Source: Phycisphaerales bacterium (GTDB lineage Bacteria; Planctomycetota; Phycisphaerae; Phycisphaerales; SM1A02). Taken from it: DNA of 43,950 nucleotides. This document shows, piece by piece, positions 1 to 43,950 of the stretch; position 1 is the stretch's first letter, and every line of letters starts with the position of its first letter. Location of the stretch: the NCBI GenBank assembly GCA_009691785.1, contig SIAM01000017.1, forward strand, positions 1-43,950, given 5' to 3'. The notes beneath the pieces are model-generated. The model did no database searches. It was not told where the DNA came from and was given only the letters and a program-made list of their open reading frames with translations. A program made the position numbers and the translations under genes.

Positions 1-2246
1 GGGCTGGAAGGTTTGCCATTTGGCTGCAGATATTCGCTCCAATTGCGATCATCAATGGTGCTTGGACGGCCGCCGCCAGGAATAAACGCGTCGGTGACAA
101 GACGATTGTGAAGCGTGTTGCGCAAACGGGTTCCATCTTGCTCATCCACTGAAACAATGTGTCCATGCGCGCCAAGTTTTTTCTTGTTGAATGCCGCGAT
201 GGGTTTGGCCTCATGGAACAAGCGAAGCAACTCGTCCATGTCCAAGCCTTCGGGGTCCTCGCCACTGCCGCTGCCGTCGGCAATGCCGGTGATGAGCGCG
301 TTGGCGCCGTAGTCGCGCTTAAGAATGCTGATCATGTTTCCCGCGACATCGCCATCGGGGCCACCGGTAATTTTCACCGTGAACTTTTGTTTGGTCGGAT
401 CAATGCCGCGCGCGCGCAGTGCGACCTCTAGGAACACATTCACGCCTTCGCTGGTCACGCCGTACACCTTGTGGTTGATTCCGGCGTTGGGCTTGCTGCT
501 CATGAACGCGGTTGGCAGCGAATACTTTCGTCGCTTGGCGCGCTCCACAATCCACTCTATGTGGTCAGGCGTAATGTTCTCGTCTGGCCCAAGATAAATA
601 AATTCCTCAATGCCAAGTTTGTCGATCAATTGGGTCTTGGTTCCAGGCTCCGGCGTGATGAGATCAAGAATGCAATCCACGAAACTTTTCACGCAGCGCG
701 TTGGGTCTGAAGGCGGTTCCAACAGCAAGGCGCATTTAGCGCCGCCCTCTGGAATATCCTTGTTTTTCTGCTGTTGCGCGCTGGCAAGCGCGTAGACCTC
801 GTCGTACAAACGGTCGTTCTCACGCGCGTGTTGCGCGGCGTCGCGCGGACGCACCAGGCGCAAACCACCGCGTGCGATTTCCTTAAAGCGAACATGGAAG
901 CCGTTGAAGCCGCGACCGCTGACAAAGAACACGCCAAATGGAAGATTGGGGCGCAACTCGTCCTGCAACAATTCTGGTTTCAGGCGCAGCGCAAAACCAA
1001 ATCGATTCTGCAAGTGGTAATTGGTGCGCAGCGTGGCTTGCACGGCGCGCAACATTCCCATGAGCACGGTGTTCCAACCTGGCGGCCTCGAAAATTCCAA
1101 CGATGTTTGCAACACTTTCACGCCCGACTCAAAGTCCGCGTCGCTCGTTGGTTTCTTTGGATCAAAGCGCGCCACAAGTAAATCCACAATGCGCAAAGAA
1201 ATTTCCATGGACTCCTCGGCGGCTTCAAGAATAATTTGGCTTTGAAACGCAAGGCGATCTTGATGCACCAACATTTGGTGAACAAGGTGGCACAAGCCCA
1301 TCACGGCTTCGGCGCGGTTCAGGTCAAGGCCGGGATGCCGATTAGCCAATTCCAAAATGTCGTAGTTGATCCACTTGGCGCGCGCGATGTCGTGGGAGAT
1401 TTGCTTCCAGATTGCGCTCTTGGGGTCAAGTTGTTTTCCATCGGCGGTCTGCACAACAAAGGCCAGGAAGGTGACTTGCCCGTGCGGCGCGTCCTTCACT
1501 TGGTCCAAATATGCCCGCAAAATAGAGATTTTTGCCCGCGCCAACACCATGGCGGCGCGCTCCAACATGGTGCGCGTGCGCGCGTTGGAGAACGCGATGG
1601 AGATGCGGCTTTGTGTTGGATTTGATTCCTGCTCCAGCTCGGTGCGCGCGCCGTCGCTGCCGCTGACTTCCTTAAAGAGCGCGGCGTGGCGACTCAGTCG
1701 CAGCGGCGTGAGCGTAAGCACATAGTCGGCGCTGGCGCCAGCGACAAATCCGCGGATTTCTTTTTCGCTCCAATCAAGTCCGTGCTCTGATGCCCACGCG
1801 ACAATGCAGTTTACCTTCGCCGCTTGCGTTGGATCCTTGGCATCAAAGGGCACGCGCTCGCCAAGTTCAAATGTGTCCACCACCAACGAGCCATCGAGCG
1901 TGGCATGAATGGTGGCGGCGCGAAGCGGTTCATTCATTGGCAGTTGCGCCACAATTTCCGACAGCACGCCCACGCGATTGCCTGGGCGGATCATGGTCCA
2001 CTCCTTGCCGTCGTCGCTGCGAATAGTCAAGTCAAGTTTTGTTCCACTGGCCTTTGCGGCAATGATGGCGCGCAAATGAGTTTGCACGCGCGCGGGCGAG
2101 GTGTCTTGAAAATACATCGGCGGCATTTGCGCCACGAACCATGGCACAATGCTTTCCGCGGTGGCCTTGAATTGTTGCGACAGCTCATTGATGAGCGCAT
2201 GGGTAGGCAAGGCGTTTGTGGCGGCTGGTGTTTCGGAAGAACGCAT
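1..2246 (-). CDS. gdhB: NAD-specific glutamate dehydrogenase (large bacterial class), 5' part only
   Basis: Oxidative deamination of glutamate to 2-oxoglutarate and ammonium with NAD+, in the cytoplasm. The frame is open from the ATG at 2246 to the left edge (748 codons) and has no stop, so the C-terminus is missing. Visible family motifs are GVFFVSGRGFNGFHVRF (near residue 430), NKDIPEGGAK (near 494), YLGPDENITPDHIEW (near 545) and TGGPDGDVAGN (near 630), the substrate and NAD regions of the large GDH family. The catalytic core begins near residue 430, much earlier than in the about 1600-residue GDH180 enzymes, so this is probably the shorter class of about 1000-1100 residues. Start: ATG preceded by GATAGT and a 6-base gap, with no Shine-Dalgarno. 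It is divergent from ribF. The family is certain; the exact subclass is inferred. Confidence 0.93.
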   Translation of the reverse strand, partial: MRSSETPAATNALPTHALINELSQQFKATAESIVPWFVAQMPPMYFQDTSPARVQTHLRAIIAAKASGTKLDLTIRSDDGKEWTMIRPGNRVGVLSEIVAQLPMNEPLRAATIHATLDGSLVVDTFELGERVPFDAKDPTQAAKVNCIVAWASEHGLDWSEKEIRGFVAGASADYVLTLTPLRLSRHAALFKEVSGSDGARTELEQESNPTQSRISIAFSNARTRTMLERAAMVLARAKISILRAYLDQVKDAPHGQVTFLAFVVQTADGKQLDPKSAIWKQISHDIARAKWINYDILELANRHPGLDLNRAEAVMGLCHLVHQMLVHQDRLAFQSQIILEAAEESMEISLRIVDLLVARFDPKKPTSDADFESGVKVLQTSLEFSRPPGWNTVLMGMLRAVQATLRTNYHLQNRFGFALRLKPELLQDELRPNLPFGVFFVSGRGFNGFHVRFKEIARGGLRLVRPRDAAQHARENDRLYDEVYALASAQQQKNKDIPEGGAKCALLLEPPSDPTRCVKSFVDCILDLITPEPGTKTQLIDKLGIEEFIYLGPDENITPDHIEWIVERAKRRKYSLPTAFMSSKPNAGINHKVYGVTSEGVNVFLEVALRARGIDPTKQKFTVKITGGPDGDVAGNMISILKRDYGANALITGIADGSGSGEDPEGLDMDELLRLFHEAKPIAAFNKKKLGAHGHIVSVDEQDGTRLRNTLHNRLVTDAFIPGGGRPSTIDDRNWSEYLQPNGKPSS

Positions 2247-2252
2247 TGGGAC

Positions 2253-2258
2253 ACTATC
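2253..2258 (-). promoter_or_regulatory. -10-like hexamer GATAGT, 6 bases before the gdh start
   Basis: On the minus strand GATAGT ends 6 bases before the ATG at 2246, a spacing that would put the transcript start at or next to the A of ATG. There is no Shine-Dalgarno and no convincing -35. It is one of a recurrent set in this window. Confidence 0.45.
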
Positions 2259-2312
2259 CCCGCTTTGGTGCCGCCGCTCAAGCGGTTTATGCCCACAAAT
2301 TGCCTATTTTTT

Positions 2313-2318
2313 TATCTT
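2313..2318 (+). promoter_or_regulatory. -10-like hexamer TATCTT, 8 bases before the ribF GTG
   Basis: TATCTT lies 8 bases upstream of the GTG at 2327 with no Shine-Dalgarno between them. It supports that GTG as a leaderless start rather than the upstream in-frame TTG at 2216, which would overlap the divergent gdh start. Confidence 0.35.
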
Positions 2319-2326
2319 CTTTGGAT

Positions 2327-3268
2327 GTGGGCTCTAAGTTGGTTACGCTGTTGCGCTTGCGTTGCATCACCATTGGCAATTTTGATGGCGTTCATGTGGG
2401 TCACCAAGCCTTGCTTGAGCGTGCTCGCGTTCTTGCGGGCAGCGGCGGCCAAGTTGTAGCGGTGACATTTGATCCGCATCCCGCCATGTTGCTCAAGCCG
2501 GAGTTGGCGCCGCCCACCGTGCAAACTCTTCAAGAGCGCCGTGAATGCTTGGTGAAATACGGCGCCGACCAAGTGCATGTGATCAACACCACCAAAGAAT
2601 TGTTGGCCATGAGCGCCGAGCAATTCATGGCGTGGTTGCGCGCGCAGATTGCCTTTGATTGCATTGTTGAAGGTCCCGATTTTCATTTTGGTAAAGATCG
2701 TGCGGGTGATATCAATACGCTGCGCGCAATTGGTTTGAAAAATGATTTCCCAGTTGACCAAGTTGCGTCGGTTGAAGTTGCCCTAAGCGACGCCTCGCGC
2801 GCGGTGGCCAGCAGTTCGCTGCTGCGTTGGCTTTTACAACATGGCCGCGTGCATGATGTGGCCGCGGTGCTAGGGCGCGCATATCAATTGACGGGTGTGG
2901 TGCAGAAGGGCGATCAACGCGGCCGCACTTTGGGTTGGCCCACTGCAAATATTGCAACTGGCGCGCGGGTGCTTCCAAGCGACGGTATTTACGCGGGTCT
3001 TGCCACGCTGCCTACGGGCGCGCGCAAACGCGCCGCGATCAGCATTGGCACCAAGCCAACATTTGGCTCACATGCCCGCACAGTTGAGGCTTTTTTGCTG
3101 GATCACAAGGCCCCGCTAGATGACTATGGCTGGACGCTCACGCTTGAATTTTCGCGCTGGTTGCGCGGGCAAACGCGTTTTGATGGCGTGCAAGCGTTGC
3201 TGGAGCAAATGAACCTAGACACGCAACGAACTCGCCAAGAAATTGCACAAGAGGTAGTGTTGACATGA
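2327..3268 (+). CDS. ribF: Bifunctional riboflavin kinase / FAD synthetase
   Basis: Phosphorylates riboflavin to FMN and adenylylates FMN to FAD in the cytoplasm. The N-terminal nucleotidyltransferase domain shows GNFDGVHVGH (residues 17-26 from the chosen start) and later VEGPDFHFGKDRAGD. The C-terminal riboflavin kinase domain shows GRTLGWPTAN (near 199) and the DGIYAG segment. The chosen GTG start gives 313 residues, the usual RibF length. The frame can be opened to a TTG at 2216, but that adds an unconserved stretch and overlaps the divergent gdh start. The stop overlaps the next gene's ATG (ATGA at 3265-3268), so the two are probably translationally coupled. The function is secure; the start is likely but not proven. 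Confidence 0.92.
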   Translation: MGSKLVTLLRLRCITIGNFDGVHVGHQALLERARVLAGSGGQVVAVTFDPHPAMLLKPELAPPTVQTLQERRECLVKYGADQVHVINTTKELLAMSAEQFMAWLRAQIAFDCIVEGPDFHFGKDRAGDINTLRAIGLKNDFPVDQVASVEVALSDASRAVASSSLLRWLLQHGRVHDVAAVLGRAYQLTGVVQKGDQRGRTLGWPTANIATGARVLPSDGIYAGLATLPTGARKRAAISIGTKPTFGSHARTVEAFLLDHKAPLDDYGWTLTLEFSRWLRGQTRFDGVQALLEQMNLDTQRTRQEIAQEVVLT

Positions 3269-4317
3269 CACAAGTGACCGCGAGCTATTCCACAACATCA
3301 ACACCACGGCACATTGCCGATCGATTGGTCAACGCCAAGCGCGTTTTAATTACTTCGCATGACAGGCCGGACGGAGACGCCATGGGTTCGGTGTTGGCGT
3401 TGGCGCGCGCGCTTCGTCAGCGCGGACGCTTTGTTGATATTTGGCTCGCGGGTGCGTTTGATCCAGTGTTGCAATGTTTGTTTGCAAATGAACAGCCAGG
3501 CCACGCGCCAGAGAAGTTGCCCACCGCGGAATATGAAGCTGTGGCGGTGCTTGACACTGGTTCTTGGATACAACTGGAACACCTGGGTCCATGGCTGAAA
3601 GAGCGCCGTGAAAAAGTTGTGGTCGTTGATCATCATCGCAGTGGCGACACGGATTTTGCGGATCGCATTGTGGACACGCGTTGCGCCAGTTGCACGCAGG
3701 CATTGGTGCCAATCATTGAAGCGCTTGGCGTGAAGTTTGACATGCCAGGAACTGGTGGTTCTGGATCAATCGCAGAGGCGCTCTTTGCCGGCTTGGCCAC
3801 CGACACCGGTTGGTTTCGCTTCTCAAGCGCGGATGCCGCGGTATTCACATTGGCCTCGCGCTTGCTCAGCGCGGGCGTGGAAAAAGATCGTTTATACAGG
3901 CAATTAGAGGAAAATTCGCGGCCGCAGAGGCTTGGATTGTTGGGCCGCGCGCTCAGCAATATTCGTTGGCTTGCCAACAATCGAGCCGCCATAATGCAAC
4001 TTCTGCCGGAAGATTTTGTCACGGCTTCGGGTAGCCCCGAAGATTTGGCCGGCGTGGTGAACGCGCCCATGCAAGTGGGCAGCACCGAGTGCAGTCTGTT
4101 GCTTTCACAGACAGAAGTTGGAATTGTGAAGTTAAGTTTCCGCAGCAAGCCACCTCTTCATGTAGGCGGCACATTTGTAGATGTCAATCGCATGGCGAGC
4201 GAGTTTGGCGGCGGCGGCCATGTGCACGCGGCGGGCGCGCGCGTAAAAGGCGAAATGTCGGTGGTGGCCGCGCAAGTGGCAAAGGTCATTGAGCGCACAA
4301 TTGCGGAACTTGGTTAA
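3265..4317 (+). CDS. nrnA: DHH/DHHA1 phosphoesterase, NrnA-like
   Basis: Member of the DHH family; NrnA proteins degrade short oligoribonucleotides and/or pAp, and this one probably acts in RNA end turnover in the cytoplasm. Motif I is HDRPDGDAMGS (from H32), motif II is the Asp of VAVLDTGSW, the signature VVVDHHRSGD is near residue 121, and a fourth metal motif is ATDTGWFRF. The DHHA1 substrate-binding domain ends with GGGGHVHAAGA near residue 316. At 350 residues it is close to the family norm. It starts inside the ribF stop (4-base overlap); the same ribF-next-to-nrnA order is common because both follow rbfA/truB in many bacteria. Those partners are not here. Nano-RNase versus pAp phosphatase activity cannot be decided from sequence alone. 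Confidence 0.88.
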   Translation: MTQVTASYSTTSTPRHIADRLVNAKRVLITSHDRPDGDAMGSVLALARALRQRGRFVDIWLAGAFDPVLQCLFANEQPGHAPEKLPTAEYEAVAVLDTGSWIQLEHLGPWLKERREKVVVVDHHRSGDTDFADRIVDTRCASCTQALVPIIEALGVKFDMPGTGGSGSIAEALFAGLATDTGWFRFSSADAAVFTLASRLLSAGVEKDRLYRQLEENSRPQRLGLLGRALSNIRWLANNRAAIMQLLPEDFVTASGSPEDLAGVVNAPMQVGSTECSLLLSQTEVGIVKLSFRSKPPLHVGGTFVDVNRMASEFGGGGHVHAAGARVKGEMSVVAAQVAKVIERTIAELG

Positions 4318-4407
4318 TGTCGCTTCATTTGCAAGCCGCTTTGTAAGCAACAGAATTCGTGTTTGTAATGCGCGCGAAAAATGCTGCGCATACATGTAGG
4401 CGCTGAA

Positions 4408-4815
4408 TTATTTAGGTTGAGCGGTGGCGCTAGTTGTGGCGGGGCTGGACATTGACGCGCCAGTTGCCGCCGCGCTTGGAATTATCGTCACGGTGAAACC
4501 CAACTTTTCAATTCCACTTTTTACTTGTGGTTCCACCGCGTCGTCGCGCATGGCAATCATGGCGGAATTCTCTTTTAGGTTGACGCGGCAATCCACCACG
4601 CCGTCAGTGTGCACGGCCTTGTCTGTAATGGCGTTGACGCAGTCTTGACAGTGCATGCCTTTAATGGCGTATTGATAAACAACTGGCGCCGTATTGCTCA
4701 CGCGAGGGTCGGTGTCGGGTCCACAACTGCTGAGCGTAAGAATGGCCACAAATGCGGGAACACAAATTGATTTCATTGCAATTGCAAGATGACGGAATTT
4801 TGGAATGTGATTCAT
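4408..4815 (-). CDS. Exported lipoprotein with a heavy-metal-associated (HMA) domain
   Basis: A 135-residue protein. A lipoprotein signal ends in the lipobox LTLSSC (Cys31), so the protein should be anchored on the periplasmic side. The rest is one HMA fold with the metal motif GMHCQDC (Cys56, Cys59), followed by a tail rich in Ala, Ser and Thr. HMA domains bind Cu(I), Zn or similar metals; as a lipoprotein this would be a periplasmic metal chaperone or sensor rather than the usual cytoplasmic CopZ. Start: ATG at 4815 has a weak GAAAG and a TATAAA about 23 bases upstream; the ATG at 4776 (MKSICVPAF) gives a more compact signal peptide and is a real alternative. It lies 103 bases downstream of the HpnN-like gene on the same strand. 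No metal P-type ATPase is nearby. Confidence 0.8.
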   Translation of the reverse strand: MNHIPKFRHLAIAMKSICVPAFVAILTLSSCGPDTDPRVSNTAPVVYQYAIKGMHCQDCVNAITDKAVHTDGVVDCRVNLKENSAMIAMRDDAVEPQVKSGIEKLGFTVTIIPSAAATGASMSSPATTSATAQPK

Positions 4816-4918
4816 TGCACTTTCAGATTGGCGTGAATTTTATAAATGTATTGCGGAGGAAGTTTAGGCGTGCGTGCTTGTGAATGTGTTTGGCACAAAT
4901 ACACCCATGCGCCCAATT

Positions 4919-7594
4919 CTAGTGTTGCTGCGCCAGTTTGTCCCAGTCCATAAAGCGCAACATGGCTGGCAGCAACCACACCGCGGAAACCAAGCAACAT
5001 AAACTTGCAATGGTCATCACTTCGCCTAGTCCGCGCAGGCCGCGGTGTTGCGCGAACAACAGCGTTCCAAAACCAATTGTGGTTGTTATGGCTGTCACAA
5101 TGACTGCGCGCCGTGTGCTGCCAAATCCATGCGTTAGCCCGCCATCAAGAACGCGGTGCGTAATGTGAATGGCGCTATCAATACCAAGACCAATCATAAT
5201 TGGAATGGCGAAAAAATTGGCCAGCGTGAATGGAATTTTAAGCAAGCCCATTATTCCAACGGTCCAGCCAAGTCCAGCAAGCAAACTTAAGAATGCGACG
5301 GCTGTAAGTTTGACGCAGCGAAAATCCAAATACAGAAGCGCCAAGACAAACGCGCTTGCTAGGAACCCTTGCCACAGAAAACTTGCGCGCATAAGCTGCA
5401 CACTTTCAAACACCGTGATTGGCGCGCCGGTCACAGAAGGATCAACCGTACGCATGGCGGCCACAAATGGCGCCATGGCGCCTGGTTCCCAAATGTCCTC
5501 TTGCGGGTGCAGTAAGATTGCAAATTGATTGTTGGCGCTTGTGAACGAGTCGCGCACCGCGGGTGGAAGCGAGTCGCGCAGTGAAAGTGCCGCTCCAATT
5601 TGCAATTGTTGCGCCGCCAACGCTGCCAGTGCTATGGATTGCTCGGCTTGCGTTTTTGCAGTCTTTTCATTGGTTTCCAGCGCGTTGTGCAGCGCGCGCA
5701 GGGACAGGGCAAGGTTGCGAATCATGGCGACATCCTTGGCGGGTGCGCCAGCGGTGTTGGCGCCGTTGGCAAGTGATTCCACGCGGTCGCCGGCGCGTTG
5801 CGCAAGTTCAGTCAAGTTTGATTTGGTATTGACTTCAATTGCCGACGCGGTTTGCGCGAAAGCGTTGGCGTTGGGACTTGTTGCTTCACCAGCAATCGCA
5901 TTGAACGCGACGCTTGCGTCGGCGCTGGCAATCACGGCGCGCAATTGGTCGCGCCGCGGCGAATCTGGCTTCACAAAATCTAGAACGCTGCGAGAATTGC
6001 GGATCAGCGGCTGCAACTTTGCTTTCGCCACCAGTGGCGCGACCTTGTCAAACGAATCCGTTATCACCGCGCCAAACCAAGTTGAATTTCCGCCCTCGGT
6101 TTGCAAACGCCGCTGCCACATGACGCTTGATAAATCAGCCGCTTGCAATTTCAGCAGGTTGCTTTCAAAGCCAACACGCTCCCACGCAATCACTACGCCC
6201 GCCAGCATGGCCAACAGCGACACGGCGACAAACATTCGGTGGCGCATGCGTGGCGCGTTGAGATGCGTCTGCGCAATGACATTGCGGCTGGCAAAAAACG
6301 AAAGCTGCTTTGAATCATCCGCGCCGCGGCGATCAAAACACAACAGCAGCGCCGGCAAACCAATCGCCATGGTGGCCGCACATAGAAGCAACCCAACGCC
6401 AGAAATAATTCCCAGTTGGCGCAGCCCTTGCATGGGCACAAATATGGCAAGAAGAAAAGTTCCCGCACTTACAGCCGCGCCCGTCAACATGCTGGGCGTT
6501 GCGGTGCGCATCATGTGGCGCACGCTGGCCGCGCTGTCCATGTGGCGCAACCCTTCTAAATAGCGGGCAATCATGTGAATTCCGTAGTCCAAGCCCACGC
6601 CCACCAACACCAACATAAACACCACACTGAGCAGGTTCAGGCTGCCAATCATTATGGTCGCCGCGGCGTAGGTCAGCGCCGCGCCAGCCAGGAACGCAGC
6701 CACCGCGAACAACGGGCGCTTCATACCGCGAAAGACAATCATGAACAACGCCGCGCACAAGGCCAGTGCGACCATGGACGCAATGTTCATGTCCGCGCTT
6801 GTGGTTTCCATTTCATCGGCTTGCAAAACCGGTTTGCCAGTCAAGCCAATTTCAATGCTGGGTTCTTTCGCGGCAATGTCCGCGATCGCTTGGCGTATGT
6901 GCAACAAGGCTTCATCAACCACGGCAAGCGATTGGTAATTTTTCTTGGGCATAATCAACACCAGGCGCAATGCGCCGCCTTCATTGCTCAGCCAGCGCGT
7001 TTGTAACGCCGTGGCAAGCGGCAATGTGGCGGCGTTGGGTTGGCCACTTGCTGCCGCGCCCAGCAACATAAACGCGCTTGCGGCGGTTGATCGTTGCGCA
7101 TCCACATCCATATTCGCGCCTTCATCCAATAATTTTTTCACGCGCGCGTCGCCGGCTTGCAACAGGTCCGCCAAAGTTGGTTGCGCCGCCAAAATTGGAA
7201 GCGCGTCCGCGGCGTCGGCAAGACCCGCAAGTTCATTGTCGCTCATGGCGCGTGGCGCAAGTCGCCACTGATCTTGCGCATCAATGCTGCCGTACGCTTT
7301 TGCAACGCTGGCTAGCGTGGACAAGCGCGTGGTTAATTCGCGCACCGCGCGGTCGGCGGCGGGCGCGTCGCCGCGCGGATCAACCACCGCGATCGCATAT
7401 TCCAAGTCGCCAAAATCATGGATAAATCGCCGCCAATCCTTTAGAAATGGCTGGTCCTCGCCAATCAACGAATCGGTGTCGGCGTCCAAGGTTAAGTATT
7501 GAAAACTTATTCCAGCGCATGCCAACGCCGCCACTGTCAGCGCCGCAATGATCCACTTGGGTCGCGCGGCGATTGTGGCGTACAACCAATCCAT
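4919..7594 (-). CDS. hpnN: RND/MMPL-family exporter, HpnN-like (probable hopanoid transporter)
   Basis: An 891-residue inner-membrane protein with the RND/MMPL plan: one N-terminal membrane segment, a large periplasmic loop beginning TLDADTDSL, five helices, then a second copy of the same unit. The conserved GVGLDYGIHM and GLGIDSAIHITHR segments mark the two MMPL halves. HpnN moves hopanoids to the outer membrane in the bacteria where it has been studied. That role is inferred from the layout and from hpnH at 34916. The frame can start at 7684, but that would overlap pyrC by 50 bases with a basic, unconserved stretch; the ATG at 7594 (MDWLYATIAARPKW) starts 40 bases after pyrC and fits the family start. 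It may be co-transcribed with pyrC. A general lipid or drug exporter is the alternative. Confidence 0.8.
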   Translation of the reverse strand: MDWLYATIAARPKWIIAALTVAALACAGISFQYLTLDADTDSLIGEDQPFLKDWRRFIHDFGDLEYAIAVVDPRGDAPAADRAVRELTTRLSTLASVAKAYGSIDAQDQWRLAPRAMSDNELAGLADAADALPILAAQPTLADLLQAGDARVKKLLDEGANMDVDAQRSTAASAFMLLGAAASGQPNAATLPLATALQTRWLSNEGGALRLVLIMPKKNYQSLAVVDEALLHIRQAIADIAAKEPSIEIGLTGKPVLQADEMETTSADMNIASMVALALCAALFMIVFRGMKRPLFAVAAFLAGAALTYAAATIMIGSLNLLSVVFMLVLVGVGLDYGIHMIARYLEGLRHMDSAASVRHMMRTATPSMLTGAAVSAGTFLLAIFVPMQGLRQLGIISGVGLLLCAATMAIGLPALLLCFDRRGADDSKQLSFFASRNVIAQTHLNAPRMRHRMFVAVSLLAMLAGVVIAWERVGFESNLLKLQAADLSSVMWQRRLQTEGGNSTWFGAVITDSFDKVAPLVAKAKLQPLIRNSRSVLDFVKPDSPRRDQLRAVIASADASVAFNAIAGEATSPNANAFAQTASAIEVNTKSNLTELAQRAGDRVESLANGANTAGAPAKDVAMIRNLALSLRALHNALETNEKTAKTQAEQSIALAALAAQQLQIGAALSLRDSLPPAVRDSFTSANNQFAILLHPQEDIWEPGAMAPFVAAMRTVDPSVTGAPITVFESVQLMRASFLWQGFLASAFVLALLYLDFRCVKLTAVAFLSLLAGLGWTVGIMGLLKIPFTLANFFAIPIMIGLGIDSAIHITHRVLDGGLTHGFGSTRRAVIVTAITTTIGFGTLLFAQHRGLRGLGEVMTIASLCCLVSAVWLLPAMLRFMDWDKLAQQH

Positions 7595-7634
7595 CGCCCG
7601 CACGCGCCTGCGATCTTGCTTTGAAGAATCCAAA

Positions 7635-8960
7635 CTAAGCGACCTCGAACCAGTTCGCCCGCGTGAGATCAAAAAGTTTTCCATTCACAATCACCGCGCG
7701 CGCGCGCCCAGTTCCCTGCATGCCATTGAAGGGACAATTGCGGCTCATGCTGCGAAATGTGGTGGCGTCAATGGTCACGTGCGCGCCAATGTCAATCACG
7801 CTCACATCGGCAATGCCGCCTTCTTGCAAGCGGCCATAGCCGCGGTCAAACAAGCCAAGCAATTTCGCGGGGCCAACCGTCATGCGCTCAATCACATCTG
7901 GCCACTTCATCAGACCCGTTTCAATAAGCGCCTTGGCGTACATGGGCAGCGCGCTTTCCAAACCAATGCAGCCAAAGGGCGCCGCAGAAAAATCTTTCGC
8001 CATCTCGCTGGCCGTGTGCGGCGCGTGATCTGTGGCAAGCACCTCAATGGTTCCATCGGCAACTCCACGGCGCAGCGCGTCAATATCCGCGGGCCGCCGC
8101 AGCGGGGGATTCACTTTCGCCATTGTGTTCCAACCGTCGCACGCTTCATCGGTCAGTAGCAAATGATGCGGCGAAGCCTCGCCACTCACAGGCTGTCCCT
8201 CGCTTTTTGCGCGGCGAATAATGTCAACGCTGCCGCCAGAAGAAAGATGTTGCGCGTGATAGCGGCAACCAATCGCGCGGTTCAATCGCACATCGCGCTC
8301 CAACATAAGTTCCTCGGCAACGGCGGTCCAACCTGTTAGCCCAAGTTTGGCGGCAATGGCGCCGGCGTTCATGGACGCGTCGACAGTGAGCGCGGCGTCT
8401 TGACAGTGCTGCATCCACGCGCGGTCAGCAGCTTTGCATGTCAGCAACACGCGCCGCATCACGGCGGAGTTTGCAATTCCATCGCCGTCGTCGGTGAAGG
8501 CAACCGCGCCGGCAAGCGCCATGGCGCCAATAGGCGACAGACTTTCGCCAGCGCGTCCAACTGTTCCCGCGGCGGCGACAAACACGCGCGCAAAGCCAGC
8601 TTCTTTCGCTTTCAGGCGCACAAAATCAACCAGGCTTGGCAGATCAAGCGCGGGCTTGGTGTTGGGCATGCAACACACGCTGCTAAAGCCGCCAGCAATG
8701 GCGGCCTGCGCGCCCGTGCGAATGGTTTCCTTGTGCTCGCCGCCGGGCTCGCGCAGGTGCACATGCGGGTCAATCAATCCCGGGCACACTAGGCAGCCGT
8801 TGGCGTCGATCACCGTGGCGCCGCTGTGCGCGATGGGTGTGGCGGAAATTTTTTCAACGCGGCTGTTATGAATCAACACATCGGCGCGCGCGTCAAAGTT
8901 GCGAGATGGATCAATGACCCGTCCACCGCGAATCAAAAGAGCAGGGGCATTGCTTTGCAT
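7635..8960 (-). CDS. pyrC: Dihydroorotase, class I
   Basis: Closes N-carbamoyl-L-aspartate to dihydroorotate in pyrimidine synthesis, in the cytoplasm. It shows the zinc motif DPHVHLREPG (His66, His68 from the chosen start), AFTDDGDG, the second metal histidine region SPHHLLL, and ATDHAPH near the end of the barrel. The order is that of the longer, class I dihydroorotases (amidohydrolase fold), and 441 residues is a normal length. The frame can be extended to 9008, but the ATG at 8960 (MQSNAPALLIRGG) puts the family's usual LLIRGGRVIDP near the N-terminus and has TACTAT 10 bases upstream. No other pyr gene lies in the window. It is probably the first gene before hpnN and the HMA lipoprotein. 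Confidence 0.94.
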   Translation of the reverse strand: MQSNAPALLIRGGRVIDPSRNFDARADVLIHNSRVEKISATPIAHSGATVIDANGCLVCPGLIDPHVHLREPGGEHKETIRTGAQAAIAGGFSSVCCMPNTKPALDLPSLVDFVRLKAKEAGFARVFVAAAGTVGRAGESLSPIGAMALAGAVAFTDDGDGIANSAVMRRVLLTCKAADRAWMQHCQDAALTVDASMNAGAIAAKLGLTGWTAVAEELMLERDVRLNRAIGCRYHAQHLSSGGSVDIIRRAKSEGQPVSGEASPHHLLLTDEACDGWNTMAKVNPPLRRPADIDALRRGVADGTIEVLATDHAPHTASEMAKDFSAAPFGCIGLESALPMYAKALIETGLMKWPDVIERMTVGPAKLLGLFDRGYGRLQEGGIADVSVIDIGAHVTIDATTFRSMSRNCPFNGMQGTGRARAVIVNGKLFDLTRANWFEVA

Positions 8961-8970
8961 TTGCGCGGTG

Positions 8971-8976
8971 ATAGTA
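8971..8976 (-). promoter_or_regulatory. -10-like hexamer TACTAT upstream of pyrC
   Basis: TACTAT on the minus strand ends 10 bases before the ATG at 8960, implying a very short or absent leader. The same hexamer occurs before the ferredoxin gene and the cysteine-rich lipoprotein gene. Confidence 0.35.
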
Positions 8977-9006
8977 GCGGCAACACTGTGAAGTAAAGGT
9001 GGCGGC

Positions 9007-9044
9007 AAAAAATAAAATGGGCGGCCCGCGTGTGCGAGCCGCCC
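9007..9044 (-). terminator. Rho-independent terminator of the cysteine-rich lipoprotein gene
   Basis: A perfect 7-bp GC stem (GGGCGGC at 9019-9025 with GCCGCCC at 9038-9044) is followed on the minus strand by a T-rich run (9007-9018). It lies between the stop of the lipoprotein gene and pyrC, so it should separate the two transcription units. Confidence 0.8.
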
Positions 9045-9114
9045 AAAGTCGAGTCATCTTTTATGAAAGCGGTTTCAAGTCATTGCGACTTGCAAGCGCA
9101 TTCATGTAGTGAAT

Positions 9115-9606
9115 TTAGCCATTGGTCTTGCCGCTGAATGGGCAGGAACCTGCGCCAGTCATTGGGCAACCAGATGATGTCTTGCAATCGGCCTTCTTCT
9201 CGCTGACAGCGCCTGGGCTTGTGGCCTTGGCCTTGTCGGAGCACGAAGAAGCGCAACCGCTCTTGGTTTCGCTGACAGCGCCTGGGCTTGTGGCCTTGGC
9301 CTTGTCGGAGCACGAAGAAGCGCAACCGCTCTTGGTTTCGCTGACAGCGCCTGGGCTTGCGGCCGCGGTCTTGTCCTTGCAGCATGCGGACTTAGTTTCG
9401 CCAACTGCGCCTGGACTTGTGGAAGCAACCTTGTTCTTGCATGCAGGTGTTGTGCACTTGCTCTTATCTGTATTGCACGCGCCATCGGTGCTGCAAGACT
9501 TGCCACCACAGCAACCACTGACAGCGCCTGGCGCAGTTGTTGGGGTGCTTTGACAAGCAGCAAGACCAAAGAGAAGACCAGCCGTGAGTGTTGCGAAAAG
9601 TTTCAT
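9115..9606 (-). CDS. Cysteine-rich repeat lipoprotein, function unknown
   Basis: A 163-residue protein. MKLFATLTAGLLFGLAAC is a clear lipoprotein signal (Cys18 lipidated). The mature part is low complexity with 16 Cys in all, including GCCGGKSC and several CASSC pairs, and five PGAV units, so it reads as repeats of about 23 residues of the form SPGAVSETKSGCASSCSDK. Cys pairs on a flexible, Lys- and Ser-rich backbone suggest soft-metal binding or a disulfide-rich surface protein; I recognise no family. Start: ATG at 9606 has AAAGGA 8 bases upstream, so the longer frame from 9708 is not used. It has its own promoter and terminator. Two central repeats are identical at DNA level, a sign of recent duplication. 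Confidence 0.85.
   Translation of the reverse strand: MKLFATLTAGLLFGLAACQSTPTTAPGAVSGCCGGKSCSTDGACNTDKSKCTTPACKNKVASTSPGAVGETKSACCKDKTAAASPGAVSETKSGCASSCSDKAKATSPGAVSETKSGCASSCSDKAKATSPGAVSEKKADCKTSSGCPMTGAGSCPFSGKTNG
9200..9359. repeat. Perfect 69-bp tandem repeat inside the cysteine-rich lipoprotein gene
   Basis: Two identical 69-bp copies (9200-9268 and 9269-9337) are followed by a 22-base start of a third (9338-9359). 69 is a multiple of three, so copy number can change without shifting the frame; each unit encodes 23 residues with two Cys. Diverged units flank them (near 9394 and 9515). Confidence 0.95.
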
Positions 9607-9647
9607 GTGAGATCCTTTGTAAAGATGACTCCAAGACATTGCGTGCC

Positions 9648-9662
9648 AGGCGAACCTCGCCT
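9648..9662 (-). promoter_or_regulatory. Small hairpin in the leader of the cysteine-rich lipoprotein gene
   Basis: A 6-bp perfect stem (AGGCGA/TCGCCT) with a 3-base loop lies between the proposed promoter and the Shine-Dalgarno. It may stabilise the leader or have a regulatory role; the sequence does not show which. Confidence 0.3.
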
Positions 9663-9680
9663 TTGAAAGCACTGCGGCAT

Positions 9681-9708
9681 ATAGTAGCACATAATTTAGT
9701 GGGTTCAA
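9681..9708 (-). promoter_or_regulatory. Sigma-70-type promoter of the cysteine-rich lipoprotein gene
   Basis: On the minus strand, -35 TTGAAC (9703-9708), a 16-base spacer and -10 TACTAT (9681-9686). The implied leader is about 70 bases and ends in a good Shine-Dalgarno (AAAGGA), so this is a leadered gene, unlike many others here. Confidence 0.5.
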
Positions 9709-9749
9709 ACCAATTTTTTATATTGTGAAAGTATTTGCCAAGTATTTCC

Positions 9750-9755
9750 TAGACT
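9750..9755 (+). promoter_or_regulatory. -10-like hexamer TAGACT, 6 bases before the uvrC GTG
   Basis: TAGACT is followed by exactly 6 bases and then the GTG at 9762, with no Shine-Dalgarno. The spacing fits a leaderless transcript starting on the start codon. Confidence 0.5.
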
Positions 9756-9761
9756 CTGTCC

Positions 9762-11252
9762 GTGGCAGCATCCAAGAACAACCCCAATACGCCCGCGCCC
9801 AAGGGGGAAGTGAATGCGGCAAATACAGCGCGTTTAGCCCATTTGCTAGCCATAGCCAAGGCGTTTCCAGAGGTTGCGGGGGTGTATCTTATGAAGGACG
9901 CCCTTGGCAAGGTTCTTTATGTGGGCAAGGCCAATTGCCTGCCCGAGCGCGTGTCCAGTTATTTTCTAGGCAGCACCGAGCTGGGTCCAAAGAAGCAACC
10001 CATGTTGGAGTTGATCACGGACATTGAGGTGATTCCCTGCGAAGGTTCGTGGGAGGCGCTGCTTATGGAGGCGCGCTTGGTGAAGGACTTGAAGCCGTAC
10101 TTCAACACGCGTTTGCTTGATGACAAAACATTTCCATATCTGGCCATCACCACGCGCGATGAATTTCCCGGCGTGTTCGTCACGCGCGATCCATCGGCGC
10201 AGCGATTTCGCAACGCGCGCTTGTACGGGCCGTTCATTAGCGGCGCAAGTTTGCGCCACGCGGTGCAATTGTTGCAGCGCGTTTTTCAATATCGCACATG
10301 CGAGCTTGACATTGATTCCACCGATCCGCGCAATCGTTCGGTGCGTCCATGTTTGTTGCACAGCATGGCGCAGTGCACTGCGCCGTGCGCCAATCGCATT
10401 TCGCCGCAGCGCTACCGCGAGGACATCAATCGTTTTTGCCGCTTTCTAGAGGGCAAACGCAGCGTGATGTTGAAGGAGTTGCGCGCCGAAATGCGCAAGG
10501 CCAGCGATGAGAAGCGCTTTGAGGAGGCGGCCATTTTGCGCGATCAAGTGCAGGCCATTGAGCGCCTTGATGAGCGCGAGCGCCGCGGCGATGAGGCGCA
10601 GTACGACTGGCAGCCCGAAGTGACGATCTCAATTCAGGACCCAAAGTTGGGTTGCAAAAGTTTGCAGCGCACGCTTGGCGTGTCGCAGGAGATTCAGTGC
10701 GTTGAGGCGATTGACATTGCGCACTTGGGCGGCGGCGAAACGGTGGGAAGCCTGGTGTGTTTTGTGAATGGTCGTCCGGTCAAGCAGCGCTATCGACGTT
10801 TCAAAATTCAAACCGTCGCCAACGATGACTTCGCCGCCATTCGTGAAGTGATTAGCCGCCGCTATCGTCAAGAGGGCAAGGGCAGCGAGTTGTATCCCGA
10901 TGTGATTTTAATTGATGGCGGCGTTGGGCAATTACATTCCGCGCTCGACGCCTTCGCGGAGTTTGAAACCAAGCCTCCGTTTGTGGTGAGCCTGGCAAAA
11001 AAAGAGGAGCTTATTTATGTGCAGCGCGAGAGCGAGCCCATTCGCTTGGGTCGTGAAAATCTTGGGCTGAAGATGTGCCAGGCCATTCGTGATGAGGCGC
11101 ACCGTTTCGCGCAGCATTACCACCATCTGTTGGTGCGCAAGCGTTTGCTGCCAGATGCGCAAACTGTACGCAAGGGCAAGCCACAATTGAAGCCCAAACT
11201 AAAGCCCGCGGTCAAGCCACAATCTCAATCCAAACGCAAGCCCAACGCGTGA
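9762..11252 (+). CDS. uvrC: UvrABC excinuclease subunit C, without C-terminal HhH domains
   Basis: Makes both incisions around DNA lesions in nucleotide excision repair. Order: GIY-YIG nuclease (GVYLMKDALGKVLYVGKA, about residues 38-115) for the 3' cut; four cysteines C180, C197, C205, C209 spaced like the known UvrC Fe-S ligands; a UVR helix pair (about 240-275) that binds UvrB; and the RNase H-like endonuclease with EAIDIAHLGG, LIDGGVGQL and RDEAHRFAQHYHH for the 5' cut. Typical UvrC has about 600 residues and ends in two helix-hairpin-helix motifs; here 496 residues end in a Lys/Pro/Gln-rich tail (from about 470) instead. No frameshift is visible, so the loss looks natural. The GTG start is supported by the TAGACT 6 bases upstream. 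Confidence 0.93.
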   Translation: MAASKNNPNTPAPKGEVNAANTARLAHLLAIAKAFPEVAGVYLMKDALGKVLYVGKANCLPERVSSYFLGSTELGPKKQPMLELITDIEVIPCEGSWEALLMEARLVKDLKPYFNTRLLDDKTFPYLAITTRDEFPGVFVTRDPSAQRFRNARLYGPFISGASLRHAVQLLQRVFQYRTCELDIDSTDPRNRSVRPCLLHSMAQCTAPCANRISPQRYREDINRFCRFLEGKRSVMLKELRAEMRKASDEKRFEEAAILRDQVQAIERLDERERRGDEAQYDWQPEVTISIQDPKLGCKSLQRTLGVSQEIQCVEAIDIAHLGGGETVGSLVCFVNGRPVKQRYRRFKIQTVANDDFAAIREVISRRYRQEGKGSELYPDVILIDGGVGQLHSALDAFAEFETKPPFVVSLAKKEELIYVQRESEPIRLGRENLGLKMCQAIRDEAHRFAQHYHHLLVRKRLLPDAQTVRKGKPQLKPKLKPAVKPQSQSKRKPNA

Positions 11253-11272
11253 TGCAACAGGACACACTTCGC

Positions 11273-11278
11273 TACTCT
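11273..11278 (+). promoter_or_regulatory. Possible -10 (TACTCT) and Shine-Dalgarno for the RNase D gene
   Basis: TACTCT at 11273-11278 is followed by AAGGAG at 11289-11294, 9 bases before the GTG at 11304. The strong Shine-Dalgarno decides the GTG start. The -10 is weak, and the gene may also be read through from uvrC. Confidence 0.35.
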
Positions 11279-11303
11279 TGTTTGACAGAAGGAGTCCTCA
11301 CTC

Positions 11304-12608
11304 GTGTCGCATCATCGATCTAGAAGAGCACAACATCACGCCAACGCCGAGCGCGACCAAGAGCAGCACTCCGACAAGCCAACCTTGCAGCACGCCATGG
11401 TGCCCAAGGGAACCTACGAACTTCTGGAAAGCGCGGCGGCTGTTGAAGAATTTGTGCGCCATGTTCGTGATGTCGGCGTGATCGCCTTTGACACGGAATT
11501 TATTGGCGAGGAATCTTTTCGCCCCAAGATTTGCCTGGTGCAAATCGCCACGGCCGAGCGCGTGGCGTTGCTTGATCCGCTTGCGGGCGTTGATCCAATG
11601 CCCATCTATCAATTGGTCGCCGACAATTCGGTGCTGACATTGGTGCACGCGGGCGAGCAAGATTTAATGGCCGTCAAGCAAGCCATCAATGGTAATGCAA
11701 ATAATTTGGTGGATACGCAAATTGCAGCCAGCATGATTGGCTTGCCGTGGCCAAGCAGTCTTGGCAATACCATTGAGCATCTCACAGGATTTCATATTGA
11801 TAAGGCGCACACATTCACCGAGTGGGATCGCAGGCCGCTTTCCAAAAGTCAGTTGCGCTACGCCGCCGATGATGTGCGCTATTTACCTCTGGTGTGGAGC
11901 CACATCAAAGAGCAATTGGAGCGGGAAAACCGATTGAATTGGGCCATGCAGGAAAGCGCCACGCAGTTGGCGGGCGAGCCAGAGTTTGATCCCGATCGGC
12001 AAATGCGCCGCGCCTCGCGAGGTGAGCCGCTGAAGCCCGCGGTGAAAACAATCCTGCGCGAGTTGGTGTTGCTGCGCCGTGAACTAGCGCAGGCGGAGGA
12101 TCAACCGCAACGAACAATATTGTCAGATGGTGCGCTGATGGAGTTGGTGCGCCGCAAACCTGACAACGTCATCGCGCTGGCTGAAATTCGTTTTGTGCCA
12201 CAGCCAGTGGCGCAGCGCCACGGGCAGCGCATTGTGGATTGCATTCGCGCCGCCAAGAGCATGCCGCCCATTCGTCAAGAATTTGCGCGGCTGCTTGAAG
12301 ACACCGCGGTGCGCGCGCGCATTGACGCCATGTGGTTGGCGTTTCAAACGCGTTGCATGGCCACCAACATCGCGCCTAATTTGGTGACCAGCCGCGCCGA
12401 GTTCACCAGTTGGTTGGCGGCGCGCATTGACCGCGAGCACAAATTGGCCAAGGGCGAGCAAGTGCAGGACGCGCCGCCGCCATTTGCCTTGGGTGATTGG
12501 CGCGCGGAAAGTATCGGTCCTTGGCTGAGCGATTTTATAGATGGCCGCGGCGAACTCGCGCTGCGTTGGGACGCAGCAAGCGGAGGACTTCGCTTAAGAG
12601 AAGATTGA
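11304..12608 (+). CDS. rnd: Ribonuclease D (DEDDy 3'-5' exonuclease with HRDC)
   Basis: Trims 3' ends of tRNA precursors and other structured RNAs in the cytoplasm. The DEDD catalytic set is visible: AFDTEF (Asp63, Glu65), LVHAGEQDL, and the final YAADDVRYLP with the Tyr that marks the DEDDy group. An HRDC domain follows (about 245-325), then a region of about 100 residues ending in LRLRED that could be a second, diverged HRDC. Total length of 434 exceeds the E. coli enzyme by about 60 residues, mainly through the His-rich N-terminal extension (MSHHRSRRAQHH) and the C-terminus. The GTG start has AAGGAG at good distance, which supports the extension. It lies 51 bases after uvrC on the same strand. 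Confidence 0.92.
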   Translation: MSHHRSRRAQHHANAERDQEQHSDKPTLQHAMVPKGTYELLESAAAVEEFVRHVRDVGVIAFDTEFIGEESFRPKICLVQIATAERVALLDPLAGVDPMPIYQLVADNSVLTLVHAGEQDLMAVKQAINGNANNLVDTQIAASMIGLPWPSSLGNTIEHLTGFHIDKAHTFTEWDRRPLSKSQLRYAADDVRYLPLVWSHIKEQLERENRLNWAMQESATQLAGEPEFDPDRQMRRASRGEPLKPAVKTILRELVLLRRELAQAEDQPQRTILSDGALMELVRRKPDNVIALAEIRFVPQPVAQRHGQRIVDCIRAAKSMPPIRQEFARLLEDTAVRARIDAMWLAFQTRCMATNIAPNLVTSRAEFTSWLAARIDREHKLAKGEQVQDAPPPFALGDWRAESIGPWLSDFIDGRGELALRWDAASGGLRLRED

Positions 12609-12671
12609 ATGTAAATTGTTTAAGACTTCCACCTGTTTGATTTTTTTCACATCATTTGAGAGAATAAAACC

Positions 12672-13664
12672 ATGACACAACCCGCAGACCAACTTCGCCG
12701 CAATCTTCTTGCTTCTTTACCAGCTTTTTTGCTGGCGCCCGCGGTTTTGGCGCAGCAAGGTGGTCTCGTATCGCCCCAGACTGCGCATGTTCCATCGTCA
12801 GTCAAACGTGAAATTCCAATTCTGCCATTCGCGCTCGCCGGTGCGTGGAGCGACGACTTTGGCGGACGATCTATTTTAAAAATGACATTGGCACTTTCTG
12901 GTTCGATCACATTTGCGGGGCAGGCAACCGTGTATCAGGATGACGAACTTCGTCTTTTAAAATTACAAATTGGCGCCGCGATGGAATGCGTGGAAACGCT
13001 GGCCAGATCGAGTAGTTGCGGATTTCAATCTCTGTATCCAAAGCAGGCAGAGCCTTGGTTTGTGAAATTGTCGGTCGCTGTCAGCGCGCAGGGGAAAGCT
13101 CCAAGCGATAGGGGCATCATGGCTTGCAGCGGAATTTGGAGTCGGCCCAATGCCAGTGGCGCGTTTGATCCCGCATGGAACGACACAAAAGTTGTCGAGC
13201 ATATTTCCGCTATGATGATTGAATTTGGAGTGAGCGTGAAATTAATGGTCGATGCAAATTCGCGTCAGTGCGCCGATGCGTTGCAAGTGATCGCCAAAGC
13301 GTCGCCAGCCTTGGCGCAGAAAATTGGTCCCGCGTCCAACTGGGGCGCGGGCACTTCAATTGTTCTTGTTGGAACGGCCTCGCAAGATTCAACGCAAGGG
13401 CTGATATCCGCGGGGCGCACCTTGCAACGCGGTCCGTTGCAGGCGTTCGCCGAGGGCGTCAATTGTAATTCGTTTGTTTTGCCGCCCAAAATGCTGGAAG
13501 CGGCGGCCGTGACCAGCAAAGAAGCGGCGATGGCGGTGAGGACGTTGGTCAAGCTTTTTGACGAGGAAGCCAGCGAACCCATGGGCGTGTCGCGCATTGG
13601 AAAGTTGTTGGTTCCGGCGTTCAACTCCATGCCCGTGTGCTTGCCCATGATCACATTCGCTTGA
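12672..13664 (+). CDS. Exported protein with Tat-like signal peptide, function unknown
   Basis: A 330-residue protein that I do not recognise. The N-terminus LRRNLLASLPAFLLAPAVLAQ is a signal peptide with twin Arg, followed by a probable AxA-type cleavage site (VLA-QQ); it is compatible with Tat or Sec export. The mature part is a mixed alpha/beta composition with five Cys (in C-V-E-T, SSSCGF, MACSG, SRQCAD, GVNCNS) and no clear catalytic motif. No membrane segment follows, so the protein is probably periplasmic and soluble. It starts 63 bases after the RNase D gene on the same strand with no clear Shine-Dalgarno; GAGAAT ends 6 bases before the ATG. The next gene is also unrecognised. Confidence 0.75.
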   Translation: MTQPADQLRRNLLASLPAFLLAPAVLAQQGGLVSPQTAHVPSSVKREIPILPFALAGAWSDDFGGRSILKMTLALSGSITFAGQATVYQDDELRLLKLQIGAAMECVETLARSSSCGFQSLYPKQAEPWFVKLSVAVSAQGKAPSDRGIMACSGIWSRPNASGAFDPAWNDTKVVEHISAMMIEFGVSVKLMVDANSRQCADALQVIAKASPALAQKIGPASNWGAGTSIVLVGTASQDSTQGLISAGRTLQRGPLQAFAEGVNCNSFVLPPKMLEAAAVTSKEAAMAVRTLVKLFDEEASEPMGVSRIGKLLVPAFNSMPVCLPMITFA

Positions 13665-13784
13665 TGGTGCGTTGGCGTTTTTTCGCGTCGTCGTATGGCG
13701 CCTTTGTCGGCTTTTTAAATGCTTCAGTCCATCCATATATGTTCCACGGTTGCGCGCTGGGGCATCTTGGGGCATTCTTGCGCC

Positions 13785-14486
13785 ATGAGCGAAATTCAAA
13801 TTTACAACGGAGATGGTGATCGTTTAATTGAGGCACCAACCACGGGACCGCGTGTCACATTGGTTCCGCGTGGCGACCCGCGCACGCTGACAGGTTCGCG
13901 CTCCATTCGCATCATGTGGGGGCAACATCTTCTCAATGATTTGGTCGAGGGTCGCTACCGCACCGTGATTTGCGGCATCAATGAAACGGACAACGCCCAC
14001 GGCGTGTTGGGCGAGTTGTTGAAACTTATTCCAACCAGTCAATGGACATTGTCCAGCGCCACCAGCTTCGCCAAAATGTTCCGCAGCGCCGTGAGTATGC
14101 ACGCCAAGGACGACCGCGAGCCATACATTCTGAAATTTGATCTCGATCAATTGCTCATTCTTGCGTTGCTGCGCCCGGCGGGTCGCGAGCACTTCACACT
14201 GGAAGATATTTTCCGCGGCTTCCGCACCATCAGTCGCATGGTGGAGGGCCGCCGCGATCGCCTGCCCATTGCCAGCGTGAGTTTTTTAGGCGCAAAAAGC
14301 AATCGATTGCAAGATCATGCAAACAAGGAGCCTTCATTTGAGGCCGTATTGCAAGCCATGAATCAAGGCGGTTTCAGCGGGGATATTTATCCACCTGTGG
14401 CGCTGTGGGATGTGCCTAAAACCGCGGTCTTTGCGCAGTTTCCATTTCCAGAGGGCATTGCGCGCATGCGCGAGGGCAGCAGTTGA
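13785..14486 (+). CDS. Conserved-looking cytoplasmic protein, function unknown
   Basis: A 233-residue protein with no signal peptide, membrane segment or motif that I can name. It starts MSEIQIYNGDGDRLIEAP, has a central charged region (HAKDDREPYILKFDLDQLLI) and ends FPEGIARMREGSS. The even mix of hydrophobic and charged residues suggests a folded soluble enzyme or binding protein. The frame extends upstream to 13719, but the added 22 residues (Cys- and His-bearing, unlike the rest) look untranslated; the ATG at 13785 has no Shine-Dalgarno. It converges with rlmN, and its closest neighbour on the same strand is the exported protein at 12672. Confidence 0.75.
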   Translation: MSEIQIYNGDGDRLIEAPTTGPRVTLVPRGDPRTLTGSRSIRIMWGQHLLNDLVEGRYRTVICGINETDNAHGVLGELLKLIPTSQWTLSSATSFAKMFRSAVSMHAKDDREPYILKFDLDQLLILALLRPAGREHFTLEDIFRGFRTISRMVEGRRDRLPIASVSFLGAKSNRLQDHANKEPSFEAVLQAMNQGGFSGDIYPPVALWDVPKTAVFAQFPFPEGIARMREGSS

Positions 14487-14565
14487 TTTGATTTGCGGCG
14501 CAATCGTTCCAATGCGAACGCATTTCCAATCCATGCGCGCCGACGCCTGATTGGGCGTGGAACTT

Positions 14566-14595
14566 TTTAGGACTGACTGGTTTAGGATTGACTGG
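14566..14595. repeat. 15-bp tandem duplication across the rlmN stop codon
   Basis: TTTAGGACTGACTGG (14566-14580) is followed directly by TTTAGGATTGACTGG (14581-14595), with one mismatch. On the minus strand each copy encodes the final residues of RlmN plus the stop codon, so the gene end is duplicated just beyond the used stop. Confidence 0.85.
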
Positions 14596-15646
14596 CCACG
14601 CCACTTTGCAGTTGCACAAACTTGCGGCCGCGAATGACCTCGCTGCCAAGTTGACCGCACGCGGCCATGGCGCTGCGGCCCTTGGTTCCGCGGCGCTTGC
14701 AAAATTGTTTGTTGGCAATGGCGCGCGCAATGAAAGCCAGCACGCTCTCCTCGCTGGGCGCGGGCCAGGGACTATTGCGCCGCGGGTTGTAGGGAATAAT
14801 GTTGAGCGAGCAACGCACATCCTTCAGCAACGCGCACACTTGGTCGCAGTGCTCCATGGAATCGTTCACGCCTGGAATCAACACATACTCAATGCACGTG
14901 GGACCAGCCGCTTCTGGATAGTTTCGAACCGCCGCCAAAATGTCCGCGATTGGCTCCGACTTGTTAATGGGCATAATCTGCGTGCGAATCTGGTCGTTGG
15001 GCGCGTTCAAACTTAGCGCCAAGTGCAATCGATGAAAGCCATTTTGTGCCGCAAATTCCGCTATTTTTTTAATGCCCGCCACGCGCCCCACGGTGCTAAT
15101 GGTGATGTTGCTTGAGGCGATGGAGGGTCCATAGTGGTCCGTCAAGATGCGGATGGAGTGCAGCACCGCGTCAAGATTTTCCGTTGGCTCGCCCATGCCC
15201 ATGAACACAATGTTCTTCATGTGAAAGCCGCGTCCGCCGTCAAATGTATTTTCAATTCGGTGGCGCGCCGTGAACCACTGGGCCACAATTTCGGCCGCGC
15301 TTAAGTTGCGCAGCAAACCCATTTGCGCGGTCTCGCAAAATCCACAGCCCATGGCGCAACCCACTTGACTGCTCACGCACAAGGTGCGGCTAAATCCACC
15401 GCCGGTGTGCGGCATGGGAATAATCACGCTCTCGGTTTCAAGTCCGCCGCCAATTTTCAGAGTGAACTTCACAGTCTCGCCATCCACCAGTGTTTTGCCA
15501 ATCTCTGGAAGTTCAGCGTGCGCGTAATCCGGGTCCGCCTCATCGCGCCGATACACGGCGGCGTATTTCAACATGACTTCCCGGCGCGCGCGGCTACTTT
15601 GCATGCGCTGCACAAATTCATCGCTTGTTAGGCCAAGAACATCCAT
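14582..15646 (-). CDS. rlmN: 23S rRNA / tRNA adenine C2-methyltransferase (radical SAM)
   Basis: Methylates C2 of A2503 in 23S rRNA and A37 of some tRNAs with a [4Fe-4S] radical SAM centre. The cluster ligands are C97, C101 and C104 (VGCAMGCGFC), followed by ETAQMGLLRNL as in proteobacterial RlmN. Catalytic Cys90 sits in TLCVSS, and C330 in MAACGQL is the methyl-carrying Cys. FMGMGEPTENLDAV is the SAM-binding GEP region. The 354 residues match the family. Start: ATG at 15646, with TAGGCT ending 6 bases upstream and no Shine-Dalgarno. It is divergent from the ferredoxin gene (74 bases between them). Confidence 0.95.
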   Translation of the reverse strand: MDVLGLTSDEFVQRMQSSRARREVMLKYAAVYRRDEADPDYAHAELPEIGKTLVDGETVKFTLKIGGGLETESVIIPMPHTGGGFSRTLCVSSQVGCAMGCGFCETAQMGLLRNLSAAEIVAQWFTARHRIENTFDGGRGFHMKNIVFMGMGEPTENLDAVLHSIRILTDHYGPSIASSNITISTVGRVAGIKKIAEFAAQNGFHRLHLALSLNAPNDQIRTQIMPINKSEPIADILAAVRNYPEAAGPTCIEYVLIPGVNDSMEHCDQVCALLKDVRCSLNIIPYNPRRNSPWPAPSEESVLAFIARAIANKQFCKRRGTKGRSAMAACGQLGSEVIRGRKFVQLQSGVASQS

Positions 15647-15652
15647 CGCGCA

Positions 15653-15658
15653 AGCCTA
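15653..15658 (-). promoter_or_regulatory. -10-like hexamer TAGGCT, 6 bases before the rlmN start
   Basis: TAGGCT ends exactly 6 bases before the ATG at 15646 on the minus strand, with no Shine-Dalgarno; it is part of the recurrent leaderless pattern. Confidence 0.45.
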
Positions 15659-15706
15659 ACGCCAAAGCCGCGAAAACCCATGCAAGAAAAATATGCAAGC
15701 GTTCCC

Positions 15707-15712
15707 TACTAT
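15707..15712 (+). promoter_or_regulatory. -10-like hexamer TACTAT, 8 bases before the ferredoxin start
   Basis: TACTAT lies 8 bases before the ATG at 15721, with no Shine-Dalgarno. It favours this ATG over the in-frame upstream start at 15625, which lies inside the divergent rlmN coding region. Confidence 0.45.
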
Positions 15713-15720
15713 GGCTTCAT

Positions 15721-16119
15721 ATGCATTTGAAACGATCTGATCACGAGCACGGCCCGCCAATTGTTCCTGTGTTTTTTCATTTAGAGGATCCCGCGGGTTT
15801 AACCAGCACGAAGCAGGAAAAGTGGGAACTCATGGGCGGCGTGGGCGAGCATGTGTTGGAGGTTGCCATGGATCACGGCATCAACATTGAGCACGCATGC
15901 GGCGGAGTCTGCGCTTGCAGCACGTGCCACATTTATGTGGTCAAGGGCATGGAGCATCTCAGCCCGGCAACGGAGGCCGAGGAGGACCGCGTTGAAGAGG
16001 CGCCTGGTCTGCAACGCAACAGCCGCTTGTCTTGCCAGTGCGAAATCATCAGCAACGGATTGATTGAAATTCGCGTGCCATCGTGGAATCGCAACGCGGT
16101 CAAGGAAATTCCACATTAG
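15721..16119 (+). CDS. fdx: [2Fe-2S] ferredoxin, ISC type
   Basis: Electron carrier of the adrenodoxin-like group, which supplies electrons for Fe-S cluster assembly. The ligands C60, C66 and C69 (HACGGVCACSTC) and C105 (RLSCQC) have the spacing of E. coli Fdx. It ends RVPSWNRNAVKEIPH, close to the Fdx C-terminal pattern. At 132 residues it is slightly longer than usual because of an N-terminal stretch of about 18 residues. It lies 57 bases before iscX, a pairing that supports the ISC assignment, though iscS, iscU, hscA and hscB are not in the window. Confidence 0.93.
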   Translation: MHLKRSDHEHGPPIVPVFFHLEDPAGLTSTKQEKWELMGGVGEHVLEVAMDHGINIEHACGGVCACSTCHIYVVKGMEHLSPATEAEEDRVEEAPGLQRNSRLSCQCEIISNGLIEIRVPSWNRNAVKEIPH

Positions 16120-16176
16120 CAAGCGCGGGTTGCGCCACACGTTCACCTTGAACTTCCACATAAAGAGTGTCGCCGC

Positions 16177-16386
16177 ATGGAAAATAAATTGAATTGGCTC
16201 GATGTACTTCAGATTGCGGAATCCTTGGTGGAGGCGCATCCAGAAATAGATCCGCTCACAATTGCGTTTCCAAAATTAAAATCACTGGTGCAAAGTTTGC
16301 CCAATTTCCAAGAACAACCAGGTCACCCAAGCAATGAAAAAATACTTGAAGCCATTCAGCAATCATGGATTGATGAATTGAACTAG
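16177..16386 (+). CDS. iscX: IscX (YfhJ) Fe-S assembly accessory protein
   Basis: A 69-residue acidic helical protein. It carries the family pattern: LNWLDVLQIAESL near the start, HPEIDPLTIAFPKL in the middle, and SNEKILEAIQQSWIDEL at the end. IscX binds iron and the cysteine desulfurase IscS and tunes cluster assembly. It sits directly behind the ISC-type ferredoxin, as at the end of the E. coli isc operon. It is easily missed because of its size. The downstream gene (cardiolipin synthase) is convergent. Confidence 0.92.
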   Translation: MENKLNWLDVLQIAESLVEAHPEIDPLTIAFPKLKSLVQSLPNFQEQPGHPSNEKILEAIQQSWIDELN

Positions 16387-16512
16387 CGCTTGCTTTGGGC
16401 AACTCCTTCGCGCCAATATTGTCCAAAGTGTCAATGTGCGCGCGGCAATGTTGGTCGTTTCCAACATGTCGTGTCAACCAATTCGGACCGGCGCGCTTTG
16501 GCACAAACACAT

Positions 16513-17958
16513 TTACAGAAGGGGACTGAGCAAGCCGCCCGCGTTGTCAATTAAACGATCAAACCAACGGCGTTGCGCCCATTTTTCAGCAAGAATTTCC
16601 GTGCTTTGCTCTATGTATTTGCTTTGTAAAAAACGAAGTTGCCCAGCGAAATCGGTGTTGTACACAATAATTCCTGCCTCAAAATTCAACTCAAAGCTGC
16701 GCCTGTCCAAATTGGCGCTGGTCACAATGGCCGTGGAGCGGTCAACCACAATGGTCTTGGCATGCAATAAGCCATTTTGAAATTCATGAATGCGCACGCC
16801 GCACTCCAGCAAATTTCGGAACAGACTTCGACTTGCCAAGCGCACCCACATGCTGTCGTTACGCGCCGGCACCACCAAGTGCACGCGCACGCCACGGCGC
16901 GCCGCCACAGCCAGCGCGGAAAGAGTGGCGTAGTCGGGAACAAAGTAGGGGGTGGTCAACACAATTTCCTCGTTGGCAATTTGCACCGCGGATTGAATCA
17001 GTTGCGTGACAGCGTCATTTTGAAAATTTGGACCGGTGGCGAATGATTGCGCAATCACGCCACCGCTTTGGAACGCGGGCTCAATTTTTAAAAGATTGTC
17101 AATGTCCTCTTGCGATTCCATGTACCAATCTTCAATGAAGATCATTTGCAGTTCCTTGACTAGTGGGCCATCCAAGCGCACGGTGCAATCCACCCACGGC
17201 GCATATTTCGCCTTGGGCGCGAAGCCAGCCTCGGCAATGTTTTGGCTACCCGTCCAACCAATGATTCCATCCACCACTAAAAATTTTCTATGATTGCGCA
17301 GATCCAGCCTGCTAATAACTAAGCGCAGCATGTTGACGCGCAGGGCTTCGCACACATTCACGCCGCCTTGCAGAAGTTTGTTGCGCAGCGCGCTCTTAAG
17401 AAAAACTTTGCTGCCCACGCCGTCCACTAAAACGCGGCATGAAACGCCCCGGCCCACGGCGCGCAGCAGCGCATGCGCCACTTGTTGCCCGGCCTTGTCT
17501 GTTAAATAAATATAGGTCAGCAAGTGCACATGTAATTTCGCACGATCAATGTCGTCACACATGCGGGTTATGACTTCTTGGGAATCCCCGCTCAGCCACA
17601 ATTTATTGCCCGCAAGTGGAACACAATGGCTGGTCAATTGGGCCACGGCGGCAATTTGATATTGCGCTGGCTCCAGTTTAAAGTGGCGGGTTTGCGCATC
17701 ATGATGCACATGATTGGCGGCGCAATCCACCTCTGACATTATTTTTGCGTGGCGACGAATTCGAAACGCGCCGAATCGTGTCTCACCCACCAGCAGATAG
17801 GCGATCACTCCGACCAATGGAACCGCCAGCACAACCACCATCCACGCCATGGCCACATGCGGGCGATTTCCTTTGCGTAGCAACACCACACAGGCCATAA
17901 AAATTTGAAGCCCGAACTCTCCTATTACAAAAAGTGGATTGAATAAGTCAAAGTTCAA
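16513..17958 (-). CDS. cls: Cardiolipin synthase (phospholipase D family)
   Basis: Joins two phosphatidylglycerols to cardiolipin and glycerol at the inner membrane. Two N-terminal membrane helices (about 8-28 and 36-58, with the conserved AMAWMVVVLAVPLVG) are followed by two PLD domains with HKD motifs H223-K225-D230 (RNHRKFLVVD) and H399-K401-D406 (LHAKTIVVD). Each is followed by the usual GSxN/SxN segments (TGSQNIAE, TSANLDRRS). At 481 residues it is a normal ClsA length. The frame has only a TTG at 17958 at a sensible position; the GAAGG in the end of greA is a possible, slightly distant Shine-Dalgarno. It starts 10 bases after greA and is probably co-transcribed with it. Confidence 0.93.
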   Translation of the reverse strand: MNFDLFNPLFVIGEFGLQIFMACVVLLRKGNRPHVAMAWMVVVLAVPLVGVIAYLLVGETRFGAFRIRRHAKIMSEVDCAANHVHHDAQTRHFKLEPAQYQIAAVAQLTSHCVPLAGNKLWLSGDSQEVITRMCDDIDRAKLHVHLLTYIYLTDKAGQQVAHALLRAVGRGVSCRVLVDGVGSKVFLKSALRNKLLQGGVNVCEALRVNMLRLVISRLDLRNHRKFLVVDGIIGWTGSQNIAEAGFAPKAKYAPWVDCTVRLDGPLVKELQMIFIEDWYMESQEDIDNLLKIEPAFQSGGVIAQSFATGPNFQNDAVTQLIQSAVQIANEEIVLTTPYFVPDYATLSALAVAARRGVRVHLVVPARNDSMWVRLASRSLFRNLLECGVRIHEFQNGLLHAKTIVVDRSTAIVTSANLDRRSFELNFEAGIIVYNTDFAGQLRFLQSKYIEQSTEILAEKWAQRRWFDRLIDNAGGLLSPLL

Positions 17959-17967
17959 ATAGGGTAT

Positions 17968-18435
17968 TTAACCTTCAATTTTTACAATCAGAAATCGACG
18001 CTCGCCCTTGGGCAAATCCACGCGAACCGTTTCGCCAATCCGCGCCTTCATCAGGGCCATGCCAATTGGACTTGATCCCGTGACTTCAATGTAGTCATCG
18101 CTGGAATCTTCCGTGAGTTGACCGACCAGGCGGAACTTTTCCTCGCGATTGGTCTTTACATCGCGCAACACAACAATGGCTCCAAGAAAAACCATGTCAA
18201 GCGGAACATCAATTTCGCCGGCCACTTGAACGCGCGACAACTTGGCTTCAAGATCACGAACCTTGGCCTCATTCATGGCTTGGTCTTCACGCGCGGCGTG
18301 ATAGTCCGCGTTCTCCTTCAGGTCTCCTTGGGCGCGGGCCTCCGCAATTCGACCAGCGATCACAGGGCGAAATTTCAAGCAATCAGATAGTTGCGCTTCG
18401 AGCCGCTCTTTGTCGGTTTGGGAGATCATTTCCAT
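17968..18435 (-). CDS. greA: Transcription elongation factor GreA
   Basis: Rescues backtracked RNA polymerase by stimulating transcript cleavage. The 155 residues fit the family. The N-terminal coiled coil (about 1-75) carries EARAQGDLKENADYHAAREDQ with the acidic tip residues, and the C-terminal FKBP-like domain ends VTGSSPIGMALMKARIGETVRVDLPKG in the family manner. Start: the ATG at 18435 has AAAGG 7 bases upstream. The longer frame to 18603 overlaps the upstream membrane-protein gene and has no homologous look. It is followed by cls after 10 bases. Confidence 0.95.
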   Translation of the reverse strand: MEMISQTDKERLEAQLSDCLKFRPVIAGRIAEARAQGDLKENADYHAAREDQAMNEAKVRDLEAKLSRVQVAGEIDVPLDMVFLGAIVVLRDVKTNREEKFRLVGQLTEDSSDDYIEVTGSSPIGMALMKARIGETVRVDLPKGERRFLIVKIEG

Positions 18436-18455
18436 GGTGGCGCCTTTGGCTGAGC

Positions 18456-18468
18456 GGACAATGTGTCC
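18456..18468. promoter_or_regulatory. Inverted repeat GGACA-N3-TGTCC in the greA leader
   Basis: A perfect 5-bp inverted repeat lies about 20 bases before the greA start and upstream of its Shine-Dalgarno. It could be a small operator or hairpin; no regulator is implied by the sequence. Confidence 0.25.
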
Positions 18469-18488
18469 ACTGAGATAAGAATACAAAC

Positions 18489-19160
18489 TTAGCCAAGATT
18501 TTGCGAGGGTTTTTTTAATCTGTTTGGACTGGTGAAATGCAGCAACATCACCACACTCCACGCTGATATGGCAGCTAGGCAAATTCCAAGTGTTGCCTGC
18601 CATGTCAACGCGTTGGGACTCACTCCGCCTCCAAGAGTTTCACGCAAGACACCCAAGATCGGACCGTCTATCCAATGTGGGGGAGCAGCCCAATTCAAGT
18701 GCATGTTGAAATAAATAGCGATTGGTCCTAGCAACACGATTGCAAGAATGATCAGCATGGTGGAGACGCGCTCAAATGCCGAGCGGCTTCCAATGGTTTT
18801 CGCAAGGATTGCTCCGATGATGGCCGCCCAAGCGAACAGCAAAAGATCGATCAACCCCATTCGTGCCGCAGTCCAATTGGTTGCCAAGCGCAGTGGCCAC
18901 AGCACCACATGCAGCAACACCATAAGCGCCGTAAAGTCCACAAGTATTTGTCGAATTGGCGCGGGAGTGGGTGATTCGCTTAATCGAAGCATGGGCCAAG
19001 CAACGCACAAGCCAATGGCAATGGTTGCAAAGAACAAACGAATTCCTGGAAGATAACTATCAATGGATGGTTGAACAGGTGGACGAATTCCAATGCAAAG
19101 TGCCCACGCCGCAAAAATCCAAATGGTGCTTAGGAAGACAAGTCCACGAGGCAGAATCAT
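18489..19160 (-). CDS. Polytopic membrane protein, function unknown
   Basis: A 223-residue protein with about six hydrophobic segments (residues near 8-25, 42-58, 72-90, 103-122, 132-152 and 188-208) and few charged residues; the last stretch is a basic tail (SPNRLKKPSQ). I recognise no family or catalytic motif. It lies between the ftsQ-like gene and greA on the same strand, so it belongs to the mur-ftsQ-greA-cls run and may have an envelope role. The start at 19160 has TAGTCT ending 6 bases upstream, so it probably also has its own promoter. Confidence 0.75.
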   Translation of the reverse strand: MILPRGLVFLSTIWIFAAWALCIGIRPPVQPSIDSYLPGIRLFFATIAIGLCVAWPMLRLSESPTPAPIRQILVDFTALMVLLHVVLWPLRLATNWTAARMGLIDLLLFAWAAIIGAILAKTIGSRSAFERVSTMLIILAIVLLGPIAIYFNMHLNWAAPPHWIDGPILGVLRETLGGGVSPNALTWQATLGICLAAISAWSVVMLLHFTSPNRLKKPSQNLG

Positions 19161-19166
19161 AGGTTC

Positions 19167-19172
19167 AGACTA
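19167..19172 (-). promoter_or_regulatory. -10-like hexamer TAGTCT, 6 bases before the membrane-protein start
   Basis: TAGTCT on the minus strand ends exactly 6 bases before the ATG at 19160, with no Shine-Dalgarno. The identical hexamer at the same distance precedes trpF. Confidence 0.45.
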
Positions 19173-19210
19173 GTGCATTTCAAGATGAAATTAAATACGT
19201 GTGAAATAAA

Positions 19211-20089
19211 TTAGCGCATGCCAACATAATCAGAAAGCAAATTCAACTCGTCGTCGCAACCTGCGTCAATTCGTCCATAGTGGTCGAAGAGCCATTGCAA
19301 GTAATCTATTTTTTGCCGCGCCGGAACTTCGGCGGCGCTTTCGCTGCCAGGACTACGACCCCATTTAATTGTGCAGCCCCTATGGGTCTTCATGCGCAAG
19401 CAGTCATCAATTTTTGTTCGTTCCAGATCAATGCACGCAATCTGCCCACGCCAGGAGTTGTCATGAATGAGCCGCACCAAAGCCACGGCTGAACGCATGT
19501 CTTTCCCAGCCCATTCGTCGCCAAATGAACCAGGGCGCGCGAACGATGCATTTTCAATTCGAATCATGTTGCTGGGCGCGGTGCCCTCGCGATAGCAGCG
19601 GGGCAGCAACTTTCCATTGAAATCGATCAAGTGGTCGTAGCCCCCTTCGCGTACTACCGCGAATGGAGTGGTCCAGACGGCATCAATGTAGATCTGGCTC
19701 ATGCCACTTCGTTTAATTTGATTGATTGCGCTGAACCAGCCAGTTTGCATCAACGCGCTGTGCGCTTCGGTCAGACCGTCGCGATCTATCGGCGAACCAT
19801 TTAGTTGTCGGGCAACGACTTCCGCCAATGGAGTGAGATCCGTCTCGCTCATCCAAACAGGTCGTGATGAGAAAATAACTTGAAACGGCGCTTCGCTTTT
19901 TTGCGTGGCCGCCTCACGCTTCAGAACCGGAACTCCCATTCCCAACGCCAACGCCATGACCAAGAAGGAAGCGGACCACCCGACAGCCACAAGCATTGGT
20001 TTGGATTTCATCCAATGAAGATTGATTGAGAATTTGAACCTAGAAGCGATTTCGCGGCGCTTGGGTGACGATCGTTTGCGGGATGACAT
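19211..20089 (-). CDS. FtsQ/DivIB-like cell-division membrane protein
   Basis: Probably a divisome scaffold or regulator in the inner membrane. Layout: a very basic cytoplasmic N-terminus (SSRKRSSPKRREIASR), one membrane segment (about 31-55), then a periplasmic POTRA-like part with LTEAHSALMQTGWFSAINQIKRSG and, about 25 residues on, AVVREGGYDHLIDFNGKLL, the FtsQ order of a 'W...' helix followed by an 'id..G' strand. Position supports it: it follows murC-murB-ddl in the order of the classical dcw cluster. No ftsA or ftsZ follows; the next gene is an unrelated membrane protein. The C-terminus has Cys and Asp residues not typical of the family. Start: ATG with GAGGGG about 5 bases upstream. Family assignment rests on pattern and context, not a search. 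Confidence 0.7.
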   Translation of the reverse strand: MSSRKRSSPKRREIASRFKFSINLHWMKSKPMLVAVGWSASFLVMALALGMGVPVLKREAATQKSEAPFQVIFSSRPVWMSETDLTPLAEVVARQLNGSPIDRDGLTEAHSALMQTGWFSAINQIKRSGMSQIYIDAVWTTPFAVVREGGYDHLIDFNGKLLPRCYREGTAPSNMIRIENASFARPGSFGDEWAGKDMRSAVALVRLIHDNSWRGQIACIDLERTKIDDCLRMKTHRGCTIKWGRSPGSESAAEVPARQKIDYLQWLFDHYGRIDAGCDDELNLLSDYVGMR

Positions 20090-20189
20090 TGTTACCCCTC
20101 AATCGGTCAGAGGCGCTCTAGAAGTAAAGAAATCATGGCGATGAATTTACGTACGAGCGCTTAGGGAAGAGGGCGCGTCTTTCAATTCG

Positions 20190-21089
20190 CTAAACAGGGG
20201 ATTTCGCGGCGCGATTCAGGGCGCCCCGCGCCAGATCAAGCACCAGCTGTTCCATTGATATTCCCGCATGTTTGGCGGCTTTTGGCACCAATGAGTGGTC
20301 GGTAAATCCGGGCATGGTGTTGACTTCCAGAAACCAGGGGCCGCGTTGGTCCGCCATGAAATCCACTCGCGCCACATCGCGCAACTCCAGCACCTTCCAA
20401 CACATCAGCGAATAATTGTTCATTGCGTCTTTTAGTTCAAGGGAAATATCAGGGTTCAAAATATATTGGGTGTCGTCGCGCAAGTACTTCGCCTGGAAAT
20501 CGTAGATGCCATTGTGCGGCTTGATTTCAATAAGCGGAAGAACCTTGCCGTTGATAATGCCCACGGTGAACTCGCGTCCTTGGATGAATTCCTCCGCCAA
20601 GAGGCGCGTTCTGTGGCTCTCCAGGTGTTGGCGCGCCACGGCGACTTCGTTATGACTGTGGCAAATTCGCAGATCAACGCTCGAGCCGTCATCGGAGGGC
20701 TTGATCACCAACGGCAGTTTGAGCGTGATTGGCTCACCGATTTGCAACTCGCATGACGCTGGAGTTGGCACACCAACTCTTTCCACAACTTTTTTGGTGG
20801 CAATCTTGTCCATCGCTAGGCGGGCCGAGGCGGGTCCACAACCAACATAGGGTCGGCCATCTTGCTCTAAGATATCTTGCAAAGGTCCGCCCTCGCCCCA
20901 TGGGCCGTGCAGCACGGGAAAAATAACATCGCCAGGAAGCGTGCGTAAAACCTCAAGACTAAGCCGATCAATGGTAATTTCTTCAACTTTCACATTGGCG
21001 CGCGCAAGTGCGGCGGCTACCTGTGCGCCGCTTTTTATGCTGACCTCACGCTCCGCGTCGGGACCGCCTTTCAGTACAAGCACTCGCAT
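20190..21089 (-). CDS. ddl: D-alanine--D-alanine ligase
   Basis: ATP-dependent joining of two D-Ala for peptidoglycan precursors, in the cytoplasm. It shows LKGGPDAEREVSIKSG at the N-terminus, VLHGPWGEGGPLQDILE, the ATP-grasp segment LVIKPSDDGSSV, the EEFIQGREFTVGI region and the metal-binding end WFLEVNTMPGFTDHSLVPK. The 299 residues are normal. Start: ATG at 21089 has AAAGGAG 8 bases upstream; the first A of its ATG is the last base of the murB stop (TGATG), so translation is coupled. A start at 21125 would run into murB. The order murC-murB-ddl matches the dcw cluster. Confidence 0.96.
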   Translation of the reverse strand: MRVLVLKGGPDAEREVSIKSGAQVAAALARANVKVEEITIDRLSLEVLRTLPGDVIFPVLHGPWGEGGPLQDILEQDGRPYVGCGPASARLAMDKIATKKVVERVGVPTPASCELQIGEPITLKLPLVIKPSDDGSSVDLRICHSHNEVAVARQHLESHRTRLLAEEFIQGREFTVGIINGKVLPLIEIKPHNGIYDFQAKYLRDDTQYILNPDISLELKDAMNNYSLMCWKVLELRDVARVDFMADQRGPWFLEVNTMPGFTDHSLVPKAAKHAGISMEQLVLDLARGALNRAAKSPV

Positions 21090-22051
21090 CACTTTTTCTC
21101 CTTTGGTTGAACTGATCGGCCCCACACCGCGACTTCCATTTCAATGTTCACGCCTTGGCTTTCGCGTACGCGATCTTGAATTATGCGCGCAAGCTCAAGC
21201 ACGTCATTGGCACGGCCGCCTTTGTTGGCGCACACAAAATTGGCGTGCTCCGCGCTTACAAACGCGCTGCCATGCGTGAAACCTTTTAGCCCAGCAAGAT
21301 CAATCAAGCGACCCGCGCTGATTCGTGTTCCATCTTCCGCTGCTGGATTTCGAAAGAGGCAGCCCGCGGAATGTTGAGCCAATGGTTGTGAGTCTTTTTT
21401 AAATTGATAAATCTCCAGCATTTTTTTACGAAGGACTGCCGGGTCACCTGGCGTCAATTGCAACAGCGTCCACAAAATTAAATCCCGTGGTAATCCAGAG
21501 TGGCGATATGAAAATTGGATCGCGCTTTTGGAGTGAACTTGAACTTCGCCACGGTCATTCATGGTGGCCACCGAGTGGATGGCATCGCTAATACATCCAT
21601 ATTTTCCACCCGCGTTCATGCGCGTAGCGCCGCCCATACTTGCTGGAATTCCAGCCATTTGGCATAAACCATCCAGTCCTTCGCGCACGCATGCGTTCAA
21701 AAGTTTCAGCACATCCACGCCCGCAGGCGCAAGCACTTTGTTCGCATCTCCTTCGGCGCGCAATGTCCAACTTGTGAACGCGGGTTGATCTAGTTTGATC
21801 ACCACGCCATCAACGCCCTCCTCAAGGACCAGCAGATTCGCCCCCGAACCCAACACGCGAACCGGCATGTTCAGCAAGTGGCAGCGGCGCATCAATTCTT
21901 TTAAAGCAACTTCTGTTTTTGGGCGCGCAAGTATGTCCGCGTTTCCGCCAACACCAAACCATGTGTGCGCGGCCAAGGGAGCGTCCATTTCAATGATGGC
22001 GTCCAATCCGTCCATCAGCGTTGTTGGCATGGAGGCTTTCATGTGGATCAC
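21089..22051 (-). CDS. murB: UDP-N-acetylmuramate dehydrogenase
   Basis: FAD enzyme that reduces UDP-GlcNAc-enolpyruvate to UDP-MurNAc. It shows HTWFGVGGNADILARP, the FAD pocket VLGSGANLLV, IPASMGGATRMNAGG, SYRHSG (with the family's Tyr), and the C-terminal SAGCLFRNP and HANFVCANKGG where the Ser and the acid-side residues lie. The 320 residues fit. It starts inside the murC stop (ATGA) and ends by sharing one base with ddl. Confidence 0.96.
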   Translation of the reverse strand: MIHMKASMPTTLMDGLDAIIEMDAPLAAHTWFGVGGNADILARPKTEVALKELMRRCHLLNMPVRVLGSGANLLVLEEGVDGVVIKLDQPAFTSWTLRAEGDANKVLAPAGVDVLKLLNACVREGLDGLCQMAGIPASMGGATRMNAGGKYGCISDAIHSVATMNDRGEVQVHSKSAIQFSYRHSGLPRDLILWTLLQLTPGDPAVLRKKMLEIYQFKKDSQPLAQHSAGCLFRNPAAEDGTRISAGRLIDLAGLKGFTHGSAFVSAEHANFVCANKGGRANDVLELARIIQDRVRESQGVNIEMEVAVWGRSVQPKEKK

Positions 22052-23556
22052 TTTCCCAGGAATATATTCGCGGCTCGATAGACAGGTCCAGCGCCCATGG
22101 TCACAACAACATCGCCTCCTTGGGCAATCTCATTCAAGCGCGCGGCGCCCGCTTCAATGGTGCCAACGCATTCCACTGTGCCACCATGCTTGCGGATTCG
22201 GTCAGCGACATCTTGGCTTGAAACCAGCGCGCGCTCACTCTGCGCGTCGCGAACAAAGTGAATGTCCGTCAACAGCACATGGTCGGCGGCGCTAAAGCAA
22301 GCGCCAAAATCTTCCAGCAACAGGCGCGTTCGACTGTGTTGGTGCGGTTGGAACAAACAGATCAATCGCTTGGGATTTGTTGCATTTTTCAAGGCTTCCA
22401 GCGTTACACGCACCTCCGTTGGATGGTGCCCATAGTCGTCGTATACGCGGATGTTTTGCGCGCCAATATTTTTCGCGCCAACAAATTCCAAGCGACGATC
22501 AACTCCAGCGAAAGAAGTCAACGCCTCTTGCACGCTGTCGCTATCGGCGCCCAACTTCAGAGACATCACTCCCGCGCCCGCTCCATTGAGCACATTGTGC
22601 GCGCCAAACAATCGCGGTTGCCATCGCAAAATTTCTTTGTGTTTGTGATGCACGCGCGCCAGACCGTTGGCCGCCATCTGCACCACATAATCAGCGGCGG
22701 GGTTCCAGCCAAATGTTTCAATTGCAGCGGACACGTCTCGCGTCACGCGTTCGCGTTGCGCGCCCTCATGCGCGATCAACAAGTATCCAAGATCAGTGGC
22801 GGGTGGCAAGCGCCGAGCGAACACATTGAATGATTCAAGAATCTCATCAAGCGACTTGTAGCAATCCAAATGATCGCTCTCCACATTGGTGATGATGGCC
22901 GTGGTGGGGTGCAAATTGTGAAACGAGCGGTCAAACTCGCATGATTCGGTGATCAGAAATCCTGGCTTGTGGCAGTATGGGCCCTTAAAAAGCGTTGCCG
23001 CGCCGGCGCGCGCGCTTCCACCAAGCGATTCACATGTGGCGCCCGCAATAAACCCTGGATCAAATCCAGCGTGCAATAAGCACCAGGTAAGCATGCATGT
23101 GGTTGTGCTTTTGCCGTGGGTTCCAGCAACGCACACTGCGGTGTATCCACCTTGCAACAGTCCAAGAGCCTGCGCGTAACTGCGTACAGGAATATTTTTC
23201 TTTGCTGCCGCGACCAGTTGCGGATGATCTGATTTCGCTGCGGCTGTGGCGATCAACAGATCGCACTGCGCTGGAATTTCCATCGCCTCACCAACGGAAA
23301 TATCAAAGCCTTCCACCTGCAACGCTGTCACCGCGGGGCTGGCATTGCTATCGCCGCCGCTCACAACGGCGCCGCGTTTGTGCAGCAATCGCGCGAGTCC
23401 GCTCACGCCAGTTCCGCCGGCACCAACAAGCCAAATCCTTCGGCCTTGCAGCCCACGTGCATTTGAAAACCACTCGCTCAGCGGATCGTTCTTCACGTTG
23501 ATCATCGTAGGAACTTTCCCGAATACATCGTGCATAAATTGTGTGCTGGTGGACAT
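22048..23556 (-). CDS. murC: UDP-N-acetylmuramate--L-alanine ligase
   Basis: ATP-dependent addition of L-Ala to UDP-MurNAc, first of the Mur ligases. It shows the N-terminal Rossmann glycine loop WLVGAGGTGVSGLAR, the ATP loop AGTHGKSTTT (Gly145-Ser150), the ESCEFDRSF and NVESDHLDCY segments, the C-terminal YDDYGHHPTEVRVTLEA and FQPHQHSRTR. The 502 residues are normal. Start ATG at 23556 has no clear Shine-Dalgarno; the ATG at residue 8 is an alternative. It is divergent from the sigma-54 activator (101 bases between). Confidence 0.96.
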   Translation of the reverse strand: MSTSTQFMHDVFGKVPTMINVKNDPLSEWFSNARGLQGRRIWLVGAGGTGVSGLARLLHKRGAVVSGGDSNASPAVTALQVEGFDISVGEAMEIPAQCDLLIATAAAKSDHPQLVAAAKKNIPVRSYAQALGLLQGGYTAVCVAGTHGKSTTTCMLTWCLLHAGFDPGFIAGATCESLGGSARAGAATLFKGPYCHKPGFLITESCEFDRSFHNLHPTTAIITNVESDHLDCYKSLDEILESFNVFARRLPPATDLGYLLIAHEGAQRERVTRDVSAAIETFGWNPAADYVVQMAANGLARVHHKHKEILRWQPRLFGAHNVLNGAGAGVMSLKLGADSDSVQEALTSFAGVDRRLEFVGAKNIGAQNIRVYDDYGHHPTEVRVTLEALKNATNPKRLICLFQPHQHSRTRLLLEDFGACFSAADHVLLTDIHFVRDAQSERALVSSQDVADRIRKHGGTVECVGTIEAGAARLNEIAQGGDVVVTMGAGPVYRAANIFLGK

Positions 23557-23645
23557 TGTTCAAGCATCGGCAGAGCGGGGCTTGCGGGTTGAAAACGCAA
23601 TATTTTTAGTGCGCTTGCTCCCGACGCCTTGCGGCGTATTCTCCG

Positions 23646-23651
23646 TACAAT
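23646..23651 (+). promoter_or_regulatory. -10 hexamer TACAAT, 6 bases before the activator start
   Basis: TACAAT (5 of 6 to TATAAT) is followed by exactly 6 bases and the ATG at 23658, with no Shine-Dalgarno. It is the best single case of the leaderless arrangement in the window. Confidence 0.55.
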
Positions 23652-23657
23652 CAACGC

Positions 23658-25034
23658 ATGACGGAATCGGCCGCTCCATTACGGGCACAAGTTTTACTGA
23701 TAGATGACGAGGTCGAGCACGCCCAAACTATGGCGGATGCTTTAAAGCGCCCAGGGCACATTTGCACCACAGTGCACAACGTGGCGCAAGCGGAAAATGA
23801 GCTGCGCAACGGCAATTTCGACGTGATTGTCACCGATCTAGTCATGGACACTCCCACCAGTGGACTTGATGTTTTGAAACTTGCCAAGACCCACCAGCCT
23901 GACGCCGAAACAATTTTGGTGACGGCCCACGGCGATGTGCCCACCGCCAAGGCCGCGCTTCAGGGTGGTGCCTACGACTTCATAGAAAAGCCACTGGATG
24001 TGATTGTGTTTCGCAACATTGTTCAACGCGCCGCGGAGACGGTGTTGCTGCGCCACCAAAATTCAAGTTTGCGCGGCCAAGTGGATGCCGCCTACGGCTT
24101 CGAAGGAATCATTGGCGAGTCCGCAGCAATTCGCCAGGTCATTGCCACCATTCGGCAAATCGCGCCCAGCACAATTCCGGTATTGATCACCGGCGAAAGT
24201 GGAACTGGCAAGGAACTTGTCGCCAGCGCCATCCATAAACATTCCAAGCGCAAGGACCGCCGCTTTGCAACTTTCAATGCGGCGGGTCAAAGTGAAACGC
24301 TTCTTGAAGACCAGTTGTTTGGCCATGTGCGCGGCGCTTTCACTGGCGCCGACCGCGACCGCGAAGGCGTGTTTGAATACGCCGACAAGGGCACACTTTT
24401 CTTGGACGAAATTGGCGACATGCCTTTGTCCATGCAGCCTAAATTGTTGCGCGTGTTGGAAACGGGCGAGCTCATTCGCCTAGGCGCCAACGATCCGCGC
24501 AAAGCCGATGTGCGTTTCATAAGCGCCACCAATCAAGATTTAAAAAGCCGTTCAACCGACGGGAGATTCCGCCAAGATTTGTATTTTCGCCTGAAGGGCG
24601 TGGAGATCAACATTCCGTCGCTGCGCGAGCGCCGCGAAGATGTTCCGCGCTTGGTCACGCATGCAGTCGGCAAGTGGTGCGCCGAACTTGGTCGGCCGCG
24701 CCTTGGCGTTTCACAACCTGCCATGATGCGTCTGGCAGCCTACGACTGGCCGGGCAACGTGCGTGAGTTGCTCAATCTCATGCATCGCATTGTGGTGACA
24801 TGCAACAAAAGCGAAATTGATCTTGCGGATATTCCAGATGACATTCGCTCAAGCGACACTGACAGCGGCGGCAATGTGGGCAGTTTCGCTGGCGTGGGTC
24901 TGGACAAGTTGGAGAAGGAAGCCATTCGTCAAACGCTGGCGCTCACACAAGGCAACCGCGAGCAGACCGCGCAAATGTTGGGCATTGGCGAACGCACGCT
25001 TTATAGAAAATTAAAGGAGTACGGACTTCGCTAG
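23658..25034 (+). CDS. Sigma-54-dependent response regulator, NtrC family
   Basis: Two-component activator. The receiver domain (about 10-125) has the phospho-acceptor Asp60 (VIVTDLVMD). The AAA+ domain (about 150-385) has Walker A GESGTGKE (180-187), the sigma-54 contact loop GAFTGA (227-232), and Walker B LFLDEIGDM. A Fis-type helix-turn-helix ends the protein (about 415-458, NREQTAQMLGIGERTLYRKLKEYG). All parts are intact at 458 residues, so it should activate RNA polymerase with sigma-54. No sensor kinase is next to it; the partner and target genes cannot be read from this window. lptF follows after 29 bases on the same strand, so they may be co-transcribed. Confidence 0.95.
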   Translation: MTESAAPLRAQVLLIDDEVEHAQTMADALKRPGHICTTVHNVAQAENELRNGNFDVIVTDLVMDTPTSGLDVLKLAKTHQPDAETILVTAHGDVPTAKAALQGGAYDFIEKPLDVIVFRNIVQRAAETVLLRHQNSSLRGQVDAAYGFEGIIGESAAIRQVIATIRQIAPSTIPVLITGESGTGKELVASAIHKHSKRKDRRFATFNAAGQSETLLEDQLFGHVRGAFTGADRDREGVFEYADKGTLFLDEIGDMPLSMQPKLLRVLETGELIRLGANDPRKADVRFISATNQDLKSRSTDGRFRQDLYFRLKGVEINIPSLRERREDVPRLVTHAVGKWCAELGRPRLGVSQPAMMRLAAYDWPGNVRELLNLMHRIVVTCNKSEIDLADIPDDIRSSDTDSGGNVGSFAGVGLDKLEKEAIRQTLALTQGNREQTAQMLGIGERTLYRKLKEYGLR

Positions 25035-25063
25035 CGCCGCACGCCACGAAGTCCCATTTCATC

Positions 25064-26704
25064 ATGCCATGGATTTTGTGGAGACACATGACGGCGGAAC
25101 TCTTGCGGGTTTTGTTATTAACTACAACAGTCATTGTGGTTGTGATCGCCTTCGGCGCGGCCATAAAACCGCTCGCCGATAGTTCGCTTGGCTCTGGCAG
25201 CGTGGTGAAGTACGTGGCGCTTGCCATGGTTCCAATGTTGCAGTTTGCCTTGCCATTTTCAGCGGGTTTTGCGGCAACTTTGGTGCTACACAGATTTGCC
25301 GCGGACAACGAGTTGGTGGCCATGAGCACCAGTGGCATGCGCTATCGCACAATTTTTGCGCCAGTGGTAGCGGTGGGGTTGGCGCTTCTAGTTGGCATGT
25401 TTATTTTGCTGCACACCATTGTTCCCAGATTTTGGGGACGCATGCAGGACATGTTGGCGCAAGATGCCACCAGTATTTTTCTTGCGGCAATATCTCGCGG
25501 CGAGGCGCTTGAAGTTGGGCAGATCAGCATTTATGCCGACACCGCAACGGTGGATCCAAATCCGCTTGATAACGGCGCTGAACAAAGATTGTTGTTGCAA
25601 GGCGTGGCGGCAATTCAAAAAAATAGCGCTGGTCATCAGGTCAGTGAATTCACCAGCGAGTTTGCAACCGTCGATATGCATCGGGGTCGCGAAGGCGTCA
25701 TTATGAAATTGGCCATGACCAATGGTTCTGGTTTCAACGCCGCCGAAGGCACCGTGGTCTTTGTCCCCACTGCGCAGCCGCAAGCCGTCCAATTGGGCCG
25801 CACACTAGAAGCTGACGCTAAAAGCATGACGTATTTTGAATTGCAAGCTGTCCGCAATGATTTGCCCAATCACATAGAAGTGCAGCCCGCGCGCCAAGCC
25901 GTTCTTTTGGCCCTCACTCGCGCTGAGGTGTGGCAATGCATCGCGCGTGAGCTGGAAATTTCTGGCAAGGTCGAACTGGTCGAGGAAGGTGGCCGCCGTT
26001 CCTATCGAATTGAGGGCGGAACACTGGAAAACGAAATCATTAAGCCCAAGGCGCCCAGTACAACAATTCGCATTGTGGAACTTGATCGTGCCAAACCCAT
26101 TCGCGAGGCACGTTGTTCGCAAGCGGTCATGCCATTTGATGACGAGGATGTCAGTGTTGGGCGTGTTGATTTGATCGCGACCGCGCCGCGTGCGAAAGAT
26201 TTATTACGCTCATCAGGCATGGAGTCACGCTGGCCCGTCCGTATTCGGGGTCTCAGCGCCGCGCCGTGTTCCACCACAAAAATTGCGCAACTTGAGTTCG
26301 CTGAACTTACTCCTCGAATCAATGAACTTTCAAATACAACGTTGCCAATTCCAAAGTCAATTCAATCAGCGGGGGCATCCTCGCTGTTAAAATTATTTCA
26401 AGAAATGAAGAGCGTGGATATTGACGCGTTCTCACATCTCTGCCAACGGGCCGCACTTGCCTTGTCTGCTCCTTTGATTATCTTGCTGGGGGCATCGCTC
26501 GCCGCGTGGAAGCGAGACAGCCTTCCACTTACCATTTATCTCATCGCATTCATTCCCGGCATTCTCAACATTGTCATGATCGCTGGCGGACAACAAGTGA
26601 TTCGCGCAGACAATGTGGTTTGGGGCGTCATTATTTCCTGGTCAGGCAACGCCCTCTTGCTGGGGTGCTCCATGTACGCGCTGCGAAAGCTGGCTAGAAA
26701 TTAA
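25064..26704 (+). CDS. lptF: LptF-family permease of the lipopolysaccharide exporter
   Basis: Membrane half of an Lpt ABC exporter that extracts lipid A-type glycolipids from the inner membrane. It has the YjgP/YjgQ layout: three helices near the N-terminus (MTAELLRVLLLTTTVIVV; PMLQFALPFSAGFAATLVL; IFAPVVAVGLALLVGMFI) with the ELVAMSTSGM coupling segment between the second and third, a large periplasmic part, then three helices at the end. At 546 residues it exceeds E. coli LptF by about 180, almost all in the periplasmic part (about 110-430), which carries a second apparent beta-rich half. It is followed by lptG after 3 bases. The ATP-binding subunit LptB is not in the window. LptF versus LptG is assigned by order only. 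Confidence 0.85.
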   Translation: MPWILWRHMTAELLRVLLLTTTVIVVVIAFGAAIKPLADSSLGSGSVVKYVALAMVPMLQFALPFSAGFAATLVLHRFAADNELVAMSTSGMRYRTIFAPVVAVGLALLVGMFILLHTIVPRFWGRMQDMLAQDATSIFLAAISRGEALEVGQISIYADTATVDPNPLDNGAEQRLLLQGVAAIQKNSAGHQVSEFTSEFATVDMHRGREGVIMKLAMTNGSGFNAAEGTVVFVPTAQPQAVQLGRTLEADAKSMTYFELQAVRNDLPNHIEVQPARQAVLLALTRAEVWQCIARELEISGKVELVEEGGRRSYRIEGGTLENEIIKPKAPSTTIRIVELDRAKPIREARCSQAVMPFDDEDVSVGRVDLIATAPRAKDLLRSSGMESRWPVRIRGLSAAPCSTTKIAQLEFAELTPRINELSNTTLPIPKSIQSAGASSLLKLFQEMKSVDIDAFSHLCQRAALALSAPLIILLGASLAAWKRDSLPLTIYLIAFIPGILNIVMIAGGQQVIRADNVVWGVIISWSGNALLLGCSMYALRKLARN

Positions 26705-26707
26705 CTC

Positions 26708-27829
26708 ATGAAGATCATCGATCGATATGTCGCCACTCGGTTTCTTTTGAATTTTGTGCTTCTTGGCGCAGCCCTTTATGTTTTTGGGGTCAGCGTGGAT
26801 GTTGTCATTCAAGCGTCGCGCTTCGTTGACGCGGCTGATACAGCGGTGGCGGCGGGGCGCTACAGTTCTAGAGTCATCGCTTTCATGATGATGGTTCTCG
26901 ATTTTCACGGTCCGCGCATTTTTCAATTTTTCCAGTTCATGCTTGGGTTTGTCTCCATTGGTGCCATGGGTTTCTCCGTGGCGCAAATGCACCGGAACCG
27001 CGAACTCACCGCGCTCATGGCATCGGGGGTCAAACTTCGTCGCTTGGCCTATGTGCTGGTGCTCACCGCCGGTCTTCTTCAAGGTTTGCAATTCGTGAAT
27101 CAAGAATTCATTCTTCCCAATCTTGCGGCGCGCCTAGTGCGCGATCACAGTGGCTTGAAGTACGACACGGGCAGTCAATTTCCAATTCCGTTAACGCGCG
27201 ATGGGCGGGGCACTTTAATTCAAGCCAGTAGTTTTGATCCCGCTCTGATTACCGCCACTGGGCTAGTGGCAATAGAGCGCGATGAAAAGGGCAACGCGCT
27301 GCGTCGCATCAGTGCCTCCAGCGCGACATGGAATGCGCCGGACAAGAAATGGATTCTCACGGGTGGTTTGGCCATCGAGCCTTTAAAACCTGGAGATACC
27401 ACGAACCAAAAAGCCGCATTCACCACGCCGGTGGATGAACTTCAATCGGATTTGGGACCAGAACTTATTTTAAGCCGTCGCTATCGCCTGTATGGGCCCA
27501 TGCTTTCCACCAGTCAAGTATTTGAACTCATGAGTCGCGGTGGCGACAATCAAAATCAAGCTGTTCGACTTCTTTTGGTCCGTTTCATGGGGCCGTTCGC
27601 CAATTTGCTGGTTCTTGCCGCCACCATTCCATTTTTTCTGCGCCGCGAGCCGTGCAATATGTTGGTTCAAAGCGTGCGCGCCGCCGCATTCTCCATACCC
27701 ACAATGATCGGCGTCGCAATCATGTTGTTGGTGCCCACAGATGGATTGAGCATTTCCATCGCCGCCGCAATTCCATTTGCTTTGCTTCTACCATTGGCCG
27801 CGTATCGGCTTACCGAGCTGCGTTCTTGA
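26708..27829 (+). CDS. lptG: LptG-family permease of the lipopolysaccharide exporter
   Basis: Second membrane half of the Lpt exporter. It has the start KIIDRYVATRFLLNFVLLG typical of LptG, three N-terminal helices with RNRELTALMASGVKLRRLAYVL (the cytoplasmic coupling helix that meets LptB), a beta-rich periplasmic part (about 135-270) and three C-terminal helices. 373 residues is normal. It begins 3 bases after lptF, so one operon. Its 3' end overlaps the convergent SurA-like gene by 20 bases. Confidence 0.9.
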   Translation: MKIIDRYVATRFLLNFVLLGAALYVFGVSVDVVIQASRFVDAADTAVAAGRYSSRVIAFMMMVLDFHGPRIFQFFQFMLGFVSIGAMGFSVAQMHRNRELTALMASGVKLRRLAYVLVLTAGLLQGLQFVNQEFILPNLAARLVRDHSGLKYDTGSQFPIPLTRDGRGTLIQASSFDPALITATGLVAIERDEKGNALRRISASSATWNAPDKKWILTGGLAIEPLKPGDTTNQKAAFTTPVDELQSDLGPELILSRRYRLYGPMLSTSQVFELMSRGGDNQNQAVRLLLVRFMGPFANLLVLAATIPFFLRREPCNMLVQSVRAAAFSIPTMIGVAIMLLVPTDGLSISIAAAIPFALLLPLAAYRLTELRS

Positions 27830-28895
27830 CGCGGGTCCAGCCGTCTAAAAGCGAATCGTCAAAGATGGTCACATTGCGCTGCGATTTGCGAAGTTGTTTC
27901 GCCAAATTCTCCATTAAAATGCGCTCTTGACCTCGGCGAACAGCACGATCGGCAACAGCCCTTGCATCATCCATCTTGGTCTCATCACCAGCAATTTCAT
28001 CTTCATAGCGTATAAACACATATCCATTGTCAATCAATACTGGCGAACTCACTTTCCCTTTTTGCAGCGACCACAATGTTTGACGAAATGAACTTGGCCA
28101 ACTTGGATCAAGCCTGCTCACTGGCAGGACAAGTCCTCCACGCTCCGCGGATCGATCCGTGCTCAAGTCGGCGGCGACCTCGCCAAAAGATTCTCCCGCC
28201 TCAAGCCTTATTCTCGCTTTTGCGCATGTCGCAAGATCTGGCAACGCCATCACGCGGCATTGACGGCGCGCGCCGTGCGCAGCGTCAATGACGGCGGCAA
28301 TTGCTTCTGGGGTTATTTTGACATCCTCCTGCACCAACAAGCGCATGGCGGCATTGCGTTTCAGCAGCGATTTCCAGCGCATTTCGCCTAATCCTTGCGC
28401 CGCACGCAATTCATTCAGCAACACCGCCGCGCGTTCTGGATCGTCAGACAACGACGCCACCAGTTCACGCTGCTCCGTTTCAAGAAGTTCCTGTGTCACA
28501 ATAATTTTTCGAGCCGCCAACATGCGATCCAATTGACGCTCAAGAAAAAGTTCCTCCAGAACGGAGGCGCCCGCGCGTTCGGCAAGCAGTGGACGCAATT
28601 CTTCCCATGTCACGGCGGTTCCGTCCCACAATGCTGGCGGCCTGATAATGACGGGCCGCGCCGCCGCATCAATTGCGACTGCGTCACCAACTTTGGCCGT
28701 GGAATTATGGGTTGATGAAGAAGGAGAAGTGGTGGCAGAGGAATGCCCATCCAATTTTGTCTCTAGCGGACTCGATGGTTTTGGGCTCTGGGAAACTGTC
28801 ACACAGGCGTTTAAAAAATTGGCTGCCATGACAACAAAAAAAAATCGCTTGTTGCATGCAACGCATGCGCGGCCGAATTGTTTTTTAAATTTCAT
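27810..28895 (-). CDS. SurA/PrsA-like peptidyl-prolyl isomerase lipoprotein
   Basis: Likely a periplasmic foldase for outer-membrane proteins. The N-terminus MKFKKQFGRAC..FFFVVMAANFLNAC looks like a lipoprotein signal (lipobox LNAC). A Ser/Thr-rich linker is followed by a SurA-type helical N domain (LEELFLERQLDRMLAARKI) and one parvulin domain: CRVMALPDLATC, LEAGESFGEVAADLSTD, AERGGLVLPVSRLDPSW, GKVSSPVLIDNGYVFIRYED. 361 residues. The ATG at 28895 is chosen because it gives the signal; in-frame ATGs at 28910 and 28949 are possible. It is convergent with lptG and divergent from the next gene. The lptF-lptG neighbour fits an outer-membrane biogenesis region. Confidence 0.82.
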   Translation of the reverse strand: MKFKKQFGRACVACNKRFFFVVMAANFLNACVTVSQSPKPSSPLETKLDGHSSATTSPSSSTHNSTAKVGDAVAIDAAARPVIIRPPALWDGTAVTWEELRPLLAERAGASVLEELFLERQLDRMLAARKIIVTQELLETEQRELVASLSDDPERAAVLLNELRAAQGLGEMRWKSLLKRNAAMRLLVQEDVKITPEAIAAVIDAAHGARRQCRVMALPDLATCAKARIRLEAGESFGEVAADLSTDRSAERGGLVLPVSRLDPSWPSSFRQTLWSLQKGKVSSPVLIDNGYVFIRYEDEIAGDETKMDDARAVADRAVRRGQERILMENLAKQLRKSQRNVTIFDDSLLDGWTRVKNAAR

Positions 28896-28916
28896 GGATC
28901 GTTCTGGCATGGGTGG

Positions 28917-28922
28917 TACGCT
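28917..28922 (+). promoter_or_regulatory. -10-like hexamer TACGCT, 8 bases before the start at 28931
   Basis: TACGCT precedes the ATG at 28931 by 8 bases, with no Shine-Dalgarno. The whole divergent gap is only 35 bases. Confidence 0.3.
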
Positions 28923-28930
28923 TGTGTTCA

Positions 28931-29374
28931 ATGTATAGCCTGCGCTCATTTGTGTTGATTGGATCCTGTGCTTTCACAGGCACACTCGCGGGTTCCATGC
29001 TGCAACAACCGTCAACTCAAATTCCAGCCGTAAATAATCAATCATTTCAAAGCAAGCCCGCTGGGCATACTGCCATCCATCAGCCCACGCTGAATCAACC
29101 CGCAATTTCCACGGCGAACGCGGGCGTCACGGTGACCACGCCGTCCATGTCGCCTGTTCTGAAATGTCTTGTTCAAGCGCGCGATAAAAAAAAATCGCTG
29201 GCGGATCGCGAGGAGGCTTTGTTCAACGCGCAAAAAGAAATCGCCGCGTTGCCACCGGAGCAACAGTGGGGCTATGTCCAGCTTATCAACGCCACGCGCC
29301 AGCGACTTGTTGTCGATGCTTTTTTATTCAATAGCGGGCAAGTTCAAAACAACATTTCCACGAAGACCAAGTAG
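28931..29374 (+). CDS. Small exported protein, function unknown
   Basis: A 147-residue protein, not recognised. MYSLRSFVLIGSCAFTGTLAGSM is a signal peptide or N-terminal anchor. The middle is rich in Gln, Pro, Thr and Ser (low complexity); the C-terminal half (PVLKCLVQARDKKKSLADREEALFNAQKEIAALPPEQQWGY region) looks helical and charged. It is divergent from the SurA-like gene and overlaps the convergent glycosyltransferase gene by 51 bases. The reading frame is clean, but the gene has no recognised relatives, so it is less certain than its neighbours. Confidence 0.55.
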   Translation: MYSLRSFVLIGSCAFTGTLAGSMLQQPSTQIPAVNNQSFQSKPAGHTAIHQPTLNQPAISTANAGVTVTTPSMSPVLKCLVQARDKKKSLADREEALFNAQKEIAALPPEQQWGYVQLINATRQRLVVDAFLFNSGQVQNNISTKTK

Positions 29375-31426
29375 TATTTTTCCACCGCGTAGTTGCGCCA
29401 AGTGTGGAAGCGACTTTGACAATTCCTTCAATTGATCCAAGTTGATCTTTGGCGAAAGCCATCCGCTGCGTTGCCAACGCTCAAGCATTGGAACATCAAT
29501 CAAGATCGCATCGAAATTTTGTGATAGCAGGGCGGCTGTTTCAGTTGTCGACAGCCCATGGCAACTTTCAATCGCATTCGTGTCCCACACGCTTGACCAT
29601 GTCAGTGGTGCGTTGGGATGAATCCAAAAAGGCGTGCTCCAACCAACGCTCAGCACGCGCCACTCTGGTCGCCAATGATTGATGACCAATTCCGCGGTTG
29701 CATTTTTCGCCGCCGCTGCGCGCAGGCTCGCGTCGCTGCATCGCAGATCGCACCAGTCGTCATTCCCTTGCAAATAGCCATTTTCCCCTATGAAATAGGC
29801 GGCTTGTGGAGTATCCGTTGCCAAATTCCACGCCGGCAAAACCGCCCACGCGCACAGCAGCAGCGACAAAGGATTTCGCTTGGGCGCGCCCACTGCGGAA
29901 GCATTCACTGACAGGGCGCCGCCAAAAACGCTGGCGGCGGCAAGCCCGAACGCCAGCGAAAGTGGAATGGCAAGTGGAATAAGAAATCGACTTTGCAAGT
30001 GTGTCGCAAACATCCAGCCAATAACAATCAAGGCGCTACTCAATGCCAAAGCGGCGGCCACATGTCTTGTAGTGCGGAGCATGGACAGCAACGCAACAGA
30101 GCCCACGCCTATCCACGGAAGGGGTCCCCAAAACCATTTCCATGGGTTGCCCGCGGTTGGATTTTCTCCAAGGCCAAAAACAAAAAGTTGATTCCACAAC
30201 GCAAGCCCGCGTTGCATCATGGTCGCGTCGCTGGCATGCGCCTGATTCCAACGCATGCCTTGTTCGCCGCTCCACCAACCGACTCCCATTAGGTTGGTGA
30301 CCAACGGAAAGAAGGGCGTCCCGGTGTAATACCAATTGCGCGCAAGCCACGGAGTCAATCCAATAGCAAGGGCGAACGCACCGCACGCGATTGACTTCCA
30401 ATTCTTCCATGCACAATCGACCCGCAGCGCGAACCACGCCACGATCGCCGGCACAACCAAAATTAACGAACTTGCTTTGCTTCCAATCAACACTGCAATC
30501 AACGCGCCCAATATGAAGCCACCCCATTGAAACGATATTCCCTGGCGCGCAAAAACATTCAAAACACAGGCAAATGCAAGCACAATTCCCGATTCGCTGT
30601 ACGCCAACGAACCCGCCACAATCAACCATGGAGTGGCCAGCGTGGCGCACAGCGCGCACAAACGAGCAATATGCGAATTTATTCCCAACCCACTTGCAAG
30701 CAACGCCGCGGCATCCGCCAGCACAAACGCCGCCACCAGCAACATGCTGGCATGTAGCAGTTGGCACGCCACGGCGCCATCGCGCGCGTCGCTTGACAAA
30801 CTCATCACATGAAGAAATCCGCCTTCCACAAAATTTGGCATGCCTGAATACGCCAGAAATTCCAGCGGGCGAATTGCGCCGGCCGCCATCCATTCCTTGG
30901 GGGCTTGCAAGTGATATTCAAGCGCGTCGTATCCACAAAATTCCGTGCTCCAAACAACTCCAGGCGAGATACTGGCCGCAATCAACAGCGCCGCAATCGC
31001 TGGAAGCGCGGGCCACCACCAAAGTGATGATGCTTTGTCTTGTGTTTGTAATTTCCACGCGCGCACAACAAATCGCAGCGTCATGATCCATCCTGGGACA
31101 AACACCCCAAGCGCAACCGCGCCACGCAGCGCGCTGAACAATCCCAGCGAACCAAGCCATTGATCAATGATCAATTGCATTGCAATGCCAAAAGCAAACG
31201 CCAGCGCGCAGCCATCTGGCCCGCGCCCAAAAACTTTTTCCTTGGCGAATACACCCAAACCAAACGCGCTCAGCAACCAAGCGGCGCACTGCCAACCGCT
31301 CAATATCCACACGCTCAATAATGCAAAGCCGCAAATCCAGCCGCCCAGGAAACATCCCAGCACAACAGCGGCCAAACCCGCCACGATTGCGTTGCGTGCA
31401 AAAGAAATCCATTGCGGGGGTTGCAT
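29324..31426 (-). CDS. GT-C-type membrane glycosyltransferase (PMT/ArnT-like)
   Basis: Likely transfers sugars from a lipid carrier on the outer face of the inner membrane. Roughly 12 or more hydrophobic segments, with the short loop after the first ones carrying FCGYDALEYHLQAPKEWM near residue 165, whose Asp and Glu fit the acidic catalytic pair of GT-C enzymes. A soluble C-terminal part follows (from about 560) and ends LRGNVVLNLPAIE. 700 residues. Start: the ATG at 31426 is preferred over 31435 because GATAAT (5 of 6) ends 7 bases before it. The donor and acceptor cannot be told. It is divergent from fliW. Confidence 0.72.
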   Translation of the reverse strand: MQPPQWISFARNAIVAGLAAVVLGCFLGGWICGFALLSVWILSGWQCAAWLLSAFGLGVFAKEKVFGRGPDGCALAFAFGIAMQLIIDQWLGSLGLFSALRGAVALGVFVPGWIMTLRFVVRAWKLQTQDKASSLWWWPALPAIAALLIAASISPGVVWSTEFCGYDALEYHLQAPKEWMAAGAIRPLEFLAYSGMPNFVEGGFLHVMSLSSDARDGAVACQLLHASMLLVAAFVLADAAALLASGLGINSHIARLCALCATLATPWLIVAGSLAYSESGIVLAFACVLNVFARQGISFQWGGFILGALIAVLIGSKASSLILVVPAIVAWFALRVDCAWKNWKSIACGAFALAIGLTPWLARNWYYTGTPFFPLVTNLMGVGWWSGEQGMRWNQAHASDATMMQRGLALWNQLFVFGLGENPTAGNPWKWFWGPLPWIGVGSVALLSMLRTTRHVAAALALSSALIVIGWMFATHLQSRFLIPLAIPLSLAFGLAAASVFGGALSVNASAVGAPKRNPLSLLLCAWAVLPAWNLATDTPQAAYFIGENGYLQGNDDWCDLRCSDASLRAAAAKNATAELVINHWRPEWRVLSVGWSTPFWIHPNAPLTWSSVWDTNAIESCHGLSTTETAALLSQNFDAILIDVPMLERWQRSGWLSPKINLDQLKELSKSLPHLAQLRGGKILLGLRGNVVLNLPAIE

Positions 31427-31433
31427 GCCCGTC

Positions 31434-31439
31434 ATTATC
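31434..31439 (-). promoter_or_regulatory. -10 hexamer GATAAT, 7 bases before the glycosyltransferase start
   Basis: GATAAT on the minus strand is followed by 7 bases and the ATG at 31426. It would overlap the alternative ATG at 31435, which it therefore argues against. Confidence 0.45.
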
Positions 31440-31504
31440 CCGAAATTTCGCCTAAATGTTCAGTTCTCTCATGCTTTTGCGCCTCTCTAGCCGATTGCAT
31501 TGCG

Positions 31505-31520
31505 CGGTCACGGATGACCG
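31505..31520 (+). promoter_or_regulatory. CsrA-type hairpin in the fliW leader
   Basis: Perfect 6-bp stem CGGTCA/TGACCG with loop CGGA. The single-strand-plus-closing sequence TCACGGATGA fits the CsrA/RsmE consensus (A/U)CANGGANG(U/A) at every fixed position, with GGA in the loop. It lies 47 bases before the fliW start codon; the Shine-Dalgarno AGGAGG (31558-31563) holds a second GGA, within the range bridged by a CsrA dimer. FliW antagonises CsrA, so feedback is plausible. Confidence 0.6.
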
Positions 31521-31557
31521 TTTGTGTCCTTTGGGCAATCACCGAAACGATGGCGAC

Positions 31558-31563
31558 AGGAGG
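31558..31563 (+). promoter_or_regulatory. Shine-Dalgarno AGGAGG of fliW
   Basis: AGGAGG ends 4 bases before the ATG at 31568 and decides the fliW start against the upstream in-frame ATG at 31550. It also supplies a second GGA for CsrA. Confidence 0.7.
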
Positions 31564-31567
31564 TCGT

Positions 31568-32014
31568 ATGCAAGTAGAAACAACACGATTTGGCAGCGTA
31601 GAGGTGGATGATTCCAGATTGCTTCATTTTCCAGCGGGACTTCTTGGATTTGGTCGAGTCCATCAATTCGCGCTGCTGCAACCAGATGACCGCGGCGTGT
31701 TCTTCTGGCTGCAAAGTATTGAAAGCCCGGATGTTGCGTTTGTGGTCACTGATCCGCGTCTTTGGTCCGCTGACTACGCGGTCTCCATGCGCCGTGAGCA
31801 GAGCGAGGAAATTGGTTTGCGCAGCGACACCACTCCTGAAATTCTTGTGATTGTCAATCGCCGAGAAAGCGGAATCACCGCCAACATGCAGGGGCCATTG
31901 GTGATTAATCCATCCAACAGAACTGGAATTCAAATTGTGCTCACGGATCGTCGTTGGACCACGCGTCACGAACTTGTCTCTGTGTCACCTGTTGCGCGGG
32001 CCGTGTCCGCGTAA
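31568..32014 (+). CDS. fliW: Flagellar assembly factor FliW (CsrA antagonist)
   Basis: FliW binds CsrA and relieves its translational repression; it also binds flagellin. The 148 residues show the family: MQVETTRFGSVEVDD, LLHFPAGLLGF, LQPDDRGVFFWLQSIESPDVAF, the LVIVNRRESGITANMQGPLVINPSNR stretch (the MQGPL..N core) and the C-terminal strand. The start is decided by the AGGAGG. csrA follows after 45 bases; no flagellin or other flagellar gene is in the window. It is divergent from the glycosyltransferase gene. Confidence 0.94.
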   Translation: MQVETTRFGSVEVDDSRLLHFPAGLLGFGRVHQFALLQPDDRGVFFWLQSIESPDVAFVVTDPRLWSADYAVSMRREQSEEIGLRSDTTPEILVIVNRRESGITANMQGPLVINPSNRTGIQIVLTDRRWTTRHELVSVSPVARAVSA

Positions 32015-32048
32015 ACCCATTCGCATTCTCTGAATTTATTCTCATACA

Positions 32049-32054
32049 TATATT
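32049..32054 (+). promoter_or_regulatory. -10-like hexamer TATATT, 5 bases before csrA
   Basis: A TA-rich run (32044-32060) touches the csrA start codon; TATATT leaves 5 bases. csrA has no Shine-Dalgarno, so a leaderless transcript or coupling to fliW are both open. Confidence 0.3.
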
Positions 32055-32059
32055 ATTAT

Positions 32060-32353
32060 ATGCTTGTCCTTTCCCGCCAAATTGATGAACGAATTGTGAT
32101 CGGTGATGACATTGAAATTGTCATCGTGGATATTCGTGGCGATAAGGTTCGTCTTGGCATTGTTGCGCCAACTTCCATTTCGGTGCATCGCAAAGAAGTC
32201 TATGAAGCCATTCGCAAAGAGAATGAGCACGCCGCCACATTGCGAGGCGATGTTCCAATGATTCACGCGCCCACTCAGTCTCTGGATAGTTTGAAACGAT
32301 TGGCCAGCGGTCCAACACCAAATATCAAGCAGTTTCGCCGCGAAAGCGCGTAA
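32060..32353 (+). CDS. csrA: Carbon storage regulator CsrA
   Basis: RNA-binding post-transcriptional regulator. Residues 1-60 match the family ([15 protein letters not shown], then [22 protein letters not shown]). The total of 97 residues is longer than the usual 60-70 because of a basic, Pro- and Ser-bearing tail ending [10 protein letters not shown]. It is 45 bases behind fliW, the arrangement known in many flagellated bacteria, where FliW titrates CsrA. There is no Shine-Dalgarno. A terminator-like hairpin follows at 32402-32436. Confidence 0.95.
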
Positions 32354-32401
32354 AATTTGCGCCGCGTCAACGTCGCTGTCTGACTTGCGCAACATGATCC
32401 A

Positions 32402-32436
32402 CAAATAAAAACCGCCAAGTGTGATGCTTGGCGGTT
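32402..32436 (-). terminator. Rho-independent terminator after rplT
   Basis: A perfect 10-bp stem (AACCGCCAAG at 32410-32419 with CTTGGCGGTT at 32427-32436), 7-base loop, and on the minus strand a T-run (TTTTATTTG). It ends the rplT transcript and could also limit csrA read-through, although the plus-strand side lacks a T-run. Confidence 0.85.
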
Positions 32437-32460
32437 GCATTTGCGAAATAGAATTTGGCT

Positions 32461-32835
32461 TTAAGCCGCGCGAGCTTTGGCGGCCAAGTGCTTCTTAGCC
32501 ATGTTCACCAACACATCGAATGTGGTTGGATCTTGAATGGCAAGTTCGCTGAGCATCTTGCGATTGAGCAAGACGCCCGCGCGTTGCAAACCACCAACAA
32601 ACAAACTGTATCGATAGTCGCGCATTCGGCATGCCGCGGTCAAGCGGGCGATCCATAGCGAGCGCATGTCGCGTCGACGAAGTCGTCGGTGCGTCCAAGC
32701 ATTTCGTCCAGCGCGCATGAGGGCGACTTTGGCTTGCTGCTTGTGACGACTCTTTGTTCCGTAATAACCTCGAGCCTGGCGTAGAACGCGGCGGCGAGCT
32801 TGTGTGCGGGCTGCTCCTTTACGTGCGCGTGGCAT
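32461..32835 (-). CDS. rplT: 50S ribosomal protein L20
   Basis: Binds 23S rRNA early in large-subunit assembly. The 124 residues are typical: very basic start PRARKGAARTQARRRVLRQARGYYG, then the globular part with LWIARLTAACRMRDYRYS and LLNRKMLSELAIQDP. It starts 3 bases after rpmI, so the two are one operon. Confidence 0.97.
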   Translation of the reverse strand: MPRARKGAARTQARRRVLRQARGYYGTKSRHKQQAKVALMRAGRNAWTHRRLRRRDMRSLWIARLTAACRMRDYRYSLFVGGLQRAGVLLNRKMLSELAIQDPTTFDVLVNMAKKHLAAKARAA

Positions 32836-32838
32836 GGA

Positions 32839-33072
32839 TCAATCCTTCCCGCCGGTTGCAGCCGGACGTTTCGCTGTTCGCAGTGAGCGACCAAGCATTT
32901 TTGACAAAGCAATAAGGTCTGTCGCGCCGAGATATCGCGACTTGCGGTAACTCTGCACAGTTGTGCCCTTTTTGTTGCTCTTGAGATGGCGTGAATTTGG
33001 GGAATGAAAGCGCACCTTGCCCGTGCCGGTCACTTTGATTCGCTTAAGTAGTCCTTTATGGCCTTTTTGCAT
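32839..33072 (-). CDS. rpmI: 50S ribosomal protein L35
   Basis: Small basic large-subunit protein. It shows the L35 core KGHKGLLKRIKVTGTGKVR, then SRHLKSNKKG. The 77 residues exceed the usual 65 because of an extra C-terminal stretch ending AKRPAATGGKD. ATG at 33072 is chosen because it begins the conserved KGHKG; the frame could reach 33174 but that stretch is AT-rich leader. infC, which usually precedes rpmI, is absent here. Confidence 0.92.
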   Translation of the reverse strand: MQKGHKGLLKRIKVTGTGKVRFHSPNSRHLKSNKKGTTVQSYRKSRYLGATDLIALSKMLGRSLRTAKRPAATGGKD

Positions 33073-33103
33073 ATGTGCTCGCCGCTTTCGTTGAGGGTCG
33101 GCA

Positions 33104-33131
33104 AGTCTAACGAAATCGGCAGTTTGGTCAA
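33104..33131 (-). promoter_or_regulatory. Promoter of rpmI-rplT
   Basis: On the minus strand, -35 TTGACC (33126-33131), a 16-base spacer and -10 TAGACT (33104-33109), leaving a leader of about 25 bases. The leader could hold the L20 control site, but I see no clear structure. Confidence 0.5.
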
Positions 33132-33190
33132 GCCAAAAGTCATAGAAACATGAAAATACCTTTAAAATAGGCATTTAAAATTTTTGATTT

Positions 33191-34147
33191 TTATTGGGCC
33201 AAGAAGATGTCGTTGACCGTGGTCGCTTGGGGGGACAACGGAAGTGACTGGGAATCCTGCACTCCGTCAGGCAAGTAAATATTGTCGCCGTTGATTAATG
33301 GTGTCACCAACCAAATAATGGACACATCCGCGAACAAAACATTTTGCCCGCGCTGTTGATGATTCATGGAACACTGCGTGTTGGGTGCCGACAACTCCGA
33401 TTTGTTGCCAATGCGGCGCATATGGATCACGGGGTTGGCATCCGCCACAAGTGGCGTGCGGCCCATGAGTTCAAGTCGAAATGGAGTGTTTACGCTTGGT
33501 ACGCGGAACGAGAATGTTCCACACGCGGATCCCGCTGTGCAAGCAGGACAATGAAGCGAGTCGTGCCTGGCATATCCATTTCGTTCAAGTAGCAACAAGT
33601 GTCCGCTGTGTTCGTAATTGCTCCAATCCAGTTTGGAAGCGGCGGGGGATTCAAACAGTCCGCCCAAACTTGCTGTCGCAGGAAGATTGCCGCGATGATC
33701 CACCGCGTAGGCGGCAATGCTTGATCCAACAGTACGAAGATTGTTGGCGCAATTTTGTTCAAGCGCGGCGGCGCGCATTCGTTGCGCGATTGGCCAACCC
33801 ACGCCCGTGGCTAGCAACGCCACCGCGGCGACTGCGCCAAAATCCGCCCATTGCGTTCGCTTGCCCCAGCTTGGCGTGTGAATTTCCATTCGATCTTGCT
33901 TGGCCCGCTCTTCGCGGGCAATGCGCGCCATGGTTGAATCCAGCAGAAGCGTGTCGGGCTCTGACACGGGATATGCCTCTAATTTTCTCAGCAACGACAA
34001 CGCAGCCGCTTGTCGCGTGGATTCAGCGGATTCATTGTGTTTTTGAACAAGGTCGTCGCCATCCACAAGTCCCGCCTCAAGCAACGCGTCAATCGCGCGT
34101 CGATTCTCTTCGCTCAAGATTTTATGATTGTCATCACTCGGGATCAT
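33191..34147 (-). CDS. Anti-sigma factor with a prepilin-like extracytoplasmic domain
   Basis: A 318-residue protein. The N-terminal 95 residues are soluble and acidic-helical and lack the HxxxCxxC of zinc anti-sigma factors. One membrane segment (about 102-121) follows. The outer part begins NCANNLRTVGSSIAAYAVDHRGNLP and ends QRGQNVLFADVSIIWL, the order seen after the cut site and at the 'NvlFaDGhv' end of planctomycete DUF1559/prepilin-like proteins, with a CPACTAGSACG Cys cluster between. It starts inside the sigma gene's stop (ATGA), so it is coupled to it and most likely inhibits it. The anti-sigma role rests on position and topology. Confidence 0.72.
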   Translation of the reverse strand: MIPSDDNHKILSEENRRAIDALLEAGLVDGDDLVQKHNESAESTRQAAALSLLRKLEAYPVSEPDTLLLDSTMARIAREERAKQDRMEIHTPSWGKRTQWADFGAVAAVALLATGVGWPIAQRMRAAALEQNCANNLRTVGSSIAAYAVDHRGNLPATASLGGLFESPAASKLDWSNYEHSGHLLLLERNGYARHDSLHCPACTAGSACGTFSFRVPSVNTPFRLELMGRTPLVADANPVIHMRRIGNKSELSAPNTQCSMNHQQRGQNVLFADVSIIWLVTPLINGDNIYLPDGVQDSQSLPLSPQATTVNDIFLAQ

Positions 34148-34785
34148 GAGTGATCCTTGGATGTTTCGTGAGTTGTCTGAGCCCAGCCATCGGCAAAGAG
34201 CGCCACAGCGGAATGCAATCTGCTTTTAACGGTTCCAAGAGGAATGCTCAGCATGTCGGCAATCTGTTGATAGCTGAAGCGCTGGAAGTACGCCATGAGT
34301 AAAATTTCGCGGTGCAATTCTGGAAGCGCGTCTACAACTTTCTTGACGCATGAGGATTCTTCAAGCGCCGACATGGAATCTCCAGGTTGTTTGTTTTTCG
34401 AGGCCACAACATCAAGCAACGTGAATTCATTTTCGCCGTGACCCATGGGCTTATCCAAACTTAAAGCGACGCGGCGTTTCTGATGGCGATACCAATCGCG
34501 CGCCTTGTTGGATGCAATGGTGTACAGCCAAGGGCGAAGTGTGCGCGTGACATCAAAGGTTGATGCTGAAAGATAGATCTGTAAAAACGTTTCTTGGAAC
34601 ACATCGTCCGCCGCGGAGGCCGAGCCCAAAAACCGTTGCAAGTAGCGGTGAAGATCGGTTCGATATCTCTCAACCAGCAGGGGAAATGCGCGTCCGTCGC
34701 CTGCGAGATGGGCGATCATTAAGCTCTCGTCGGAAGTTTCTTCGCCCTCTATCTCCACAAAGGAGATCGTAGTGTCATTGTTCAT
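34144..34785 (-). CDS. ECF-type RNA polymerase sigma factor
   Basis: A 213-residue sigma-70 family factor with region 2 (about 27-95, PLLVERYRTDLHRYLQRFLG then ADDVFQETFLQIYL, and RPWLYTIASNKARDWYRHQKRR) and region 4 (about 155-205, LPELHREILLMAYFQRFSYQQIADMLSIPLGTVKSRLHSA). Start: the ATG at 34785 has GGAG 8 bases upstream; longer starts at 34845 and 34866 lack one. The stop overlaps the anti-sigma start by 4 bases. No duplicate of its promoter could be identified by eye. Confidence 0.93.
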   Translation of the reverse strand: MNNDTTISFVEIEGEETSDESLMIAHLAGDGRAFPLLVERYRTDLHRYLQRFLGSASAADDVFQETFLQIYLSASTFDVTRTLRPWLYTIASNKARDWYRHQKRRVALSLDKPMGHGENEFTLLDVVASKNKQPGDSMSALEESSCVKKVVDALPELHREILLMAYFQRFSYQQIADMLSIPLGTVKSRLHSAVALFADGWAQTTHETSKDHS

Positions 34786-34915
34786 TGGAATGACTCCGTG
34801 ATTGTCGGCAAATGGATGCAGGGAATCGTGAGGAAACGCAGTCATACACTTGCTACGATGCGCCAAGTTTTCTTGTTTGCAAGGATGATTGAAATTTTAG
34901 GAGTCTCGAAGAATT

Positions 34916-36049
34916 ATGGGTGTGCCAATTAGCCAAATGTGGACGGTTGCAAGTTATGTGCTCAAACAAAGACTCGCTGGACGCAAGCGATATCCCTTGG
35001 TTTTAATGCTTGAGCCACTTTTTCGATGCAATCTTGCCTGCGCCGGTTGCGGAAAGATTCAGTATCCCGCGCACGTCCTAAAACGCAATTTGACAGTCAA
35101 AGAATGCGTGGACGCGGTCGACGAATGCGCCACCCCCATGGTCAGCATTCCAGGCGGCGAGCCGCTTTTGCACCCCGACATCAAGCAAATTGTGGAGGCC
35201 TTGGTTGAGCGCAAAAAGTACATTTATTTGTGCACCAACGCGCTGTTGCTGAAGGAAAAACTAGAGGCCGGCACATTCAAGCCCAGCAAATATTTGACCT
35301 TTAGCGTGCACATGGACGGCCAAGAAGAGAACCATGACTTCGCGGTGTGTCGCGAGGGAACGTACAAGAAAGCTGTTGATGGAATTCGCCTGGCGGTGAA
35401 GATGGGTTTCCGAATCACCACCAACACCACGCTCTTTGAAGGAGCGGATCCAAATTCCGTGCGCGTATTCTTTGATGAGATGATGGCCCTTGGCGTGGAA
35501 GGCATGATGATTAGTCCGGGCTACGCCTACGACAAGGCGCCCGATCAATCTGGATTTTTGAAGCGCAAGGAAACCAACGAACTGTTTGAGATGATTCTTT
35601 CCAATCGCAAGAAGGGTTGGAAGTTCAATCAGAGTCCGCTGTTCCTTGAGTTTCTCATGGGCAAGCGCACCTATGAATGCACTCCGTGGGGCATGCCCGC
35701 GTACAACGTCTTCGGTTGGCAGAAGCCGTGCTATTTGTTGCAAGAAGGCTACGCCGACACATTTCAAGAATTGATCGATGAGACTGATTGGGCTCATTAC
35801 GGCCATGAAAGCGGCAACCCCAAATGCGCCAATTGCATGGTGCACAGCGGGTATGAAGCCACCGCGGTTGATCACACTTTCTCTGGTTTTAAAGGCATTT
35901 GGGGCAATATCAAGGCGATTGTGTTTAACAGTTACGCCAATCCAAGCGCTCGGAAAAATTTGCAAGCCGAAAGCGCAAAGCCCCACGGACCCATGAAGCA
36001 TTTGGTTCAACTTGGTCTGGCTCAGGATATTCACCGCCCCGCGGCGTGA
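34916..36049 (+). CDS. hpnH: Adenosyl-hopene transferase HpnH (radical SAM)
   Basis: Adds the 5'-deoxyadenosyl group of SAM to diploptene, the first step of bacteriohopanepolyol side chains. The radical SAM ligands are C38, C42, C45 (RCNLACAGC), and the sequence is HpnH-like throughout: RKRYPLVLMLEP, YPAHVLKRNLT, VSIPGGEPLLHPDI, NTTLFEGADP, SPGYAYDKAPDQ, NVFGWQKPCYLL and GNPKCANCMVHSGYEATAV. The 377 residues are normal. GGAG lies 14 bases before the ATG, a poor spacing, with GAAGAA closer in. The usual partners hpnG and shc (squalene-hopene cyclase) are not in the window. Confidence 0.93.
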   Translation: MGVPISQMWTVASYVLKQRLAGRKRYPLVLMLEPLFRCNLACAGCGKIQYPAHVLKRNLTVKECVDAVDECATPMVSIPGGEPLLHPDIKQIVEALVERKKYIYLCTNALLLKEKLEAGTFKPSKYLTFSVHMDGQEENHDFAVCREGTYKKAVDGIRLAVKMGFRITTNTTLFEGADPNSVRVFFDEMMALGVEGMMISPGYAYDKAPDQSGFLKRKETNELFEMILSNRKKGWKFNQSPLFLEFLMGKRTYECTPWGMPAYNVFGWQKPCYLLQEGYADTFQELIDETDWAHYGHESGNPKCANCMVHSGYEATAVDHTFSGFKGIWGNIKAIVFNSYANPSARKNLQAESAKPHGPMKHLVQLGLAQDIHRPAA

Positions 36050-36149
36050 TGCGGTGCTGAGCTTGAATGTTGGCGCGCTGATAGAACGACGAATGTTTTT
36101 GTTCGCGCACAAAACACAATCAACATTTAAGTTGCGATGAGTGTGTCAA

Positions 36150-36878
36150 TTACAGTTGGTCAAATGTCGTGACTGACGCGCTTGGAAAGCTGTCAGCCAC
36201 TTTCGATTGCGCACCGCGCGCCGCCTCTATGAAGTCGCGCACTTTTGTGAAGTCCTTCACGCCGCGCGAACTTTCCACGCCGCTGCTCACATCAACCGCC
36301 CAAGGTTGCGTTTGCGAAATGGCTTTGGCAACCTGATCAGGCGTAAGTCCGCCGGCAAGAATAAGCGGTAAGCGGTTGGCCCAAGTCTGAGTTGGACGGC
36401 ACCAGTTCCAGTCATCACCCGCGCCAGCGTTGGGAGCATCTATCAAGAGCGCGCTGATGAGTTCATGGGGACAGTGTTGCAATGTGTTTGCCTCTTCAAT
36501 TGAACAACCAAAGATGCGCTTACGGTTGGGTCCGCCGATTGCTTCATAGACCTGAATGGTCCCCGGCCAATGTTGCAATTGCGCGTTTGTCACATCCGAC
36601 CAACTGCGCATGACTAGTACGGGTGTCGCTCTGATTTGGAAAGCCTTGCCACTCACGCCCCCAGTTGGATTGGGCATGGTCTTTTGCGCATGAATGTGGG
36701 ACAATATGTGGTTGGCAATTTCAAGGGCAGTTTGGAAGTCAACGTGCCGCGGCGAGGCCTGCGCAACTACAAATCCAATCGCATCCGCGCCAAGTTCGGC
36801 GGCTCGTATGGCGTCATCTAGAGTTCGAAGCCCGCAAATTTTCACCAAAGTTTTTAATTTGCCGCTTCGAATTTCCAT
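36150..36878 (-). CDS. trpF: Phosphoribosylanthranilate isomerase
   Basis: Third step of tryptophan synthesis. TIM barrel with LVKICGLRTLDDA (catalytic Cys14), the GADAIGFV strand, DAPNAGAG, LILAGGLTPDQV, and AVDVSSGVES followed by GVKDFTKV (phosphate end). The 242 residues are longer than usual, with an insertion (about 60-100) and a C-terminal tail. Start: the ATG at 36878 has TAGTCT ending 6 bases upstream. No other trp gene is nearby. It is divergent from citrate synthase by 42 bases. Confidence 0.92.
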   Translation of the reverse strand: MEIRSGKLKTLVKICGLRTLDDAIRAAELGADAIGFVVAQASPRHVDFQTALEIANHILSHIHAQKTMPNPTGGVSGKAFQIRATPVLVMRSWSDVTNAQLQHWPGTIQVYEAIGGPNRKRIFGCSIEEANTLQHCPHELISALLIDAPNAGAGDDWNWCRPTQTWANRLPLILAGGLTPDQVAKAISQTQPWAVDVSSGVESSRGVKDFTKVRDFIEAARGAQSKVADSFPSASVTTFDQL

Positions 36879-36883
36879 GCCAA

Positions 36884-36890
36884 TAGACTA
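36884..36890. promoter_or_regulatory. Symmetric -10 between trpF and citrate synthase
   Basis: TAGACTA reads TAGACT on the plus strand (31 bases before the citrate synthase ATG) and TAGTCT on the minus strand (6 bases before the trpF ATG). One element could serve both directions: leaderless for trpF, leadered for citrate synthase. Confidence 0.4.
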
Positions 36891-36920
36891 CGATCTTCCA
36901 TCAATCTTGAGAGACCCAAC

Positions 36921-38081
36921 ATGAGTATCGCAACACCATCAACTTCGGCAGCACCCATATTTGACAAAGGCCTTGGACAGACCGTCGCGGCGGAAACGCA
37001 GATGTCGTTTATTGACGGCGGTCGAGGCGTTCTTGAATATGTCGGAATTGAAATTGACGCGCTTGCGCGCAACAGCACATTTGAAGAGACGGTGTTCTTG
37101 TTGTGGAACCGTCGCTTGCCAACCCAATCCGAGTTGAACACATTTTGCGATCAGCTTCGCGCCGAGTACGCGCTGCCGCCAATCTTGGTGAATCTCATTC
37201 GTGAAATGCCGCGCGACGCTGGACCAATGCATGTCTTGCGCACGCTTGTCAGCGCGCTTTCTTTGTTTGATAGCGAAGTCGATGACGGCAGCGTTGAAGC
37301 CAACAACCGCAAGGCCATTCGCCTGCTCGCCAAGACGCCAACTATTATCGCGGGCTTTGATCGACATAGAAAAGGCAAGCCAATTGTGGACGCCGATGCG
37401 TCGTTGACTATGGCGCAAAATTTCTTGTACATGCTCAATGCCGCCAAACCCACGGCGTCCATGGCAAAAGCGCTTGATGTCTGCTTGATTTTGCACGCGG
37501 ATCACGGCTTGAATGCCAGCACATTCGCGGCGCGCGTGACCATTTCAACGCTCAGCGACATGTATTCCGCCATGGTCACCGCCATCGGCACGCTCAAAGG
37601 CCCGCTGCATGGCGGAGCCAATGAGGAAGTGATGATCATGCTGAATGAAATTGGAACCATTGAGAATGTGGACGCCTACATCGCGGAAAAACTGCGCAAG
37701 CGCGACCGCATCATGGGCTTTGGTCACCGCGTGTACAAGGCCATTGATCCGCGCGCGACGTATTTAAAAACATTCTCCAAGCAAGTTGCCGCCGACACCG
37801 GCAATTTAAACTTGTTCGAAATGAGCCGCCGCATAGAGGAAATCATGGCCAAGGAAGTTGCCGCCAAGGGCATCTATCCCAATGTGGATTTTTATTCAGC
37901 CACCACATACCACTCCATTGGCATAGATCTGGATTTGTTCACGTGCATGTTCGCCATGAGCCGCATTGCGGGTTGGGCTGGCCATTGCATTGAGCAACTT
38001 GATGGCAACCGATTGATTCGGCCAAACGCCGCGTACATTGGTCCGCATCAGCAGGTGTATGTGGCTATTGATCAGCGTTGA
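36921..38081 (+). CDS. gltA: Citrate synthase
   Basis: Condenses oxaloacetate and acetyl-CoA to citrate. Catalytic residues are visible: His230 (GPLHGGANE), His269 (GFGHRVYK) and Asp323 (NVDFYS); an additional conserved LHADHG is at 191-196. The 386 residues fit the short, dimer-type citrate synthases (also methylcitrate synthases), without the NADH-binding extension of the long type. ATG has GAGAG upstream. 2-Methylcitrate synthase activity cannot be excluded, but no prp genes are nearby. Confidence 0.93.
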   Translation: MSIATPSTSAAPIFDKGLGQTVAAETQMSFIDGGRGVLEYVGIEIDALARNSTFEETVFLLWNRRLPTQSELNTFCDQLRAEYALPPILVNLIREMPRDAGPMHVLRTLVSALSLFDSEVDDGSVEANNRKAIRLLAKTPTIIAGFDRHRKGKPIVDADASLTMAQNFLYMLNAAKPTASMAKALDVCLILHADHGLNASTFAARVTISTLSDMYSAMVTAIGTLKGPLHGGANEEVMIMLNEIGTIENVDAYIAEKLRKRDRIMGFGHRVYKAIDPRATYLKTFSKQVAADTGNLNLFEMSRRIEEIMAKEVAAKGIYPNVDFYSATTYHSIGIDLDLFTCMFAMSRIAGWAGHCIEQLDGNRLIRPNAAYIGPHQQVYVAIDQR

Positions 38082-38106
38082 TTGTTGGCGCGCAGGCTTT
38101 TCGCCA

Positions 38107-38838
38107 TCAGACTGAAATAACTTCGCCTTCTTGCAAGCAAGCAATAGTTGTCGACTTTGGATCAAAATCATCCATCATGTGCATCAATCGCATTTTGGAG
38201 CGGATTTTTTCGGGCAACGCGTTCAGCAACCAAACCGGCGTGTGCGTTGGCGCAGGACTTGTTTCGTGAATGATCAAGTCCGAGTCTTTGGCAAGCCAAT
38301 CAATCAAGGAAGGATCAAACGGAGTGTCCGAACTCCATGCAAGCAACTTGCCATCGGCCTTGAACTTCAGCGCGCTGGTTGGAATGGGATGTTGCGTTCC
38401 ACGACAAGACACTGTTATTCCGCAGATTAAATTTTCGCGCTCGGGATGAAGAAAGCGAATCTCGAAATAGTCGGCAAGTTTGGCGGCGCCTGACTGATCC
38501 ATTGCGGGCGCAAGGCGTTCCCACAGGCGATCCGCAACCGGTTTCCACATATAAAGTTTGGGTAATGCAGCGCCGGTTTCGCGGTGGTGCAGCCACCGCA
38601 AAAAACCAAGGCTTTCTAGTCCGTTGCAATGATCGCCATGCAAGTGCGTGATAATCAAATCGGTTATCTCAAGTGGATCAACCTTCCATCCAGATTTTTC
38701 ACCCGCTTTTCGCAAGGCCATGGGCAAAGAATCGGGGCAATCGATCATAATTTTGCCAGTTGGACCTTTGATTATGGCTGAGCAGCCAAAGCGCGCGGAA
38801 GAAAATATGTTGCCTGTACCGATCATCAACAATTGCAT
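38107..38838 (-). CDS. Metallo-beta-lactamase-fold hydrolase, RNase Z-like
   Basis: A 243-residue protein of the MBL fold. It has the metal motif THLHGDH (His65, His67, Asp69, His70), a CRGTQHPIP region with a further His, LLAWSSDTPFD with the metal-bridging Asp, and HETSPAP toward the end. The order fits the RNase Z/ElaC and MBL-fold 'beta-CASP-less' enzymes, but the exosite arm of true RNase Z is not evident, so the substrate is unknown. Start: ATG at 38838 has TAGAGT 6 bases upstream. It is convergent with citrate synthase. Confidence 0.8.
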   Translation of the reverse strand: MQLLMIGTGNIFSSARFGCSAIIKGPTGKIMIDCPDSLPMALRKAGEKSGWKVDPLEITDLIITHLHGDHCNGLESLGFLRWLHHRETGAALPKLYMWKPVADRLWERLAPAMDQSGAAKLADYFEIRFLHPERENLICGITVSCRGTQHPIPTSALKFKADGKLLAWSSDTPFDPSLIDWLAKDSDLIIHETSPAPTHTPVWLLNALPEKIRSKMRLMHMMDDFDPKSTTIACLQEGEVISV

Positions 38839-38844
38839 ATGGAA

Positions 38845-38850
38845 ACTCTA
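38845..38850 (-). promoter_or_regulatory. -10-like hexamer TAGAGT, 6 bases before the MBL hydrolase start
   Basis: TAGAGT on the minus strand ends exactly 6 bases before the ATG at 38838, with no Shine-Dalgarno. Confidence 0.45.
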
Positions 38851-38939
38851 GCACAATCAGATTGCATACAGACCGAGTTCTATATAAAAAAAATTCCAAT
38901 GCAATGTTGCAAGTGGGATCTAATTATTGCCGCCGCCGC

Positions 38940-38945
38940 TAGTAT
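38940..38945 (+). promoter_or_regulatory. -10-like hexamer TAGTAT, 9 bases before the barrel-protein start
   Basis: TAGTAT precedes the ATG at 38955 by 9 bases, with no Shine-Dalgarno. The 116-base divergent gap holds nothing else that I can name. Confidence 0.3.
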
Positions 38946-38954
38946 TGAAATGCA

Positions 38955-40436
38955 ATGGTTAAGGGAATTACAATTCTCATCATTGGTGGCATGTTGTGCG
39001 TGACATCATATGCCACGGCGCAAAATATTAATGTCCTGGCCAATAATGTTCAAAGGCAACTGAACTCGGAAGACGCGCAATATCGCCAAGATTATTTCAG
39101 GGAAACCCCAATCTCTGAGCGCTTACTTTTGGACGCGGGCGGAACATTTCGCTACGCCTACAACATGATCCAAAATTCGCAAAGTCAAAGCCAATATTTG
39201 ACCACGCCCGATGTACGTTTGTTTCTGCGCGCGGAGCTGGACGGAGGCATCCGGTTCTTTGGCCGTCTACGTTTTTTATACAACGAGTGGGACACCAACG
39301 GTAGTCGTGATTTGGCGCCGGATGCAAAGGAGCAAGGGTGGCAAAATCCAATTGGTGAAATTTACTGGGCCGAATTTGATTTAGCGGGCTTTACAAAAAG
39401 TCAAAATGGTTCCTTGCCTCCCGAGTTTAATCTGGTCATCAAAGGCGGGCGCAACTACCTGATTTGGGGTCAAGGATTGGTGTTGAGCAATTACATGTAC
39501 GCGGTGAAAGCCGAATTGACCGTTGGCGACTTGATGGTGGAGGGAATATTTGCGCAGACCGCTGGGCAGGACACCGTTGACTGGGACACATCGCGCCCTG
39601 GATATGACACTGATACTTCACGGGTTTATTCAGGAATGAAATTAAATTGGAACGGAATCCCAGGGCAGAAGCCCTATGTGTACGCCCTCTGGCAAGAGGA
39701 TCAGAATGGTGGACAGCAAAACATAATTGGAACAGTGCCAACAACATTTAACTATAACAACGGCTACGCAGGCTTCGGAAGCACTGGAAGTTTGGGCGCG
39801 GATTTGGTGTATCGCACCGAATTCGCGTATGAATTTGGCTTAACCTTGAGCGATTCCTTGGATCCAAACAGTGGCTCTCTTTCCCAACCACAACAGGAGA
39901 CAAGGATTAGCGCCGAGGCTGGCTTGGCGGGTCTGACCTATCTACTGCGTAACGAAGTCGACACGCGAGTGGATCTTTCCGTTTTAGTTGGTAGCGGTGA
40001 CAAAAATCGATTGGATAGCGGCACAACATTTGGTGGTATTGCTCCCAACCACACAGACCACTCATTTAATTCGTTGGGCTACATCAACACGGGGTTCGCT
40101 TTGGCGCCGGATCCCGCGAATTTACTTTGTCCGTCAGCGGGAATCAGCACGGATTTATTGCCTGATCCTTCTTCATGGGCACGCGATTTGCGTTTGGGCA
40201 TAACTGGTTTTCTGTTCATGAAAGTCGACAACCAAGCGCCCATCAATATTCTTACACGACCCGGCGGTTCAAATTTAATTGGAGGCGAAGTAGACGCCAC
40301 GCTGGATTGGCGCATTACCAGCGACATTAATTTCAATATGCGCTACGGTATTTTTATGCCCAACAGCAGCGTGTTTTTCGAAAATCAAGGTGCAAATAGG
40401 CAATTTTTCTACGTGGGGATGACCTATGCGTTTTAG
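38955..40436 (+). CDS. Outer-membrane beta-barrel protein, export-porin-like
   Basis: A 493-residue protein. The signal peptide MVKGITILIIGGMLCVTSYATAQ is followed by a mature protein dominated by alternating aromatic/polar strands (LRFLYNEWDTNG, GKGGRNYLIWGQGLVLSNYMYAV, SGMKLNWNGIPG, LVYRTEFAYEFG, WRITSDINFNMRYGIF). It ends VGMTYAF, with the terminal Phe that the BAM machine recognises. It resembles the alginate-export/porin group in strand pattern only; the transported molecule is unknown. The next two genes follow on the same strand: a lipoprotein overlapping it by 11 bases and the FecR-domain protein. Confidence 0.78.
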   Translation: MVKGITILIIGGMLCVTSYATAQNINVLANNVQRQLNSEDAQYRQDYFRETPISERLLLDAGGTFRYAYNMIQNSQSQSQYLTTPDVRLFLRAELDGGIRFFGRLRFLYNEWDTNGSRDLAPDAKEQGWQNPIGEIYWAEFDLAGFTKSQNGSLPPEFNLVIKGGRNYLIWGQGLVLSNYMYAVKAELTVGDLMVEGIFAQTAGQDTVDWDTSRPGYDTDTSRVYSGMKLNWNGIPGQKPYVYALWQEDQNGGQQNIIGTVPTTFNYNNGYAGFGSTGSLGADLVYRTEFAYEFGLTLSDSLDPNSGSLSQPQQETRISAEAGLAGLTYLLRNEVDTRVDLSVLVGSGDKNRLDSGTTFGGIAPNHTDHSFNSLGYINTGFALAPDPANLLCPSAGISTDLLPDPSSWARDLRLGITGFLFMKVDNQAPINILTRPGGSNLIGGEVDATLDWRITSDINFNMRYGIFMPNSSVFFENQGANRQFFYVGMTYAF

Positions 40437-41136
40437 TTCATTGCCATTGTTGTGCTGCTTGTGGTTGCTGTGCGCATGCCAGCCTTACATGATGAAATCA
40501 TCCGCCGTGGACAATTTTGCGGCGCCGCAACAAGAGATCGAATTTCTTGACGCGATGGAGGACATGCCCGCGGTGACCAACAATGACGCCTTGCATACCT
40601 TCTTGATTCTAGAAGATGGAACTGATACCTCCAAGGATTATCAAGACCGCGTCACCGCGGGAATTCAGCGAAAGTGGTTGTCGAGTTCGTTTGATCAACA
40701 AGCCAACGCGGCCGCGCATGTTGGTTGGATGGCGGGGGCGGGTTGCCGCATCATGAAGATTCGTGGTGGCGTAACCATGATGCTCTTCGGTCCCATAGAT
40801 CGCTACGCCGTGAAGGAATTGATCTACATGGAAATTCTTCCATTGCGAACGGACAATCAGTCGCTGACTGGCGGAGAATTTATTGATTACATTAATCGGC
40901 TTGAACGCATCGTGGGTCGCTCTGTATTGAATGCTGGCGAACTTCAGATTGATGAAACCGCGGGTCAATCCGCAATCACGCCTGGCAACGAAGCCGCCAT
41001 ACAAGAGGGCACATTGCCGGCGTCTGGTCCGCTTGAAGCGCCACTTGTGGTTCCTGCGGGATTTGAACCGCCAGTCGAGCCAGACTCGTTCCCAGAACCA
41101 ATCAATTCCGCGGTGCCAAAATCAGCTCAAAATTAG
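40426..41136 (+). CDS. Lipoprotein of the barrel-protein locus, function unknown
   Basis: A 236-residue protein. Lipobox LLCAC within MRFSSLPLLCCLWLLCAC marks an acylated periplasmic or outer-membrane lipoprotein. The mature part is acidic, with the globular stretch AAAHVGWMAGAGCRIMKIRGGVTMMLFGPIDRYAVKELIYME, and ends in a Pro- and Glu-rich tail (EPPVEPDSFPEPINS). I recognise no family. The 11-base overlap with the barrel gene suggests co-translation and a joint role, such as an accessory subunit of the barrel. Confidence 0.72.
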   Translation: MRFSSLPLLCCLWLLCACQPYMMKSSAVDNFAAPQQEIEFLDAMEDMPAVTNNDALHTFLILEDGTDTSKDYQDRVTAGIQRKWLSSSFDQQANAAAHVGWMAGAGCRIMKIRGGVTMMLFGPIDRYAVKELIYMEILPLRTDNQSLTGGEFIDYINRLERIVGRSVLNAGELQIDETAGQSAITPGNEAAIQEGTLPASGPLEAPLVVPAGFEPPVEPDSFPEPINSAVPKSAQN

Positions 41137-41301
41137 GCCATAGCCTCGATTTGACTTCAATTTAGACCCAGATTGAAGAGAGTTCTGTTATTCGGGCTTG
41201 TATTGCACAATTTGAATTGGATATTGAATCTGAAGAATTTATTGTAGTTTCAATTCATAAATCCTTGCGTATAGAGTATCTAATTGAAAGTTTGAGAAAT
41301 C

Positions 41302-43950
41302 ATGGGTAAAAAAAACACGATTCAAATTTTGGGAGCAACATTATCGGTAGCCATGGGTCTTAGCGCGGCTTCCGTGTGTCGTTTTGTAAATGCCGATGAC
41401 ATGACCAAGCCCGTTGAGGCAATACAGCCAAGTTTGCCAGAGGATGTGGTTATGTTGCAAGCCATATTCATGGATGTGCAAGGCAAGGTTCGTTGGAGAA
41501 CATCCGAGTCGTCACCATGGAATGTGGCGAAAGTAAATGATCTTTTGGAATCGGGCGCTGAGATTCGAACGGGTCTCAAGAGTCGATCAACGCTACGAGT
41601 GGGGAAAAATTCCACCATTCTTGTGGACGCAGGAACAAGTTTTCAATTGCCCATCATGGTGCAGGAGGGGCAAGTCTTACGCACTCTTGCCACCGTGAAA
41701 AGTGGGCGAGCGGATTTCAAGGTTGATCATGTTGGTTTTTCAAATGACTTTAAAGTGGTGACGCCGCAAACCACATTGGCAGTTCGGGGAACTGGCTTCG
41801 GTCTCGAATCTGGTCCCCTGAAAGGAGTTGCCCTCTCTGGAGTAAACACCAACAGCATCAACGCCATCGAAGTGACATACATATCCTCTAATTTGTCCTA
41901 CTTTGTTTCTGGCCAAGGTAAGACATCATCCGAAACAGGAAAGCAAGATCCCGTTCAGAACGCGTGGGTGAGCACGATTGGGCCTCCACCAATCGCAGGA
42001 ACATTGGTGAGTTCATCCGATGTTGATCAGCAAGTTGCGCAAGGCGTGGCTGGTGTGAATCCCAGCTCCAATACCCAGCAAATTCAACAGACACAAGCTG
42101 GCGAGAACAATCAAAACGCAATTAATGACGCGATTGCGCTGTCTTCTACAAACATTTTTGCAACAGGTGGCAATATTTCATCTTTGACCTATGGCTCGGT
42201 GCAGAATGCAAGCACAAGCAATGAGACCCTTCATTTGTTCAACCGGAACTTTGCCATTTACGAAAGTGGAGCATGGACCAACTCGTTGTTCAATTTGAAC
42301 ACTCTCTGGAATGGAACAGATTCGGACTATAGCGATAGACATAATTCATTTGCAAGCCTACCTAACGTGATTAGAAATGGCATTCAATGGGAATTGCAAG
42401 CAATGAAAAACTCTGCTCAAATTGATCTTGCCAAATCGAATGAGCAATACGCGGCGATGAGATTTGATCCAACATTATACTTCACCACCAATGGCGACAT
42501 AACTGAAGTTGGCAAGCGTGATGGTTCGTTGCTGAATGGTTTAGAAAATAGTTTGTGGTCGCTGGACCAAGATGCAACAACTCGGCTTGCACGGGCGGGT
42601 GAGTACAACGCCACAATTCAATCTGCCTTGGGAAATGTGACCAACGCTTACACCAGTTTGCACAATGCTGAAATAGCGTTGCAAGATTTGAATCGAGGCA
42701 AAATTCAATCCGTTGTCTATACCGCGGAATTGAAATTAGCCTTGCGTCAAATGAACACATTCTTGTCCAATTTGGGCGGTTTAATTGAGAATAACAAAGA
42801 CACCCATGCGCAAGTTGTGTATTCCAAACTTTCAGACTTTGTGGCTATGGCCAGCGACAAAGTTGCACAGGGTTTGGCTGCGGCGAAAAATGCAAGAGAC
42901 AATTATACGAACGCAAGTTCGCGGGGAACTCAGGAAATGTTTCGGACCCAGGAACTCCACTATCTTGAGGCTGTGCGAATTGGTCTGCATTCCATGGCGT
43001 ATCTCACCAACAGTGCGGAAAATGGACCTAAAGGCATACTGGAATTGGCGCAAAAAATTTCGGACAATTTCACTATGGCCAACAGCAGGTTTTCGTATGA
43101 AAGTTTTGTGAACAATGCCAAGCCATTTGTTGACATATCCCAAGTGCGATCAGGCGCCATTCAAACACTGGCGGATTTGTCCATGAGTAATTCAAGGGAG
43201 GCGCTAGATCAACTTGCGGATGGCAGCATTAACAAAAATTTAATTGACGCGCAATTGTCCATCATGCAAGAGCAAGTTGAATTAATGGGAAGAAAAGCCG
43301 ATATGGTCTATGTGGATGGTTCCGACGACAATTCAATCAAGACCGGAATGGCTGGGTTTGAATTGCGCAGCCTGACGGATTTGACAAGTTCAAATTTGCA
43401 CAAGAGCCAGTTTGACAACCTAGCCGACAATGGCTCCACTCAAGCAGGATTAGATTTTGATTTGGGAGCATTGCGCGAATTCAACTCGCTGTATGCGGGC
43501 GCAAATTCCGTACAACAACAAGCCCAAAGCACGATGGATGCGATTGATTTGAATCAAACGAACGCGGAAATGGCGAATTTAACGATCAATGGTTTGTCCG
43601 CCAGCTACCACACAAATTTAAATAATGCGCTTGCTAAAGCGTCAGATGCGACCACCTCATTCAATCAACAATTTTCCAACAGCCAAGCCGCCGGGATTCA
43701 ATATCTCAGAGATTTCACCAATACAGTGGGATCCAACACAACAGCCACCGCGCAAAATGCCTTGGCATCCGTGACCGCATTGGTTGGCGAGCATAATTTG
43801 TATGTTTCGCAAGCCCAAAGCGCCGTGGAAGCCGCCCAGAACGCATCCGCCAATGCCAGTAGCCGTGGGCGGATGGTGTATATGAACGCTGTAGCGACAC
43901 AAATGAGTCGCGCCGCGAACATTCATTCGGCTGCAACCTTGGCCTTGTTG
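41302..43950 (+). CDS. Large FecR-domain surface protein, 3' end missing
   Basis: Open for 883 codons from the ATG at 41302 and running off the right edge. Residues 1-34 are a signal peptide (ending near FVNA-DD). A FecR domain spans about 50-168: DVQGKVRW, ESGAEIRTG, LRVGKNSTILVDAG and the closing TPQTTLAVRGTGF. From about 170 the protein is a long, mostly helical, Asn/Gln/Ser/Ala-rich stretch with few Cys or Pro, like an extended stalk (YTNASSRGTQEMFRTQ; NQTNAEMANLTIN). The 165-base gap upstream has a GAAAG near the start and a TA-rich patch but no clear promoter. Base composition drops noticeably in AT direction here. Its use with the barrel protein is inferred from order. Confidence 0.85.
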   Translation, partial: MGKKNTIQILGATLSVAMGLSAASVCRFVNADDMTKPVEAIQPSLPEDVVMLQAIFMDVQGKVRWRTSESSPWNVAKVNDLLESGAEIRTGLKSRSTLRVGKNSTILVDAGTSFQLPIMVQEGQVLRTLATVKSGRADFKVDHVGFSNDFKVVTPQTTLAVRGTGFGLESGPLKGVALSGVNTNSINAIEVTYISSNLSYFVSGQGKTSSETGKQDPVQNAWVSTIGPPPIAGTLVSSSDVDQQVAQGVAGVNPSSNTQQIQQTQAGENNQNAINDAIALSSTNIFATGGNISSLTYGSVQNASTSNETLHLFNRNFAIYESGAWTNSLFNLNTLWNGTDSDYSDRHNSFASLPNVIRNGIQWELQAMKNSAQIDLAKSNEQYAAMRFDPTLYFTTNGDITEVGKRDGSLLNGLENSLWSLDQDATTRLARAGEYNATIQSALGNVTNAYTSLHNAEIALQDLNRGKIQSVVYTAELKLALRQMNTFLSNLGGLIENNKDTHAQVVYSKLSDFVAMASDKVAQGLAAAKNARDNYTNASSRGTQEMFRTQELHYLEAVRIGLHSMAYLTNSAENGPKGILELAQKISDNFTMANSRFSYESFVNNAKPFVDISQVRSGAIQTLADLSMSNSREALDQLADGSINKNLIDAQLSIMQEQVELMGRKADMVYVDGSDDNSIKTGMAGFELRSLTDLTSSNLHKSQFDNLADNGSTQAGLDFDLGALREFNSLYAGANSVQQQAQSTMDAIDLNQTNAEMANLTINGLSASYHTNLNNALAKASDATTSFNQQFSNSQAAGIQYLRDFTNTVGSNTTATAQNALASVTALVGEHNLYVSQAQSAVEAAQNASANASSRGRMVYMNAVATQMSRAANIHSAATLALL

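Follow-up and report, generated by a model that had tools for sequence, protein, structure and literature searches.

In a 43,950-nt stretch of DNA from an uncultured planctomycete (the window) and in the genome to which it belongs, hexamers of the form TANNNT stand at a fixed short distance before many start codons, are conserved among relatives, rarely coincide with Shine-Dalgarno sequences and have no -35 signal. These hexamers are very probably sigma-70 -10 elements that place the transcription start on the start codon, giving rise to leaderless mRNAs, as judged from sequence features. A preliminary description of the window had advanced this reading, with which the conservation of the hexamers, the rarity of Shine-Dalgarno cores, the missing -35 partner and the use of the hexamer at tRNA genes all agree.

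From these observations we infer a mechanism in which the housekeeping sigma-70 factor would read -10 elements resembling CGN-TA[C/G]N[A/C]T without a -35 partner, and RNA polymerase, with the last T lying 6-8 nt before an ATG or GTG, would start on the start codon or 1-2 bases from it. Since transcription would then begin on or near the codon, no 5' leader would remain. About one fifth of the genes would be expressed from mRNAs lacking both a 5' leader and a Shine-Dalgarno sequence, the 5'-terminal start codon being recognized together with initiator tRNA by a leaderless translation route. Shine-Dalgarno cores are seen at other genes, including one third of the close-packed ones, and the anti-Shine-Dalgarno of the 16S rRNA is intact.

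Distance-specific enrichment in the genome

Distance is defined here as the number of nucleotides between the last T of the hexamer and the start codon. Enrichment was measured in 772,569 bases, approximately 35% of this genome, with gene starts called blind to the upstream sequence. TANNNT occurs at distance 6 before 45 of 484 starts against a background of about 4, a fraction that is approximate because several blind starts, including that of uvrC, were wrong. The counts are 18 at distance 7, 9 at distance 8, 15 at distance 9 and 10 at distance 10, and positions farther from the start hold about 4 each. A repeat of the gene calling after retraining yielded 36 such elements at distance 6 among 477 starts, and a count independent of the chosen start gave 74 against 13.3. 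Unseeded motif EM over all upstream regions returned diffuse A/T motifs (ATTGNA and similar) and did not converge on TANNNT. In the exhaustive pattern scan used instead, TANNNT at distance 6 ranked first among 11,520 combinations of pattern and distance (z 19.4). Among 4,226 internal in-frame ATGs, TANNNT appears at distance 6 in 0.3%. The enrichment that the preliminary description had made the test of its proposal is therefore present genome-wide, and its estimate that chance would supply the hexamer at about one start in eighty was about right, the measured frequency being 0.3-0.8% per position.

An apparent fixed distance could be created by start choice and codon phase, through in-frame TAG and TAA stops and codon periodicity. 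At distance 6 the TA is indeed in frame with the start, and the occurrence of TANNNT near all ATGs varies with distance modulo 3. This artefact was tested and is extremely improbable as the source of the signal. Distance 7 is out of frame yet enriched; the non-stop form TA[C/T]NNT gives 18 occurrences at distance 6 and 13 at distance 7, against about 2; TAC at -12 (18) is nearly as common as TAG (22), and TAA at -12 (8) is no commoner than at -15 (8) or -6 (9). In the entire genome, TANNNT-N6-ATG occurs 466 times, far above the 259 occurrences of the frame-matched TANNNT-N15-ATG, whereas the corresponding distance-6 to distance-15 ratios are about 1.0 in three families of the same phylum (p34, p36 and p40).

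Distances 9 and 10 form a secondary peak in the start-independent count (35 and 27, respectively, versus 13.3), which points to some genes having leaders of 3-4 nt. The 22 genes with elements at these distances, inspected for non-canonical start codons, displayed no clear pattern. That the promoters are real but leave a considerable minority of these genes with leaders of about 3-5 nt is unlikely, albeit a reading that overlaps and is compatible with the leaderless one; besides the secondary peak, the spacing of 8-11 nt at uvrC in several relatives speaks for it. Against it stands the main peak at 6, where canonical -10 geometry puts +1 on the start codon.

The elements had been proposed to mark genes that begin a transcription unit, a restriction that is not clearly borne out, as TANNNT lies at distance 6-10 before 16 of 100 close-packed genes and 62 of 362 leading genes.

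Elements in the window and their conservation

All 11 hexamers named in the preliminary description are present where it had placed them. At several of the genes, relatives keep the hexamer while spacer and flanks vary, and uvrC provides one example. Its predicted -10 element, TAGACT (9750-9755, plus strand), lies 6 nt upstream of GTG 9762; of 36 rows, 31 show TANNNT at a distance of 6-11 nt, which corresponds to 24 of the 29 distinct genomes compared, a set reaching the level of the order, and the 8 closest of these genomes have TAGACT itself 6 nt from the start. The spacing extends to 8-11 nt in several of these relatives, and 5 of the 29 genomes have no element.

Comparable conservation is observed within the genus. 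The putative -10 element of the response-regulator activator, TACAAT (23646-23651, plus strand), positioned 6 nt before ATG 23658, is retained by all 14 same-genus loci with a spacing of 6-7 nt, and that of trpF, TAGTCT (36885-36890, minus strand), 6 nt before ATG 36878, by all 12 with the same range of spacing, down to 36% protein identity. For rlmN, the candidate element TAGGCT (15653-15658, minus strand), 6 nt before ATG 15646, recurs with the same spacing in 7 of 8 relatives, the remaining one (L045) being without the gene start. At the gene starting with ATG 15721, a putative ferredoxin according to the preliminary description, the predicted element TACTAT (15707-15712, plus strand) stands at distance 8, and all 7 matching relatives of the 8 searched have TANNNT at distance 6-8. 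A hexamer missing from the preliminary description, TACGAT (23504-23509, minus strand), precedes GTG 23496 of murC by 7 nt; 13 of the 14 same-genus loci have TANNNT with this spacing, 12 of them reading TACGAT, and GTG 23496 on the minus strand is probably the true start of murC.

Further TANNNT hexamers in the window include TATCTT (2313-2318, plus strand), 8 nt before GTG 2327 of ribF, whose product matches the Pfam FAD synthetase and riboflavin kinase families; TAGTCT (19167-19172, minus strand), 6 nt before ATG 19160 of a product without a Pfam match, earlier described as a putative membrane protein; TACGCT (28917-28922, plus strand), 8 nt before ATG 28931; and TAGAGT (38845-38850, minus strand), 6 nt before ATG 38838 of a hydrolase with an MBL fold by Pfam. 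Two cases are weaker owing to their distances: TACTAT (8971-8976, minus strand), 10 nt before the blind-called ATG 8960 of an amidohydrolase, and TAGTAT (38940-38945, plus strand), 9 nt before ATG 38955.

Two of the named hexamers have the form NANNNT rather than TANNNT, namely GATAGT (2253-2258, minus strand), 6 nt before ATG 2246, and GATAAT (31434-31439, minus strand), 7 nt before ATG 31426. The open reading frame at ATG 2246 on the minus strand, named gdh in the preliminary description, comprises 748 codons and runs off the window; the product at ATG 31426, also on the minus strand, was described there as a putative glycosyltransferase and has no Pfam match. GAGAAT (12660-12665, plus strand) lies 6 nt before ATG 12672, which begins a protein without a Pfam match, and none of 8 relatives has TANNNT at the aligned start. 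The leadered contrast case is rnd, with the Shine-Dalgarno sequence GAAGGAG (11288-11294, plus strand) upstream of GTG 11304; in 8 of 8 relatives GAAGGAG is kept, and no TANNNT occurs 5-11 nt from the start. A search of the whole window against Rfam at the gathering threshold returned no match.

Shine-Dalgarno sequences, flanks and the -35 region

Shine-Dalgarno cores accompany 111 of 484 starts, compared with 7% of internal ATGs, rather than most starts, as would be the case if this were the only mode of initiation. Where TANNNT lies at distance 6-10, a core is present at 3 of 83 starts versus 101 of 394 other starts (odds ratio 0.11, p 8e-7), a rarity that is partly mechanical, as the hexamer takes up the same bases. 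The contrast previously drawn between Shine-Dalgarno-bearing genes inside operons and leading genes is real but partial: among same-strand genes in close packing, 36 of 114 have a core, as do 72 of 355 leading genes, against the same 7% at internal ATGs. The 16S rRNA ends GGATCACCTCCTTT, with the anti-Shine-Dalgarno intact, and RpoD residues 380-620 align without a break to residues 371-611 of E. coli RpoD. Both a canonical RpoD and a retained anti-Shine-Dalgarno were seen in the single member examined for the two.

The supported form of the hexamer, TA[C/G]N[A/C]T, accounts for 39 of 62 elements at distance 6-8 and 25 of 113 background hexamers. The over-representation of TAGNCT suggested earlier is weak (5 of 62 versus 3 of 113). 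Immediately before the hexamer, C reaches 37% at -3 and G 53% at -2, against 16% and 27% in the background. The reported lack of -35 boxes holds, since the best TTGACA match at a spacer of 16-18 is the same in 75 aligned elements as in shuffles. A C at -1 is equally frequent at element starts (52%) and Shine-Dalgarno starts (53%), and an argument from the initiator was therefore dropped.

These features also bear on whether TANNNT might act in translation, as an A/T-containing non-Shine-Dalgarno ribosome-binding element of the kind described for Bacteroidetes, on mRNAs with ordinary leaders. The hexamer is located where a ribosome-binding site would be, and the NAR 2017 survey, from one species studied, leaves leaderless mRNA and/or RPS1 open for Planctomycetes. 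Such a role is nevertheless highly improbable. Among 29 tRNA genes from the order, whose products are untranslated, 14 have TANNNT 4-15 nt upstream (15 hits versus 5.2 expected); the flanks of the hexamer are C/G, not A/T-rich; the spacer varies while the hexamer is kept; and the signature matches that of mapped M. tuberculosis promoters. Unlike the A/T-rich ribosome site of the Bacteroidetes type, which has no positioned hexamer, TANNNT is positioned between C/G flanks.

Distribution across the order and the phylum

Of 77 genomes in the order, 73 have a distance-6 excess (z>3). The excess extends to several other Planctomycetota families but not to others. Distance 15 was taken as the control because the reversed pattern is not matched in composition and exceeds the distance-15 count in many genomes. 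In G024 and G051, samples of 80 kb contain little or no TANNNT excess. Blind gene calling missed true starts in high-GC relatives such as G205, in which no called gene has the element at 6-8 although TANNNT-N6-ATG occurs 10 times in its 80 kb, each time before an open reading frame of at least 112 codons; long open reading frames often arise by chance at 74% GC. TANNNT-N6-ATG precedes long open reading frames in 8 of 11 cases in G014, 2 of 3 in G046 and 3 of 8 in G054, and has no match at all in G024.

It is likely that leaderless transcription from -35-less CGN-TANNNT elements is a major mode of expression across the whole order and in several other Planctomycetota families, and is absent from other large families, a pattern that would imply independent gains or losses within one phylum. 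If so, gene starts are frequently annotated wrongly in this order, as exemplified by murC, the position of the -10 element could be used as a signal for calling starts, and comparisons across this patchy distribution within one phylum offer a direct test of how leaderless expression was gained or lost.

Comparison with known systems

Leaderless mRNAs have been well documented in Actinobacteria, Deinococcus-Thermus and archaea. The mechanism itself is already known; its extent in Planctomycetota was not found in print. The NAR 2017 survey contains a hint of leaderless expression in Planctomycetes from one species, and no report of leaderless mRNAs in Planctomycetota was found in the portions of the literature searched, including PMC5397173, PMC10783764, PMC2784483, PMC6728339 and PMC10434106. 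As in bacterial leaderless genes generally, TANNNT occurs above chance at a fixed distance and Shine-Dalgarno cores are mostly absent, and the classes of GeneMarkS-2 (Lomsadze et al. 2018, via PMC9581028) are among the closest known systems. Zheng et al. 2011 (PMC3160421) described TANNNT some 12 bp ahead of the translation start, taken as a -10 box, with the TAnnnT form in high-GC groups; Planctomycetes are not among the groups listed there, which account for 207 of 953 genomes.

In Deinococcus (PMC12340547), a different phylum in which the elements were validated by experiment rather than recognized from sequence, TANNNT lies about 6-7 bp before open reading frames, a GGAG motif serves other genes, the arrangement is conserved among homologues as it is here, and the -10 motif adjoins the open reading frames of nearly one third of genes. 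In M. tuberculosis (Cortes et al. 2013, PMC3898074), another phylum, whose transcription starts were mapped whereas the present elements come from sequence, 22-26% of genes are leaderless, and the TANNNT -10 element has no -35 motif and is preceded by [G/C][A/G]N, often CGN, just as the hexamers of this planctomycete have no -35 consensus and follow CGN.

Enrichment of TANNNT at gene starts

The source genome, taken to be that of a planctomycete, totals 2.19 Mb in 77 contigs, of which the window is contig 42. The preliminary description had read -10-like hexamers lying 6-8 bases before start codons as signs of leaderless mRNAs, and all 11 of the elements it named were found at their starts: gdh, uvrC, rlmN, the membrane protein at 19160, the activator at 23658, trpF, the MBL hydrolase, the glycosyltransferase at 31426, ribF, ferredoxin and the protein at 28931. 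Distances below are counted from the last base of TANNNT to the start codon. Genes were called by codon bias alone, with upstream sequence ignored, across 772,569 bases of sequence from this genome, and among the resulting 484 starts TANNNT occurs 45, 18, 9, 15 and 10 times at distances 6, 7, 8, 9 and 10, respectively, compared with about 4 per position farther upstream of the same starts. At 4,226 internal in-frame ATGs, TANNNT stands at distance 6 in 0.3%. An exhaustive scan of 11,520 combinations of three-letter pattern and distance ranks TANNNT at 6 first (z 19.4), while unseeded EM on the upstream regions converged on diffuse A/T motifs, not TANNNT. A retrained gene caller gave 477 starts, 36 of them with the element at distance 6. 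A count free of start calls, which took every ATG or GTG close to the beginning of ORFs 150 codons or longer, gave 74, 37, 18, 35 and 27 at distances 6 to 10 against 13.3 per position. Across the whole genome, TANNNT-N6-ATG occurs 466 times and its frame-matched control, TANNNT-N15-ATG, 259 times, so that the distance-specific enrichment anticipated from the window is present genome-wide.

At distance 6 the TA falls in frame, and in-frame TAG or TAA stops could therefore mimic such a signal. However, TA[C/T]NNT alone still occurs 18 times at distance 6 and 13 times at distance 7, and among third-base forms at -12, TAC (18) nearly equals TAG (22), with TAA at just 8; in-frame stops do not account for the signal.

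With any candidate start per gene allowed, the element lies at 6-8 in 122 of 477 genes, compared with an expected 42; the surplus equals 17% of genes, and a further 23 genes carry it at 9-11. We therefore estimate that about one fifth of all genes are putatively leaderless or nearly leaderless. A secondary peak stands at 9-10 nt before gene starts in this genome, with 21 of 22 blind-called cases free of a Shine-Dalgarno core, which suggests mRNAs with leaders of 3-4 nt.

Nature and anatomy of the element

Transfer RNAs are untranslated, and 14 of the 29 tRNA genes taken from the order have TANNNT 4-15 nt upstream (15 occurrences, with 5.2 expected from farther upstream). The hexamer is therefore best read, from sequence, as the organism's -10 element rather than as a translation signal. 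The form TA[C/G]N[A/C]T accounts for 39 of 62 elements at distances 6-8 and 25 of 113 background hexamers, and the preceding bases are enriched in C at -3 (37% versus 16% in background) and G at -2 (53% versus 27%). The over-representation of TAGNCT noted earlier is weak (5/62 versus 3/113). No TTGACA-like partner was seen across 75 aligned elements, in agreement with the missing -35 boxes.

A Shine-Dalgarno core accompanies 3 of 83 starts with the element and 101 of 394 other starts (odds ratio 0.11); the described lack of Shine-Dalgarno sequences thus holds as rarity, although the scarcity is partly mechanical. The proposed restriction to heads of transcription units is unsupported, since the element at distances 6-10 is similarly frequent before leading genes (62/362) and close-packed genes (16/100). 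C at -1 is found in about half of starts of any class in this genome (leaderless-like 52%, Shine-Dalgarno 53%, other 45%). The 16S 3' end is the usual GGATCACCTCCTTT, and RpoD residues 380-620 align unbroken with E. coli RpoD 371-611; the cell thus seems equipped for standard Shine-Dalgarno initiation as well as for standard -10 recognition.

Conservation in relatives

Conservation was compared for the activator, trpF, rlmN, ferredoxin, uvrC, murC, rnd, citrate synthase and the protein at 12672. At 6 or 7 nt, TACAAT precedes the activator in 14/14 same-genus loci and TAGTCT precedes trpF in 12/12, the latter despite protein identity down to 36%. TAGGCT is kept before rlmN in 7 of 8 relatives, the gene start being absent from the eighth locus, and ferredoxin has TANNNT at 6-8 nt in all 7 relatives with a match (8 searched). 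For uvrC, among the matches listed, TANNNT lies 6-11 nt before a plausible start in 31 of 36 rows; the five without it are loci L064, L067, L068, L078 and L079, of which L068 begins within the gene. Seven rows duplicate genomes that other locus ids already represent; counting each genome once gives 24/29. In GTDB contigs, relatives of uvrC were found at 9 loci, one of them a remote Gastranaerophilales match (33% identity).

In murC, TACGAT stands 7 nt before GTG 23496(-), 20 codons inside the ORF from ATG 23556. Comparison with 14 relatives, 13 of which show TANNNT at that same distance, indicates that this GTG is probably the start. By contrast, rnd keeps GAAGGAG with no element near the start in 8/8 relatives, as its earlier assignment to the Shine-Dalgarno class implied. 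Upstream of GAAGGAG, 25 nt before the rnd start, lies TACTCT (11273-11278, +), whose ACTCTT portion is kept in 8/8 relatives; this could be another -10 box of this type, from which a short leadered mRNA would be made. No element was found near the start of citrate synthase in 12/12 relatives or at the aligned start of the protein at 12672 in 8/8. The window also holds a long ORF running off its end (41302-43950, +).

Extent in Planctomycetota

TANNNT-N6-ATG and TANNNT-N15-ATG were counted in 393 genomes, 232 of them tabulated by hand. Within the window's order, z exceeds 3 in 73 of 77 genomes and the ratio is at least 1.5 in 66, with a top case, genome G205, of 321 versus 14; the four without z>3 are G446, G202, G360 and G444. 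Elsewhere in the class, z exceeds 3 in 5 of 25 genomes, with ratios of at most 1.44. Among tabulated genomes of other families in the phylum, median ratios are 2.0-4.2 in p52, p56, p50, p69, p62, p31 and p58, 1.4 in p80 and 1.1 in p27; ratios are about 1.0 in p36, p34 and p40, and 1.0 in p30 (f30), where z exceeds 3 in 2 of 32 genomes. Families outside the class were picked after the counts were seen, so this tabulation describes a pattern and estimates no frequency. The two p30 exceptions both belong to genus g147 (208 versus 59 in G208, 219 versus 102 in G361); a separate gain or a misplaced genus may lie behind their excess.

In 80 kb, 10 of 10 TANNNT-N6-ATG matches in G205 precede ORFs of at least 112 codons; the same test gave 8/11 in G014, 2/3 in G046, 3/8 in G054 and no match in G024. 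In G024 and G051, 80 kb of sequence yields little excess or none. G202 and G360 (family f6, genus g103) have no significant distance-6 excess genome-wide; in an 80 kb sample of G202, distance 7 is prominent (6 versus 1.25), so the preferred spacing may have shifted.

Comparison with known systems

The listing by Zheng et al. (2011) of 207 genomes, out of 953, with leaderless genes does not name Planctomycetes; a 2017 survey, drawing on one planctomycete species, points to leaderless and/or RPS1 initiation, a 2019 study places Planctomycetes among phyla with intermediate Shine-Dalgarno use, and GeneMarkS-2, as quoted in PMC9581028, puts the share of bacterial species with predicted leaderless transcription at 21.6%. 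Our literature search on leaderless genes in Planctomycetes/Planctomycetota, Phycisphaera and Rhodopirellula found no report. Given these prior reports elsewhere, the mechanism read from these sequences is already known rather than new, and it is for the lineage that no description was found. In Deinococcus, TANNNT is described about 6-7 bp before nearly one third of genes (PMC12340547). In M. tuberculosis (Cortes et al., PMC3898074), TANNNT is reported to lack a -35 box and to be often preceded by CGN, and 22-26% of genes to be leaderless; here, too, TANNNT stands without a -35 box, and C at -3 and G at -2 are enriched before it.
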